Source: Trachythela sp. YZ-2020
Taxonomy: Eukaryota > Cnidaria > Anthozoa > Malacalcyonacea > Clavulariidae
NCBI GenBank assembly: GCA_016169945.1
Contig: JADLSH010000279.1
Span: 2,604,001 to 2,668,000, forward strand
Direction: 5' to 3'
Length of the DNA: 64,000 nt
This document shows, piece after piece, positions 1-64,000 of the stretch (the first letter of the stretch is position 1; each line of letters starts with the position of its first letter). The position numbers and the translations under genes are program-made. The notes below the pieces were generated by a model. The model was given only the letters and a program-made list of their open reading frames with translations, did not search any database and was not told where the DNA came from.

Positions 1-1074
1 ATGCCAATATATCCTTCCAACAACTTCTCATTGACAGATTTTCCCTGTTGTGCAAGTGCAGTGAGAGCCAGTGCTTTGTATAGACCATCTCTACCAACTG
101 ATCCTTCGTGACTTGGATCTGCACTTTCATATATCTAAACAGATATTGAATATGATATCAAGAGACATGAGACCAACAGCACTACACAATCTCATTTTAA
201 TATATTCATTATACTATACTAAGATGCTAGATAACTACAGAAACTGTTTAACTGAACCTCCTGAAGCAGTTCCGATGATGAAAATAGCATTTTGTGAAAT
301 AGACACAAATTTTGTGTTCCCGCCAAAATTGTGCAGGAGTTTAGCTAGCACTTGCCGGGCTAGCCTGCCTCGTGTGAAGCAAATCACAAAGTGGCCCAGC
401 AAAGCGAGCCAGCTTGGTTTACTGGGCCAACTTGGCTCCTAAGAACAGCCCCTTTATAAAACACAAGAAAATGACAAAGTAGGGTCAGCATTGCAGCTTA
501 ATGGGCTAACAAGAGACACAAGTGGATAATCTGGTTAGCCCATTATCACCCATTAACTTTCCCCTGAACAAGAAAAATTGTCTGGCTTTAGACAGAGTTC
601 AATAACAAAGTAGATCACATAATTAGGGCACAATTAATCTACACGTGCCATCACAAATCCATAATATTTGCATTAGCCATACATGGGCATAAAAGGAATC
701 AAATATTAAACCGACTTTATAATGCACATCACAAATGGGTGTATTCTGATTGAATCCAAATTTAATACAAAACGCAGCCCCCTTTGCACTCACCGTAGCG
801 ACAGTGGCAATTGCTAAACCAGATTTTGTCAGGACCTTATGCAAGACATCCTTGTCGATTTTACTCGATCCGTCTGTACAGAGAATTTGATAAACCTCTC
901 GATAAAATGCGGGAATTGTCCCTGTTAAAACAATAATAAAGCTATAAAAACACAGGAATGACGAGGATATAATAAAAGGAAGCTATATACTTGCTTATAT
1001 GCAAAAGAGTTGTTTATTTTGTGGAAATAAAACAGCAAAACAAAAGGTTGGAACTTACCATAGGTCATCGACAT
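1..1074 (-). CDS. EH-domain protein, probably SNX8-like, 5' exons (partial)
   Basis: Three minus-strand exons can be joined: 1059-1074 (ATG and 16 coding bases, donor GTAAGTTC), 794-921 (acceptor TTTTAACAG, donor GTGAGTGC) and 134 down to 1 (acceptor TTTAG), which continues beyond the window. Exons 1 and 2 total exactly 48 codons, so exon 3 starts in phase 0. The product begins MSMTYGTIPAFYREVYQIL and runs through DPSHEGSVGRDGLYKALAL. This fits an Eps15-homology (EH) domain: paired helices, the calcium-loop-like D-x-x-x-G-x-V, then a helix. EH domains bind NPF peptides in endocytic traffic. The run ALALTALAQQGK recalls the N-terminus of SNX8-type sorting nexins, from memory only. The PX and BAR parts would lie outside the window. 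The exon structure is well supported; the family name less so. Confidence 0.62.
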
Positions 1075-1473
1075 TTTGCACTTGCATGGGTTGTGCAAGG
1101 TGATATCCGATACACTTCAAAAAACCATCGCTCAAAAGTAGAAGGTCTTTGAAACAAAACATGCATTTCAAAATCAATAGGCAAAGATTTTTCAAAGAAA
1201 AAAAACTTTGTTTTTGCTCAAGCCTAGGTACAACCCCTGGTCACACCTCAACTAAAAGCCCTGGGAACAAGGTTGGCCAGGGTAGGGGGTGTGGCTAGTG
1301 GGTGTGACCTTCATTGCAGTACACACCAGCTCATTGATACACCATCGAATGGTGAGACCACATTGATCAGTGAGATCTTGGGTTGTCAAATAGATGGAAT
1401 TTTGTCTTATATCATTTGTCAAATAGGATTCACTTCTACACAAATTACAAAATCGTCAGGTCGCTTGGTGTTT

Positions 1474-1642
1474 AGATCTATACAGAATTGACAAAAGCAC
1501 CAAACTTTTCTCAGACTTTCATCTGGTTGCCATCTTGTAATATATAGCTTCCAAACAATTTCAAAATTTTGGGCTCCAATCAAAGGTCACCAGTTAAAGG
1601 TCTGAGAAAAGTGTCGTGCTTTTGCCCATTCTGTATAGATCT
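1474..1642. mobile_element. MITE-like foldback element, about 169 bp
   Basis: The two ends are near-perfect inverted repeats of about 45 bp. The left arm starts AGATCTATACAGAAT at 1474. The right arm, from about 1596 to 1642, is its reverse complement with a few mismatches. There is no coding capacity. It lies just upstream of the ATG of the EH-domain gene and downstream of UBA2. Confidence 0.7.
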
Positions 1643-2028
1643 CTCTATTTTTGCGCTACACAACCCGACGTACTAAAACGCAGTAAAAAAAAGTACACCA
1701 ATGTTCAGTCAAGATAAGTAATATACATTCAAAAATCAAAATATCGGTTACATTACTGCGTTTTAAAAACAAACTATTTCATGTTCTTTGAAGAAGTCGT
1801 ATCATATCAAATATTCTATTTAACCTTTTTGTCAGCCTAATCCAACAATTTCAAAGCAAAGGTATAAACGCTTGTAAACATATGTATGCTTTAAATTCCA
1901 ATCAGTCATCGCATTTTTAAAAATACAACTCACTTTATGTTATCAATCTGTGTTTTTCATGCAATTGTAGAAACTTTACCACCTAAGCTTAAAAACTTCT
2001 ATTGATAAGAAAACAGTTCATATTTCAC

Positions 2029-4152
2029 TCAATCGTCATCAAGGACTACAACTACCGGCTCTTCTTTTTCGCCATTTTTGTCTCCAGAAACTTTAAACTT
2101 TCCACCACCACCATCATGATCATCATCATCATCATCGTCATCATCATCAATCACCATAACAACAGGTTCGGAATCCAGATTGTCATTTTCCGATTCTGAC
2201 AAAGCGTCAACATCAATGACAGATGTTGGCTCCGACCTACTCTCCAATTCCTCGGACACCAAACTACCATTTGCATGAAACAAAAACTGTTGTTTGCTAC
2301 CAACACTTTGTAACTCGTTATCATTCGTTAAATCTATCCGAGCGTGCTTTTGGGTTAATTCAGGACCATCGCTTAACGAATCACTAGCTTTTCTCTTCCT
2401 GTTCTCTTCTTTTCTAATTTCTATCGGTTCCTCGTTAGCATCCATTGTTATCTCGTTAGCACCTGCACCCATCGTTACATCGTTAGCATCTTCACCCATC
2501 GCTACATCCTTTTTGTCATCCACTTTCTCCACATCCTGCAGGATTTTAAATTCCTCGTCATCAGCCATGTTGCTACAATTAACAATGTTCAAAACGAGTT
2601 CATAATTCTGATGAAAATCGTCAATTTTCAAACGAGAACTGTTAGTAATTCCAAATTCTGCTAGCATCTTTGAGTTATTCTGGTCAGTCTCTCCTTCCTC
2701 GCTTGAAATTAAAATTGTCCCCTTGCCATTTTCGATTTCGACGTCAGGTGCAATGATGCCAAACTGTTGTTTAAGTAGCTTCTCTTCTAGGACTTTCACA
2801 GTAACCTTGGAGCAATCCAACATGACTTTAGCTTCAGGTTTTGTCGAGCAGACATAACACTTTGGATTTGGTGCAACAAGCGGCGATGGTTGCAGCAAGT
2901 TCTTTCGAACAGACGGCTTCTTGTTGAGGTATATAGTCCGACATTTCCCGATGTCTCCTTGCAAGGCTTTCAATGCTTCGAAAACAATAAGACCGGAAAT
3001 GACAGCATTTGTAGTTGCAATTGCAGGGATGATGTTTCCGGCCATTGATTTAACATCAAAACGACTTTTCCGTTGAATATCAAAAATATGCGCACGAACG
3101 TTACTTGCAGAGACAACGAAGTCTAACGAAGCATCATCATCCTTATCCCAGACCAAAAAATCTCCTTTTCTCATTAGCTCTTCTTTCAACTGTTCCACAC
3201 ATCCTTGGAACTTTTCAATACATTCCTTGATTGTCCAAATTTTTTGATCAGGCAAACAATTCTCGTTATCCGGTAATGAATTCTCGTTAAGATTCTCTAT
3301 ATCTAATGGGATCGGTGCTTTTCGTTCTTTCCATAACTTATCCATAGACAGCAAATACTTTATATCCTCGATAAAAAATTTCTTGACAAGCTTCGTTGGC
3401 TCATACCCAATGCTTTTTGCCCAATCTTGGGTTGAGACTCGTTGTAGCTCGTCTTTTGATGAATTGTTAGCCACAGCTCCGGCATCGCCAACTGCTTCTG
3501 GATCTTCTGCATCTGGCGAGACCTCCTCGTCAGCATCGGCTTCGCCGAACAGTTGGTTAAACAAATGCTTAGCCCAGACGATGCAATGAATTGGCTCGGA
3601 CGGCGTGTTTCGGATTGTACACCCAGGGAACGTTTTCTGGTGTGGCTTGGGCTGACACTCGTAACATTCTGTCTCGCCTTTTTGGATAACCGTAACCTGT
3701 CCGAGGTAACCTGCTGTACCACTCTCGACCAATGGCACGCCAGCGGCGAGGCACATCCGATTCACATGATTCCGTGCAGCTCGATTATCTAAAGCATTCA
3801 AAACGACCGAAAACTTTTGAAAAAAGTTTAAGTCATAATCTGGACTCATAATGCTATCGTGATACGCCCTTATATTCGCTTCAGGGTTGAACTCGATTGC
3901 ACTTTCTCGCGCTACTTTCGCCTTTGATTTGCCGACATGTTGCTTTTGAAATAGGAACTGCCTGTTCAAATTACTCACATCAATCGTATCCAAATCAATG
4001 ACTTCAATATCGTTAAACCCGGTTAAAACGAGTGTTTTAAGAAGTTCACAACCAATTCCACCGGCTCCAACAACTAAAACTTTACAATTTTCGAGTTTTT
4101 GGTATAAATGTTTGCCCAAATTGCCGCTTTGAATCTCCCCAAATTTCGCCAT
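2029..4152 (-). CDS. UBA2: SUMO-activating enzyme subunit 2 (UBA2/SAE2), intronless
   Basis: This is the catalytic subunit of the heterodimeric SUMO E1. It adenylates SUMO, forms a thioester with it and hands it to UBC9 in the nucleus. The 707-residue frame opens with the nucleotide-binding motif GAGGIG (about residues 29-34) and the DLDTIDVSNLNRQFLF segment typical of UBA2. Zinc-ligand pairs are visible as CYEC (163/166) and CYVC (432/435). The active-site cysteine is Cys178 in FPGCTIRNTPSEPIHC. A ubiquitin-fold domain follows (about 437-520). The tail is long, acidic and low-complexity, with a poly-Asp run near residue 680, a KRKA-type basic stretch and a terminal VVVVLDDD that resembles a SUMO-interacting motif. 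Human UBA2 is 640 residues, so the extra length is in this tail. The whole gene is one exon although neighbouring genes have introns. The start at 4152 aligns with the family N-terminus. Confidence 0.96.
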   Translation of the reverse strand: MAKFGEIQSGNLGKHLYQKLENCKVLVVGAGGIGCELLKTLVLTGFNDIEVIDLDTIDVSNLNRQFLFQKQHVGKSKAKVARESAIEFNPEANIRAYHDSIMSPDYDLNFFQKFSVVLNALDNRAARNHVNRMCLAAGVPLVESGTAGYLGQVTVIQKGETECYECQPKPHQKTFPGCTIRNTPSEPIHCIVWAKHLFNQLFGEADADEEVSPDAEDPEAVGDAGAVANNSSKDELQRVSTQDWAKSIGYEPTKLVKKFFIEDIKYLLSMDKLWKERKAPIPLDIENLNENSLPDNENCLPDQKIWTIKECIEKFQGCVEQLKEELMRKGDFLVWDKDDDASLDFVVSASNVRAHIFDIQRKSRFDVKSMAGNIIPAIATTNAVISGLIVFEALKALQGDIGKCRTIYLNKKPSVRKNLLQPSPLVAPNPKCYVCSTKPEAKVMLDCSKVTVKVLEEKLLKQQFGIIAPDVEIENGKGTILISSEEGETDQNNSKMLAEFGITNSSRLKIDDFHQNYELVLNIVNCSNMADDEEFKILQDVEKVDDKKDVAMGEDANDVTMGAGANEITMDANEEPIEIRKEENRKRKASDSLSDGPELTQKHARIDLTNDNELQSVGSKQQFLFHANGSLVSEELESRSEPTSVIDVDALSESENDNLDSEPVVMVIDDDDDDDDDDHDGGGGKFKVSGDKNGEKEEPVVVVLDDD

Positions 4153-5141
4153 GTTTTAGCGCGTGTTTCTTGCAATCTTGCATGTCTTTCGAGATTCGAG
4201 TTCCCTCGCGTGGGGTAACTTTTCGTGTGGTACACGCATGAGAAATTCCGCGCAATTTATTCCGAAATTCAATAAAATTTTGAGTTTTGAAATGCAGAAT
4301 AATAGACCTACTGGTCTGTCTTTATACAAGTCAATAAAGGACCATAACTGGCTGCATGCCGATTGAAATGAAAGACCATAAAATTAAATTGGCCACCTTG
4401 ACCTCGTTGTCATGTTAAAATTTCGGTTGCAACAGCACACGCGACTGCCTTTGTAGTAATGTAGTTTCACAATGAAAGCATATTTTGTATTTTTATACAG
4501 ACTCTCTTGACGAAGGGTTTTTGCTTGAAACTTGAAACGTTGAGAAGTAGTTTTTGGTGGAGACTGTCGCCTGTCGTGAACTTCAAACAATATATTAGCG
4601 CCATATCAAATTCCTAATCGTATTTTTTTTATATTGAACGATATAAACAAACTTTAAATTTTGTCTAAAAATAAAAATAATAAATTAGTTTAAATAGATT
4701 GCCCAACAAAATATACACCAAACAAAAGCGAAATTTTGCATAATTCAATTTATAACAGGTAGTTTGCAGGTACTGGGTATCCGCTTAAGTTAACTCCTGT
4801 TTATTAGTATGCGGTCTGGAATGCGGTATTTTTTTTATCCAAATACCAGTATCTTCTTCGGCATGGAGACAATGTGGAAACATGAAACTCCATGGACAAC
4901 GAACCTTTGCGTCGAGTATACGCGTTTATGTAAAGTCATATACATTGATTTGAATTTGTTATAATTTTGGGGAAATCTTTTAGTTGTTAAATACGTTTTT
5001 CTAGAGCTATGTTGCCAATGAATTGCTTTGTCTTGATCGGTGTTATGGCGGAAATTACCGAGATTAAACAATTCACGTTCGTATTTTAATACCGGATTTC
5101 AATGCTCAAGCAATTTATAGGCTGGTCTTCGTTGCTGTATA
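4153..5141. promoter_or_regulatory. Shared 5' spacer between divergent UBA2 and inversin genes
   Basis: About 990 bp separate two start codons that face away from each other, so both promoters must lie here or overlap. The spacer is AT-rich and I see no convincing TATA box. About 4499-4545 holds a diverged piece of a repeat that also occurs downstream of the Kelch genes (shared core GCTTGAAAC preceded by TTGACGAAG). No other gene is evident. Confidence 0.5.
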
Positions 5142-8100
5142 ATGGATTCACCGAAGTTGAATATAGGGGACATCACATTAAACACGTTTCACACAGGCAC
5201 AGACCTGCATACGGCCGCGGTAAATGGCGATAAACTAACTATTGAAAGAATCTTAAACCAACAAGGCGATATTCAAACGCTAAACAAGGGGGATAAATAC
5301 GGTCGAACGGCTTTGGTTTATACAGTTTTTGGCGATTGGTACGAATGCGCGGAAATATTAGTCCGTCACGGAGCGAGTATACAACAAATTGACGCCGACA
5401 AACGAAGCGTACTGCATTGGGCTGCCTATTTAGATCGGCCAAAATTCATTAAATTATTTCTTGAACATGTTGATTCGAATTTGGAATGCAATTTTGGCGA
5501 CAAAGATGGCAGAACGGCATTGCATTACGCTGCGATGCAAGCGAATTCCAAATGCCTGCGTTTACTATTGAAACGATTAATGCTGAATAAACGTACTTTG
5601 AATACGACGGACAATGAGCAAATGTCAGCGCTCCATTGGAGTGTATTTTATAACCGTCTGGAAAATTTTAAACTACTCTTACGCGAAGGCGCTGATACGA
5701 CTAAGTGGGACGCGAAAGGAAGGTGTTTGCTACATATGGCTGTGCTTAACCCGAACGCAGATTCTGTACGAATCGCGCGCATTTTGCTAAAACTTAATCG
5801 ACACATGTCGCGTAAATTTGACTACCGTAAATGCACGTCTCTTCATCTTGCCGTTGCTAATGGCAACCAGGAGTTAGTACGCGAATTATGCATGGCCGAA
5901 GAGTCCGCTTTGAATGATCTCGATGATTTATCGCGCAGTGTTTTACACTATGCCGTACTAAGGAATGATATTGAACTTATTAACATTCTAATATCTGCTG
6001 GAGTATTGGCCCATCATGTAGACAACACAGGGGCGACCGTGCTTCATTACGCAGCTAAAAACGACAACGCGCAAATCGTGAGACGCTTTTTGGACTGTTA
6101 CAAAAACTTTGAAGATTCCACTGATTATCAGGGACGGACCGCACTTGTGTGGGCTGCTAGTGAGGGGTCACTAGACGTTCTCAAATTAATGTTAAAAAAT
6201 CTGAGCTACTTTAATATCCATGCGAGCGACGAACAAGGTTTGACAGCATTGCATTTTGCATGTTTTGCTGGCCATGAGAAATGTGTTCAACTGCTTATTG
6301 AAAACTCGGCAGACATCTCCCAGCCAGATAAACTCGGTCAAACAGCATTATTCAAAGCATGCCAGCAAGGCCACCGAAAAATTATCGATATTTTAATGGG
6401 TAGAACAGGGCATCGTGGTGCAATTAGCGATGTTAATGGTCATGGTGCAACATTCATGGATAATGATGGATATCAAGTCAACACTAGACAGGGGATGTTA
6501 AAGGATAATACAGCTACAATAGGGACACATTTGTTTTCTATCCAAGAAGAATCAGTGGTATCCATGGATACCCTTAAAACTTTTGAATGGTCACACGATG
6601 ATGAGAGGGGGCATTTACTTCCCAGGGACAAGGGGTCTCTTTCCAGGTGTTACACTTCGGAGGGTCCAAAACCCGAGGGCAAACATGATCACAGAATGAA
6701 AGAGTTTAATTCCTGGGAACATACGTTGCGAACCGTGGACTCAGGAGAGTTTAGCAAGGCTTGTGCAGACAGGGAGTTTCCATCAGAGAGATTGGGCATC
6801 CACGAGCTCGAAGATGACAATGGGTGTACCCCTCTGCACTTTGCAGCCCATGCAGGCCACACACCTGTGTGTACGTGGCTGCTTAGTGAAGGGGTGGACC
6901 CAGCGAAGAAGGACGTACAGGGGCGCACGGCCCTACACGGGGCCGCGTTTAAAGGACACACAGAGTGCATGGCATTAATGTTGTCACATGACCCGGACTT
7001 AGTAAACGACCGCGACAATGATGGCTACTCTGTGTTGCATCATGCCGCAATCAATGGTCAATTAGAAGCCGTAAAACTCCTCGTGTCCGATCCCTTTCAG
7101 GCGTTTTTAAATTACCGCGTGAAGTCCACAGACTGGACACCCCTGGATTTCGCAATGGCCGCCGACCACCAAGATGTGATACAGTTTCTGATGGATAATG
7201 GAGCGCTGACGATAGCCTGGCTCCAAGATGTCGCGGCCGACAAGATTAAAAAGTTCTTGAGGCGTTTGGTATTACGGAGACGCGAAGCAAAGGTGAAGCC
7301 GTTGATTGAAAGACATAATCAGTTAACAAAGGAGGAAAACTTGAAACATTGTGAAAATGACGATAAAATTGGGAAGGAAGATGTCATAGATGGCATCACA
7401 AATAATGACGTAATTGTTGGCGTCATACGTGATGACGTCACAACTGATAACGTCGCACATGATGACGTCGTTGATGACGTCACACATGATAAAGTCACGA
7501 AGAGTGGCGTCATTGATGACGTCATTTATAAGAACAATGAAACGGTCGGTTGTCATGGAAACGATGACGTCATTAAGGAACAAAGTACCCAAGAAACAAA
7601 GGAAAATAATAGTAGTGAAGCGAATTCCAATTTGAAATCGGAGAATAATCGTTCTACGACGGACGACGAGCAACGACGAACGTTTGCGAGTATGTTTGGC
7701 GAGACTGAAATATGTGATAACACTAAACAGATTTTGTTGCTCGATGCTTGTTGCCATGGCGACGTAGCACGTGTACAAAAGTTACTACAGGGGAACATAG
7801 ACTTGGGCTATCGAAACGAAAATGGTTGCACTGCTTTGCATTTCGCAGCCGCTCAGGGAAATGATACGATTTGCGAATATTTACTAGAACATGGAGCGGC
7901 AACATACACGCGGGATATAAACGGACGTACTGCCCTACATAACGCAGCAATAGCTGGCAATACTAAATGCGTGTCACTGTTATTAAGTTATAACAAAGAT
8001 CTTACATCGTATCTGGATTGCGACCACCGAAGTACTTTACATTATGCTGCCGGTATGGGGCATCTTGATGCAGTGAGGTTACTGTTATCTGAAAACAGTA

Positions 8101-10134
8101 CGGTCCAGGACGTCCGCGCGAAATCAACACCGCGGACCGCATTAGATTGCGCAATTCTCGGACACCATGATGACGTCATTGAATTTATGATAAGCAAAGG
8201 CCTGCAACCGAGCGGGTTGTTGGATCGGGCAGCGGGTTATCCAGACAAGTTGTCGTAAGTGGTTAGAACGTAAAATAATTTCAGTGGAAACTCATGGGGA
8301 ACCTTTTAAAAATACTGAAAATGGTTTGATAAATAATCAAGATAACTCGAAGAACGGCCAAAATAAAGAAAAAGCTGTCAAAAATACTGAATACGGTTTA
8401 GTAAAGAATGAAAAACCTTTGAAAAACGGTCAAAGTGGAGAAAAACGTTTCAAAAATACTCAAAACGGGTTGAAAAATTATGAAAACCCCTCAACGCTAA
8501 GCGACAGTTGCTCCAAAGTGAAGTTTAACAAAACACACCACTCTGTGCACAAAATTTCTTCGAGCATTCAATCGAAATACTCCACATTAGAACCGGATCA
8601 AAACTCCAGCCCAACGAACTCTAATCCGATTAGGAGATTATCTGAGAATTTCTCGGACGGGATTAAATCTAATCCTGAAACGGATTACGAATATTCGAGA
8701 AGTGGGGCTATAGATGGTTTCACTCATTCAAAATATTTGCCAGATTCAAGCAACTTTAGCTCTCCAATGCGGGATAACAGTGCGCGGTCGCAAGTGAGTA
8801 CTGGCTTAACTTTTGCCCAATCAAATATAGACAACCTCTCGCGCGCACCTGAAAGTGTAATCGTAGCGGGCGGGGAGAAAGAGAGGATATTTCAGTTGCG
8901 CAACAATTGGGAGCGCATTGCGCTACTTCGACGCAAAAAACAAGCCGCGCTTGTAATACAGAGACGCTTTAGAAAGCACTTAGAAACGTCTAAAGGCAGT
9001 GCCGATGATAAAAATGGCATTAAAGAATGCGAAACGGAAGTAGACAAGAGAGATATACATGTTAATGCCAAAGAACAACCAGGCGGAATCTCGTTGACGC
9101 AAAACCATGAGAAAATATGCAATTTGGATACACAACTTGACAACAATCGCATTAGCATGCTTGGTAAGACTGTAGCTTTCAATTCAACAAAAGAACTTGA
9201 CAAAAATAGATCTAGCCTGCCGGATAAAACTCTAACTTCGCCTCAAACAACTGACAGTGATAACTTGAGAGAGACTAAGTTTTTAAAGTCAAATAGAGTT
9301 CAGTCAAGTCAGCAGAATAAAGTCGACTCAAGTTCGGGAGTTTATATTCAAGAAACCCCATCACCGAAAAGGCTTACTCGGAAAGCCGTCGTGAACCGAC
9401 TACGTACGACATCGCCCGAATATAGTTCTTCCGAAAACGAACCTTCGCGCGAAAAACGTGAGTACAAGAGCACCTTCCCGTTGTTGTCTCCGAAATCATC
9501 CACGTCAGCGAACGGACGGTCGCCTGGCAACCAACGTGTGAACCAGTTGCCTACAAACAAACGTGCCAATCCGTTGTCTAGCAACAGACGTGTTGACGTG
9601 GCACCAATGTCTCCGAAGTCTAGTTCAACTTCATCGAATCGGTCGCCCAGCAACCCAAGTGTGAACAATAGACATGCTAACTCGTCGCCTAGCAACAGAC
9701 GTGTCGACGTGGCACCAATATTGAGTAAAAACGATCTGGTCAATCAATGGCTCTCTGACGCACTTGTTAGTGGAAATGCGTCGAATACGAAAATTACAAA
9801 TATACAGAATGGGATGTCAAACTCGGAGGCGCAGTCAAGAAAAACCGATCCTTCAGAAGGTGCTCGTAGACCGTCGTCGCACTCCGCCCGTGTTCGGAGA
9901 GACTCGCTGATTAAGAATGTATACGGATCGCCAGCAGCGCTTTCATATAACTTTGCTTTAGATACGTATCATCCGCTGGCATCACGACGTGGGCGCAAGG
10001 ACACGGCGTTTCCATTTGGAACTAGTAGCAGAGTAAGACCAAATAGTATGACACGTGTTGAAGGGGGATGGGTGCACACAGCCGACTTTTCCCCGGATTC
10101 TCCCCCCAGTGAATCGTGTAATAATACGTGTTAG
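5142..10134 (+). CDS. INVS: Inversin-like ankyrin/IQ protein with a single-base frame break
   Basis: Inversin is a ciliary and cell-junction protein acting in the nephronophthisis complex and in canonical versus planar-polarity Wnt signalling. The N-terminus (TDLHTAAVNGDK, then RTALVYTVFGDW) and the ankyrin stack up to about residue 420 follow vertebrate inversin. A non-ankyrin insert of about 125 residues (nt 6410-6790) interrupts the stack. A second ankyrin block (nt 6815-7210) ends in a degenerate IQ-like segment, DVAADKIKKFLRRL. After an Asp/Val-rich linker comes a third ankyrin block (nt 7800-8220) resembling the second. The frame stops at 8258, but the +1 frame, open from 8194, carries VIQTSCRKWLERK (an IQ motif) exactly where IQ1 is expected. 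It runs on to 10134 with a second IQ (KKQAALVIQRRFRK, about nt 8935-8975) and a C-terminal IKNVYGS box like inversin. One extra G in the GGG run at 8234-8236 explains the break. Confidence 0.88.
7380..7575 (+). repeat. In-frame DDV-type minisatellite rich in TGACGTCA
   Basis: Inside the inversin coding region a degenerate 9-15 bp repeat encodes runs such as DDVTTDNV and DDVVDDVTHD. The core TGACGTC recurs about six times, several times as the full palindrome TGACGTCA. It forms the linker between the second and third ankyrin blocks. Confidence 0.75.
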
Positions 10135-10344
10135 AATGGTTTTATATATATTAAAAGTCATTTTAAAGATAGTGGAATCTACAGCCAAAACTTGAAACCG
10201 CAAAACATTGACCGCGAAGCGCGAAACCCACAATAGATGTGTTTTTTTGTTACGGGGTTAGTTATGCGTGCATGTTGATATGTTGTTTATACTATTTTCC
10301 ATATCAATCATATATATCGTACCGAATCGTAGCATGTTTCTTTG
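10135..10344. other. 3' flank of inversin gene
   Basis: This AT-rich stretch has no recognisable coding region. It is the last unique sequence before the repeated units of the Kelch array begin. Confidence 0.4.
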
Positions 10345-10625
10345 TTTCCTGAGCACTCGATATGACGTTACGATACGTTTGAAGTGGAAAACGGCCTATG
10401 CCAATTAATTACATGTTTGGAGTAGGGCTCTGTTTAAACTAGCTTGCGTAGCTAAATCAGTAGCCTGCATGTGCACAGATCTACTTATTTGGCTCCTTAT
10501 TTAGCAGCCTCATTTATAGGGCAAAACCAGACCACCTGAAAATTTTAAGGCGGCAAATAAGTAGGTCTGTGCTCAGGCTATTAAATCGGATATCGCTGTA
10601 TAAATGTTGATTAAACAAACAAAAA
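10345..10625. repeat. Unit-boundary block with internal hairpin element (copy 1 of 4)
   Basis: The same block recurs near 15184-15455, 29940-30215 and 35048-35335. Inside it, about 10463-10583, is a foldback of about 120 bp: a left arm reading AGCCTGCATGTGCACAGATC and a right arm that is its imperfect reverse complement, ending TGTGCTCAGGCT. Downstream come one or two copies of a motif beginning CATTGCCAGTATAGATCACG. Confidence 0.75.
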
Positions 10626-10934
10626 ATATAATCGGGGGAAAATCTGGGCTAATTTGTTCTCAGAATCATTGCCAGTATAGATCACGCTATTCTAGCTGGT
10701 TCGTCTGGATAGCTCGTCTTGTGTTTAAACTAAGACAGACGATATGTCTATAAATATGGTGTTAGGCGAACTAGGACCATTGCCAGTATAGATCACGCTA
10801 TTCTGGCTTGTCCATGTAGATTGTTTGTCTTATATTTACAATAAGATGGATGTTCCGTAAGATAGCGCCCCTATCATAATTCAAGCCAAAGAAAAAGTCC
10901 GAAAGTGAAACTCTATTAGAGAGACCTTATTGTT

Positions 10935-11811
10935 CTAATATAACAAGCTTCCCAGAACAGATTTTCCAAGTAATATTTACACAGATTTTATGCATACTTT
11001 TCTATAATTAAACCTTGGTGGCAGCGCTAAAATGATGCATCACAAGTTACAAAAGAACGCAGTTTGATATCCATGCTTCGTCATCAAAATATCAATGTTT
11101 ATTATCAGAAGTGAAACTATGAATGATTTATGGTTTTCTCTGTCAAAAACACCAGCATTTGGTGGAAAAATTACTTAACACTAATTACTTAACGCTAGGA
11201 ACATAGTTTTAGAGGAATTAAATTGTGTGAATACAACAAGCTTCCCAGAACAAAATTTACAAGTAATAGTTAAAGACAATTTTATGCCTACTTTTCTTTA
11301 ATTAAACCTTTGTGGCAGCGCTAAAATGAGGTATTATGACTTACACAAAAGAACACAGTTTGATATCTATGCTTCGTTGGGTGATCTAATCATCTTGCTA
11401 ACAAAATATCAATGTTTATTATCAGAAGTGAAACTGTGAATGATTTAGTGTCTGCTCTGTCAAAAACACCAGCATTTGGTGGAAAAGTTGTATTACTTAA
11501 CACTATACTTGTTTAAAAGTTAGAAACATAGTTTAAGAGGGATGAAATTGTATTAATATAACAAGCTTCCAGGAACAGAATTTCCAAGTAATATTTAAAC
11601 ACATTTTATGCATACTTTTCTTTAATTCACTTTGGTCGCGCTAAAATGATCTGTTATGACTTACAAAAGAACACAGTTTGATATCGATACTATCTGAGGT
11701 GGTCTTATGATATAACGACCCACCATCAGATCCATATTTCATTACGAACAAGGAATCTCTCCAAGACAAGGTCTTTACAATCTGTCTTTCAAACAACGAT
11801 ATCGAAGAGAA
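10935..11811 (+). promoter_or_regulatory. Promoter-like repeat array upstream of Kelch gene 1 (3 units)
   Basis: Units of roughly 300-325 bp begin near 10942, 11235 and 11560 with AACAAGCTTCC. Each carries a TTCN3GAA palindrome (TTCCCAGAA twice, TTCCAGGAA in the gene-proximal unit). The full units carry AGAAGTGAAAC (near 11107 and 11424). The last unit runs into a conserved 5' leader ending GATATCGAAGAGAA just before the ATG. No TATA box is evident, and promoter function is inferred from position and conservation before each gene. Confidence 0.6.
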
Positions 11812-13419
11812 ATGGCGAGGAGAAACTCATATGGCGGGTACAAAGAGGAGAGATTTGAAAACAAAGTAGATATTAGACTACTGTGTCCTATTTGCTTGAA
11901 GGTAATAAAAGATCCAGTACAATGCCCGAATGAACATCACTTCTGTGGCTCGTGTGTTCGAAAGCACTTGCACGAAAACTCCAAAACCTGTCCAACGTGC
12001 AAACACCATCTGACGGAAAAAACTTTGACGAAACCACCGAGATTTTTAACGGAAACGTTGGAGCGTCTCAAGATTCGGTGTGATAACGCAAGCCGTGGTT
12101 GTCGAGAGTTGATCGAGCTTGAATTTCTCGATCGGCATGTCAAGAAATGTGGCTATTCACCAACACGTTGTACAAACACGGGCTGCTCTCAAGTCATCAA
12201 CCGACACGAGCAAGAACGACACGAGAATGAACTTTGTCGTTTTCGTATGATTGTTTGTGACGAATGTAAGCAACAAGTGTTACGCAAGTCCAGTCGTTCC
12301 CATCCCTGTTTCATGAGGAAGGAAATGGACGATTTCGCGAGAAAGACGGAGAAAGACGTGAAGGAACTCAAGGATAAAGAGCTGACTCAAGAAGAGTTTA
12401 TTCGGAACCTGATGGCCGAAGTTGCCTGTCAAAATGATGTTATTGATGATCTACGCCGCAAAATGAATAACATGGAATCAGAAATGGAATGCCTTACCAA
12501 CGAAGCGAGCGAGAGAAGTGAATGGTTCACAGGTAGACAGAAAATTGTTGTTTGCGGAGGGCGGGATGATAAATCTGCTCTTAATTCCGTAGAGTCGTAC
12601 AGCTGGCCCGAGAATTCCTGGACACTAGAACCAGCAATGAAAGAGAAACGACAAGGTCTTTCGGCATTTGTATACGAGCGGCAAATATATGTCAGTGGCG
12701 GATGGATGGGGACCGAGAGAACTGACAGTATTGAAAGCTTGAATGTTGACAACGAACGCATAGAATGGATCGAGTCTCCTGTCAAGATGCCAATCAAGTG
12801 TCGTAGCCACGGAATGGTTTGTAATGAAGATAGAGCAATTTTGACTGGCGGACTTACTGACGGTGACAATGTTTTAGACGCGATTTACGAAATTACACTA
12901 ACTCCCCCATACACGACGGAGTTATTGACCCAGATGCCAGAGCCACGATGTTACCATGGTTGTCAGATTATTGACAACCAGGTTGTGGTTGCTGGCGGAC
13001 GGCCATCAAAATACGCCAACAACGCTAAAAACAGTGTCTATGCATACGACATTAACAATAATGAATGTAACACCTTACCGCCATTGCCTTTTCCTATCGC
13101 TGATATGGCTACTGTTAGTTATAAAGGTAATGTAATTTTGATCGGAGGCTCTAATGAGAAATCTCAAACATTAAACACAGTATTCATGTACGAGGTAAAA
13201 ACAGGAAAAATTAAGGTGCTACCTTGCCTTAATCATAAAAGATCAGAAAGTGCAGCAGTTATCACTGGCAATGTTATCATTGTGATGGGCGGCTATGTTC
13301 ATGAAACTAAAACATTTCTCGATTCAGTAGAGTGCTTAGACTTAAGTACCAATGTATGGAGAGAACTGTCACCAATGACAACTAAACGATATGCAGCTGC
13401 AGTTCTTAAACCAATTTAG
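11812..13419 (+). CDS. RING / zinc-finger / Kelch protein, paralogue 1 (putative E3 ubiquitin ligase)
   Basis: Intact 535-residue single-exon frame. A C3HC4 RING lies at residues 25-63 (Cys25, Cys28, Cys38, His42, Cys45, Cys48, Cys60, Cys63). Cys/His-rich zinc fingers follow (about 90-166), including CDNASRGC and CTNTGC, resembling NRDP1/RNF41 and TRAF-type fingers. A charged coiled coil spans about 170-235. From about 245 to the end there are roughly six Kelch blades marked by Gly-Gly doublets (VCGG, VSGG, LTGG, VAGG, LIGG, VMGG). The expected role is a one-chain ubiquitin ligase: the RING recruits E2, the propeller binds substrate. The start ATGGCGAGG is conserved in all five copies. It differs from the others in the Kelch loops (for example GGRDDK, KRQGLSAF, PRCYHG) and has Met in GGWMGTER. 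Substrate unknown. Confidence 0.9.
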   Translation: MARRNSYGGYKEERFENKVDIRLLCPICLKVIKDPVQCPNEHHFCGSCVRKHLHENSKTCPTCKHHLTEKTLTKPPRFLTETLERLKIRCDNASRGCRELIELEFLDRHVKKCGYSPTRCTNTGCSQVINRHEQERHENELCRFRMIVCDECKQQVLRKSSRSHPCFMRKEMDDFARKTEKDVKELKDKELTQEEFIRNLMAEVACQNDVIDDLRRKMNNMESEMECLTNEASERSEWFTGRQKIVVCGGRDDKSALNSVESYSWPENSWTLEPAMKEKRQGLSAFVYERQIYVSGGWMGTERTDSIESLNVDNERIEWIESPVKMPIKCRSHGMVCNEDRAILTGGLTDGDNVLDAIYEITLTPPYTTELLTQMPEPRCYHGCQIIDNQVVVAGGRPSKYANNAKNSVYAYDINNNECNTLPPLPFPIADMATVSYKGNVILIGGSNEKSQTLNTVFMYEVKTGKIKVLPCLNHKRSESAAVITGNVIIVMGGYVHETKTFLDSVECLDLSTNVWRELSPMTTKRYAAAVLKPI

Positions 13420-13649
13420 AATGTATTCAATTGAACTGTTGGGACAAAACTGTTTAAGTACACTAGCGTATATAATCCTATATGTAAGAATATCATATCA
13501 TTTTAAACAGTTTATTATATACTATATCCGTAATTAAGATAATTATTCAATGTAGCATAAGATATATTAGTACTGTATATAACATGATAGTTTTATCACT
13601 ATTTAATACACAATATTATATCGTATAGAAGTATTTCATTAGTCCACCA

Positions 13650-14005
13650 CACTAAACTAACTTTATTTATACTGGATAGCTCTATCAGCTCTAAACTGTT
13701 CTCCCTAGAAGTTCAGTAAGAGTCATCTCTTATTGATCCAGTGTTACTACAGGAGGAAACCTAAACTAAACTAACTTTATTTATACTGGATAGCTCTATC
13801 AGTTCTAAACTGTTCTCCCTAGAGGTCCAGTAAGGATCATCCCTTATTGATCCAGTGTTACTACAGGAGGAAACCTAAACTAAACTAACTTTATTTATAC
13901 TGGATAGCTCTATCAGTTCTAAACTGTTCTCCCTAGAGGTTCAGTAAGAGTCATCTCTTATTGATCCAGTGTTACTACAGGAGGAAAGTTGAACTAAACT
14001 AACTT
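13650..14005. repeat. 114-bp satellite, three units, downstream of Kelch gene 1
   Basis: CTAACTTTA recurs at 13657, 13771, 13885 and 13999, exactly 114 bp apart. Units contain TACTGGATAGCTCTATCAG and TGTTACTACAGGAGGAAA. The family recurs after each Kelch gene and, in either orientation, in UBE2O introns. Confidence 0.9.
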
Positions 14006-14409
14006 TAGTGATTTCAATCAAACTGTGACAGTTTAATCAAGTTTACCAATCTGACGGGGAGTTTTGAACAAAAGCAAATTGATTTCATTAATAATTAGTT
14101 TTCAAAACACAGTTTTTGACATCGTCGTTTGACACTTTTGACTATAACACTTTTGTTGCATTTCACGGCGACAACCAGTCCATCTAAAGCGAGAAAAACT
14201 GATATACGTCGAGAAAAGTCTGTTGACGAAGAGCTTTTGCTTGAAACTTCCAGAAGTATATTGATTCTGTTTAGATTGAGCGGCTATTGTGAAATCCAAC
14301 AAAAATATTTGCGGCCAACGCTGGACTCGCCATTGTCTTGGAGTTTCCCAGTTCATAATGAAAGAAAATAACTTATATCATAAAAAATCACTATATCATA
14401 AGACCACCT

Positions 14410-14800
14410 CATCCGAGAACAGAAATTTCCAAGTAATATTTACACACATTTTATGCATTCTTTTCTTCAATTCACTTTGGTTGCGCTAAAATGATCTGTT
14501 ATGACTTACAAAAGAACACAGTTTGATATCGATAAGCTTGTTATATTAATACAATTTCATCCCTCTTAAACTATGTTCCTAGCTTTTAAACAAGTATAGT
14601 GTTGAAGTAATACAACTTTTCCACCAAATGTTGGTATTTTTGACAGGGCAGACACTAAATCATTCGCAGTTTCACTTCTGATAATAAACATTGATATTTT
14701 GTTATATAGATAATTAAACCACGCAACGAAATATAGATATCAAACTGTGTTCCTTTGTAAGTCATAATGCATCATTTTAACAGTTGAGTATCAATTGGAA
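14410..14800 (-). repeat. Rearranged and inverted promoter unit after Kelch gene 1
   Basis: From about 14410 to 14530 the sequence runs in the same direction as the gene promoter. At about 14531 (GATATCGATAAGCTTG) it switches to the reverse complement of the upstream part of a promoter unit, up to about 14795. The segment therefore looks like an internal inversion. The short minus-strand frame at 14102-14356 next to it is a diverged form of one found after genes 2 and 4. Confidence 0.65.
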
Positions 14801-15183
14801 GACAGTTATGTCTAAAATGTTTTTCAAGTGCACTTGACAGTTCACAAGAAACTGTTTGTTATATACACGAAAGAACCCTAAAACTGTTCAGTAACTTCTT
14901 TTATAGATTTCTATTTTCAAGTTCGTTTTTGAGATATTCCGTTTTCTTTAATAAAGCAATACAATCAACATGACGTCATCATAAATAACGAGGCATCAGT
15001 GAATGTTATATTTCTTTGCTTGTATTTAACGAAATCATTTGGAACAGACAATGTGCTTTTATTTCTCCTACAGCATTAATCCTGCTGATCCTTAAATAAT
15101 TTCGTCAGAAGATAACAAAGATATAAAGACTTCACTAATATCTCATTATATGTGATATAGAGCGGGCCCGACTTATCATAGTG
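14800..15183. repeat. Inter-gene tail block (copy 1 of 4)
   Basis: Contains AAGTGCACTTGACAGTTCAC and, further on, GATATAGAGCGGGCCCGA. Homologous blocks lie at about 20980-21375, 28620-29000 and 34635-35015. No supported coding region. Confidence 0.65.
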
Positions 15184-15655
15184 TTTCATTGTTTCCTGAG
15201 CACTCGATATGACGTTACGATACGTTTGAAGTGGAAAACGGCCTATGCCAATTAATTACATGTTTGGAGTAGAGCTCTGTTTAAACTAGCTTGCGTAGCT
15301 AAATCAGTAGCCTGCATGTGCACAGATCTACTTATTTAGCAGCCTCATTTATAGGGCAAAACCAGACCACCCGAATATTTTAAGGCGGCAAATAAGTAGG
15401 TCTGTGCTCAGGCTATTAAATCGGATATCGCTGTATAAATGTTGATTAAACAAACAAAAAAAAGTAGTCGGGGAAAAATCTGGGATAATTTGTTCTCAGA
15501 ACCATTGCCAGTATAGATCACGCTATTCTAGCTTGTCCATGTAGATTGTTTGTCTTATATTTACAATAAGATGGATGTTCCGTAAGATAGCGCCCCTATC
15601 ATAATTCAAGCCAAAGAAAAAGTCCGAAAGTGAAACTCTATTAGAGAGACCTTAT
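15184..15655. repeat. Unit-boundary block with internal hairpin (copy 2)
   Basis: Homologous to 10345-10930 but shorter: it lacks a small internal segment near 15330 and has one copy of the CATTGCCAGTATAG motif instead of two. It leads straight into the promoter-like repeats of gene 2. Confidence 0.65.
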
Positions 15656-16293
15656 TGTTCTAATATAACAAGCTTCCCAGAACAGAATTTCCAAGTAATA
15701 TTTAAACACATTTTATGCATACTTTTCTATAATTAAACCTCGGTGGCAGCGCTAAAATGATGCATCATGACTTACAAAAGAACACAGTTTGATATCCATG
15801 CTTCGTCATCAAAATATCAATGTTTATTACCAGAAGTGAAACTATGAATGATTTATGGTTGTCTCTGTCAAAAACACCAACATTTGGTGGAAAAATTGTA
15901 TTACTTAACACTATACTTGTTTGAAAGCTAGGAACATAGTTTTAGAGGAATTAAATTGTGTGAATACAACAAGCTTCCCAGAACAAAATTTCCAAGTAAT
16001 ATTTAAAGACAATTTTATGCCTACTTTTCTTTAATTAAACCTTTGTGGCAGCGCTAAAATGATGTATTATGACTTACACAAAAGAACACAGTTTGATATC
16101 TATGCTTCGTTGCGCGATTTAATCATCTTGCTAACAAAATATCAATGTTTATTATCAGAAATGAAACTGTGAATGATTTAGTGCCTGCTCTGTCAAAAAC
16201 ACCAGCATTTGGTGGAAAAGTTGTATTACTTCAACACTATACTTGTTTAAAAGTTAGAAACATAGTTTAAGAGGGATGAAATTGTATTAATAT

Positions 16294-16556
16294 AACAAGC
16301 TTCCAGGAACAGCAATTTCCAAGTAATATTTAAACACAATTTATGCATACTTTCTTTAATTCACTTTGGTCGCGCTAAAATGATCTGTTATGACTTACAA
16401 AAGAACACAGTTTGATATCGATACTATCTGAGGTGGTCTTATGATATAACGACCCACCATCAGATCCATATTTCATTACGAACAAGGAGTACTGAGGAAT
16501 CTCTCTAAGACAAGGTCTTTATAATGACTACAATCTATCTTTCAAACAACCCTTAC
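16294..16556 (+). pseudogene. Orphan Kelch-gene promoter and 5' leader with deleted coding region
   Basis: The sequence follows the proximal promoter and 5' leader of the Kelch genes, including GAGGTGGTCTTATGATATAA and the CTTTCAAACAAC that normally lies about 20 bp before the ATG. It then jumps directly into the satellite (CTTACTGATCCAGTGTTACT) that normally lies after the stop. The simplest reading is a deleted gene copy: promoter and 3' satellite kept, coding region lost. Confidence 0.7.
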
Positions 16557-16910
16557 TGATCCAGTGTTACTACAGGAGGAAACCTACACTAAACTAACTT
16601 TATTTATACTGGATAGCTCTATCAGTTCTAAACTGGTCTCCCTAGAGGTCCAGTAAGAGCCATTCAGTGTTACCCATATGTATATGTTGATCCAGTGTTC
16701 CTACAGGAGGAAATCTAAACTAAACTAACTTTATTTATACTGAATAGCTCTATCAGTTCTAAACTGGTCACCCTAGAGGTCCAGTAAGAGCCATTCAGTG
16801 TTACCCATATGTATATGTTGATCCAGTGTTCCTACAGGAGGAAATCTAAACTAAACTAACTTTATTGATACTGAATAGCTCTATCAGTTTTAAACTGTTC
16901 TCCCTATGGG
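16556..16910. repeat. 114-bp satellite inside the gene 2 promoter array
   Basis: About three diverged units, starting with TCCAGTGTTACTACAGGAGG and containing variants with CCCATATGTATATG. They stand where the 3' end of a deleted Kelch gene would be. Confidence 0.8.
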
Positions 16911-18131
16911 TGTTCCGTAAAATAGCGCCCCTATCATAATTCCAGCCAAAGAAAGTGAAACTCTATTAGAGAGACCTTATTGTTCTAATATAACAAGCTT
17001 CCCAGAACAGATTTTCCAAGTAATGTTTACACAGATTTTATGCATACTTTTCTATAATTAAACCTCGGTGGCAGCGCTAAAATTATGCATCATCATGATT
17101 ACAAAAGAACACAGTTTGATATCCATGCTTCGTCATCAAAATATCAATGTTTATTATCAGAAGTGAAACTATGAATGATATTCTCTGTCAAAAACACCAA
17201 CATTTGGTGGAAAAATTGTACTACTTCTACACTATACTTGTTTAAAAGCTAGGAACATAGTTTTAGAGGAATTAAATTGTATGAATATAACAAGCTTCCC
17301 AGAACAAAATTTCCAAGTAATATTTAAAGACAATTTTATGCCTACTTTTCTTTAATTAAACCTTTGTGGCAGCGCTAAAATGAGGTATTATGACTTACAC
17401 AAAAGAACACAGTTTGATATCTATGCTTCGTTGGGTGATCTAATCATCTGTCAAAAACACCAGCATTTGGTGGAAAAGATGTATTACTTAACACTATACT
17501 TGTTTAAAAGCTAGAAACATAGTTTAAGATAGATGAAAGTGCATTAATATAACAAGCTTCCAAGAACATAATTTCCAAAGTAATATAAATAAAGACAATT
17601 TTATGCCTACTTTTCTTTAATTAAACCTTTGTGAAAGCGCTAAAATGATGTATTATGACTTACACAAAAGAACACCGTTTGATATCTATGCTTCGTTGGG
17701 TGATCTAATCATCTTGCTAACAAAATATCAATGCTTGTTATCAGAAGTGAAACTGTGAATGATTTAGTGTCTGCTCTGTCAAAAACACCAACATTTGGTG
17801 GAAAAGTTGTATTACTTCAACACTATACTTGCTTAAAAGTTAGAAACATAGTTTTAGAGGAATTAAATTGTATCAATATAACAAGCTTCCCAGAACAGAA
17901 TTTCCAAGTAATATTTAAACACATTTTATGCATACTTTTCTTTAATTCACTTTGGTCGCGCTAAAATGATCTGTTATGACTTACAAAAGAACACAGTTTG
18001 ATATCGATACTATCTGAGGTGGTCTTATGATATAACGACCCACCATCAGATCCATATTTCATTACGAACAAGGAATCTCTCTAAGACAAGGTCTTTACAA
18101 TCTGTCTTTCAAACAACGATATCGAAGAGAA

Positions 18132-19710
18132 ATGGCGAGGAGAAACTCATTTGGCGGGTACAAAGAGGAGAGATTTGAAAACAAAGTAGATGTGAGACTA
18201 CTGTGTCCTATTTGCTTGAAGGTAATAAAAGATCCAGTACAATGCCCGAATGAACATCACTTCTGTGGCTCGTGTGTTCGAAAGCACTTGCACGAAAACT
18301 CCAAAACCTGTCCAACGTGCAAACACCATCTGACGGAAAAAACTTTGACGAAACCACCGAGATTTTTGACGCAAACGTTGGAGCGTCTCAAGATTCGGTG
18401 TGATAACGCAAGCCGTGGTTGTCAAGAGTTGATCGAGCTTGAATTTCTCGATCAGCATGTCAAGAGATGTGGCTATTCACCAACACGTTGTACAAACACG
18501 GGCTGTTCTGAAGTCATCAACCGACACGAGCAAGAACGACATGAGAATGAACTTTGTCGTTTTCGTATGATTGTTTGTGACGAATGTAAGCAACAAGTGT
18601 TACGCAAGTCCAGTCGTGCCCATCCCTGTTTCATCAGGAAAGAAACGGACAATTTAGTCAAAGACGTGAAGGAACTCAAGGATAAAGAGCTGACTCAAGA
18701 CGAGTTTATTCGGAACCTGAAGACCGAAGTTGCCTGTCAAAATGATGTTATTGATGATCTACGCCACAAAATGGAATGCCTTACCAACGATGCGACCGAG
18801 AGATGTGATCTATTCACCGGGAGACGAAAGATATTTGTTTGCGGAGGGACAGATGGTAAGACTGTTCTTAATTCCGTAGAGTCGTACAGCTGGCCTGAGA
18901 ATTCCTGGACACTAGAACCAACAATGAAAGAGGCACGATCAGTCCCTTCTGCATTTGTATACGAGCGGGAAATATATGTCAGTGGCGGATGGATTGGCAC
19001 CGGGCCCACTGACAGTATTGAAAGCTTGAATGTTGACAACGAACGCATAGAATGGATCGAGTCTCCTGTCAAGATGCCAATCAAGTGTCGTGGCCACAGA
19101 ATGGTTTGTAATGAAGATAGAGCAATTTTGACTGGTGGACGTACTGACGGTGACAATGTTTCAGACGGGATTTACGAAATTAAACTAACTCCCTCCATAC
19201 ACGACGAAGTTATTGACCCAGATGCCAGAGCCCCGATATAACCATGGTTGTCAGATTATTGACAACCAGGTTGTGGTTGCTGGCGGACAGACATCAAAAT
19301 ACGCCAAGGACGCTAAAAACACCGTATATGTATACGACATTAACAATAAAGAATGTAAAACCTTACCGCCACTGCCATTTCCTATCTCTGAGATGGCTAC
19401 TGTCAGTTATAAAGGTAATGTAATTTTGATCGGAGGCGTTAATGAGAAAGTTCAAACATTAAACACAGTACTCATGTACGAAGTGAAAACAGGAAAAATT
19501 AAGATGTTACCTTGCCTTAATCATAAAAGAGCAGCAAGTGCAGCAGTTATCACTGGCAATGTTATCATTGTCATGGGTGGCTATGTTTATGAAACTAAAA
19601 CATTTCTCAATTCAGTCGAGTGCTTAGACTTAAGTACCAATGTATGGAGAGAACTGTCACCAATGACAACTAAACGAGGTGGCGCAGCTGCAGTTCTCAA
19701 ACCAACTTAG
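18132..19710 (+). pseudogene. RING / zinc-finger / Kelch paralogue 2, frameshifted
   Basis: The first frame (18132-19241) has the RING, zinc fingers, a coiled coil about ten residues shorter than in gene 1, and the first Kelch blades. The remaining blades continue in another frame (19213-19710). Paralogue 4 reads AACTCCTCCATAC where this copy reads AACTCCCTCCATAC at 19188-19200, so one extra C in a C-run causes the break. Everything else is intact, including the conserved C-terminal pattern. It could be a recent pseudogene, an allele with a truncated 369-residue RING protein, or an assembly indel. Kelch loops differ from gene 1 (GGTDGK, ARSVPSAF, PRYNHG, GGVNEK). Confidence 0.85.
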
Positions 19711-19939
19711 AATGTATTCAATTGAACTGTTGGGACAAAACTGTTTAAGTATACTAGCGTATATAATCCTATATATAAGAATATCATATCATTTTGAACA
19801 GTTTATTGTATACTATATCCCTAAGTAAGATAATTATTCAATGTAGCATAAGATATATTAGTACTGTATATAACTTGTTATTTTTATCACTATTTAATAC
19901 ACAATATTAATAATTGCATCGTATATAAGAAGTATTTCA

Positions 19940-20255
19940 TCTGTCCAGTGTTACTACACGAGGAATCTGAAGTAATAAGACTTCTATTTATACTGGATAA
20001 CCTTATCAGGTTGACTCTATTTATACTGGATAACCTTATCAGATCTAAACCGTTCTCTCTAGAGATCAAGTATAAGAGCCATTCCTTATTGATCCAGTGT
20101 TACTACAGGAGGAAACCTAAACTAAACTAACTTTATTTATACTGGATAGCTCTATCAGATCTAAACTGTTCTCCCTAGAGATCCAGTAAGAGCCATTCCT
20201 TATTGATCCAGTGTTACTACAGGAGGAAACCCGAACTAAACTAACTTTATAATTG
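19940..20255. repeat. 114-bp satellite downstream of Kelch gene 2
   Basis: About two and a half units, with an additional shortened copy (TATACTGGATAACCTTATCAG) at the start. Confidence 0.85.
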
Positions 20256-20349
20256 GTTTTCAAAACTCAATTTTTGACATCGTTGTTTGAAAGACAAATT
20301 GTTCAGACTATAACATTTTTGTTAGATTTCACGGCGACAACCACTCAAT

Positions 20350-20980
20350 CTAAACCGAGAATATATACTTCGAGCACAGTCTCCAGACGAAGAGCTTTTG
20401 CTTGAAACGTCCAGAAGTATATTGATTCTGTTTAGATTGAGTGGCTATTAGTGAAATGCAACAAAAGCCTTTTGCGGCCAACGCTGGACCCCCCAGTTTT
20501 AGATTGTAAAGACATTGTCTTGGAGTTTCCCTGCTCATAATGAAAGAAAATAACTTTTTGATGTGTCACTATATCATAAGACCACCTCAGATAGTATCGA
20601 TATCAAACTGTGTTCTTTTGTAAGTCATAACAGATCATTTTAGCGCGACTAAAGTGAATTAAAGAAAATTATGCATAAAATGTGTTTAAATATTACTTGG
20701 AAATTTCTGTTCTCGGAAGCTTGTTATATTAATACAATTTCATTCCTCTTAAACTATGTTTCCAGCTTTTAAACAAGTATAGTGTTAAAGTAATACAACT
20801 TTTTCACCACTGAAATGCTGGCGTTTTTGACAGAGGAGACACTAAATCATTCACAGTTTAACTTCTGATAATATACATCCATATTTTGTTATTGACACAT
20901 AATTAAACCACGCAACGAAGCATAGATATCAAACTGTGCTCCTTTGTAAGTCATAATGCATCATTTTAACAGTTGAGTAT
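20350..20980 (-). promoter_or_regulatory. Inverted promoter copy after Kelch gene 2, with short minus-strand frame
   Basis: From about 20530 to 20960 the sequence is the reverse complement of the Kelch promoter and leader, with TTCTCGGAA in place of TTCCCAGAA. Reading on the minus strand, the leader resemblance continues to about 20500 and then gives way to non-Kelch sequence with a 62-codon frame (20350-20538, beginning MSRETPRQCLYNLK). A near-identical frame lies at 34005-34193. Whether it is translated is unknown; it may be a divergent transcript. Confidence 0.5.
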
Positions 20981-21384
20981 ATCAGAAGACAGTTATGTCT
21001 AAAATGTTTTTCAAGTGCACTTGACAGTTCACACGAAACTCTTTCTTATATTAAACGAAAGAACCTCTAAAACTGTTCAGTAACTTTTTTATAAATTTCT
21101 ATTTTCAAGTTCAATTTTTGAGATATTCCGTTTTCTTTAATAAAGAAGCAATACAACCAACCTGACGTCACCATGTATAATGAGACATCAGTGAATGTTA
21201 TATTTCTTTGCTTGTATTTAACGAAATCATTTGGAACAGACAATGTGTGTTTATTTCTCGTACAGCATTAATCCTGCTGATCCTTAAATAATTTCGTTAG
21301 AAGATAACAAAGATATAAAGCCTTCACTAAAATCTCATTATATGTGATATAGAGCGGGCCCGGACCTATCATAGAAACATTAAC

Positions 21385-21594
21385 ATGAAAACGAGGCCAG
21401 TTGGGCAGCCGTTTATGTATAAGGGGTCCATGGGTGAACTAAAGTGTACTACATGGATGATCGGTCTGGACGAAGTTGGGGAAAGAATAGTTTGTTCGTC
21501 TTTGTATAAAATCCCCAAAAGACGGTCATCCGTCAGTACGAACTATCCGTGGCGTGCGTTGTTCGTCTACAAATACGAACAGGCTATGTGTATA
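21385..21594 (+). other. Conserved short frame in tail block, interrupted by an insertion
   Basis: The frame begins MKTRPVGQPFMYKGSMGELK, matches the start of a 100-codon frame at 29018-29320, and is cut by the element at 21595. It has no recognisable domain. Conservation may simply reflect recent duplication of the unit. Confidence 0.3.
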
Positions 21595-22350
21595 AGGGAC
21601 TGGTCATAAAGTATAGGTGGGGGTGGCCTATGAAAATTGGGGGAGTGGGTCATCAATTTTTCAAGTCATAAATGGGGGTGCGTCATGCCAATTTTAAAGC
21701 TACATTGAGGGGGGTCACCTTATAATCAACCTTTACATAACATACACTTGAGAGTATTACATTATATCTGAATTTTTTTAAATTATTGATAAACCTGGTA
21801 TTCTTTGGGTACACCACTGGTATGCTGTACTGATTTTAGTATTTACCTTTCACTAAATTAAGTTAGCAATATCCTACAGTATGATCACACAACATGACAC
21901 ACCAAATCCTGGTACAATTTGATAAACTCACCGTTCCTTATTTATCTCTGCACTGGTATTCTGTGGTACATTAGAGTTTGTTCCACAGAATGTTCATTTA
22001 AAAAAATATTTAAGTCTATGAAATCCAGCCCCAAAATCCCCAGGAGGAAAAATATATCGATAAACTATACTAAAAAATATTAAGAAGCCACATTATATAT
22101 ATTTGACAAAAGATATGGAACATGTAAATTTTTGCGGTATTCTGGTGGTACATACACCTGTAGTGGGAGATAAAAGAAGCAAGGGCGTCAAATTGTACTA
22201 GGGGTGGGTCATTATGTTTTCAGCTATCAGATGGGGTGGGTCATGTGTATTTCTCAACAAATCGGGGGGTGGGTCACCTCAAACTATCCTTTGTAAAATT
22301 TAATTTTCATAGCCCACCCTCCCCCCCCTGTACTTTATGACCAGTCCCTA
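21595..22350. mobile_element. Terminal-inverted-repeat element, about 756 bp
   Basis: The ends are inverted: AGGGACTGGTCATAAAGTA at the left and its reverse complement at the right (TACTTTATGACCAGTCCCT), followed inward by matching G-rich and C-rich stretches. The paralogous unit near 29245 has the uninterrupted sequence GCTATGCGTATAAATACG. The filled site here has GTATA before the element and TATAAATACG after it, suggesting a TA or TATA target duplication. No transposase is visible. Confidence 0.8.
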
Positions 22351-22890
22351 TATAAATACGTCATTATATTAGACGAACTAACCAGCAAAACTTTTTCGTT
22401 CGTCAGCCATAGGCCATAGTTAGCAAATTTCCGCAACAAAACCAAGATGGCATGCCTTGTTACATGACCATTGCCAGTATAGATCACGCTATTCTAGCTA
22501 GTTCGTCTGAATAGTTCGTCTTGTGTTTCCACTAAGATTGACGAGAAACAGGTTGTCCGTCTCTACCATAAATCTTAAAAAATCTCGCCAATCTCTCTGT
22601 TTTTCACTACATGGCATTGTCTAATTCCGAAATCTTTTTTTCTTTGCTGATGTTCCATGTTCTTACCAGTTTACAACAGGCATCGCTATCCAGTGCCTTA
22701 TTGAGATCAATGTGGTTGACATCAACCCAGAGGACATCAACCTGATTTAATACTTGGATATTCTTTACTGGGAAGCTTGTTAATTTAGAACAATTTTGTT
22801 CCTTTTAAACAATGTCTTGGCTTTCAAAGCAAGCGACAGCTCTAAAATCTAAAGTGCATGTACCAGATTTGTCAGAAATATATGCTAGTA
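22351..22890. repeat. Remainder of unit tail
   Basis: Homologous to 29255-29830: the CATTGCCAGTATAG motif, then a stretch with CTCTCTGTTTTTCACTACAT. No coding region supported. Confidence 0.55.
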
Positions 22891-22986
22891 AGTTCCTCTC
22901 GTACTGAGCAGAACTAGTATTGCAACAACCATTCAACAGTAGGGCAAAACTAACCTGTCTCACGACAGTCTAAACCCAGCTCACGT
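22891..22986 (-). pseudogene. Fragment of 28S rRNA (sarcin-ricin loop region)
   Basis: On the minus strand this reads GTGAGCTGGGTTTAGACTGT, then GTGAGACAGGTTAGTTTTGC, then the sarcin-ricin loop core AGTACGAGAGGAAC. That is the order found near the 3' end of eukaryotic 28S rRNA. Flanking bases do not match rRNA, so it is a captured fragment. Confidence 0.8.
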
Positions 22987-23329
22987 TATACTTTCATTAG
23001 GCTGAAACCAGACAGATGCCTTAATATCACAACGACACAAGACTAAAACAACAGAACATTCCGATTCCAGCGACTCTAAAAATTATAATCATCTCAATTC
23101 GTGTGAACACTTCAAAAATTGTACTCCATTGTTGGTTTTAGCATTTAAATACCCTGGGTTACTCTTACCCAGATACTTCTCAACAAAACCGTATAATTAT
23201 TGTCTATTGATAAATCAATATCACACCTGTATTTATAACTTAAGATTTTATAATCCCTGAGAATGACTAAAGTTAAGTCGAAACGTAGAATAAAACTGAA
23301 ATATGAGAGTCTATTGTATTCTATACTTG

Positions 23330-23789
23330 TCTAAAAGCTAGGAACATAGTTTAAGACGGACGAAATTGTATTAATATAACAAGCTTCCCAGAACAGAATT
23401 TCCAAGTAATATATATTTAAACACATTTTATGCATATTTGTCTTCAAGTAAGTTTTGGTTACAACATCAATTATTAAAGTGATGATGATTGATCTCTGAC
23501 AAAGTATGTCAATGAAGGTCAATGTTTATTTTCATAACTCAAAAGTGAAACTGCGCACAAATTTAGCCTTGCATTTGTCTTGTAGTAAACACTCTCTATA
23601 TAGGCCAAAAAATTAGAGCATTATAGCAAAGAAAATAATTTAAACATATTTTTACTTTAAGTGCGAAACATTTAGCGATATTCGTGGAATTGAAATTCCA
23701 AGTAGTATTTAAACATGTTTTAATTATGCATACTTTTCGTTAATGAAGATTTGGTTGCGGTAAATAGATTGATCTGTTATGACTCACGC
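23330..23789 (+). promoter_or_regulatory. Diverged promoter-like repeats upstream of Kelch gene 3
   Basis: One recognisable unit starts near 23379 with AACAAGCTTCCCAGAA. A second, much diverged piece ends at about 23785 with GATCTGTTATGACT, where the next element begins. Confidence 0.5.
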
Positions 23790-24856
23790 GGCATGGTGGA
23801 AAAAGACGGACTACGGAGTGCGGAGTCTATCAAAAAGCCCTTTTACGCTAGAGCCTATATAGGCAATCCATAATTAATTAAGGTCGTCTGCGAAGTAGGC
23901 TAAAGGCTCTTTTCCACTCGTCGCAAAACCAACTCGCAAGCTCGCTGCGAGTACTTTCATCCAATCACAATGCTCGACAGTTTATTTTAATTACATGCAA
24001 GAACTCGCAGCGAGTTGGTTTTGCGATGAGTGGAAAAGAGCCTTGTAAGGCAATCGATTCTTGTCATACTCTGTCTTTTCCACCACACTGGGAAGGGGTG
24101 GGGGGGGGAAGGGAGGGGAATGGGAGGAGGCGAAGGAGGGGGAAGGGAGAGGGAGCATGCCAGAGGAAGTGTTAAGCTTATTAACATTCAATTTTAACTA
24201 TTTAATAGAAACTCTATTTAATAGAGACTAAGCTACCGTCATATAGTCGTTTTGACGTCACATAATCTAAACAACAGCAGCAGACGAATATTAAGACAAA
24301 ACAATTAACCTACAAACAATTTTTTCTTTTTTGTTTAAGCTAAACTACGGACAATAGTCCTATAAAAATTCAAGATCATTTCAAGATATCTATTAAAACA
24401 AGTCTATGCACAATAGTTTGTCGAAAATACATTGCTTTTAGCCGTCCTTTGGATTTCTCAAGATGTCTATTTTGTTTTCTAAAGTCTAAATAATAGTCAG
24501 TGAATAGAAATGCTTAAATCGCTTCGCGCCTCGCAACACTACACTAAACTTAATTTGAATATTTCAAAGATCTGTTACACAAAAATCATTATACGTGTCA
24601 AACAATACTTTGTTGTGCATGTTATCGAACCGGTAATTCGAAGCAAGATCTATGATATGATGTTCTAACCCGTTTCTCTCGCAATTATGTAAGTTAAAAA
24701 CGAATGTTAAGCTTAAAGAAACACTTTTTTGACAGACTCCTTCACTTCGCGTTTTTCACTCCGCGCCCCGTCTTGGCATGGTGGACAGAATCTAATGAAT
24801 CTCCGTACTCGGTACTGCGCACTCCGTACTCTGCACTCCGTCTTTTCCACCATGCC
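23790..24856. mobile_element. Terminal-inverted-repeat element inserted in the Kelch gene 3 promoter
   Basis: The left end GGCATGGTGGAAAA and the following GACGGA are mirrored by the right end at 24841-24856 (TCTTTTCCACCATGCC). The promoter sequence broken at GATCTGTTATGACT on the left resumes right of the element at CTCTGAAGTGGTCTTATGAT. About 30-40 bp of the usual proximal promoter are missing. A tandem of short CGTACTC/GCACTCC motifs sits near the right end. No transposase seen. Confidence 0.72.
23905..24042. mobile_element. Nested foldback element, 138 bp
   Basis: Left arm GGCTCTTTTCCACTCGTCGC and right arm ending GCGATGAGTGGAAAAGAGCC are inverted repeats over about 35 bp, continuing into ACTCGCAGCGAG. 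It lies inside the larger element at 23790-24856. Confidence 0.8.
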
Positions 24857-25026
24857 AAACACTCTCTGAAGTGGTCTTATGATATAACGCCACGTCACCA
24901 GAGTATTTTCTTTCATTATGAGCAAGGAAACTCTAAGACACGGTCTGTCAAATCTGTCTTTCAAACAACGATATCAAAAGTATACTTAAATAGAAAAGCG
25001 AACGATTTCTCCCGTTTCGAAGAGAA

Positions 25027-26625
25027 ATGGCGAGGAGAAATTCCTTTGGCGGGTACGAAGAAGAAAGGTTTCAAAACAAAGTAGATATTAGACTACTGTG
25101 CCCTATTTGCTTCAGGGTAATAAAAGATCCGGTACAATGCCCGAATGAACATCACTTCTGTGGCTCGTGTATTCGAAAGCACTTGCACGAAAACTCCAAA
25201 ACCTGTCCAACGTGCAAACACCATCTGACGGAGGAAACTTTGACGAGACCACCGAGATTTTTGACCGAAACGTTGGAGCGTCTCAAGATTCGGTGTGATA
25301 ACGCAAGCCATGGTTGTCAAGAGTTGATCGAGCTTGAATTTCTCGATCGGCATGTCAAGGAATGTGGCTATTCACCAACACGTTGTACAAACACGGGCTG
25401 TTCTGAAGTCATCAACCGACACGAGCAAGAACGACATGAGAATGAACTTTGTCGTTTTCGTATGATTGTTTGTGACGAATGTAAGCAACAAGTGTTACGC
25501 AAGTCGAGTCGTGTCCATCCCTGTTTCATCAGGAAAGAAATGGACGATTTAATAAGAAATATGAAGGAACTCAAGGATAAAGAGTTGACTCAAGAAGAGT
25601 TTATTCGGAACCTGAAGACAGAAGTTGCCTGTCAAAATGATGTTATTGATGATCTACGCCGCAAAATGAATAACATGAAATCAGAAATGGAATGCCTTAC
25701 CAACGACGCGACCGAGAGATGTGATCTATTCACCGGGAGACGAAAGATATTTATTTGTGGGGGGACAGATGCTAAGACTGCCCTTAATTCCGTAGAGTCG
25801 TACAGCTGGCCGGAGAATTCCTGGACACTAGAACCAGCAATGAAAGAGAAACGATCAGGTCCTTCAGCATTTGTATACGAGCGGCAAATATATGTCAGTG
25901 GCGGATGGATTGGGACCGGGCCCACTGACAGTATTGAAAGCTTGAATGTGGACAACGAACGCATAGAATGGATCGAGTCTCCTGTCAAGATGCCAATCAA
26001 GTGTCGTGGCCACGGAATGGTTTGTAATGAAGATAGAGCAATTTTGACTGGTGGACGTACTGACGGTGACAATGTTTCAGACGGGATTTACGAAATTAAG
26101 CTAACTCCCCCATACACGACGAAGTTATTGACCCAGATGCCAGAGCCACGATGTTACCATGGTTGTCAGATTATTGACAACCAGGTTGTGGTTGCTGGCG
26201 GACAAACATCAATATACATCAAGGACACTAAAAACACCGTATATGTATACGACATTAACAATAAAGAATGTCAAGCCTTACCTCCACTGCCTTCTCCTAT
26301 GTCTGGGATGGCTACTGTTAGTTATAAAGGTAATGTACTTTTGATCGGAGGCGTTAATGAGAAAGATCAAACATTGAACACAGTACTCATGTACGAAGTG
26401 AAAACAGGAAAAATTAAGATGTTACCTTGCCTTAATCATAAAAGATCAGCAAGTGCAGCAGTTATCACTGGCAATGTTATCATTGTCATGGGTGGTTATA
26501 ATTATGAAACTAAAACATGGCTCAATTCAGTCGAGTGCTTAGACTTAAGTACCAATGTATGGAGAGAACTGTCACCAATGACAACTAAACGAGCTTATGC
26601 ATCTGCAGTTCTTAAACCAATTTAG
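25027..26625 (+). CDS. RING / zinc-finger / Kelch protein, paralogue 3
   Basis: Intact 532-residue frame with the same order of RING, NRDP1/TRAF-like zinc fingers, coiled coil and about six Kelch blades as paralogue 1. All RING Cys/His ligands are kept. The coiled coil is slightly shorter than in paralogue 1. Kelch-loop variants include GGTDAK, KRSGPSAF, GGQTSIYIK, GGVNEKDQ and GGYNYETKTWLN. Unlike the other copies its leader (TTTCATTATGAGCAAGGAAA) resembles the inverted promoter copies, and the direct repeat array has been disrupted by the element at 23790-24856. Its expression may therefore differ. The leader also holds an extra stretch (about 24985-25020) not seen in the others. Confidence 0.9.
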   Translation: MARRNSFGGYEEERFQNKVDIRLLCPICFRVIKDPVQCPNEHHFCGSCIRKHLHENSKTCPTCKHHLTEETLTRPPRFLTETLERLKIRCDNASHGCQELIELEFLDRHVKECGYSPTRCTNTGCSEVINRHEQERHENELCRFRMIVCDECKQQVLRKSSRVHPCFIRKEMDDLIRNMKELKDKELTQEEFIRNLKTEVACQNDVIDDLRRKMNNMKSEMECLTNDATERCDLFTGRRKIFICGGTDAKTALNSVESYSWPENSWTLEPAMKEKRSGPSAFVYERQIYVSGGWIGTGPTDSIESLNVDNERIEWIESPVKMPIKCRGHGMVCNEDRAILTGGRTDGDNVSDGIYEIKLTPPYTTKLLTQMPEPRCYHGCQIIDNQVVVAGGQTSIYIKDTKNTVYVYDINNKECQALPPLPSPMSGMATVSYKGNVLLIGGVNEKDQTLNTVLMYEVKTGKIKMLPCLNHKRSASAAVITGNVIIVMGGYNYETKTWLNSVECLDLSTNVWRELSPMTTKRAYASAVLKPI

Positions 26626-26854
26626 AATGTATTCAATTGAACTGTTGGGACAAAACTGTTTAAGTATACTAGCGTATATAATCCTATATGTAAGAATATC
26701 ATATCATTTTAAACAGTTTATTATATACTATATATATCCGTATAATTAAGATAATTAGTCAATGTAGCATAAGATATATTAGTATACTGTATATAACATG
26801 ATAGTTTTATCACTATTTAATACACAATATTATATCGTATAGAAGTATTTCATT

Positions 26855-27160
26855 AGTCCACTACACTAAACTAACTTTATTTATACTGGATAGCTCTATC
26901 AGTTCTAAACTGTTCTCCCTAGAAGTTCAGTAAAGACCATCCCTTATTGATCCAGTGTTACTACAGGAGAAAACCTAAACTAAACTAACTTTATTTATAC
27001 TGGATAGCTCTATCAGTTCTAAACTGTTCTCCCTAGAGGTCCAGTAAGAGTCATCTCTTATAGATCCAGTATACAGGAGGAAAGTTGAACTAAACTAACT
27101 TTATTTATTCTAGACTGTTCTCCCTAGATTTTCCTTTCGGTCCAGTGTTAAAATATAAAG
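26855..27160. repeat. 114-bp satellite downstream of Kelch gene 3
   Basis: About two and a half units with CTAACTTTATTTATACTGGA. The last is degenerate and merges into TTTTCCTTTCGGTCCAGTG, a variant also seen after gene 5 near 39340. Confidence 0.85.
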
Positions 27161-28159
27161 AGGAAATCGGAGAAGCCAAAGAAAAGCTGTGATGTTTGGT
27201 AAAGTCAAACATGAAGCACTCTTCTCAAATGTGACTGAGATAAAATTATATTCAGACAACAGCATATTGCAGGAATTCAACCAGGCTCACACAAGTGAAA
27301 GACATATGCACTAACCACTGTCTCATCAACACTCCAACTACCATATTCATGTTGCTCTTGCCGGTATAGGTGTAGTAGGAATATTAATCCAAGCCAAATT
27401 TCCCAAATTGTCCTTAAAATTTCACAAATGCTCTTTTCCAAGCAGGAAAAAGAATACCTCATGTTTGCATAAATGTGACCTCTATCAAACTGTGACAATT
27501 TAAGCAAGTTTAACAAATAGTTGACGTGGTACGTGTTTTGGACAAAAGCTCAACAAATTTTTATATCGATAAAATAACATGCTCAGGCCGAGGAATATCA
27601 ACTAATATACAAGTTCCTCTTGAATTGCTTATCACACTGTGACAGTTTAAATAAGTTTAACCAATTTGACGTGGAGTTTTGCACAAAAGCAAATTCATTT
27701 CATTATTTTTGAATCGTTAGCTGCTTAGGCTAAGTAAAAGTGTGTTTCCCTGTGATCTGAAAGGGATAGTCTCCTTAAATATTTTAACATATATAAACCC
27801 TGGTTAACAAGAGTGTTTGTATGGGGAGGGAAGGGGTGCCTATTGTGGTGGCCTTATTGCATATTCACCAACACGTTTGAGACTGGAGAAACGACATAAT
27901 TGGTTTGCAAAACCCAATTTTTGATATCGTTGTTTGAAAGACAAATTGTTCAGACTATAACCCCTTTGTTGGATTTCACGGCGACAACCAGTCCATCTAA
28001 ACCGAGAAAAACTGATAAACTTCGAGCAAAGTCTCTTGACAAATGGCTTTTAAAAGTATATTGTTTCTGTTTAGATTGAGTGGCTAATGTGAAATCCAAC
28101 AAAAGCCTTTGCGGCCAACGCTGGACTCCCCAGTGTTAAATTGTAGAGACATTGTCTTG
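27160..28159. other. Inter-gene spacer, no gene
   Basis: The first half (27170-27720) matches the spacer after gene 5 (about 39375-39790), so it belongs to the duplicated unit. The rest leads into the inverted promoter copy. At about 28035 is a decayed form of the TTGACGAAG motif found in the other units. Confidence 0.5.
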
Positions 28160-28590
28160 GAGTTTCCCTTCTCACAATGAAAGAAAATAACTTTTTGATG
28201 TGTAACTATATCACAAGACCAGCTCAGATAGTATCGATATCAAACTGTGTTCTTTTGTAAGTCATAACAGATCATTTTAGCGCGATAAAAGTGAATTGAA
28301 GAAAAGAATGCATAAAATGTGTTTAAATATTACTTGGAAATTTCTGTTCTCGGAAGCTTGTTATATATTAGTACAATTTCATTCCTCTTAACCTATGTTC
28401 CCAGCTTTTACACAAGTATAAAGTTAAAGTAATACAACTTTTTCACCAAATGCTGGTGTTTTTGGCAGGGCAGACACTAAATCATTCGCAGTTTCACTTC
28501 TGATAATAAACATTGATATTTTGTTATAGACACATAATTAAACCACGCAACGAAGCATAGATATCAAACTGTGTTCCTTTGCAAGTCATA
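28160..28590 (-). promoter_or_regulatory. Inverted promoter copy after Kelch gene 3
   Basis: Reverse complement of a promoter unit and leader, with TTCTCGGAA near 28352 and the inverted IRF-like motif (GTTTCACTTCT) near 28491. There is no long frame beside it. Confidence 0.55.
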
Positions 28591-29017
28591 ATGCATCATT
28601 TTAACAGTTGAGTATGAATTGGAAGACAGTTATGTCTAAAATGTTTTTCAAGTGCACTTGACAGTTGACACGAAACTCTTTGTTATACTAAACGAAAGAA
28701 CCCCTAAAACTGTTCAGTAACTTTTTTATAAATTTCTATTTTCAAGTTCAATTTTTGAGATATTCCGTTTTCTTTAATAAAGCAATACAACCAACATGAC
28801 GTCACCATAAATAACGAGGCATCAGTGAATGTTATATTTCTTTGCTTGTATTTAACGAAATCATTTGGAACAGACAATGTGTGTTTATTTCTCCTACAGC
28901 ATTAATCATGCTGATCCTTAAATAATTTCGTTAGAAGATAACAAAGATATAAAGCCTTCACTAAAATCTCATTATATGTGATATAGAGCGGGCCCGACTT
29001 ATCATAGAAGCATTAAC

Positions 29018-29320
29018 ATGAAAACGAGGCCAGTTGGGCAGCCGTTTATGTATAAGGGGTCCATGGGTGAACTAAAGTGTACTACACGGGTGATCGGTCT
29101 GGACGAAGTTGGGGAAAGAATAGTTTGTTCGTCTTTGTATAAAAGCCTCAAAAGACGGCCATCCGTCAGTACGAACTATCTGGCGTGCGTTGTTCGTCTA
29201 CAAATACGATCTTGCGTGCGCAGTCTTTATGACGGATGGACAGGCTATGCGTATAAATACGTCATTATATTAGACGAACTATCCAGCAAAACTTTTTCGT
29301 TCGTCATCCATAGGCCATAG
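29018..29320 (+). other. Conserved 100-codon frame in tail block, unknown
   Basis: Starts MKTRPVGQPFMYKGSMGELK and is closely similar to 21385-21594 up to where that copy is interrupted. It contains the empty site for the 21595-22350 element. No recognised domain. It may be non-coding, since copies after genes 1 and 4 lack it. Confidence 0.3.
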
Positions 29321-29832
29321 TTAGCAAATTTTCGCAACAAAACCAAGATGGCATGCCTTGTTACATGACCATTGCCAGTATAGATCACGCTATTCTAGCT
29401 AGTTCGTCTGAATACTGAGTAGTTCGTCTTGTGTTTCCACTAAGATTGACGAGCCTTCACACAGGTTATCCGTCTCTAGCATAAATCTTGAAAAATATTT
29501 CAATCTTTTTAAAAGGTAGTTGAAAATTCAATTCAACTAAAATCTCGCCAATCTCTCTGTTTTTCACTACATGGCATTGTCTAATTCCGAAATCTTTTTT
29601 CTTTGCTGATGTTCCATGTTCTTACCAGTTTACAACAGGCATCGCTATCCAGTGCCTTATTGAGATCAATGTGGCTGACACCAACCTGATGACTTGGATA
29701 TTCTTTATATAGTGGGAAGCTTGTTATTTTAAAACAATTTTGTTCCTTTTAAACAATGTCTTGGCTTTCAAAGTAAGTGACAGCTCTAAAATCTAAATTG
29801 TACCAGATTTGTCAGAAATATATGCTAGTATA

Positions 29833-29915
29833 AGTTCCTCTCGTACTGAGCAGAATTACTATTGCAACAACCATTCAACAGTTGGATAAAACCATATGGT
29901 AAAACTAACCTGTCT
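29833..29915 (-). pseudogene. Second fragment of 28S rRNA
   Basis: Minus-strand sequence with AGTACGAGAGGAAC and AATAGTAATTCTGCTC, as in 28S rRNA. It diverges after a CATATGG insertion and ends at a T-run near 29920. It is paralogous to 22891-22986 within the duplicated unit and keeps the rRNA bases AATTCTGC better. Confidence 0.78.
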
Positions 29916-29939
29916 TTTTTAAATATTTTTTCTTTGCTG

Positions 29940-30215
29940 CCCGAGCACTCGATATGACGTTACGATACGTTTGAAGTGGAAAACGGCCTATGCCAATTAA
30001 TTACATGTTTGGAGTAGGGCTCTGTTTAAACTACCTTGCGTAGCTAAATCAGTAGCCTGCATGTGCACAGATCTACTTATTTGGCTCCTTATTTAGCAGC
30101 CTCATTTATAGGGCAAAACCAGACCACCCGAAAATTTCAAGGCGGCAAATAAGTAGGTCTGTGCTCAGGCTATTAAATCGGATATCGCTGTATAAATGTT
30201 GATTAAACAAACAAA
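29940..30215. repeat. Unit-boundary block with internal hairpin (copy 3)
   Basis: Close copy of 10345-10625, again with the foldback of about 120 bp and followed by two CATTGCCAGTATAG motifs. Confidence 0.7.
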
Positions 30216-30534
30216 AATATAATCGGGGAAAATCTGGGCTAATTTGTTCTCAGAATCATTGCCAGTATAGATAACGCTTTTCTAGGTGGTTCGTCTGGAT
30301 AGCTCGTCTTCTGTTTATAGTTTATAATTTGACAGACGATATGTCTATAAATATGGTGTTAGGCGAACTAGAACCATGCATTGCCAGTATAGATCACGCT
30401 ATTCTAGCTTGTCCATGTAGATTGTTTGTCTTATGTTTACACTACGATAGGTGTTCCGTAAGATAGTGTCTCTATCATAATTCAAGCCAAAGAAAAAGTC
30501 CGAAAGTGAAACTCTATTAGAGAGACCTTATTGT

Positions 30535-31771
30535 TCTAATATAACAAGCTTCCCAGAACAGATTTTCCAAGTAATATTTACACAGATTTTATGCATACTT
30601 TTCTATAATTAAACCTTGGTGGCAGCGCTAAAATGATGCATCACAAGTTACAAAAGAACGCAGTTTGATATCCATGCTTCGTCATCAAAATATCAATGTT
30701 TATTACCAGAAGTGAAACTATGAATGATTTATGGTTTTCTCTGTCAAAAACACCAACATTTGGTGGAAAAATTGTATTACTTAACACTATACTTGTTTGA
30801 AAGCTAGGAACATAGTTTTAGAGGAATTAAATTGTGTGAATACAACAAGCTTCCCAGAACAAAATTTCCAAGTAATATTTAAAGACAATTTTATGCCTAC
30901 TTTTCTTTAATTAAACCTTGGTGGCAGCGCTAAAATGAGGTATTATGACTTACACAAAAGAACACAGTTGATATCTATGCTTCGTTGGGTGATCTAATCA
31001 TCTTGCTAACAAAATATCAATGTTTGTTATCAGAAGTGAAACTGTGAATGATTTAGTGTCTGCTCTGTCAAAAACACCAGCATTAGGTGGAAAAGATGTA
31101 TTACTTAACACTATACCCCATGTCTATTCTGTGACTATACTTGTTTAAAAGCTAGGAACAGAGTTTTAGAGGAATTAAATTGTATGAATATATAACAAGC
31201 TTCCCAGAACAAAATTTCCAAGTAATATTTAAACACATTTTATGCATACTTTTCTTTAATTAAACCTTGGTGGCAGCGCTAAAATGATGTATTATGACTT
31301 ATAACACAGTTTGATATCTATGCTTCGTTGGGTGATTTAATCATCTTGCTAACAAAATATCAATATGTTTATTATCAGAAGTGAAACTGTGAATGATTTA
31401 GATTTTATTGTCTGCCCTGTCAAACACACCAACATTTGGTGGAAAAGTTGTATTACTTCAACACAATACTTGCTAAAAGCTGGAAACATAGTTTAAGAGG
31501 AATGAAATTGTATTAATATAACAAGCTTCCCAGAACAGAATTTCCAAGTAATATTTAAACACATTTTATGCATACTTTTCTTTAATTAACTTTGGTCGCA
31601 CTAAAATGATCTGTTATGACTTACAAAAGAACACAGTTTGACATCGATACTATCTGAGGTGGTCTTATGATATAACGACCCACCATCAGATCCATATTTC
31701 ATTACGAACAAGGAATCTATCTAAGACAAGGTCTTTACAATCTGTCTTTCAAACAACGATATCGAAGAGAA
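30535..31771 (+). promoter_or_regulatory. Promoter-like repeat array upstream of Kelch gene 4 (4 units)
   Basis: Unit starts near 30542, 30844, 31194 and 31520, all with TTCCCAGAA. AGAAGTGAAAC occurs in each of the three full units (near 30708, 31032 and 31378). The last unit leads into the conserved leader and the ATG at 31772. Confidence 0.6.
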
Positions 31772-33382
31772 ATGGCGAGGAGAAATTCCTTTGGCGGGTA
31801 CGAAGAAGAAAGGTTTGAAAACAAAGTCGATATTAGACTACTGTGTCCTATTTGCTTGAAAGTAATAAAAGATCCAGTGCAATGCCCGAATGAACATCAC
31901 TTCTGTGGCTCGTGTGTTCGAAAGCACTTGCACGAAAACTCCAAAACCTGTCCAACGTGCAAACACTATCTGACGGAAAAAACTTTGACGAAACCACCGA
32001 GATTTTTGACGCAAACGTTGGAGCGTCTCAAGATTCGGTGTGATAACGCAAGCCGTGGTTGTCGAGAGTTGATCAAGCTTGAGTTTCTCGATCGGCATGT
32101 CAAGGAATGTGGCTATTCACGAACACGTTGTACAAACACGGGCTGTTCTGAAGTCATCAACCGACACGAGCAAGAACGACATGAGAATGAACTTTGTCGT
32201 TTTCGTATGATTGTTTGTGACGAATGTAAGCAACAAGTGTTACGCAAGTCCAGTCGTGCCCATCCCTGTTTCATGAGGAAGGAAATGGACGATTTCGCGA
32301 AAAAGACGGAGAAAGATATGAAGGAACTCAAAGATAAAGAGCTGACTCAAGAGGAGTTTATTCGGAACCTGAAGACAGAAGTTGCCTGTCAAAATGATGT
32401 TATTGATGATCTACGCCACAAAATGAATAACATGAAATCAGAAATGGAATGCCTTACCAACGATGCGATCGAGAGATGTGATCTATTCACCGGGAGACGA
32501 AAGATATTTGTTTGCGGAGGGAGTGATGATAAGACTACCCAAAATTCCGTAGAGTCGTACAGCTGGCCCGAAAATTCCTGGACACTAGAACCAGCAATGA
32601 AAAAGGGACGATTAGGTCCTTCGGCATTTGTATACGAGCGCCAAATATATGTCAGTGGCGGATGGATTGGGACCGAGAACACTGACAGTATTGAAAGCTT
32701 GAATGTTGACAGCGAACGCATAGAATGGATCGAGTCTCCTGTCAAGATGCCAATCAAGTGTCGTGGCCACGGAATGGTTTGTAATGAAGATAGAGCAATT
32801 TTGACTGGTGGACTTACTGACGGTGACAATGTTTCAGACGGGATTTACGAAATTAAACTAACTCCTCCATACACGACGAAGTTATTGACCCAGATGCCAG
32901 AGCCACGGTGTCACCATGGTTGTCAGATTATTGACAACCAGGTTGTGGTTGCTGGCGGACAGACATCAGAGTACGCCAAGGACATTAAAAACACCGTATA
33001 CGTATACGACATTAACAATAACGAATGTCAAGCCTTACCGCCACTGCAATTTCCTATCGCTAGCATGGCTACTGTTAGATATAAAGGTAATGTAATTTTG
33101 ATCGGGGGCTTTAATGAGAAAGCTCAAACATTAAACACAGTACTCATGTACGAAGTGAAAACAGGAAAAATTAAGATGCTACCTTGCCTTAATCATAAAA
33201 GAGCAGCAAGTGCAGCAGTTATCACTGGCAATGTTATCATTGTCATGGGTGGCTATGTTAATGAAACTAAAACATATCTCAATTCAGTCGAGTTCTTAGA
33301 CTTAAGTACCAATGTATGGAGAGAACTGTCGCCGATGACAACTAAACGAGGTTATGCATCTGCAGTTCTCAAACCAACTTAG
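31772..33382 (+). CDS. RING / zinc-finger / Kelch protein, paralogue 4
   Basis: Intact 536-residue frame. RING ligands, zinc fingers, coiled coil (FAKKTEKDMKELKDKELTQE) and about six Kelch blades are all present. Variants in the Kelch loops include GGSDDKTTQN, KGRLGPSAF, GGWIGTENTD, PRCHHG, GGQTSEYAK, PPLQFPIASM, GGFNEK and GGYVNETKTYLN. The RING half differs from paralogue 1 at only a few positions (for example HYLTEK and LIKLEF). It is expected to act like the others as a RING ubiquitin ligase with a Kelch recognition domain; no substrate can be deduced. Confidence 0.9.
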   Translation: MARRNSFGGYEEERFENKVDIRLLCPICLKVIKDPVQCPNEHHFCGSCVRKHLHENSKTCPTCKHYLTEKTLTKPPRFLTQTLERLKIRCDNASRGCRELIKLEFLDRHVKECGYSRTRCTNTGCSEVINRHEQERHENELCRFRMIVCDECKQQVLRKSSRAHPCFMRKEMDDFAKKTEKDMKELKDKELTQEEFIRNLKTEVACQNDVIDDLRHKMNNMKSEMECLTNDAIERCDLFTGRRKIFVCGGSDDKTTQNSVESYSWPENSWTLEPAMKKGRLGPSAFVYERQIYVSGGWIGTENTDSIESLNVDSERIEWIESPVKMPIKCRGHGMVCNEDRAILTGGLTDGDNVSDGIYEIKLTPPYTTKLLTQMPEPRCHHGCQIIDNQVVVAGGQTSEYAKDIKNTVYVYDINNNECQALPPLQFPIASMATVRYKGNVILIGGFNEKAQTLNTVLMYEVKTGKIKMLPCLNHKRAASAAVITGNVIIVMGGYVNETKTYLNSVEFLDLSTNVWRELSPMTTKRGYASAVLKPT

Positions 33383-33619
33383 AATGTATTTAATTGAACT
33401 GTTGGGTCAAAACTGTTTAAGTACATTAGCGTATATAATCCTATATATAAGGATATCATCTCATTTTGAACAGTTTATTGTATATTATATCCGTATAATT
33501 AAGATAATTATTCAATGTAGCATAAGATATATTAGTACTGTATATAACTTGTTATTTTTATCATTATGTAATACACAGTATTAATAATTGCATCGTATAT
33601 AAGAAGTATTTCATTTGTC

Positions 33620-33905
33620 CAGTGTTACTACACGAGGAATCTGAAGTAAAAAGACTTTAACAATTGACTCTATTTATACTGGATAACCTTATCAGATCTA
33701 AACTGTTCTCTCTAGAGATCAAGTAAGAGCCATTCCTTATTGATCCAGTGTTACTACAGGAGGAAACCTAAACTAAACTAACTTTATTTATACTGAATAG
33801 CTCTATCAGATCTAATTAAACTGTTCTCCCTAGAGGTCCAGTAAGAGCCATTCCTTATTGATCCAGTGTTACTACAGGAGGAAACCCGAACTAAACTAAC
33901 TTTAT
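33620..33905. repeat. 114-bp satellite downstream of Kelch gene 4
   Basis: About two and a half units of the same family, beginning with the shortened TATACTGGATAACCTTATCAG form as after gene 2. Confidence 0.85.
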
Positions 33906-34004
33906 AATTGGTTTTCAAAACTCAATTTTTGACATCGTTGTTTGAAAGACAAATTGTTCAGACTATAACACTTTTGTTGGATTTCACGGCGACAACCAGC
34001 CAAT

Positions 34005-34635
34005 CTAAACCGAGAATATATACTTCGAGCAAAGTCTCCTGACGAAGAGCTTTTGCTTGAAACGTCTAGAAGTATATTGATTCTGTTTAGATTGAGTGGC
34101 TATAAGTGAAATGTAACAAAAGCCTTTTGCGGCGAATGCTGGACCCCCCAGTTTTAGATTGTAAAGACATTGTCTTGGAGTTTCCCTGCTCATAATGAAA
34201 GAAAATAACTTTTTGATGTGTCGTTATATCATAAGACCACCTCAGATAGTATCGATATCAAACTGTGTTCTTTTGTAAGTCATAACAGATCATTTTAGCG
34301 CGACTAAAGTGAATTATAGAAAATTATGCATAAAATGTGTTTAAATATTACTTGGAAATTCTGTTCCTGGAAGCTTGTTATATTAATACAATTTCATCCC
34401 TCTTAAACTATGTTTCTAACTTTTAAACAAGTATAGTGTTGAAGTAATACAACTTTTCCACCAAATGCTGGTGTTTTTGACAGGGCAGACACTAAATCAT
34501 TCGCAGTTTCACTTCTGATAATAAACATTGATATTTTGTTATATTTAGATAATTAAACCACGCAACGAAGCATAGATATCAAACTGTGTTCCTTTGTAAG
34601 TCATAATGCATCATTTTAACAGTCGAGTATATCAG
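34005..34635 (-). promoter_or_regulatory. Inverted promoter copy after Kelch gene 4, with short minus-strand frame
   Basis: About 34190-34600 is the reverse complement of the Kelch promoter, with TTCCTGGAA near 34366. The minus-strand 62-codon frame at 34005-34193 is almost identical to that at 20350-20538. The plus strand here (about 34040-34070) carries CTGACGAAGAGC, a T-loop, then GCTTGAAACGTC. Confidence 0.5.
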
Positions 34636-35047
34636 AAGACAGTTATGTCTAAAATGTTTTTCAAGTGCACTTGACAGTTCACACGAAACTCTTTCTTACA
34701 TTAAACGAAAGAACCTCTAAAACTGTTCAGTAACTTCTTTTATAGATTTCTAATTTCATGTTTCGTTTTTGAGATACTCCGTCTTCTTTAATAAAGCAAT
34801 ACAACCAACATGACGTCACCATAAATAACGAGGCATCAGTGAATGTTATATTTCTTTGCTTGTATTTAATGAAATCATTTGGAACAGACGATGTGTGTTT
34901 ATTTCTCCTACAGCATTAATCCTGCTGATCCTGAAATAATTTCGTTAGAAGATAACAAAGATATAGAGCCTTCACTAAAATCTCATTATATGTGATATAG
35001 AGCGGCCCCGAATTATCATAGTGTTTCTTTGTGTGTTTGCGTGTTTC

Positions 35048-35640
35048 TTTGTTTCCTGAGCACTGGATATGACGTTACGATACGTTTGAAGTGGAAAACG
35101 ACCTGCATGCGCCAATTAATTACATGTTTGGAGTAGGGCTCTGTTTAAACTAGCTTGCGTACCTAAATCAGTAGCCTGTATGTGCACAGATCTACTTATT
35201 TGGCTCCTTATTTAGCAGCCTCGTTTATAGGGCAAAACCAGACCACCCGAAAATTTTAAGGCGGCAAATAAGTAGGTCTGTGCTCAGGCTATTAAATCGG
35301 ATATCGCTGTATAAATGTTGATTAAACAAACAAAAAATATATAATCGGGGGAAAATCTGGGCTAATTTGTTCCCAGAATCATTGCCAGTATAGATCACGC
35401 TATTCTAGCTGGTTCGTCTGGATAGCTCGTCTTGTGTTTAAACTAAGACAGATGATATGTCTATAAATATGGTGTTAGGCGAACTAGGACCATTGCCAGT
35501 ATAGATCACGCTATTCTGGCTTGTCCATGTAGATTGTTTGTCTTATATTTACAATAAGATGGATGTTCCGTAAGATAGCGCCCCTATCATAATTCAAGCC
35601 AAAGAAAAAGTCCGAAAGTGAAACTCTATTAGAGAGACGA
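35048..35640. repeat. Unit-boundary block with internal hairpin (copy 4)
   Basis: Close copy of 10345-10930, with the foldback and two CATTGCCAGTATAG motifs. It leads into the promoter array of gene 5. Confidence 0.7.
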
Positions 35641-35644
35641 AATT

Positions 35645-37178
35645 GTTCTAATATAACAAGCTTCCCAGAACAGATTTTCCAAGTAATATTTACACAGATT
35701 TTATGCATACTTTTCTATAATTAAACCTCGGTGGCAGCGCTAAAATGATGCATCATCATGATTACAAAAGAACGCAGTTTGATATCCATGCTTCGTCATC
35801 AAAATATCAATGTTTATTATCAGAAGTGAAACTATGAATGATTTTCTCTGTCAAAAACACCAACATTTGGTGGAAAAATTGTATTACTTAACACTATACT
35901 TGTTTAAAAGCTAGGAACATAGTTTTAGAGGAATTAAATTGTATGAATATAACAAGCTTCCCAGAACAAAATTTCCAAGTAATATTTAAACACATTTTAT
36001 GCATACTTTTCTTTAATTAAACCTTGGTGGCAGCGCTAAAATGATGTATTATGACTTACACAAAAGAACACAGTTTGATATCTATGCTTCGTTGCGTGAT
36101 TTAATCATCTTGCTAACAAAATATCAATGTTTGTTATCAGAAGTGAAACTGTGAATGATTTAGTGTCTGCTCTGTCAAAAACACCAGCATTTGGTGGAAA
36201 AGATGTATTACTTCAACACTATACTTGTTTAAAAGCTAGGAACATAGTTTTAGAGGAATTAAATTGTTTGAAAATAACAAGCTTCCCAGAATAGAATTTC
36301 CAAGTAATATTTAAACACATTTTATGCATACTTTTCTTTAATTAAACCTTGGTGGCAGCGCTAAAATGATGTATTATGACTTACACAAAAGAACACAGTT
36401 TGATATCTATGCTTCGTTGCGCGATTTAATCATCTTGCTAGCAAAATATCAATGTTTATTATCAGAAGTGAAACTGTGAATGATTTAGTGTCAGCTCTGT
36501 AAAAAACACCAACATTTGGTGGAAAAATTGTATTACTTAACACTATATACTTGTTTAAAAGCTAGGAACATAGTTTTAGAGGAATTAAATTGTGTGAATA
36601 CAACAAGCTTCCCAGAACAAAATTTCCAAGTAATATTTAAAGACAATTTTATGCCTACTTTTCTTTAATTAAACCTTTGTGGCAGCGCTAAAATGATGTA
36701 TTATGACTTACACAAAAGAACACAGTTTGATATCTATGCTTCGTTGGGTGATCTAATCATCTTGCTAACAAAATATCAATGTTTGTTATCAGAAGTGAAA
36801 CTGTGAATGATTTCGTGTTTGCTCTGTCAAAACACCAACACTTGGTGGAAAAGTTGCATTACTTCAACACTATACTTGTTTAAAAGTTAGAAACATAGTT
36901 TAAGAGGGATGAAATTGTATTAATATAACAAGCTTCCCAGAACAGAATTTTCAAGTAATATTTAAACACATTCTATGCATACTTTTCTTTAATTCACTTT
37001 GGTCGCGCTAAAATGATCTGTTATGACTTACAAAAGAACACAGTTTGATATCGATACTATCTGAGGTGGTCTTATGATATAACGACACACCATCAGATCC
37101 ATATTTCATTACGAACAAGGAATCTCTCCAAGACAAGGTATTTACAATCTGTCTTTCAAACAACGATATCGAAGAGAA
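35645..37178 (+). promoter_or_regulatory. Promoter-like repeat array upstream of Kelch gene 5 (5 units)
   Basis: Unit starts near 35655, 35951, 36276, 36602 and 36927, spaced 296, 325, 326 and 325 bp. TTCCCAGAA is present in all five. AGAAGTGAAAC is present in all four full units (near 35822, 36138, 36466 and 36790). The proximal unit leads into the conserved leader and ATG. Confidence 0.6.
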
Positions 37179-38772
37179 ATGGCGAGGAGAAACTCATATG
37201 GCGGGTACAAAGAGGAGAGATTTGAAAACAAAGTAGATATTAGACTACTGTGTCCTATTTGCTTGAAGGTAATAAAAGACCCGGTACAATGCCCGAATGA
37301 ACATCACTTCTGTGGCTCGTGTGTTCGAAAGCACTTGCACGAAAACTCCAAAACCTGTCCAACCTGCAAACACCATCTGACGGAAAAAACATTGACGAAA
37401 CCGAGGATTTTTTACGGAAACGTTGGAGCGTCTCAAGATTCGGTGTGATAACGCAAGCCGTGGTTGTCGAGAGTTGATCGAGCTTGAATTTCTCGATCGC
37501 CATGTCAAGAGATGTGGCTATTCACCAACACGTTGTACAAACACGGGCTGTTCTGAAGTCATCAACCGACACGACCAAGAACGACACGAGAATGAACTTT
37601 GTCGTTTTCGTATGATTGTTTGTGACGAATGTAAGCAACAAGTGTTACGCAAGTCAAGTCGTGCCCATCCCTGTTTCATGAGGAAGGAAATGGACGATTT
37701 CGCGAGAAAGACGGAGAAAGATATGAAGGAACTCAAGAATAAAGAGCTGACTCAAGAAGAGTTTATTCGAAACCTAAAGGCCGAAGTTGCCTGTCAAAAT
37801 GATGTTATTGATGATCTACGCCTCAAAATGGAATACCTTACCAACGATGCGACCGAGAGATGTGATCTATTCACAGGCAGACGAAAGTTATTTGTTTGTG
37901 GAGGGACAGATGGTAAGACTAACTTTAATTCCGTAGAGTCGTACAGCTGGCCCGAGAATTCTTGGACACTAGAACCGCCAGCAATGAAAGAGAAACGATC
38001 AGTTCCTTCCGCATTTGTATACTTGCGGCAAATATATGTCAGTGGCGGATGGATTGGGACCGAGCACACGGACAGTATTGAAAGCTTAAATGTTGACAGC
38101 GAACGCATAGAATGGATCGAGTCTCCTGTCAAGATGCCAATCAAGTGTCGTGGACACGGAATGGTTTGTAATGAAGATAGAGCAATTTTGACTGGTGGAC
38201 GTACTGACGGTGACAATGTTTCAGACGGGATTTACGAAATTAAACTAACTCCTCCATACACGACGAAGTTATTGACCCAGATGCCAGAGCCACGATGTGA
38301 CCATGGTTGTCAGATTATTGACAACGAGGTTGTGGTTGCTGGCGGAAGGACATCAAAATGCGCCAAGGACATTAAAAACACCATATACGTATACGACATT
38401 AACAATAACGAATGTAAAACCTTACCCCCACTGCCATTTCATATCTCTAGTATGGCTACTGTTAGTTATAAAGGTAATGTAATTTTGATCGGAGGCATTA
38501 ATGAGAAAGCTCAAACATTAAACACAGTACTCATGTACGAAGTGAAAACAGGAAAAATTAAAATGCTACCTTGCCTTAATCATAAAAGAGCAGCAAGTGC
38601 AGCAGTTATCACTGGCAATGTTATCATTGTCATGGGTGGTTATGATTATGAAACTAAAACATTTCTCAATTCAGTCGAGTGCTTAGACTTAAGTACCAAT
38701 GTATGGAGAGAACTGTCACCAATGACAACTAAACGAGGTTTTGCATCTGCAGTCCTCAAACCAATTTGCTAG
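37179..38772 (+). pseudogene. RING / zinc-finger / Kelch paralogue 5, frameshifted
   Basis: The RING is encoded in one frame (37179-37448); the zinc fingers, coiled coil and Kelch domain continue in another (to 38772). Relative to paralogue 1, the stretch CCACCGAGATTTTTA has become CCGAGGATTTTTT at about 37401-37413, a net loss of two bases. It also has one extra codon near 37976 and a stop two codons later than the others. All other motifs are intact, so the break is recent or artefactual. If real, translation would give a RING-only peptide of about 89 residues. Loop variants: GGTDGKTNFN, KRSVPSAFVYLRQ, PRCDHG, GGRTSKCAK, GGINEK, GGYDYETKTF. Confidence 0.85.
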
Positions 38773-39039
38773 AATGTATTCAATTGAACTGTTGGGAGAA
38801 AACTGTTTAAGTATACTAGCATATATAATCCTATATATAAGAATATCACATCATTTTGAACAGTTTATTATATACTATATCCCTAAGTAAGTAGCAATGT
38901 AGCAAAACATATATTAACAAAACTTGTTATTTTTATCACTATATAATTAATACACAATATTAATAAATGACATGTATCGTATAGAAGTATTTCATTAGTC
39001 CATTGATGGGGCTGCCTTCGCAGGCTAGAGACAAACTAG

Positions 39040-39345
39040 ACTAAATTAACTTTATTTATACTGGATAGCTCTATCAGTTCTAAACTGTTCTCTCTAGAGA
39101 TACAGCAAGGGTCATCTCTTATTGATCCAGTGTTACTACAGGAGGAAACCTAAACTAAACTAACTTTATTTATACTGGATAGCTCTATCAGTTCTAAACT
39201 GTTCTCTCTAGAGATACAGCAAGGGTCATCTCTTATTGATCCAGTGTTACTACAGGAGGAAACCTAAACTAAACTAACTTTATTTATACTGGATAGCTCT
39301 ATCAGTTCTAGACTGTACTCTCAAGAGGTTCAATAAGAGCCTTTC
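39040..39345. repeat. 114-bp satellite downstream of Kelch gene 5
   Basis: Nearly three units with TACTGGATAGCTCTATCAG; the last is diverged. Confidence 0.85.
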
Positions 39346-39349
39346 ATTT

Positions 39350-40184
39350 CGGTCAATTGTTAAAATATAAAAAGAAAATCGGAGAAGCCCGAGAAAACCT
39401 TTGATGTTTGGTAAGTCAAAGCTGAAGCACTCTTCTCAAATGTGACTGAGACAAAATTATAATCAGACAACAGCATATTGTAGGAATTCAACCAGGCTCA
39501 CAGAAGACGCTAAAGTGAAAGACATATGCACTAACCACTGTGTCAGCAACACCCTATGGTGTGTTGGGCAAAGTAGGAATATTAATCCTAGCCAAATTTC
39601 ACAAATTGTCCTTAAAATTTCACAAATGCTCTTTTTCAAGCAGGAAAGAGAATACTTCATCGCTCGTGTTTGCATATAAATCAAACTGTGACAGTTTAAC
39701 TAAGTTTAACCAATTTGATTGGCCTTTTGAACAAAAGCAAATTTATGTCATTATTTATGAATCGTTCAGCTGTTTAGGCCAAGTTTAAGTTAGCCTCCAT
39801 AACGCAAAAAATAACAGTCTGCGTTTCGAAAGCCAAGTTAAAGTGTGTTTGCCTGTGATCTGAAAAGGATATAACCTCTTTAAATATTTTAACACTGCAT
39901 TAATCTTGGTTAACAAGGGTATGTGTGTGAAAGGGGGGGGGGGCATATTATGGTGGCCTAATAAGGTATTCACTCACACGTTTAAACTAGAGAATACGAC
40001 ATAATTCGTTTTCAAACCAATTTTTGACATCGTGAGGCTAGCCATAGAAACTGGTCATGCTGCGCCAATATTTACATATCTAATTTATTTATTCAAACCT
40101 TTAGAGTGAATGTATTGTCTTTGGTCTATCAGTCGCCATGGCTGGTTTGGCAACTGTTGTAAAATGCGCTGCCACTATGTTCTA
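39350..40184. other. Spacer after Kelch gene 5
   Basis: 39375-39790 repeats the spacer after gene 3. The rest is unique AT-rich sequence with a G-run near 39930. No gene seen. Confidence 0.45.
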
Positions 40185-40480
40185 ATTAAAGAAAAGTATG
40201 CATAAAATGTGTTTAAATATTACTAGGAAATTATCTTCCTGGAAGCTTGTTATGTAATAGAATTTCATCCACCTTTTTTCCAAAACTTTCCCCATCAAAT
40301 ATGGGTTTTTTAGAACAAAGATCGACTGATAGTTCGAACTGACTGTACTTACAGCTCCACTTGATAAAGAAATGTTCACATATTTTTAGATATCTAATTA
40401 AATAGCGCCATATAATATCGATATCATACTGTGTTATTTTCAGTGAATCAGAATACTTCATTTTAACAGTTATTTTAATA
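40185..40480 (-). repeat. Terminal, decayed inverted promoter copy
   Basis: AAGTATGCATAAAATGTGTT and TTCCTGGAAGCTTGTTAT mark a reverse-complement promoter unit. It marks the right edge of the Kelch array. Confidence 0.6.
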
Positions 40481-40967
40481 GTTAGATGGCAGTAATGCTT
40501 AAAATATTTTGTTAAATTACTTGGAAATTTAACTCAAAGAAAATCTCGCTAATGTATACGTTTTTCTTGTATAGCACAGGTTTATTGAATTCTAAAATCT
40601 ATGAGCCATATTTGGCGGTCATATTGAAGTAACCTGCCCCTCGGTATCCTATGCTTAAAATCTTCTAAAAATCATTAAAATGGATTGGGTAGAATGGTAG
40701 ATATAAACAAATTTTGACAGTATGAAATCTCTTCTTATTATAAGAAGGATGCTCCATCAAGTTTTGTTTTAAGATCAGTGGCGGTACTATCCAGTCTGTT
40801 ATTGAGATCAGTGTTGCTGATCAACAAATATTTTCTCCCAAAGTATGCTTTGCCCCAGTCTCTCGTATAATCGCGCGATCTATTATTGTCGGCCTTATTT
40901 ATTTCCTTGTACATGTGTACAAATTTTACAAAAGTTTAGATTTTTCACGAAAACTCGTTCATATGTG

Positions 40968-41519
40968 ATGGGAAATTTACTATCGAGTGTGTGGACCCGG
41001 CTTTTGGGCCGCGAGGACGTGCGAATCTTAATGGTCGGGCTGGATAATGCGGGGAAAACTACAATTTTATACCAACTAAAATTTGGCAAGGTTATCTCAA
41101 GCGTGCCAACGATAGGTTTCAACGTGGAAACGGTGACTTACAAGAATATTTCATTTACAGTATGGGACATTGGCGGACAGGATAAGATACGAAATTTATG
41201 GAGAGTGTATTTCCAAAGCTCTCAAGGGATTATATTCGTTATAGACAGCTCTGATCGTGAGCGAATGCCTGAAGTAAAGACGGAATTAATGCGTTTGCTG
41301 ACAGAGGACGAATTGGAAAATGTACATTTATTGATATTTGCCAATAAGCAGGACGTGGAGAATGCAATGAGCACGAATGAAATCCGGGAACAGCTTGGGT
41401 TAAACGAATTGAAGAAACGATCTTGGTTTGTGCAGGCAACCAGTGCGACCAAAGCCGAGGGACTAACCGAGGGTCTGGATTGGTTGGCCAACCAGATTCA
41501 AAATAGGCCACGATTATAA
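40968..41519 (+). CDS. ARF-family small GTPase, intronless
   Basis: 183-residue protein of class I/II ARF type (ARF1 is 181). Gly2 is available for myristoylation. The P-loop is GLDNAGKT (24-31), switch 1 [10 protein letters not shown] contains Thr48, switch 2 [10 protein letters not shown] has the catalytic Gln71, and NKQD (126-129) and ATSATKAEG give guanine specificity. ARFs recruit vesicle coats and lipid-modifying enzymes to Golgi and endosome membranes when GTP-bound. The ATG at 40968 gives the family MGN start; an in-frame upstream extension to 40845 would destroy the myristoylation site, so I reject it. Divergent residues (for example [33 protein letters not shown]) and the lack of introns suggest a fast-evolving or retroposed paralogue rather than canonical ARF1. 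AATAAA overlaps the stop codon at 41518. Confidence 0.93.
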
Positions 41520-43095
41520 TAAAATATTAAGACTTTAAATATGTTGTAGGATGCAATTGTTATATGTGATATGTTTTGGACTGATGCTAGTAGATAATTA
41601 TGGTCCGAAACTAGACAATAAATTATGCGTTTATAAATTATCCTAACTTTATATAAGGGCAGGCAACAAATAGATTTTGTCAATCTAATTAGAGTTAGAA
41701 TTAACAATGTGCAATTTACACATTGTTCTGGCTCAAATAGTGAATATTTGCACTGTTGCAGATCACTTTTCCAAACGATGTGTAAACTATATTTTATGCA
41801 AATTTAACAAATTCAACTTAAATTTTGCTTGTATTTATTTTTGTACTAAAAGCATCTGTGAAAAGAAGAATATAGCTGAAATTCATTCAAAATATTCACG
41901 AAATTTGCAAGGAAAGGACAGCCATTTTGTCAGTGTTTCCACTTTGCAAAAAATTCCTTAAATTTTCAAAAATTTGTACATCAATTTTGTGCACAAACTA
42001 TCTTCTCTTTGTCCAGGTTCATACGGACAGATTATCGGGTTTGCGCCTGTGATTGTAGGATAAAATCTATTTGTTAACAGCCCTTAATTATTTAAAGTTT
42101 CCAGCTGTAATTGTTAGGTGTGACTTGTTCTGAATTGACAATAGTAGATTGTAGTCGAAAAATTGGCAATAAATTATTCTTCATAAATTATCATAATTAT
42201 AACAGTTTAGAACTGATAGAGCTTTCAAGTGTAAATAGTTTAGTTAATTAAAATACTTGGAGGTTTGTACAAATGATTGACTTGTCTGATTGATGTAGAG
42301 TATCTGGACTAAATAATATGCACAAATATTACACAACATTTTTTTCATAACATACCTATATCTACATTCTTTACATTAAAGATTTTTTAATCTTTCCTGT
42401 TTTAGTTGTCGATATATATAAACAATTCTATATATAGGATGTGTTCATTTTTAGCAGAGCATTTTTGGTGCAAAAAGTGTTCTCATAAGACACGAAAATG
42501 TTGTTATTGTAACTATAATTCTATTTAAAAGATATTTTCAAATGATGGAATGACATCTTTACAAGTTTTCCATATCTACTTTCATTCTTTCACAAGTTTG
42601 GACAACTCGCATGCCTAGTTACTAATGTTTCAGTTTACCAAAGCATAGAAAGCAATGTTCAATGGTAACTAAGAAACATGTATATACGAATTATTCACTA
42701 GGGGAGTGAGTGAAAGGTCGTCTGTTTTATCAGGCTAATTATTCACTAATGATGTAGATTATTCTAATACTTGGTCTAATAGTTATCTTTAATTGCTCTA
42801 TTCTATGCTTTCTTAAACAAGAACAATAGCAACTGGCATGTGAGTTATCCACACCAATGGTAATTAATGTTTGACACTTTAATGTCACAACTCATAAATT
42901 GTGTTATTCAATATCTTGAGAATGAAAAGAGATATAAAAAACTATGAAAAATATTACTCTACATTTTAAAAGTTCTTTCCAACAAAAGCATAATTAGAAT
43001 AACGTAAACTTTTCGTGCCTATTAAATAGAGTCATTTATAGATTGTGTTATATATCATAACTAATATCTTGCAATATCATAAATATTGTCATCTA
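41520..43095. other. Spacer between convergent ARF and UBE2O 3' ends
   Basis: AT-rich, with several AATAAA/AATAAAT signals in both directions. A degenerate direct repeat of about 100 bp is visible (about 41548-41650 and 42110-42205, both with CAATAAATTAT). A fragment of the 114-bp satellite lies near 42200-42245. No gene. Confidence 0.5.
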
Positions 43096-46000
43096 TTAAC
43101 TTTTTTCATCATCTATAGTCAACTTCTCGTCTTTTAATGTCTTACTAAATAGTTCAATATTTCTTTCTAAACACTTACAAAATCCTTTAGACACTGGGAA
43201 TAGCGGGAATTCAGGTGTTTTAAATTGTTCGGTTTGTCGTGATGCTGTTTCTGTCGAAATAGTACAACCATTTTGTTGCACTATTGAGCTCCCTTCCTCT
43301 GAGCTTTGAGACAGTTCAGAGAGTTTATGTGAATGCGACAGCCAACTTTTAAATCTCTCAATGGTTCTGGAATAGTAATAATAACGATATATTCGTATCT
43401 TATCAATATCCTGAGGTCTAGCTTCCTGCGTTAGGGACTTAAGATCTCCAAATTTGTGCCGCAACGTATCTATTCAACAAACTTTGCTGGTTATGAAGCC
43501 AAGAATTTCACAAGGAATGATCACAATTACATGGTAAGCATATTAATATGTTTTCAACGCGAATAACTGTGGACATAACACAGCCATTTAGAAATGCAAT
43601 ATGCGATGAAAAGAAAGCGATGACAGTGTCTATATGGCGGTTCGAGGAAAGATAGGAACTTCGCAACAACAAAAATTTAGAGAGGAAAATTTAAGAAATT
43701 TTCAACTTTCAAATACAAGTAAAAGTACATTAACACTCAAACGAAGGCATTTGCAATCAGTAAAAAGTCACGTAAACTGTTAGGTAAGTAAGTGGGGGTG
43801 TACTTAATCATCCTTACTTGCAGCTGAGAGCTGAGCTGAATTACGAAGGACGCAGCTCGACTTGATCGAGTCGAAGGCTTCTTAAAGGCGCCTCTGGCTG
43901 TCACCGTATGACTCATCACTCATGTCTGACCACGGAGCACAGCTACGATGGAAGGGTTAGTTTTGAGATTTATCCCAAACCACTTGGTCAATATTCTCTG
44001 TGCGAAGACACCGGAGAAAAATCACCTCCTTTTCGCGGCCATTTTGCAGTGTCCGAAATGGGACATCAGGTGTTTAACCACTAAGTGACAGCCGATGAAA
44101 ATGCACACTTAGATGCCGTTCATATGAGATCGGCTAATCCGCAAGATCTGCACGACAAGTGGGATAAAAATTTTCATTCAAATGCTCCATCCCACCTGAC
44201 CGGATGGACATAATTTTTCGCGATTTTAAGCTACATTTGTGTTGCTGCTGAGCGGCGATGTTTAATCACGAAAAATATTTCGACAGCGCGATGTGGCTTC
44301 CCTTAAGGCAATTTTCCATTACGGTCGCTTTGCCCATGTTTCAACTTTCGCTGTAGGTGTCTAGCGTGAGATTTTTTTGTCCGCTTTACACCTCGCGGAA
44401 ACGCCTGAAAGTTGAACTACATTTAACTTTCTTGGCGTGCCCTCGCGACTAATTTTTCACGTGATTCGAATCGGTCGGAATGAGAGGCGGAATGAGAACA
44501 CTCATTTGAGTTTCCCAGCCGACCGGGCACAGCTACGCCCTTAGTCCAAGACCCCCGTCACGTTATCGCAAGCGTCGACAATGCCTCAAAACCAGGCCGG
44601 CGAGCATCTACGTTTATCAGACAACAAGTGTATTGAATTGGACAGAAATAAAACAATTCTTAAAAATCCTACCTTTGTCCGTCTTTCTGAAAATGTCTCC
44701 TTATTTCCTTGTCAAATATTGCATGTTTCGTCTTGATAGCGGCCGTCATAGATGATATAAGATGAAGTATCGCCATTTCATTATAGAGACGTGAATTCTC
44801 AATACCTTCTACGGTTCCCCTGTGCTTTTCATAACCTGCTTCGTTGAAGTATGGATCTTTACAAAGGATCAAAGCTGCAAAGAAAAAATTAGATTTTTAA
44901 GCGTTAACTTTTAAGCGTTGTGTACTTACACACATCTTGTCAACAAGATGTTTTCGCAACAGTCTTGTAGCAAGCTTATCAACAAGTTGCAACAATGTTG
45001 TCGATTGACCAAGTTGCTACAAGGTTGTCACTCACAACTTGTTAACAAGTTGTTGCATTGCAGGACGATAACAAGTTGTTGGAACAACTTGTAACAAGTC
45101 TGTTGAGTCAACAACCTTGTAGCAAGTTGTCAACAAGTTGTAACAATGTTGTCATTTTATCAAGTTGCTACAAGGTTGTCATTCACAACTTGTTAACAAG
45201 TTGTTGCATTGCAGGACGATAACAAGTTGTTGGAACAACTTGTAACAAGTCTGTTGAGTCAACAACCTTGTAGCAAGTTGTCAACAAGTTGGAACAATGT
45301 TGTCATTTTATCAAGTTGCTACAAGGTTGTCACTCACAATTTGTTAACAAGTTGTTGAATTGCAAGACGATAACAACTTGTAACAAGTCTGTTGAGCAGA
45401 CAACCTTGAAGCAAGTTGTCAACAAGCCTAAGATAACTTGTCAACAAGCAGTGCGAACACATCAATCGATCACAATAACTAATCACTTACTAAATGTATT
45501 AATTAATGTACATATCAACAATCAAGAACGTCAATCAATCACATCAAATGATCAATACACCAATCGATGATCAAACAATCAAAGACAAACCTTGAATAGA
45601 CAAGAGAACTTGCAGTAAATTCGACTTGTCAGTCCAACTCTCACTATCCTTCCCAGACCACGTGCCCAGCAGGCTGGTACACACTGTGCCGTCCACGTAC
45701 AGATTGGGGTTCAATACACTGGTTGTCATGGAAACGAAGAACACCATGGGAGGGGAGGCAGGGTAGTCTGATGGCAGTTTGATGTCAAACAGAAACACAC
45801 CACCCTCGTAAGGAGTGTCTTTGGGACCTGTGATGAGGACGGTGAAGAGTTCCTGGGGAAAAAATAGATAGAGGTGTTGTAGTTAAACTAAGCTCAAATA
45901 AATTAACTTTATTCACACTGGATAGTTTTACCGGTTCTCATATAGGGAATGTTTTTAGAGCCAGTTGTTAGGAATAGTTGCTGTGAAAGAAAAATATTTG

Positions 46001-49000
46001 CTATACAGTAGCTAGCGCATGCGCGTTTCACCTCTGTCGCTCACCTCTCCCCCTAAATTTTTGGCACCCCCCCTAAATTTTCGGCACCCCCAGAGCAAAA
46101 TCTGAAAATCCGCCTGTGCCACTACTACCATCACTATCATCATCACTACTTTCACCACCACAATCATCACTACCACCACCATAACCACCATCATCGCCAC
46201 CATAACCACCATCATCGCCACCATCACTACCATCACCTATAGACTTACCATAGCATTTTCAAAGCCTCGAATCAAGATCCCTGCTGGCAAAGAAGACCTT
46301 AACAACAACATCTCCTTACGAATGACGGACATAAACTTTCTTGGTTTGTCTGGGGTAAAGTTCTTCACGAAATGATCCGCATAAAAATGGTGACTTTCGT
46401 GGGCTTCGCTTAACATGAAGAACGCTTCTGCTAGAAAATAAAGCAAGCCTTGATAAATTTATACATCATGAAATTTCTCGCCCAATAAAGCTGAAATTTA
46501 AACAACAAATGAAACTAATACTGCGTCTGCATAGGTCTATCAGTTCTACCTGAACTGTTCTCCCGAGTGGTCCAGTAAGAACCATCCCTTATTGATTTAA
46601 TGTTCCTAGTGCAGGGGGAAATCTTAACTAAATTGTAGTCTGTGCAATAGATAGGAAAGTACCTAAACTAAACTAAACTAAACTAAACTAAACTTTATTT
46701 AGACTGGATAACTGTATCAGTCTCATCCAAACTCAGACCTAAATTTGCCTTTTTCAAATGTTCCTCAAAATCGGCTCAAAAGTGCGTAAGAACAATGAAA
46801 AAGTTGAGCGTGTGTAACGCGTGCAACAACAAACTTGTGATGGAAAAAGTGAATGGAGCTATTCATACCTGTTTCACTTTCAACTGAATCGACTTGGCTT
46901 TCCATGCTATTGGCATTATTCAAAGCTTCGATATCAACATTATCAACGGTAGGACTAGTTGGCTCTTCGCTCGGACTTGCTAATGGTGGGATACTTGCAA
47001 TCAAAGCACTCGGCCTGCCGTCACTGTTTTCATCTGACGCCTCGTCCGCCGGGTGTCCGTCCTCACTCGCCGTTTCCCAAGCCTCGTTTTCGGAAGCGTC
47101 ACTGCCAGAACTGTCCTCTGAATGGCTATCCTCACTTTCAACTTTGTACAGTTCGTGTGGGCGATGTCTGCCGGGTTCAGTGTCCCTCTCTCCAGCCCAG
47201 TTTACTACCACGTATCCATCCGGATCCACACATACCACCTGAAACCATAAAAATGTATACGTCACTGATCTCAAAAGTTGACTGGCGCAGAAAATAGCGA
47301 GTTTTACATTCAGTGCGAAATCGTGCACGAGTTCGAGGTTTTTTGCGAAATAGAACTTTAAATGTTATTTCTAAGTACGTAAACACACGTACACAAGTTG
47401 TAACAAACCTGCAGGAGATTTGTACCAATGCTGTTTCACCAGCTTGTTATCAGGATGTGATCGCACTGCTTGTTCGCAGCTTGTTGACAAGTTGTCAATG
47501 GCTTGTTGACAACTTGCTACAAGGTTGCTGACCGAACAGACTTGTTACAAGTTGTTTCAAAGTTGTTCCAACAACTTGTTGTCGTCCTGCAATTCAACAA
47601 CTTGTTAACAAGTTGTGAGTGACAGCCTTGTAGCAACTTGATAAAATGACAACATTGTTACTACTTGTTGACAAGCTTGCTACAAGTCTGTTGCGGACAC
47701 ATCTTGTTGACAAAATGTGAGCTTTTTACGTATGTATAACTCGAACTCGAAGCCATCCTGGAATCAACACCTCCCTGATGAAGCCAGTTTAACATTGTTA
47801 AACAATATAAATTTGCCATAACTAAGAGACCAAAGGTACAGGAGAAAACGTCTCTATTTCTTTTTACAGTCGATTTCAACTAACTTTTCACTCAAATGTT
47901 CCGAACTTCGCTCCAAACTTTGGAAATTCGTTTAAGTTCATAATGAAATTCACAAGCCAGTTTGTAAACAAACCCTCTGATTGGTTACTAGAGAAAAAGC
48001 AGCCAATCAAATGCTCAGTTTACAAACCGGTTCTGAATTTCATTATGAACTTTTGAACTTTGCAACGAATTTCCGAAGTTCGAAACGAAGTTCGCAACAT
48101 TTGAGTGAGAAATTAGTTGAAATCGACTGTAAAACATCTTCAAACTTCAAAGACAAAAAATGAACTACCAAATTTCTACCATAATATATTAGAAGGGTTA
48201 TCCCTTGGTTCCTTAGTGATAGCTTACTTCCGGATTTATACAGCTATTTAGTAGACTGGACCTCTAGCGAGAACAGTTTAGATATATTTGATAGAGCTAT
48301 CCAGTTTAAATAGAGAGAGTTTTGAAGACCAGAGCAATATGTGACGACTCTTATTGGACAGTTTAGAACTGATAGAGCTATCCAGTATAAATAGACTTAG
48401 TTCCACCCTGAAACATTGGGGTACCTTAACTAACCCATCATTACCTGCCCTGCCACGCCGTGTCCCTGACTATCCCCCTCGGCCCCACAATTCATAGCGA
48501 CGACCAAATCACCCGGATTAAACACCATATCGACATTTTCGACCAAATCGTAGACGCTGACGTCATCCTCAATCCCAAGATCCTCTCCGTTCGTTGAGAA
48601 CCACCTTACTGCGCATGTTCGGTCGACATCGGAGGAACTTCGTACCACACCGTATTTGTCGAACTTCACTGTACCAGAACTATCTATTAATGATGCAAGT
48701 TTAAGCAAGAAAAATATTCATAAATTCTCTGTAGTTCACGCATGGCGAGAATTAGAATTGTTTTGTTTTGGGAAAACACCATATTTAAGCCTAGTTCACA
48801 TTAGCAATTCTGTCGAATTCTCGTCCTGACGCATGCGAATGAGTGGACTCACGAACAAACGTATGTGACCATTATGGGATCGGTTTTACAAAGGCATACG
48901 TTGATATGTCATTCGCTCGATCACATCGATCAGGAAGAGAAAAATCGCTAATGTGTGTATTTGGCTGTAAGCACTATAACTCACAGTGTATCAACCATTT

Positions 49001-52000
49001 TAATACGAAAATTTGTGGAACTAATGGCCATAAGCAAAGGACAAATCAGGGCTCGAAATAGCGGCCTGCCAATGGCCAAAAGCAGGCCCTATTTGAGAGA
49101 TAGCAGGCGAAAAAAAAATTGAACTGCCAAGTCCAAATAAAATGGCAGGTGAAATTCTATAGATATGTTTCATTTCATTTGCTTACCACAACTGACGACT
49201 CCTAATCTGAATTATGTGAAAGTGTGAAACAATAATTAGTAGATGCGACCTCACCATTTTGGCAGTTCAAGAATAAAAATGGCAGGCAAAAATTTATTTA
49301 ACCTGCCAAAAAAATTTTCGACTGTCAGGCCATATTTTTTCTCTATTTCGAGCCATGCAAATCGATTAAATTTTGGTTCAATTTCGATAAAAATTAGATG
49401 AGAAATTTACAAGAGTTTGTCTTGCTTTCCCAGGCTGAACAGAACTGAATGTATAATTAGTACATGTATAATTTGGGCTCTTACTGGACCTCTAGGGAGA
49501 ACAGTTTAGATCTGATAGAGCTATCCAGTATTAATAAAGTTAGTTTAGTTTAGGTTTCCTCCTGTAGAAACACTGGACCAATAAGGGATGACCCTTACTG
49601 GACGTCTAGGGAGAACAGTTTAGAACTGATAGAGCTATCCAGTATTAATAAAGTTAGTTTAGTTTAGGTTTCCTCCTGTAGTAACACTGGATCAATAAGG
49701 AATGATTCTTACTGGAACTCTAGGGAGAACAGTTTAGATCTGATAGAGCTATCCAGTATTAATAAAGTTAGTTTAGTTTAGGTTTCCTCCTGTAGTAACA
49801 CTGGATCAATAAGGAATGATTCTTACTGGACCTCTAGGAAGAACAGTTTAGAACTGATAGAGCTATCCAGTATAAATAAAGTTTGTTTAGTTTACATTTC
49901 CTCCTGTAGTAACACTGGATCAATAAGGGATGATCCTTACTGGACGCAGGGAACAGTTTAGAACTGATAGAACTATCCAGTATAAATTGAAATATTTTTT
50001 TCGCACTTCACTTGGTTGAACTAGAATACTGGGTTTGGTGGATAATCCAAGTGAGTAGATATATACACGATTTAAGACCTAACCAGGAACGGTTGCGAAA
50101 AATGCAACACTATGTCCTCTGGCAGGAATTGAACCCACGGCCCTGCGATTCCGGTGCAGCGCTCTAACCAACTGAGCTACAGAGGCCAGTTGCTGAGCTG
50201 TAACCGTAAGTTCTGTTAAACATTAAAATAAATTATAAGGTTAAACTATTTATTCTATAAAATCTTATAGGCTAGTTTAAAGGACAAAATTTTAAACTTA
50301 ACATGCAAATACTTAAATAAATATATATAAAATTTAAATATTATGTATGTATGTATGTATGTATTTGAAAATGTATAATGTTAACGAGCGTGCCTCTACA
50401 AGACCATTATAAACAAACAAAGTTAGTTTATAGTTTAAATAATGTGCCCGTCTTACCTCTCTTGTCGTTCACAATATAACCAGGGAAAAATTGATGATCA
50501 TCAATATGATAGATAGAAATTATATCGAAAGTATCCACATTAGTCTCCAGTCTCCCATCCTGCCATATGACGTCAGCTCTAGTTTTCGTCTTAATAATCT
50601 CAACACAAACTCGATCGCCAGCCTTAACTTTCAGACTGTTCAACTGTTGTTTACGTTTATGTTTGAATCGCTTACGCCTACGTCTCGTGGAAGGTTTCGA
50701 GCAGAGATCCTGTTTGGAGGTCTTCAGCTTTGGTTGGTCAGGCCCGTCGGACTCCACATCTCCGTCATCGCTTTCTGAGTCATGTGGTGTTGAGGGTTTC
50801 TTGGTGTCGTCGTCTTCTAATGAAGTTGTAGTTGGGTTGTCTGAAAACAGTAAATTGTTATAAATTTTTGGACATCTCATCAGTGTTATTACAAGAGGAA
50901 ACCGTCACTCGATCAACTCTATTTATACTGGATAGCTTTATCAGTTCTAAACTGTTCTCCCTAGAGGTCCAACAAGGGCCATCGGCCATCCTTCGGGATA
51001 AAATTGCAGTTGAATACTTAAATCGTAACATGCGGCTGAGACTGGAAGATTTAAAATATGCATATATCAAAGTAAACAACTGATCAATCATTGATTCAAT
51101 GCCCTTTTGTATTAGTACTTATACAGATTAACGACAAAGAAACAACGGACATTTTAAAAACCCCGCGAAGCGCCTATAATTTTCCGTGGATGATTGTCTC
51201 ATCCTGCACGGGTATTGACCAATCACAGCTCGCGTAGTAAACATGTTATTTTATAAAGCTCTATCAGTTCTAAACTGTTTTCCCTAGAGGTCTAGTAGGG
51301 GCCATCCCTTATTGATTCAATGTTACTACAGGAGGACACCTAAACTAAACTAACTTTATTTATACTGGATAGCTCTATCAGTTCTAAACTGTTCTCTCTA
51401 GAGATCCAGTAAGAGTCATCTCTTATTGTTCCAGTGTTACTACAGGAGGAAACCTAAACTAAACTAACTTTATTTATACTGGATAGCTCTATCAGTTCTA
51501 AACTGTTCTGCTTAGAGATCCAGTAAGAGTCATCTCTTATTGTTCCAGTGTTACTACAGGAGGAAACCTAAACTAAACTAACTTTATTTATACTGGATAG
51601 CTTTATCTGTCCTAAATTGTTCTCTCTAGAGATCCAGTAAGGGTCATCTCTTATTGATCCAGTGTTACTACAGGAGGAAACCTAAACTAAACTAACTTTA
51701 TACTGGATAGCTCTATCAGTTCTAAACTGTTCTCCCTAGAGGTCCAGTAAGGGCCATCCCTTATTGGTCCAGTGTTACCATAGGAGGAAACCTAAACTAA
51801 ACTAACTTTATTTATACTGAATAGCTCTATCAGTTCTAAACTGTTCTTCCTAGAAGTCCAGTAAGGTCATCTCTTATTGATCCAGTGTTACTACATGAAG
51901 AAACCTAAATTTTCTATAATCAATCTTGACGTCTCAAGGCAACAAGAGGCGAAACTACAATCAAAAGACTGCAGGAAATGAACCATAGTTACACCGCAAA

Positions 52001-55000
52001 TATTTCAAGAATTAAGCAAGATTTGAAAAAGCTGTAAAAGAAGGCAAGCAAAGTTGCAAAACTTTCTCAACCTTCTCCAGGTAGAATTTTGGGTTTTCTC
52101 AACCTTCCTCAAAATATCTGGAAATTTCCCAACATGCAGGCTTTTGCCTGGGCAGGTTTGCCAGTTGGCCATTGCAGTACTGCTAGTCTGACTGAGTGCT
52201 GACTGTTGCTGCTAATACGAGCCTGACTAGTCTAGTACTTGCTGCTTTGCAATGTTTTATTCAGTGTTTCACTTTCAACCTTCCTCAATGCCAGTAAACC
52301 TTCCTCACGGGTGGTACCCGCATACCCGCAGCTTTTGTGCAACTCTGAAGGCTTTTTAAGTTACCTGATGTGACAGACGTCATTGATATAGTAACTTGAC
52401 TGAGTGATGTAATCGAGTCCTGATTTGACACATTGTTTTCAGTTTGTTCACAAGATGGCGTTTCTGTACCAGTTTCACAAAGTAACTCGCAATTTGATGG
52501 TGTTTTTTGAGACTCACATCCAAGGTCACAACAGCCTGTTGCTTCAGCTACTCTATCGTCTTCATCCCGCTGTTCTGAAGTTTCTATAAAGTAGGTTTAT
52601 TTTAAGGTTTGTTTAAAAAGATACGAGCCAGCCCAGGTACTGGCTCGAACTGGCTCGCTTTACCCAGGGCTAAAAATAACGGCCGGTCAACGGACATACC
52701 TTTTGACTGGTCACTTTTTTGTCTGACTGGTCACTTTTTTGTCTCACCGGTCGCTCCAACGTTTAAGCTCAAAGGCCTTCGTACAACCGGTCCTTGGTCA
52801 AACGAGAATAAGAGTCAATAAGAGTTGCAACTCTCGCTCGCGTTTGACCGCCAACTCTCATCAACTCTCATGCACTCTCGTCAACTTTGAGCTGGTTCAA
52901 ATTTTGATGGGAATTTTGAGATTGCTCGTTTGAACGGTACGCGTGGTGATATCCAGTCAACTCTCATGCAACTCTTGTTCTCGTCTGACCGGGGCGTGAG
53001 AGTTGATGAAACTCTCATGCAAACTCTCATAAAAGTGCATGACCCTGTCTAAATGTAAATGTTTATTCCATCATAATCAGTAGAACACAAGGTTTGGAAA
53101 CTCGATGGAAATACAATAGAACTCACTATCTATGTTGTTGTCTAGGTTTATGCAAAAATTGATCGTTTCATCGTCACCAGCGTTGTATTTTTGCCCAACC
53201 AACCAATAGCAACGTGATTTAACTACCCATCTGTGATATTACACAATGGTCAATTCAAAACGTTTCATCGTCACATGTGTATTGTATTATCGCCAAATCA
53301 GTCAACAACGTCTTGAACAGTCTCATATTTTTGCATAAACGTAAACTAACATAAATAACGAGTTATTTTCTGTTTCAGTCGAGTTTCCAAACCTTGTATA
53401 TGCTATTGACTATGATTCCATGCTTCTCAAACTCATTAATAATTCATGAGCAAAACACAAAGGAAATCACCACCGTATCGTTGTCTTGATACCACGGTAA
53501 TACCACTCAACTTTCGCGTTGAATTTCTCTTTAAATATTGATTTGTTTGAGAAGCTATATCATACGCTCGAAGTCGTTTATTATAGTGATTTAAAAACAC
53601 CTCAAACTCGGTTAGCGCCTTGTTTTTCAACACACATTTCGGTGTTTCAAATCACTTAATGAACTCCTTCTCGTGTATGATATATTACATACAAGATTAT
53701 GCAGTCACCTTGTTTAACATCTGTAGATGACGTTTGCTTTGCGTCATCTTGCGCCATATTCCCCTCATCCTGAATATCTGCTTGTTTCACGACGTAAAAA
53801 CATTTATCTCCAATTTGAACTTCATGACAATGTTGATGAAATATTTTGACCCTACAGTGTGGCAAATGGGTTCATATAAGTGTCTGATCACAGGTACCCG
53901 CGGCTTAGCTGAACTAAGCGAAGGAAAAGAACAAATGTTGAAGTTTTGATATAGTAAACTGTTTTTGTTTTAATCGCAAGTACGTGAAAGAGACGAAGGG
54001 CCTTCGTTCAAAAGAGAACATTACATTACTTGTCAATTTTATCTTCAGTGACGATCCTGTCAGGCGGCTTTTCATAGTCTTCCTTTTTACATCCAGGTGG
54101 GAGTGAACCACACACTTGCCAGATCACTTCGAGTTGAACTATTTTTGCCTAGGAAGTGGAGAGAGTGTTTTAAGCAAAATCTGTACCTACTTTTTTCAGT
54201 GGAGGTATAGAAAGATGTGTTCAAGGAGCAGGATCCTTGATGGAAAGGACCTTTACAATTTGCTTACTAGCACAATCATCATCACCACCATTACCACTAT
54301 CATCATCATCATTGCTACCACCACTATCATCACCACAATCACTACCATCATCACCATCACCAGTATCACTACCAATCATCATCATTACCATCATCATCAT
54401 CGCTATTATCACCACCATGATCATCATTACCATCACCACCATCATCATCATTACCATCATCATCATTACCATCATCATCATTACCATCATCATCATTACC
54501 ATCACCATCACCACCACATCATCATTACCATCATCATCATTACAATCACCACCACATCATTTACCATCATCATCATCACTACCATCACCACCATCAGCAT
54601 AATTACCATCATCACCATCATCATTACCACCATCATCATCATTACCACCATCATCATCATTACCATCATCATCATTACCACCATCATCATTACCATCACC
54701 ACCACATCATCATTACCATCATCATCATCACTACCATCACCACAATCAGCATCATTACCATCATCACCATCATTACCACCATCATCATCATTACCATCAT
54801 TACCATCATCATCATTACCACCATCATCATTACCATCACCACCATGACATCATTACCATCAGCCACCATCATCATTACTATCATCATCATCATTACCATC
54901 ACCACAATCATCACCATCATCATCATTACCATCATCATTATCATCATCATTACCATCACCATCATCATTACCATCACCACCATCATCATCATTACCATCA

Positions 55001-58000
55001 TCATCGTCACTACCATCACCACCATGATCATCATTACCATCATCATCATCATTACCATCACCACCATCATCACCATCACTACCATCATCATCATTACCAT
55101 CATCATCATCATTACCATCACCATCGCCACCATCATATATCATCATTACCATCATCAATGTCACTACCATCACCACCATGATCATCATTACCATCATCAT
55201 CATCATTACAATCACCACCACCATCACCACCATCATCATCATTACCATCATCATCATCATTATCATTACCATCATCATCATCATAATTACCATTACCATC
55301 ACCACCATCATCATCATTACCATCATCATCATTACCACCATCATCATCATTACCATCGTCATCATTACCATCATCATCATTACCATCATCATCACCATCA
55401 TCATCATCATCATTACCATCACCACCATCATCATCATTACCATCACTACCGTCATCATAATCACCATCACTACCACGATCATCACCATCACTACCATGAT
55501 CATCACCACCAACTTACCTCTTCGACAACAGCCTTGATCTTACTCTGATCAACTAGAATTGGTTTAATCTTCGTCAACCACTTTGCATCATTAAATGCTT
55601 GGGCTGGACCAACCACAGACTGGCTGGGGTAGAATGCCGAGTTATAAAATGGACAATCTTCATCACGTTTATCCGAAGCATCAGAAAATAAGTCCAGTGT
55701 ATCTCCTTCAATTGAACATCTAGACGAATAAAAAATGAAAAATTATTACCATGAGCTTTCAATTCATGTATCTAATGAATAACTATTGATGTACCTACCT
55801 TGATCCGTTTTTCAACCACAACACAACACGACTGTGTTCCTTGAAGATACATCCTACCCAAGGTCCAAGTGATACGCGCGTCCATTCAGACAATGGCTGT
55901 TCGAGAAATAGATATGAGAAAACGCCCTTGAATACTATGGAAAGTGACTAAAACACAACATCCTGTTTTTAAAACAAACAAATCACTTTGCTGGTGTTTG
56001 TAGATGGCAGTGTGGATTATCACGATTTCGCTCGGGTCTGACAAATGTCCGATCAACTAGACAGTTGATCAGACATTGGCTAAGAATGGCCGGCCATTGT
56101 TTCTCAACGTGCGAGCGATTGGCATGAAATCTGAAAGGCCTGGGCTCAATAATATTCAAAATGGCAACCTCTACGTAAGAAAGCCTGCTCTGCAAAAAGA
56201 GAAGCCCGACGTTTTCTCTGTACACCTTTTTCCATTCAAATATTTATTGGTTAGTAAGTTTCTGCTTTTTAAAGAGTACAAATCAAATACACCTGTAATA
56301 TACCCTTAATTTAGAGGATAACTCTGTATTTTATTTGATCGGTCAAAATGTCCGCGCAGAGTAAAAATCTATCAGCCATTCGGTGTTTCTGTTCGGCGAT
56401 TAGCCGATCGCCAACCGCTATAATCCACACTGGTAGATGGAGATTTTGAAATTTTTGTCATCTTGCTTAATAGGAAAAACATTTTTACCTGTAGTGGCAA
56501 AATATATTTCTTACAGTCGACGTTTGTAATAATTCTGTCTGTTCCAAGTATACAGATATCAGCAGTGATCTGAATATCTTTGATATATCCTTTCTGATTT
56601 GGCCTTGTTGCATGTCGAACAACGTCGCCTGGCTGTAGACTTCGATCTATTAATTCAACCTGAATAAGAAAACAACTTGTAAACTAAACAAGCTTTATTC
56701 GTTCTTGATATCTCTATCAATTCTAACCTGTTCCACTTCAAGGTCCAGTTAGAACCAGCCTTTATCAGTCCAGTGTTACTGTATGGTGAAATCTAAGCTT
56801 GGGCGGTTTTCGATTAAAATAAAAACCGGTCAGCCCTCTGACTCTAAACCGATTAAAAATGGTAATTGGACTGAGTGGAGTGCAATTTGGTCTGAAATCA
56901 ATTGTCACTTTAAGGTTGCTTTTGTTGGCATTCTGACAATGTTACATCAAAACTGTTATTTATAATTTCCCATTGTTATTTGTGAAAAACTCTTCGGTAT
57001 TTTACAGTTTGGCCAGTCTCTATTCTTTGTTTTATGCAAAAACTTTTTGGGATTCTATTGACAAGTTTTATTTTCCATGATGATCATATGTTGATCATTT
57101 GCCAGATCACATTTTTCTTAAAATTGATTGGTTGGTTGAATTCTATAATCTAATATGATTGGTTGGCTGAGGTCAGCACTTCAATATGATTGGTTGAGAA
57201 CAGGGTGCGATTACAGCTCAAGATGATGCGAGCAACTTTGAAAGAACACCTCTAAGGCTCTAATATGTCTGGTCAGTCTGGAAGACATAAAATGAGCAAG
57301 AGTGCAAACAATAGAAGCCATAATTTTTAACACCTTTGGCGAGAAGTCACAGTTTTTCCCAACATATTCCCTCAAAAATTACAACAAACAACGGATAAAA
57401 TTGATATATCTTGCCAAAAAGTCAAATAATATAAACAAGGTATCAATAATACAAAAATCACGCGGCCACTTCTTGGAGTGCGGGCGGTATAAAACGGCAC
57501 AGAGTAGAGATCATACAGAGGTGGAACGGGCCGTTGTAAACACTTGGGAGACTTACGTTTTCGTGTACCAGCCTGATTTCAGGCAAAAAATGATCAACTG
57601 CGCATGCTCGGCAAGTTCCCCCCATTCCAAGTTCCCAACATTCCCCAAGTTCCCAACATTTTCGGCTCTTTAAAGTTTCACAATCTTAAGGTCTTTCGCA
57701 TTTTTATGCACTTCTAAAAGGTAAACTGCAGTTAAAAGTGATCCGCCATCTGAATCGTGCAATTTAACTGCGCATGCTCGGCAAGCGTCTGAAGCATAAG
57801 TGGGTACACCCGTTACACCTCTGTATGATCTCTACTCTGTGAAAACGGGAAAGTAAAGTCTAAAGTGGACTGTTCGTCTGTTGGAATGGCCTAAAAAATG
57901 AATACTTAACACAAACATTTGTGATGTGTACAAATATTTGTACAACATAAACAATGTTCCAATTGTTTAAAAACTAAATTAGACACAAACAAACCAAAAC

Positions 58001-58247
58001 AAAACGTCAAAAACTTAAACATGCGAACCTTAGATTCACTGATAATTTCTTCTTGTCCGCTGGGATACCAACACACACATAGTTCGCCATTTTTGACTTT
58101 AACATCTTCTTCAGACGACTCCGAACTCTCTTCAGAGTCAGAAATATTACTTCCACTTCTTAAAACAAGACCAATTTTGCTTGAACCGTCTTTAGTTTTC
58201 AAAAGACGAACGATATCCTCAGAATGAATGTGTTTTTCAGCCGCCAT
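43096..58247 (-). CDS. UBE2O: UBE2O, hybrid E2/E3 ubiquitin-conjugating enzyme, 14 exons
   Basis: Exons in transcript order: 58247-58029, 56659-56489, 55896-55799, 55719-55518, 54148-54030, 53851-53709, 52583-52365, 50840-50457, 48683-48445, 47238-46869, 46430-46249, 45852-45591, 44874-44673, 43366-43096. All junctions are GT-AG and all phases agree, giving 1026 residues. The N-terminal conserved region includes QPGDVVRH, FYPSQSVVGPA and AVVEE. A Ser/Thr/Cys-rich acidic linker (exon 7) is followed by the basic RRRRKRFKHKRK and a second conserved region (GDRVCVEI, DVIWQDG). A third region holds EDDVSVYDLVENVD. The UBC domain has NPNLYVDGTVCTSLLGTW with catalytic Cys840. The C-terminus has FPLFPVSKGF. 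UBE2O ubiquitinates orphan ribosomal proteins and other basic clients without a separate E3. Human UBE2O is 1292 residues; this one is shorter mainly in the linkers. The exon 1 donor (GTTCGC) is weak. Confidence 0.93.
43815..44010. repeat. Dispersed repeat, copy A
   Basis: About 190 bp containing CTTGCAGCTGAGAGCTGAGC and GGAGCACAGCTACGATGGAA, closely matched at 63144-63345. It lies in the last UBE2O intron and has no coding sense. Confidence 0.75.
44940..45440. repeat. Tandem 151-bp repeat rich in CAAGTTGT palindromes (UBE2O intron)
   Basis: TCACAACTTGTTAACAAGTT and GCAGGACGATAACAAG recur 151 bp apart, near 45033, 45184 and 45335 (the last diverged). Units consist largely of inverted ACAACTTG/CAAGTTGT words, so transcripts would fold strongly. 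Related copies lie at 47440-47715 and 60165-60430. Confidence 0.85.
46085..46238. repeat. CAT/CCA trinucleotide repeat next to a UBE2O donor site
   Basis: Degenerate (ACCATC)n-type repeat on the plus strand. In the transcript it is G-rich and begins about 10 bases into intron 11, just after the donor GTAAGTCT at 46248-46241. Confidence 0.85.
46530..46735. repeat. 114-bp satellite fragment plus ACTAA microsatellite
   Basis: Contains GGTCTATCAGTTCTACCTGA and a short (ACTAA)n run near 46665-46690. UBE2O intron 10. Confidence 0.7.
47440..47715. repeat. CAAGTTGT-type repeat, inverted copy
   Basis: Opposite orientation to 44940-45440: ACAACTTGTTAACAAGTTGT and TTGCTACAAGTCTGTTGCGG are present. UBE2O intron 9. 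Confidence 0.8.
47862..48134. mobile_element. Foldback element, about 273 bp
   Basis: The two arms are near-perfect inverted repeats for about 40 bp at the tips (TTTTACAGTCGATTTCAACT at the left, its reverse complement ending at 48134). They remain similar almost to the centre (TTCATAATGAAATTC). Intron 9 of UBE2O. Confidence 0.85.
48220..48410. repeat. 114-bp satellite, reverse orientation
   Basis: GATAGAGCTATCCAGT twice, near 48290 and 48372, reverse of the Kelch-array copies. UBE2O intron 9. Confidence 0.75.
49050..49357. mobile_element. Foldback element with GGCTCGAAATAG ends
   Basis: GGGCTCGAAATAGCGGCCTG at the left and CTATTTCGAGCC at the right are inverted. The interior carries several CTGCCA/TGGCAG words. 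Intron 8 of UBE2O. Confidence 0.7.
49470..49990. repeat. 114-bp satellite array, reverse orientation, about 4.5 units
   Basis: CTGATAGAGCTATCCAGTAT recurs at regular spacing, and the units include TTTCCTCCTGTAGTAACACT. Same family as after the Kelch genes but inverted. Confidence 0.9.
50114..50187 (-). repeat. tRNA-like sequence, probably tRNA-derived SINE
   Basis: The minus strand gives a 74-nt cloverleaf. Acceptor GGCCTCT pairs with AGAGGAC with one mismatch. The A-box region is TAGCTCAGTTGGTTAGAGC and the B-box GGGTTCAATTCC. The anticodon loop CCGGAAT lacks U33 and its stem has a mismatch, so this is unlikely to be a working tRNA. A GTTGCATTTTTCGCAAC hairpin follows at the 3' side. UBE2O intron 8. 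Confidence 0.75.
50880..51000. repeat. 114-bp satellite fragment
   Basis: One partial unit just upstream of the exon 8 acceptor, with TACTGGATAGCTTTATCAG. Confidence 0.7.
51255..51915. repeat. 114-bp satellite array, forward, about 6 units
   Basis: Six consecutive units with TACTGGATAGCTCTATCAG and CAGGAGGAAACCTAAACTAA. This is the longest array of the family here. UBE2O intron 7. Confidence 0.9.
52610..53050. repeat. Low-complexity repeats in UBE2O intron 6
   Basis: Repeated GACTGGTCACTTTTTTGTCT words, then repeated AACTCTCATGCA words in both orientations. It looks like two decayed foldback elements with no clear ends. Confidence 0.5.
53087..53397. mobile_element. Foldback element, about 310 bp
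   Basis: ACAAGGTTTGGAAACTCGA and its reverse complement TCGAGTTTCCAAACCTTGT form the ends. Inner arms with TTTATGCAAAAAT and TTTTTGCATAAAC are also inverted. UBE2O intron 6. Confidence 0.82.
53430..53660. repeat. Dispersed repeat, copy A
   Basis: Contains ACACAAAGGAAATCA and CACATTTCGGTGTTTCAAA. A diverged copy lies at 62040-62290. It has a short minus-strand frame of unknown meaning. Confidence 0.65.
54268..55510. repeat. 1.2-kb CAT/ACC trinucleotide repeat filling UBE2O intron 4
   Basis: Imperfect (CATCATCATTAC)n with (CACCAC) variants over about 1.24 kb. It begins about 120 bp upstream of the exon 5 acceptor and ends seven bases from the exon 4 donor at 55517. Long frames called in it on both strands (poly Ile/Thr/His, poly Met/Val/Asp) are repeat artefacts. 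Confidence 0.95.
56690..56790. repeat. Decayed 114-bp satellite unit
   Basis: GATATCTCTATCAATTCTAA and GTCCAGTGTTACTGTATGG fit one diverged unit. UBE2O intron 1. Confidence 0.55.
57499..57841. mobile_element. Foldback element, about 343 bp, UBE2O intron 1
   Basis: AGAGTAGAGATCATACAGAG at the left is the exact reverse complement of the right end (CTCTGTATGATCTCTACTCT). Inside, ACTGCGCATGCTCGGCAAG occurs twice in direct orientation, near 57598 and 57768. Confidence 0.85.
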
Positions 58248-59670
58248 GTTGGTTCTTTGACGTTCGTTCGCTGACCCAGGTCTTTTGTCGACGTTTTGAC
58301 CGCGTGAAAAACGCGCGCAAAATGCTAATAGCTGTTCAGATAGTTGATAATAGTATTTATTCAGGAAAACCAACATCACAAGTTGTGTTTTTCAGAAGGT
58401 CCCTGAGAAACTATAGAAATACAAAAGATTAAAACAATAATAATATGCATGCAGGTTATACGATATGTACTATTTACAAGAAAAGTTTAAAATATAGAAC
58501 TAAGTCTAAGATAATTATATATTACAAGGAAAAGCTAGTTGCAAAATGCTTTCGATTATATTAATACTGTGGAGATTTAAGAAGTGCATTATGAAAACTA
58601 GCTAGCTGGTTAATTGATTTAATTGATTTAATTAATTGATTTAATTAATTAATAGTTCAGATTACAGCTATGTTTTCATTTCGGTCTGTTTGTTTGTTTT
58701 TTCTTGTTTGTTGGCTTGTTTTGTTTGTTTTACTGTCTGTCAGGCCGTCAGCAGGATAAATCTAAAAGTATGGAACAGTAACGTGTCCAGTTGAAATTCA
58801 TAGTGTCGACTGCGCACCAAATGACGCGTTCTGCGTCGGGATAGGATGCAGTCGAATCATAACATGTAGCTGAGACTGGAATATTAAAATTATGCATATC
58901 AAGGTATTCTATTGTGCAGTCATCCATACATATACACTCAAATAGAAGCGTCCATTTAATTTTATGGTGCATAACAAATAGATAAATAATATATACAAGA
59001 TGCAATGGGATATATATAACTCCACCTAACTAGGATCATTACAAAATTCTTACCAGACTACAACAACAACAACAAACCACAAACTCACCGCATCGAAATC
59101 GCAACCAGATCAGATCACAACCAAACTGCAATTAACCGTATTCCAAACGCACCTCAACCGTAACATAACAACAACCCAACCGCATCGTAACGGCAACCTG
59201 ACAACAACCTCATCTCAACGACTCAACCACAATACAATTGCAATTAAAAACAGGGATGGATTTACTGGGGGTGTAGAGGGGTGCGCACCCCTCCTAGCCT
59301 TGTCCAAGGGGGGTGCAGGAGGGGTGCCAATTCCCATATCAAATCCAAATTTTGACAGGGCATTTATCAAACAAAAAATATAATATCGGGCCATTGATGG
59401 GTGTTTCTGACGATCTAGGCCATCTTATTTTTAAAAAAATTCTGACAAGATAACTCCCTTGACCTTGCAGGGGGTCCTCAGTGGTGATTCACCCTTCCTC
59501 GGTTGCCGACCACGCCCTGCTTCGTGACCAAAGCCCGTTTAGAACCCCCCCTATCAAATCAAGTTGGGTCCATCCCCGATTAAAAACCTGGCTTAAGCAT
59601 GTGTTAGCCAGTGCCACTTTCGCAAAATCACAGAATAACGTCTAAAATATACAATAAACTAATCTTGTTA
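58248..59670. other. Upstream region of UBE2O and spacer to the pentraxin-like gene
   Basis: The first 100 bp upstream of the UBE2O ATG contain GGTCAAAACGTCG and GC-rich GCGCGC words, as expected of a promoter. Further on there is TTTAATTAATTGATTT low complexity (58610-58650), TTTGTTTG runs (58685-58730), and a CAACAACC/AACCG-type low-complexity stretch (59055-59240). A G/C-rich stretch near 59265-59345 has inverted GGGGTGCGCACCCCT. No gene seen. Confidence 0.5.
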
Positions 59671-62600
59671 CTAAGTTTCGCCGTTTTTTACTTTGATACA
59701 CTCTGACGGATTTCTTATTTCCACGTTTCCTCCAACATGTCGCCTCATATTAACCCACTCGAACAAATTCCCAGGTGTATTCCAACATCGTTTAGCCAAG
59801 GTACCAACTATATAGGAAGAAAAAAGCCTTCGATATATCTGAAGTTGGGAAAGCTCACCGATGAATTGGAATTCGAGCTGATGTATTGTTTTATAGCCGC
59901 TTTGCTGGGCGCCAATAACGAGAAAACCAGCATCTGAGATGATCGAATTGGCCGAGCTGGCGGTTTTTAGAATTTTTTCGCCATTGTGATATACATATAG
60001 GTTAGTTGAGCTTGACGAGTACGCTATGATGAAATGTTGCCATTTTTCAACAAGACTGGAGAGGATCAGCGGTACAAAGCTAGAAAATATACAGTTGCCA
60101 CTACTTATTACAGTAAAAATAAATTTATGCTAGGAACGAATCAAATGTCAAGACTACAAACGTTTGCAACAGACTTGTAGCAAGCTTGTCAACAAGTTGT
60201 AACAATGTTGTCATTTTACAAGGTTGTCATTCACAACTTGTTAACAAATTGTTCAATTGCAGGACGATAACAAGTTGTTGGAACAACTTGTAACAAGTCT
60301 GTTGCCTCAGCAACCTTGTAGCCAAGTTGTTAACAAGCCGTTGACAACTTGTCAACAAGCTGGGAACAAGCAGTGCGAACACATCCTGATAACAAGTTGT
60401 TAATTGAAACAGCATTGGTAAAAGTCTGCTGCAGGTTTGTTACAACTTATGCGTTTTTACGTGTGTATCCAGACAAACTAGGGCGATTCATAGGGGCGAC
60501 GGAACCGGAGAGGACTAGGGGCCTATATATACGTCCAATGGCAGACACCAGGGAGTTTACGATCTACGACGCGACCAGCTCAACGACACGCCTGCCAAAC
60601 AAAGATATATGTCATGCAAGACAAAAAGGATGAATAATTTGTGGTCCCAGGGGTTTCCTCAACAGCGTTGCCATTCTTGAGTGATATAAAAGCTGGTTGC
60701 GACATGAGAGCTGTTATATAACATTGACGGAAATGCAAACAACAGCTAAACATCGGAGTGTTTTAGCCTAATTTACTGTAAACGTTTGTAAGGTTGTTAA
60801 AACATGCTTTATAGACAATTAAAGCAGTATAGTTAAATTCCTATGGCTTATGTCAAGCATAAATTGACGTGGCGTCGTCGAGCTGCCGACTACGTCGTAG
60901 ATCGTAAACTCCCTACTAGGGGGAGGAGGGGCGTTGGAGGGATAGCCCCTCCCCCATAATTTCTGAAAGCCTTTGAATGGTAGCTGCATAACTAGAAATC
61001 TTGATATGGTAACAAACTATCACATGTATTGTATGTATATCTTTAAATTGAAATTTGTGTAGCTAAAAACTGTAACAAAGAATTTCACAACCACGAAAGC
61101 ATTGGTAGGCTAAAAAGGAAGAAAATTTGCATGAAATTTAAGGCAAAAAAGTTTAAAAAGCTATGATTTGCAGCAACAAAACGATTTGGCAACCTAACTT
61201 CGCCCACCTCTCCAATATTTCGCGAAGTGTCCGCCACTGGTTACGCCCATTAACCACTGTAGCTCTAACAATCTATCATATATCATGTTTGGAAGACAAG
61301 TGGAAACCCATCACCCCCACCCCGCTCAAAAATTACGTGATACCTCCGGTTTCCTTGGAGATAGACCCATATTCCTGTGGAGCCAAAATGAACACTAAAC
61401 TCGTTTACTTGACTCGGAACAGCGTACGATATCAAAGTAAACTCGTCTACTGAAGACGGGATTTTGATCCAAAATGCGACTGTTATTGATTTCATGTTAA
61501 TCGTGTATGAACTTCTCGTCGAAATATAGTTCATAATTGATTCATCTTTCTTTGCTGGGAATATCAAGTCATATTGGCCTGTGGAAATGAAAATTTTAGA
61601 ATTAGAAATTTGATTGAAATAGAGACATATATTAGCCTCTTACAGACGAGTAAGTTTTCATCAACAAGTTTTGCTTGACAAGATTTATTTGCTCGTGTGT
61701 ATGACAAAAAATTAACACGTTTTTCTTGACGGGGAGCCTTGTTTAAAAGCTAGTCATACCAGCTTTTGAACAGGGAATATTGTTCATGTGGGCTCGTAAA
61801 ACTTGTCAAGGAAAAATTGATCGAAGAAACTTGTTTGCCGTAGAAACGAATTGAACAAATAGACTTGTCAAAGAACTTGTCAAGGAAAACTTGCACCGCG
61901 TCTGTAGGGAGCTTAACATTGAGTTTTACGCTTGTAAAAGAAGCGGGCTTTTCAACTATTAGGTAAGTAGAGCCCAGCACAGACGAGCAAGAGGCCTATG
62001 ACAAGAGGCCTATGATAAATTGATCAAAAAACGGGGCTTAAGTCCCAAAACACAGAGGAAATCAGCACTGTATTGTTGCTCTGAAATCGCGGTAGTAATT
62101 GAGACAACCTTCGCCCTCAATTTATCTTTTAAATACTGGGTCATTTGAGAAGTTTGTCATTCACTCCAAGTAATTTATCATAGCGACTTCAAAACATCTC
62201 ATATATGCATAGTATGTCGTTAAAATACTCGGCCATCGTCTCCGTTTTCAACACATGTTTCGGTATTTCAAAAGACTATATTAAAACATATGCATGGCAT
62301 ACGACACATGGACCGTAAAGCATTATTTTAATTGCAAGGGGGGGGACTAAGGTTCTTAGAGGGCGCAGTGCCGCTAGTACAGTATAGAGACGACCAGTAG
62401 GGCCACTCATTTGAAATTTTGTGTGGTCGCTCATTACGCATTGGCAGCCAGTCAATTGCTTTTTCTGGCCAATAAGCAAGCTGGACTAACTTTCCTGGCC
62501 AGTAAACTGCATATTTTTGCATAAAAAGCCGGCTTCATGTTGCATCGCCGAGTGGCCCTACTGGTCGTCTCTATACTGTGCCACTAGTATCGAATGCTTA

Positions 62601-63064
62601 AGGTGCAAAATTCTACTAAAAATCAAAATATGTGTGACAAATGTTTGTGGAAGGCTAGAGTCCCCAGCTTCCCCCCCCCCCGCTCAGCGGTCCTTGCGAC
62701 ATAATACCTACCTGGGCGGTTGTGACATTTAGATGGAGCAGACAATACATAACCCTTTTCCACTTGTTTCCAAGAAAACAAATCCCCAGCAGCATTTCCA
62801 GGATTTAATGCCAATGCAACAATCATGTTCAGAGAAAACTCTATTGACCACAAATTAAGACTTGTGATGTCCCCATGAAAATCACGATCTCCAATAAACA
62901 CAGCACCGTTTATAATTTCTGGCAGAATCCCATTGGTTACTACATCTGTAGCCCCATCGTGCAGCTGGTTACCGTTTTTGTAGAATATAAGTTTTCCAGT
63001 GGCGCTGTTCCAATACCATAACATATGAAACCATCGTATGTTTGTTATAGCATCAGCAAATTGC
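59671..63064 (-). CDS. Protein with two pentraxin/LamG-like domains, 3' exons (partial)
   Basis: Three exons join in phase: 63064-62712, 61578-61344, 60079-59671 (stop TAG). The upstream part is not found. Exon 1 encodes the C-terminal half of a first domain: WFHMLWYWNSATGKLIFYKN, then GDITSLNLWSIEFS and GNAAGDLFSWKQV. Exon 2 starts a second domain with YDLIFPAKKDES and SITVAFWIKI. Exon 3 completes it: WQHFIIAYSSSSTNLYVYHN, GELSQLQIYRRLFS, CWNTPGNLFEW. The pattern (FP start, FW strand, W-H, N-G, G-E/D-L-x-L/I, terminal G-N-x-x-x-W) is that of pentraxin or concanavalin-type LamG folds. Such domains occur in secreted or surface recognition proteins. I cannot tell whether calcium ligands are complete, nor whether there is a signal peptide. 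Confidence 0.75.
60165..60430. repeat. CAAGTTGT-type repeat, single unit
   Basis: Same family as 44940-45440 (GCAGGACGATAACAAGTTGT, AAGTCTGTTGCC). It lies in the last intron of the pentraxin-like gene. Confidence 0.8.
60550..60914. mobile_element. Foldback element, about 365 bp
   Basis: AGGGAGTTTACGATCTACGA at 60550 is mirrored by TCGTAGATCGTAAACTCCCT ending at 60914, with degenerate arm extension inward. No coding capacity. Confidence 0.85.
62040..62290. repeat. Dispersed repeat, copy B
   Basis: Diverged copy of 53430-53660, with CACAGAGGAAATCAGCA and ACATGTTTCGGTATTTCAAA. Confidence 0.6.
62380..62578. mobile_element. MITE, about 199 bp
   Basis: Perfect terminal inverted repeats of about 29 bp (CAGTATAGAGACGACCAGTA at the left). 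Flanks share a CTAGTA-like sequence on both sides (CGCTAGTA and CACTAGTA), a possible target duplication. First visible intron of the pentraxin-like gene. Confidence 0.85.
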
Positions 63065-64000
63065 CTAAAACTAGTCGGAGAAAAAAAATGACAAATGCTC
63101 ATTTCGGAGATGTGATTAGCCTACTGCCTACTGGTGTGCTAATCATCCTTACTTGCAGCTGAGAGCTGAGCTGAATTACGAAGAATGCTGCTCGACTTGA
63201 TCGAGTCAAAGGCTTATTAAAGGTGCTTCTGGCTGCCACCGTAAGACACATCACACATGTCTGATCAGGGAGCACAGCTACGATGGAAGTGGTTAGTTTG
63301 GGACTTATCCCAACCCACCTCGTTAATATCGCTACCCTGCGCTTAATTGATGTGCTTGAAAACTCATTTAAATAGTGTTGTGGTTGGTTCGCTCCTGTCT
63401 TTAGAGGATCTTTCTCATGGTACTCCAATTTTCCTCGCTCACCCAAAACGAACCTTTCCACCTCAGCTGTGCTCCGTGATAAAACATAGGTCGTATGATG
63501 GCAGCCAGAGGCGCCCTTAGACTTGCTTCAATTCTGATCCAATAAAAGGAAAAATAAAGGGCGAAATGCGTGTTTTCTCTCCCCCTCCCGCTCGGCAACT
63601 AAAGCCTAAGGATTAGGAAGAAAACTCATGGAGGACCCGCGAACATGGTCGTAGCCAGCCTGCCGTCCACCTGCCTTATGGACGGCAATCTTAGAATTTA
63701 GACGGCCACTTGAAAAAGACGGCTTTTGGACGGCCGATTATCGTATTGACGCCTTTCGGACGGCTTCTAAATTATATAAATATAGCCATCATGTACTTGA
63801 TGACTAGTGCAGCTAGCGGTCATACACAAGAGATCTTTATATTACAATCTTATATCTTGTCATTGTGGAAAAATAATAATTTGTTATCTCCATTAATCAC
63901 GGGCAGTCACATTGGAGGCAATTCCAATAAGATTGTATTTGGCCAAACACTGGAACGTGATTCGCTCAAGTTCGTAAATGAATTTTACCCGTGTTATCGC
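63065..64000. other. Right edge of window, no supported exon
   Basis: 63144-63345 is copy B of the dispersed repeat at 43815-44010. The rest includes words such as GACGGC repeated near 63660-63770. The missing 5' exon(s) of the pentraxin-like gene were not recognised here. Confidence 0.5.

What the first reader, a model, noticed from the sequence alone, without database searches (positions are those of the whole stretch)
11812..38772. Kelch recognition face diversified among five tandem RING-Kelch paralogues
The RING and zinc-finger halves are nearly identical, while differences concentrate at matching positions of successive Kelch blades. After Gly-Gly: RDDK / TDGK / TDAK / SDDK / TDGK; later R, Q, Q, Q, R; later SN, VN, VN, FN, IN; later GYVHETKTF, GYVYETKTF, GYNYETKTW, GYVNETKTY, GYDYETKTF. 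After the blade-starting Arg: QG, SV, SG, LG, SV; later CYH, YNH, CYH, CHH, CDH; later SE, AA, SA, AA, AA; finally YA, GG, AY, GY, GF. In KEAP1 these two loop classes line the ligand pocket. This pattern suggests diversifying selection on substrate binding with a constant ubiquitin-transfer module, as expected of a recognition or defence family.
Basis: partly seen in the sequence, partly recalled or inferred. Interest (0 to 1): 0.87.

Follow-up and report, generated by a model that had tools for sequence, protein, structure and literature searches.

The report
Coral ubiquitin ligases with fast-changing pockets
A genome that looks like a soft coral's carries a row of five near-copies of a predicted protein-tagging enzyme (a ubiquitin ligase) whose amino-acid differences pile up at the likely target-binding pocket while the rest stays similar, as would be expected of a family selected to recognise many or changing targets, possibly microbes.

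Summary
Five tandem single-exon genes encode RING, TRAF6/SIAH-like zinc fingers, a coiled coil and a six-bladed Kelch propeller; named relatives are octocoral proteins. In KEAP1 register, non-synonymous divergence peaks at the pocket positions (Arg+1, Arg+2, GlyGly+1, GlyGly+6): pN 0.25-0.32 against 0.044 for the rest of Kelch. On the predicted propeller the DA/BC-loop face has pN 0.108, the opposite face 0.022, with similar synonymous divergence (0.132, 0.124). Site models favour positive selection (M1a/M2a p 1.7e-7; 0 of 107 null simulations as large). In relatives, pocket positions differ more than the rest of the propeller in 127 of 127 same-contig pairs. Likely mechanism: a TRAF/TRIM-like direct E3 family with a diversifying Kelch recognition face. 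Defence is plausible but untested. My searches found no published description.

The parts
11812..13419 (+). Copy 1: intact RING-ZnF-coiled coil-Kelch ORF, 535 aa, no intron
18132..19710 (+). Copy 2: same gene, frameshifted by one extra base in blade 3 (about 19190); open in two overlapping frames
25042..26625 (+). Copy 3: intact, 527 aa from the shared ATG (an in-frame ATG lies at 25027); upstream region differs from the other four copies
31772..33382 (+). Copy 4: intact, 536 aa; reference for numbering and for the structure model
37179..38772 (+). Copy 5: frameshifted by two missing bases between RING and zinc fingers (about 37412); Kelch half open
31844..31960 (+). RING finger (C3HC4) of copy 4, residues 25-63
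   Evidence: PF00097, 26.9 bits, cut-off 21; metal ligands invariant or at least 90% conserved among 73 sequences
32024..32272 (+). TRAF6/SIAH-like zinc fingers of copy 4, residues 85-167
   Evidence: zf-TRAF in copy 4, Sina_ZnF in copy 1, both below cut-off; TRAF6 chain 5vo0_A, E 1.8e-18, query 9-167
32348..32488 (+). Coiled coil (inferred) of copy 4, residues 193-239
   Evidence: one long predicted helix, ten-residue pLDDT means about 53-69
32492..33379 (+). Six-bladed Kelch propeller of copy 4, residues 241-536; DA loops (274-283, 326-333, 375-382, 423-432, 471-480, 520-529) and BC loops (249-259, 296-305, 346-356, 395-408, 445-456, 494-505) carry most of the diversified positions
12532..13416 (+). 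Kelch domain of copy 1
2029..4152 (-). UBA2 (SUMO-activating enzyme subunit 2), neighbour of the array

Best explanation
The five genes are tandem copies of an octocoral-type RING, zinc-finger, coiled-coil and Kelch protein, predicted to be single-chain ubiquitin ligases, in which amino-acid change is concentrated at the predicted pocket face of the Kelch propeller, likely because selection keeps changing what each copy would bind. Mechanism: the coiled coil likely joins chains (predicted helix, not tested), the propeller face made of DA and BC loops would hold a peptide or surface of the target as KEAP1 holds NRF2, and the conserved RING with the TRAF6-like zinc fingers would pass ubiquitin from an E2 to that target. 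Duplication makes new copies, gene conversion likely keeps parts of the body alike, and diversifying selection changes the pocket. Shown: the architecture, the one-sided concentration, similar synonymous change on the two faces, its recurrence in relatives. Inferred: ligase activity, target binding, the identity of the targets (pathogen proteins or endogenous ones).
For: Register control: pN at R+1 0.275, R+2 0.318, GG+1 0.248, GG+6 0.251; the other registers scanned 0.00-0.13, except GG+5 0.18. These lie in the loops that line the KEAP1 pocket: PMC4668279 (passages read) places the substrate surface on DA and BC loops and names Arg380, Asn382, Arg415, Arg483, Ser363, Ser508 as NRF2 contacts; PMC6891428 (passages read) adds Tyr334, Tyr525, Ser555, Ala556, Tyr572, Phe577, Ser602 for inhibitors. 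Broad loop set dN/dS 1.36 against 0.24 outside it. Splitting pocket from the rest of Kelch improves lnL by 45-50 (2 df, p < 1e-19). M1a/M2a 2dlnL 31.1, M7/M8 31.8; Kelch alone 26.7 and 27.7. 0 of 107 null data sets reach 26.7, maximum 18.0. Signal in three intact copies alone p 1.9e-4 and without copy 1 p 8e-5, and in each Kelch half under its own topology p 0.005 and 2e-4, but not in the N-half p 0.53. Synonymous-only codons: 0 of 24 in the pocket, 36 of 272 elsewhere in Kelch. Propeller model with ten-residue pLDDT means of 83-98; Foldseek to KEAP1, KLHL12, KLHL20 at rmsd 1.6-2.0 A. In 125 family proteins mean entropy is 2.03 at pocket sites, 0.76 at other Kelch sites. 127 of 127 same-contig pairs in 24 groups have pocket difference above the rest of Kelch (means 0.55 and 0.16; N-half 0.115).
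Against: With a free rate for the pocket, omega is 1.5-1.7 and not distinguishable from 1 (p 0.30-0.32 for the 24-codon set, 0.08 for the 63-codon set); by pairwise counting the 24-codon set has dN/dS 1.10, because path averaging also assigns it a high pS of 0.25. Dropping 35 codons with more than one variable position removes the site-model signal (p 0.74), so multi-nucleotide events could inflate it. Dropping the 24 pocket codons leaves some signal elsewhere (p 0.004). Topologies conflict between N-half and Kelch, so gene conversion is likely, and site models are known to be inflated by it (recalled). One of the 107 null fits reached 18.0, so the null tail is not negligible. Two of five copies are broken as assembled. 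In the family the coiled coil is more variable than Kelch as a whole (entropy 1.04 against 0.86). AF2 gave low confidence for the RING region (pLDDT below 50 at residues 1-114). No expression, binding or ligase data exist here, and no control Kelch family was run.
Confidence: 0.72

Rival explanations
1. Relaxed constraint: the copies are redundant, the pocket has lost its target and drifts neutrally while the fold is kept.
For: Pocket omega with a free rate is compatible with 1, the counted pocket dN/dS is 1.10 and the whole DA/BC face has omega about 1.0; two copies carry frameshifts.
Against: Pocket pN (0.25-0.32) exceeds synonymous divergence of the gene (Kelch pS 0.122, RING 0.159) and divergence of the flanks (2.5-5.8% over 600 bp upstream in four of five copies, 5-14% downstream); 0 of 24 pocket codons are synonymous-only; the same pattern is seen in 24 groups of relatives.
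Confidence: 0.13
2. A mutational or conversion process: ectopic gene conversion from divergent paralogues, or multi-nucleotide mutation, imports pocket differences without selection.
For: Conflicting topologies between N-half and Kelch; zinc-finger pS only 0.045 against 0.12-0.16 elsewhere, as if homogenised; 11 of 24 pocket codons vary at 2 or 3 positions, and the site-model signal is lost without such codons; the pocket's path-averaged synonymous count ranks 4th of 296 positions of the set.
Against: Synonymous divergence is similar on the two faces; in the pocket first and second positions vary about 5.7 times more often than in the rest of Kelch (27 of 48 against 54 of 544), third positions only 1.9 times (8 of 24 against 49 of 272); no clear base bias at pocket sites. 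A process blind to protein function should not pick R+1, R+2, GG+1 and GG+6 in several blades.
Confidence: 0.1
3. Adaptive diversification of endogenous substrate specificity or self-recognition, not of defence: each copy degrades a different host protein.
For: Kelch E3 adaptors of animals act on host proteins (DVL for KLHL12, DAPK1 for KLHL20: abstracts in the search listing); nothing in the window points to immunity; the same selection data fit.
Against: Same-contig copies in relatives differ at about half of the pocket sites although the rest of Kelch is on average 84% and the N-half 88% identical; the window's and Dendronephthya's arrays are each monophyletic, which hints at turnover rather than stable one-to-one duties, although only 4 of the 19 contig groups tested there are monophyletic. 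Known precedents of this pattern include defence families such as finTRIM.
Confidence: 0.32
4. A decaying pseudogene array with no function.
For: Frameshifts in 2 of 5 copies.
Against: Three copies are fully open, RING metal ligands are conserved, omega outside the loops is 0.24-0.43, and the neighbouring inversin-like gene is also split by an apparent frameshift near 8240, so assembly error is a fair explanation.
Confidence: 0.04

Closest known systems
finTRIM genes of teleost fish (PMC2657112, abstract and section list seen) and TRIM5alpha
   Same: Clustered RING E3 families; RING region nearly constant; C-terminal recognition domain under positive selection at matching positions; lineage-specific expansion.
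   Different: finTRIMs have a B-box and, in the long variants, a B30.2 domain; here TRAF6-like zinc fingers and a Kelch propeller. finTRIMs were found as virus-induced transcripts; nothing is known of induction here.
TRAF family (TRAF6)
   Same: RING, zinc fingers, coiled coil, C-terminal binding domain (family layout recalled); the N-half matches the TRAF6 chain 5vo0_A at E 1.8e-18.
   Different: The MATH (TRAF-C) domain is replaced by a Kelch propeller.
BTB-Kelch (KLHL) proteins: KEAP1, KLHL12, KLHL20
   Same: Six-bladed Kelch propeller with DA and BC loops on one face.
   Different: No BTB or BACK domain; own RING, so it would not need CUL3; pocket diversified between tandem copies.
Nematode and plant F-box and MATH-BTB families under adaptive evolution (recalled; not read here)
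   Same: Expanded ubiquitin-ligase receptors with selection on the substrate-binding domain.
   Different: Those are cullin adaptors; here receptor and RING are on one chain, in a cnidarian.

Membership tests
RING-type E3 ligases | C3HC4 metal ligands | tested here: met
   PF00097 above cut-off; C25-x2-C28-x9-C38-x3-H42-x2-C45-x2-C48-x11-C60-x2-C63, each invariant or at least 90% conserved in 73 sequences
RING-type E3 ligases | E2-dependent ubiquitin transfer | not testable with these tools
   needs biochemistry
Kelch propellers | six Kelch repeats closing a six-bladed propeller with BC and DA loops on one face | tested here: met
   (predicted structure)
BTB-Kelch (KLHL) | BTB and BACK domains | tested here: not met
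   no BTB or BACK match at E 0.01 in the three intact copies
TRIM | B-box between RING and coiled coil | tested here: not met
   no B-box match at E 0.01 in the three intact copies
TRAF | RING plus TRAF-type zinc fingers | tested here: inconclusive
   TRAF6 chain 5vo0_A matched over query 9-167 at E 1.8e-18, but PF02176 zf-TRAF at 18 bits is below its cut-off of 27 and was listed for copy 4 only
TRAF | C-terminal MATH domain | tested here: not met
   no MATH match at E 0.01; Kelch instead
Diversifying recognition family (finTRIM-like mode) | positive selection concentrated on the ligand face, constant effector half | tested here: met
   with the free-rate caveat and the multi-position caveat
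Diversifying recognition family (finTRIM-like mode) | induction by infection or binding of a pathogen molecule | not testable with these tools
   no expression or binding data

The most novel reading that the evidence does not exclude
Octocorals carry a germline arsenal of single-chain ubiquitin ligases whose Kelch pocket works as a variable binding site: an intracellular immune-recognition family, independent of TRIMs and NLRs, generated by repeated tandem expansion at a locus beside UBA2 and elsewhere and driven by an arms race.
Probability: 0.37. Interest if true: 0.86.

Novelty: new variant of a known kind. Interest (0 to 1): 0.68.

Why it matters
It puts a TRIM/finTRIM-like evolutionary pattern on a different scaffold (RING, TRAF-like zinc fingers and Kelch) in a non-bilaterian animal group whose antiviral recognition is little known (recalled). 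It suggests that the propeller pocket known from KEAP1 can act as the fast-evolving surface of a multigene family. The variable positions are named residue by residue, so ligand-binding and immune-challenge tests can be designed directly. If the defence reading is right, it is a new class of candidate restriction factors in corals.

Tried and rejected
The window's own genome could not be searched: the same genome search was made four times and each time the machine did not answer; the genome-wide copy number is therefore unknown. Considered and rejected: BTB-Kelch adaptor, TRIM, true TRAF (missing domains); pure pseudogene array (three open copies, low omega outside the loops); hypermutation with base bias (pocket transitions/transversions 14/13 and near-even base use). 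The first register used for the blade-3 DA loop (Arg331 as anchor) was replaced by the GG-minus-17 register (Cys330); searches use the old register, and the five-copy counts do not change because neither exchanged site varies among the copies. The M2a fit reached a slightly worse optimum than (-3606.24 against -3604.69); the null simulations used the fitting routine (observed 28.0 there). An M2a variant without multi-position codons and a free-rate pocket test went against the reading and are reported. No control Kelch family (for example single-copy KLHL genes across corals) was run.
Full report
What is there. The window comes from an octocoral or close kin: the nearest named relatives of the array are Paramuricea clavata and Dendronephthya gigantea proteins, and its UBA2 is 86% identical to that of D. 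gigantea. Five genes on the + strand, starting 5.4-6.9 kb apart, share one single-exon design: RING (C3HC4), TRAF6/SIAH-like zinc fingers, a predicted long helix read as coiled coil, six Kelch repeats. A tblastn of copy 4 against the window found the five copies and one weak antisense match inside copy 3 (23% identity, E 0.003), no sixth copy. The copies sit in repeat-rich duplicated DNA: the 600 bp upstream are 94-98% identical in four copies, while copy 3 has another upstream region; the 500 bp downstream are 86-95% identical. Copies 1, 3 and 4 are open. The inversin-like gene next door is also split by an apparent frameshift near 8240, so assembly errors are a fair explanation.

The observation. 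The quoted residues are there, with one register slip in copy 1. Counting over all codons, RING pN is 0.025, zinc fingers 0.030, coiled coil 0.058, Kelch 0.063; within Kelch the broad loops have pN 0.181 and dN/dS 1.36, the rest pN 0.030 and dN/dS 0.24. So it is not the Kelch domain as a whole that is variable but two loop classes in it. Sliding the register residue by residue gives peaks at Arg+1, Arg+2, GlyGly+1 and GlyGly+6. These lie in the DA and BC loops that form the KEAP1 pocket; PMC4668279 (passages read) states that the substrate surface is made by DA and BC loops and lists Arg380, Asn382, Arg415, Arg483, Ser363 and Ser508 as NRF2 contacts. Their placement in the motif register (for example Ser363 and Ser508 at Arg+1, Arg483 at GlyGly+6) is recalled; it agrees with the alignment to the designed SAKe propellers.

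Is it more than chance? The 24 codons chosen from KEAP1, not from the data, hold 18 amino-acid-variable sites of 24 against 50 of 272 in the rest; no random 24-codon set of 100,000 and none of 295 circular shifts reaches their non-synonymous count. Their path-averaged synonymous count is also high (rank 4 of 296), but none of the 24 codons is synonymous-only, against 36 of 272. On the predicted propeller (ten-residue pLDDT means 83-98 in the Kelch part; Foldseek to KEAP1, KLHL12 and KLHL20 at 1.6-2.0 A) the DA/BC face has pN 0.108, pS 0.132; the AB/CD face pN 0.022, pS 0.124; strands pN 0.030, pS 0.105 (loop limits taken by hand from the DSSP line). Face omegas are about 1.0 and 0.16, different at p 1.4e-7 and 3.5e-7 under two topologies.

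Selection. No PAML or HyPhy was at hand, so GY94-type codon models were written and fitted in Python. M0 omega is 0.47 and the tree is nearly a star. A fixed-sites split of pocket from the rest of Kelch is strongly supported (2dlnL 90-99). Pocket omega is 3.7-3.8 (24 codons) or 1.8-1.9 (63 codons) if all parts share one synonymous rate (against omega 1: p below 1e-8, and 1.1e-4 to 2.5e-4), but 1.5-1.7 and not significantly above 1 if the pocket gets its own rate (p 0.30-0.32 and 0.08). Pairwise counting gives 1.10 for the 24 codons. M1a/M2a gives 2dlnL 31.1 (p 1.7e-7; 10% of sites, omega 4.3), M7/M8 31.8; Kelch alone 26.7 and 27.7. Of the 27 Kelch sites with posterior above 0.7 in the Kelch-only fit, 21 lie in the DA/BC registers labelled there. 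Of 107 data sets simulated without positive selection none reaches 26.7; one reaches 18.0. The result survives four topologies, removal of the two broken copies (p 1.9e-4), removal of copy 1 (p 8e-5) and separate fits of the two Kelch parts under their own topologies (p 0.005, 1.7e-4), and is absent from the N-half (p 0.23; 0.53). It does not survive removal of the 35 codons with more than one variable position (p 0.74); that removal discards the most diversified pocket codons, but it means that multi-nucleotide change cannot be excluded as an inflating factor. Removing the 24 pocket codons leaves a weaker signal (p 0.004).

Gene conversion. The N-half favours (c1,c5),(c3,c4) by 8.4 lnL units over the next tree; Kelch blades 1-3 favour (c1,c4),(c2,c3) by 3.2; blades 4-6 do not decide (three trees within 0.4). 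Zinc-finger pS is 0.045, about a third of that elsewhere.

The family. In 125 sequences (the 120 listed of 429 database relatives plus the five copies) mean entropy is 2.03 bits at the 24 pocket sites and 0.76 at the other Kelch sites (p 1e-9); by part it is RING 0.60, zinc fingers 0.72, coiled coil 1.04, Kelch 0.86. Pairs are not independent, and most sources are unnamed, so some groups may stem from the same or sister species. In a midpoint-rooted tree the window's five copies form one clade (support 0.995), sister to a clade of the four listed D. gigantea genes (1.0), which share the 1,504,247-bp contig; of 19 groups tested, four are monophyletic (these two and two pairs) and the other 15 interleave with other contigs. 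That contig length is also the one given for D. gigantea UBA2; of the eight UBA2 relatives at 78% identity or more on contigs above 25 kb, five share a contig length with a listed RING-Kelch protein. So an array beside UBA2 seems to be an old locus, and at least in the window's species and D. gigantea it has expanded, or been homogenised, separately.

What it works like. By parts, it is a TRAF6-like RING-zinc-finger-coiled-coil body with a Kelch propeller where TRAFs have MATH and many TRIMs have B30.2 (layouts recalled). [quoted passage not shown] It is not a TRIM (no B-box), not a TRAF (no MATH) and not a BTB-Kelch protein (no BTB) by Pfam at E 0.01. The mechanism put forward, an E3 whose pocket chooses the target, is an inference from domain knowledge; neither activity nor ligand has been shown.

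Novelty. Searches of the held paper library for octocoral, coral or Cnidaria with kelch and related terms, for octocoral with genome assembly, gene family and ubiquitin ligase and for RING-kelch positive selection gave 0, 4, 0, 0, 1 and 0 papers; the five listed were judged unrelated from title and abstract start and not opened. This covers open-licence papers only. I rate it a new variant of a known kind.

Noticed in passing
window 2029-4152 (-) and the array: UBA2 ends about 7.7 kb before the array, with the inversin-like gene between; contig lengths suggest that UBA2 and RING-Kelch genes share a contig in Dendronephthya and on four further contigs.
   Followed up: partly
window 5142-10134 (+): Inversin-like ankyrin-IQ gene, in two long ORFs joined by an apparent frameshift near 8240, which hints at residual assembly errors in the window. 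The name is by recall from ankyrin plus weak IQ matches.
   Followed up: partly
window 2029-4152, 5142-10134, 40845-41519: UBA2, the inversin-like gene and an ARF-family GTPase all read as long uninterrupted ORFs, which is unusual for animal genes; retrocopies or intron loss were not tested.
   Followed up: no
window 45571-58391 (-): Pieces that look like a UBE2O-type E2/E3 gene with introns (by eye from ORF translations, not searched), so several ubiquitin/SUMO pathway genes may lie in one window.
   Followed up: no
window 54107-55548: Long low-complexity tract with extreme GC skew (-0.60 in 54001-56000).
   Followed up: no
window 24442-25041: Copy 3 has an unrelated upstream region (about 52% identity) while the other four share 94-98% over 600 bp, so its regulation may differ.
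   Followed up: no
window 12052-12315 and matching zinc-finger parts of the other copies: Synonymous divergence in the zinc-finger part is about a third of that elsewhere (0.045 against 0.12-0.16), a sign of recent gene conversion.
   Followed up: partly
family alignment, copy-4 residues 316-324: A second variable stretch (end of the CD loop and start of the D strand of blade 2) differs between relatives but not among the five copies.
   Followed up: no
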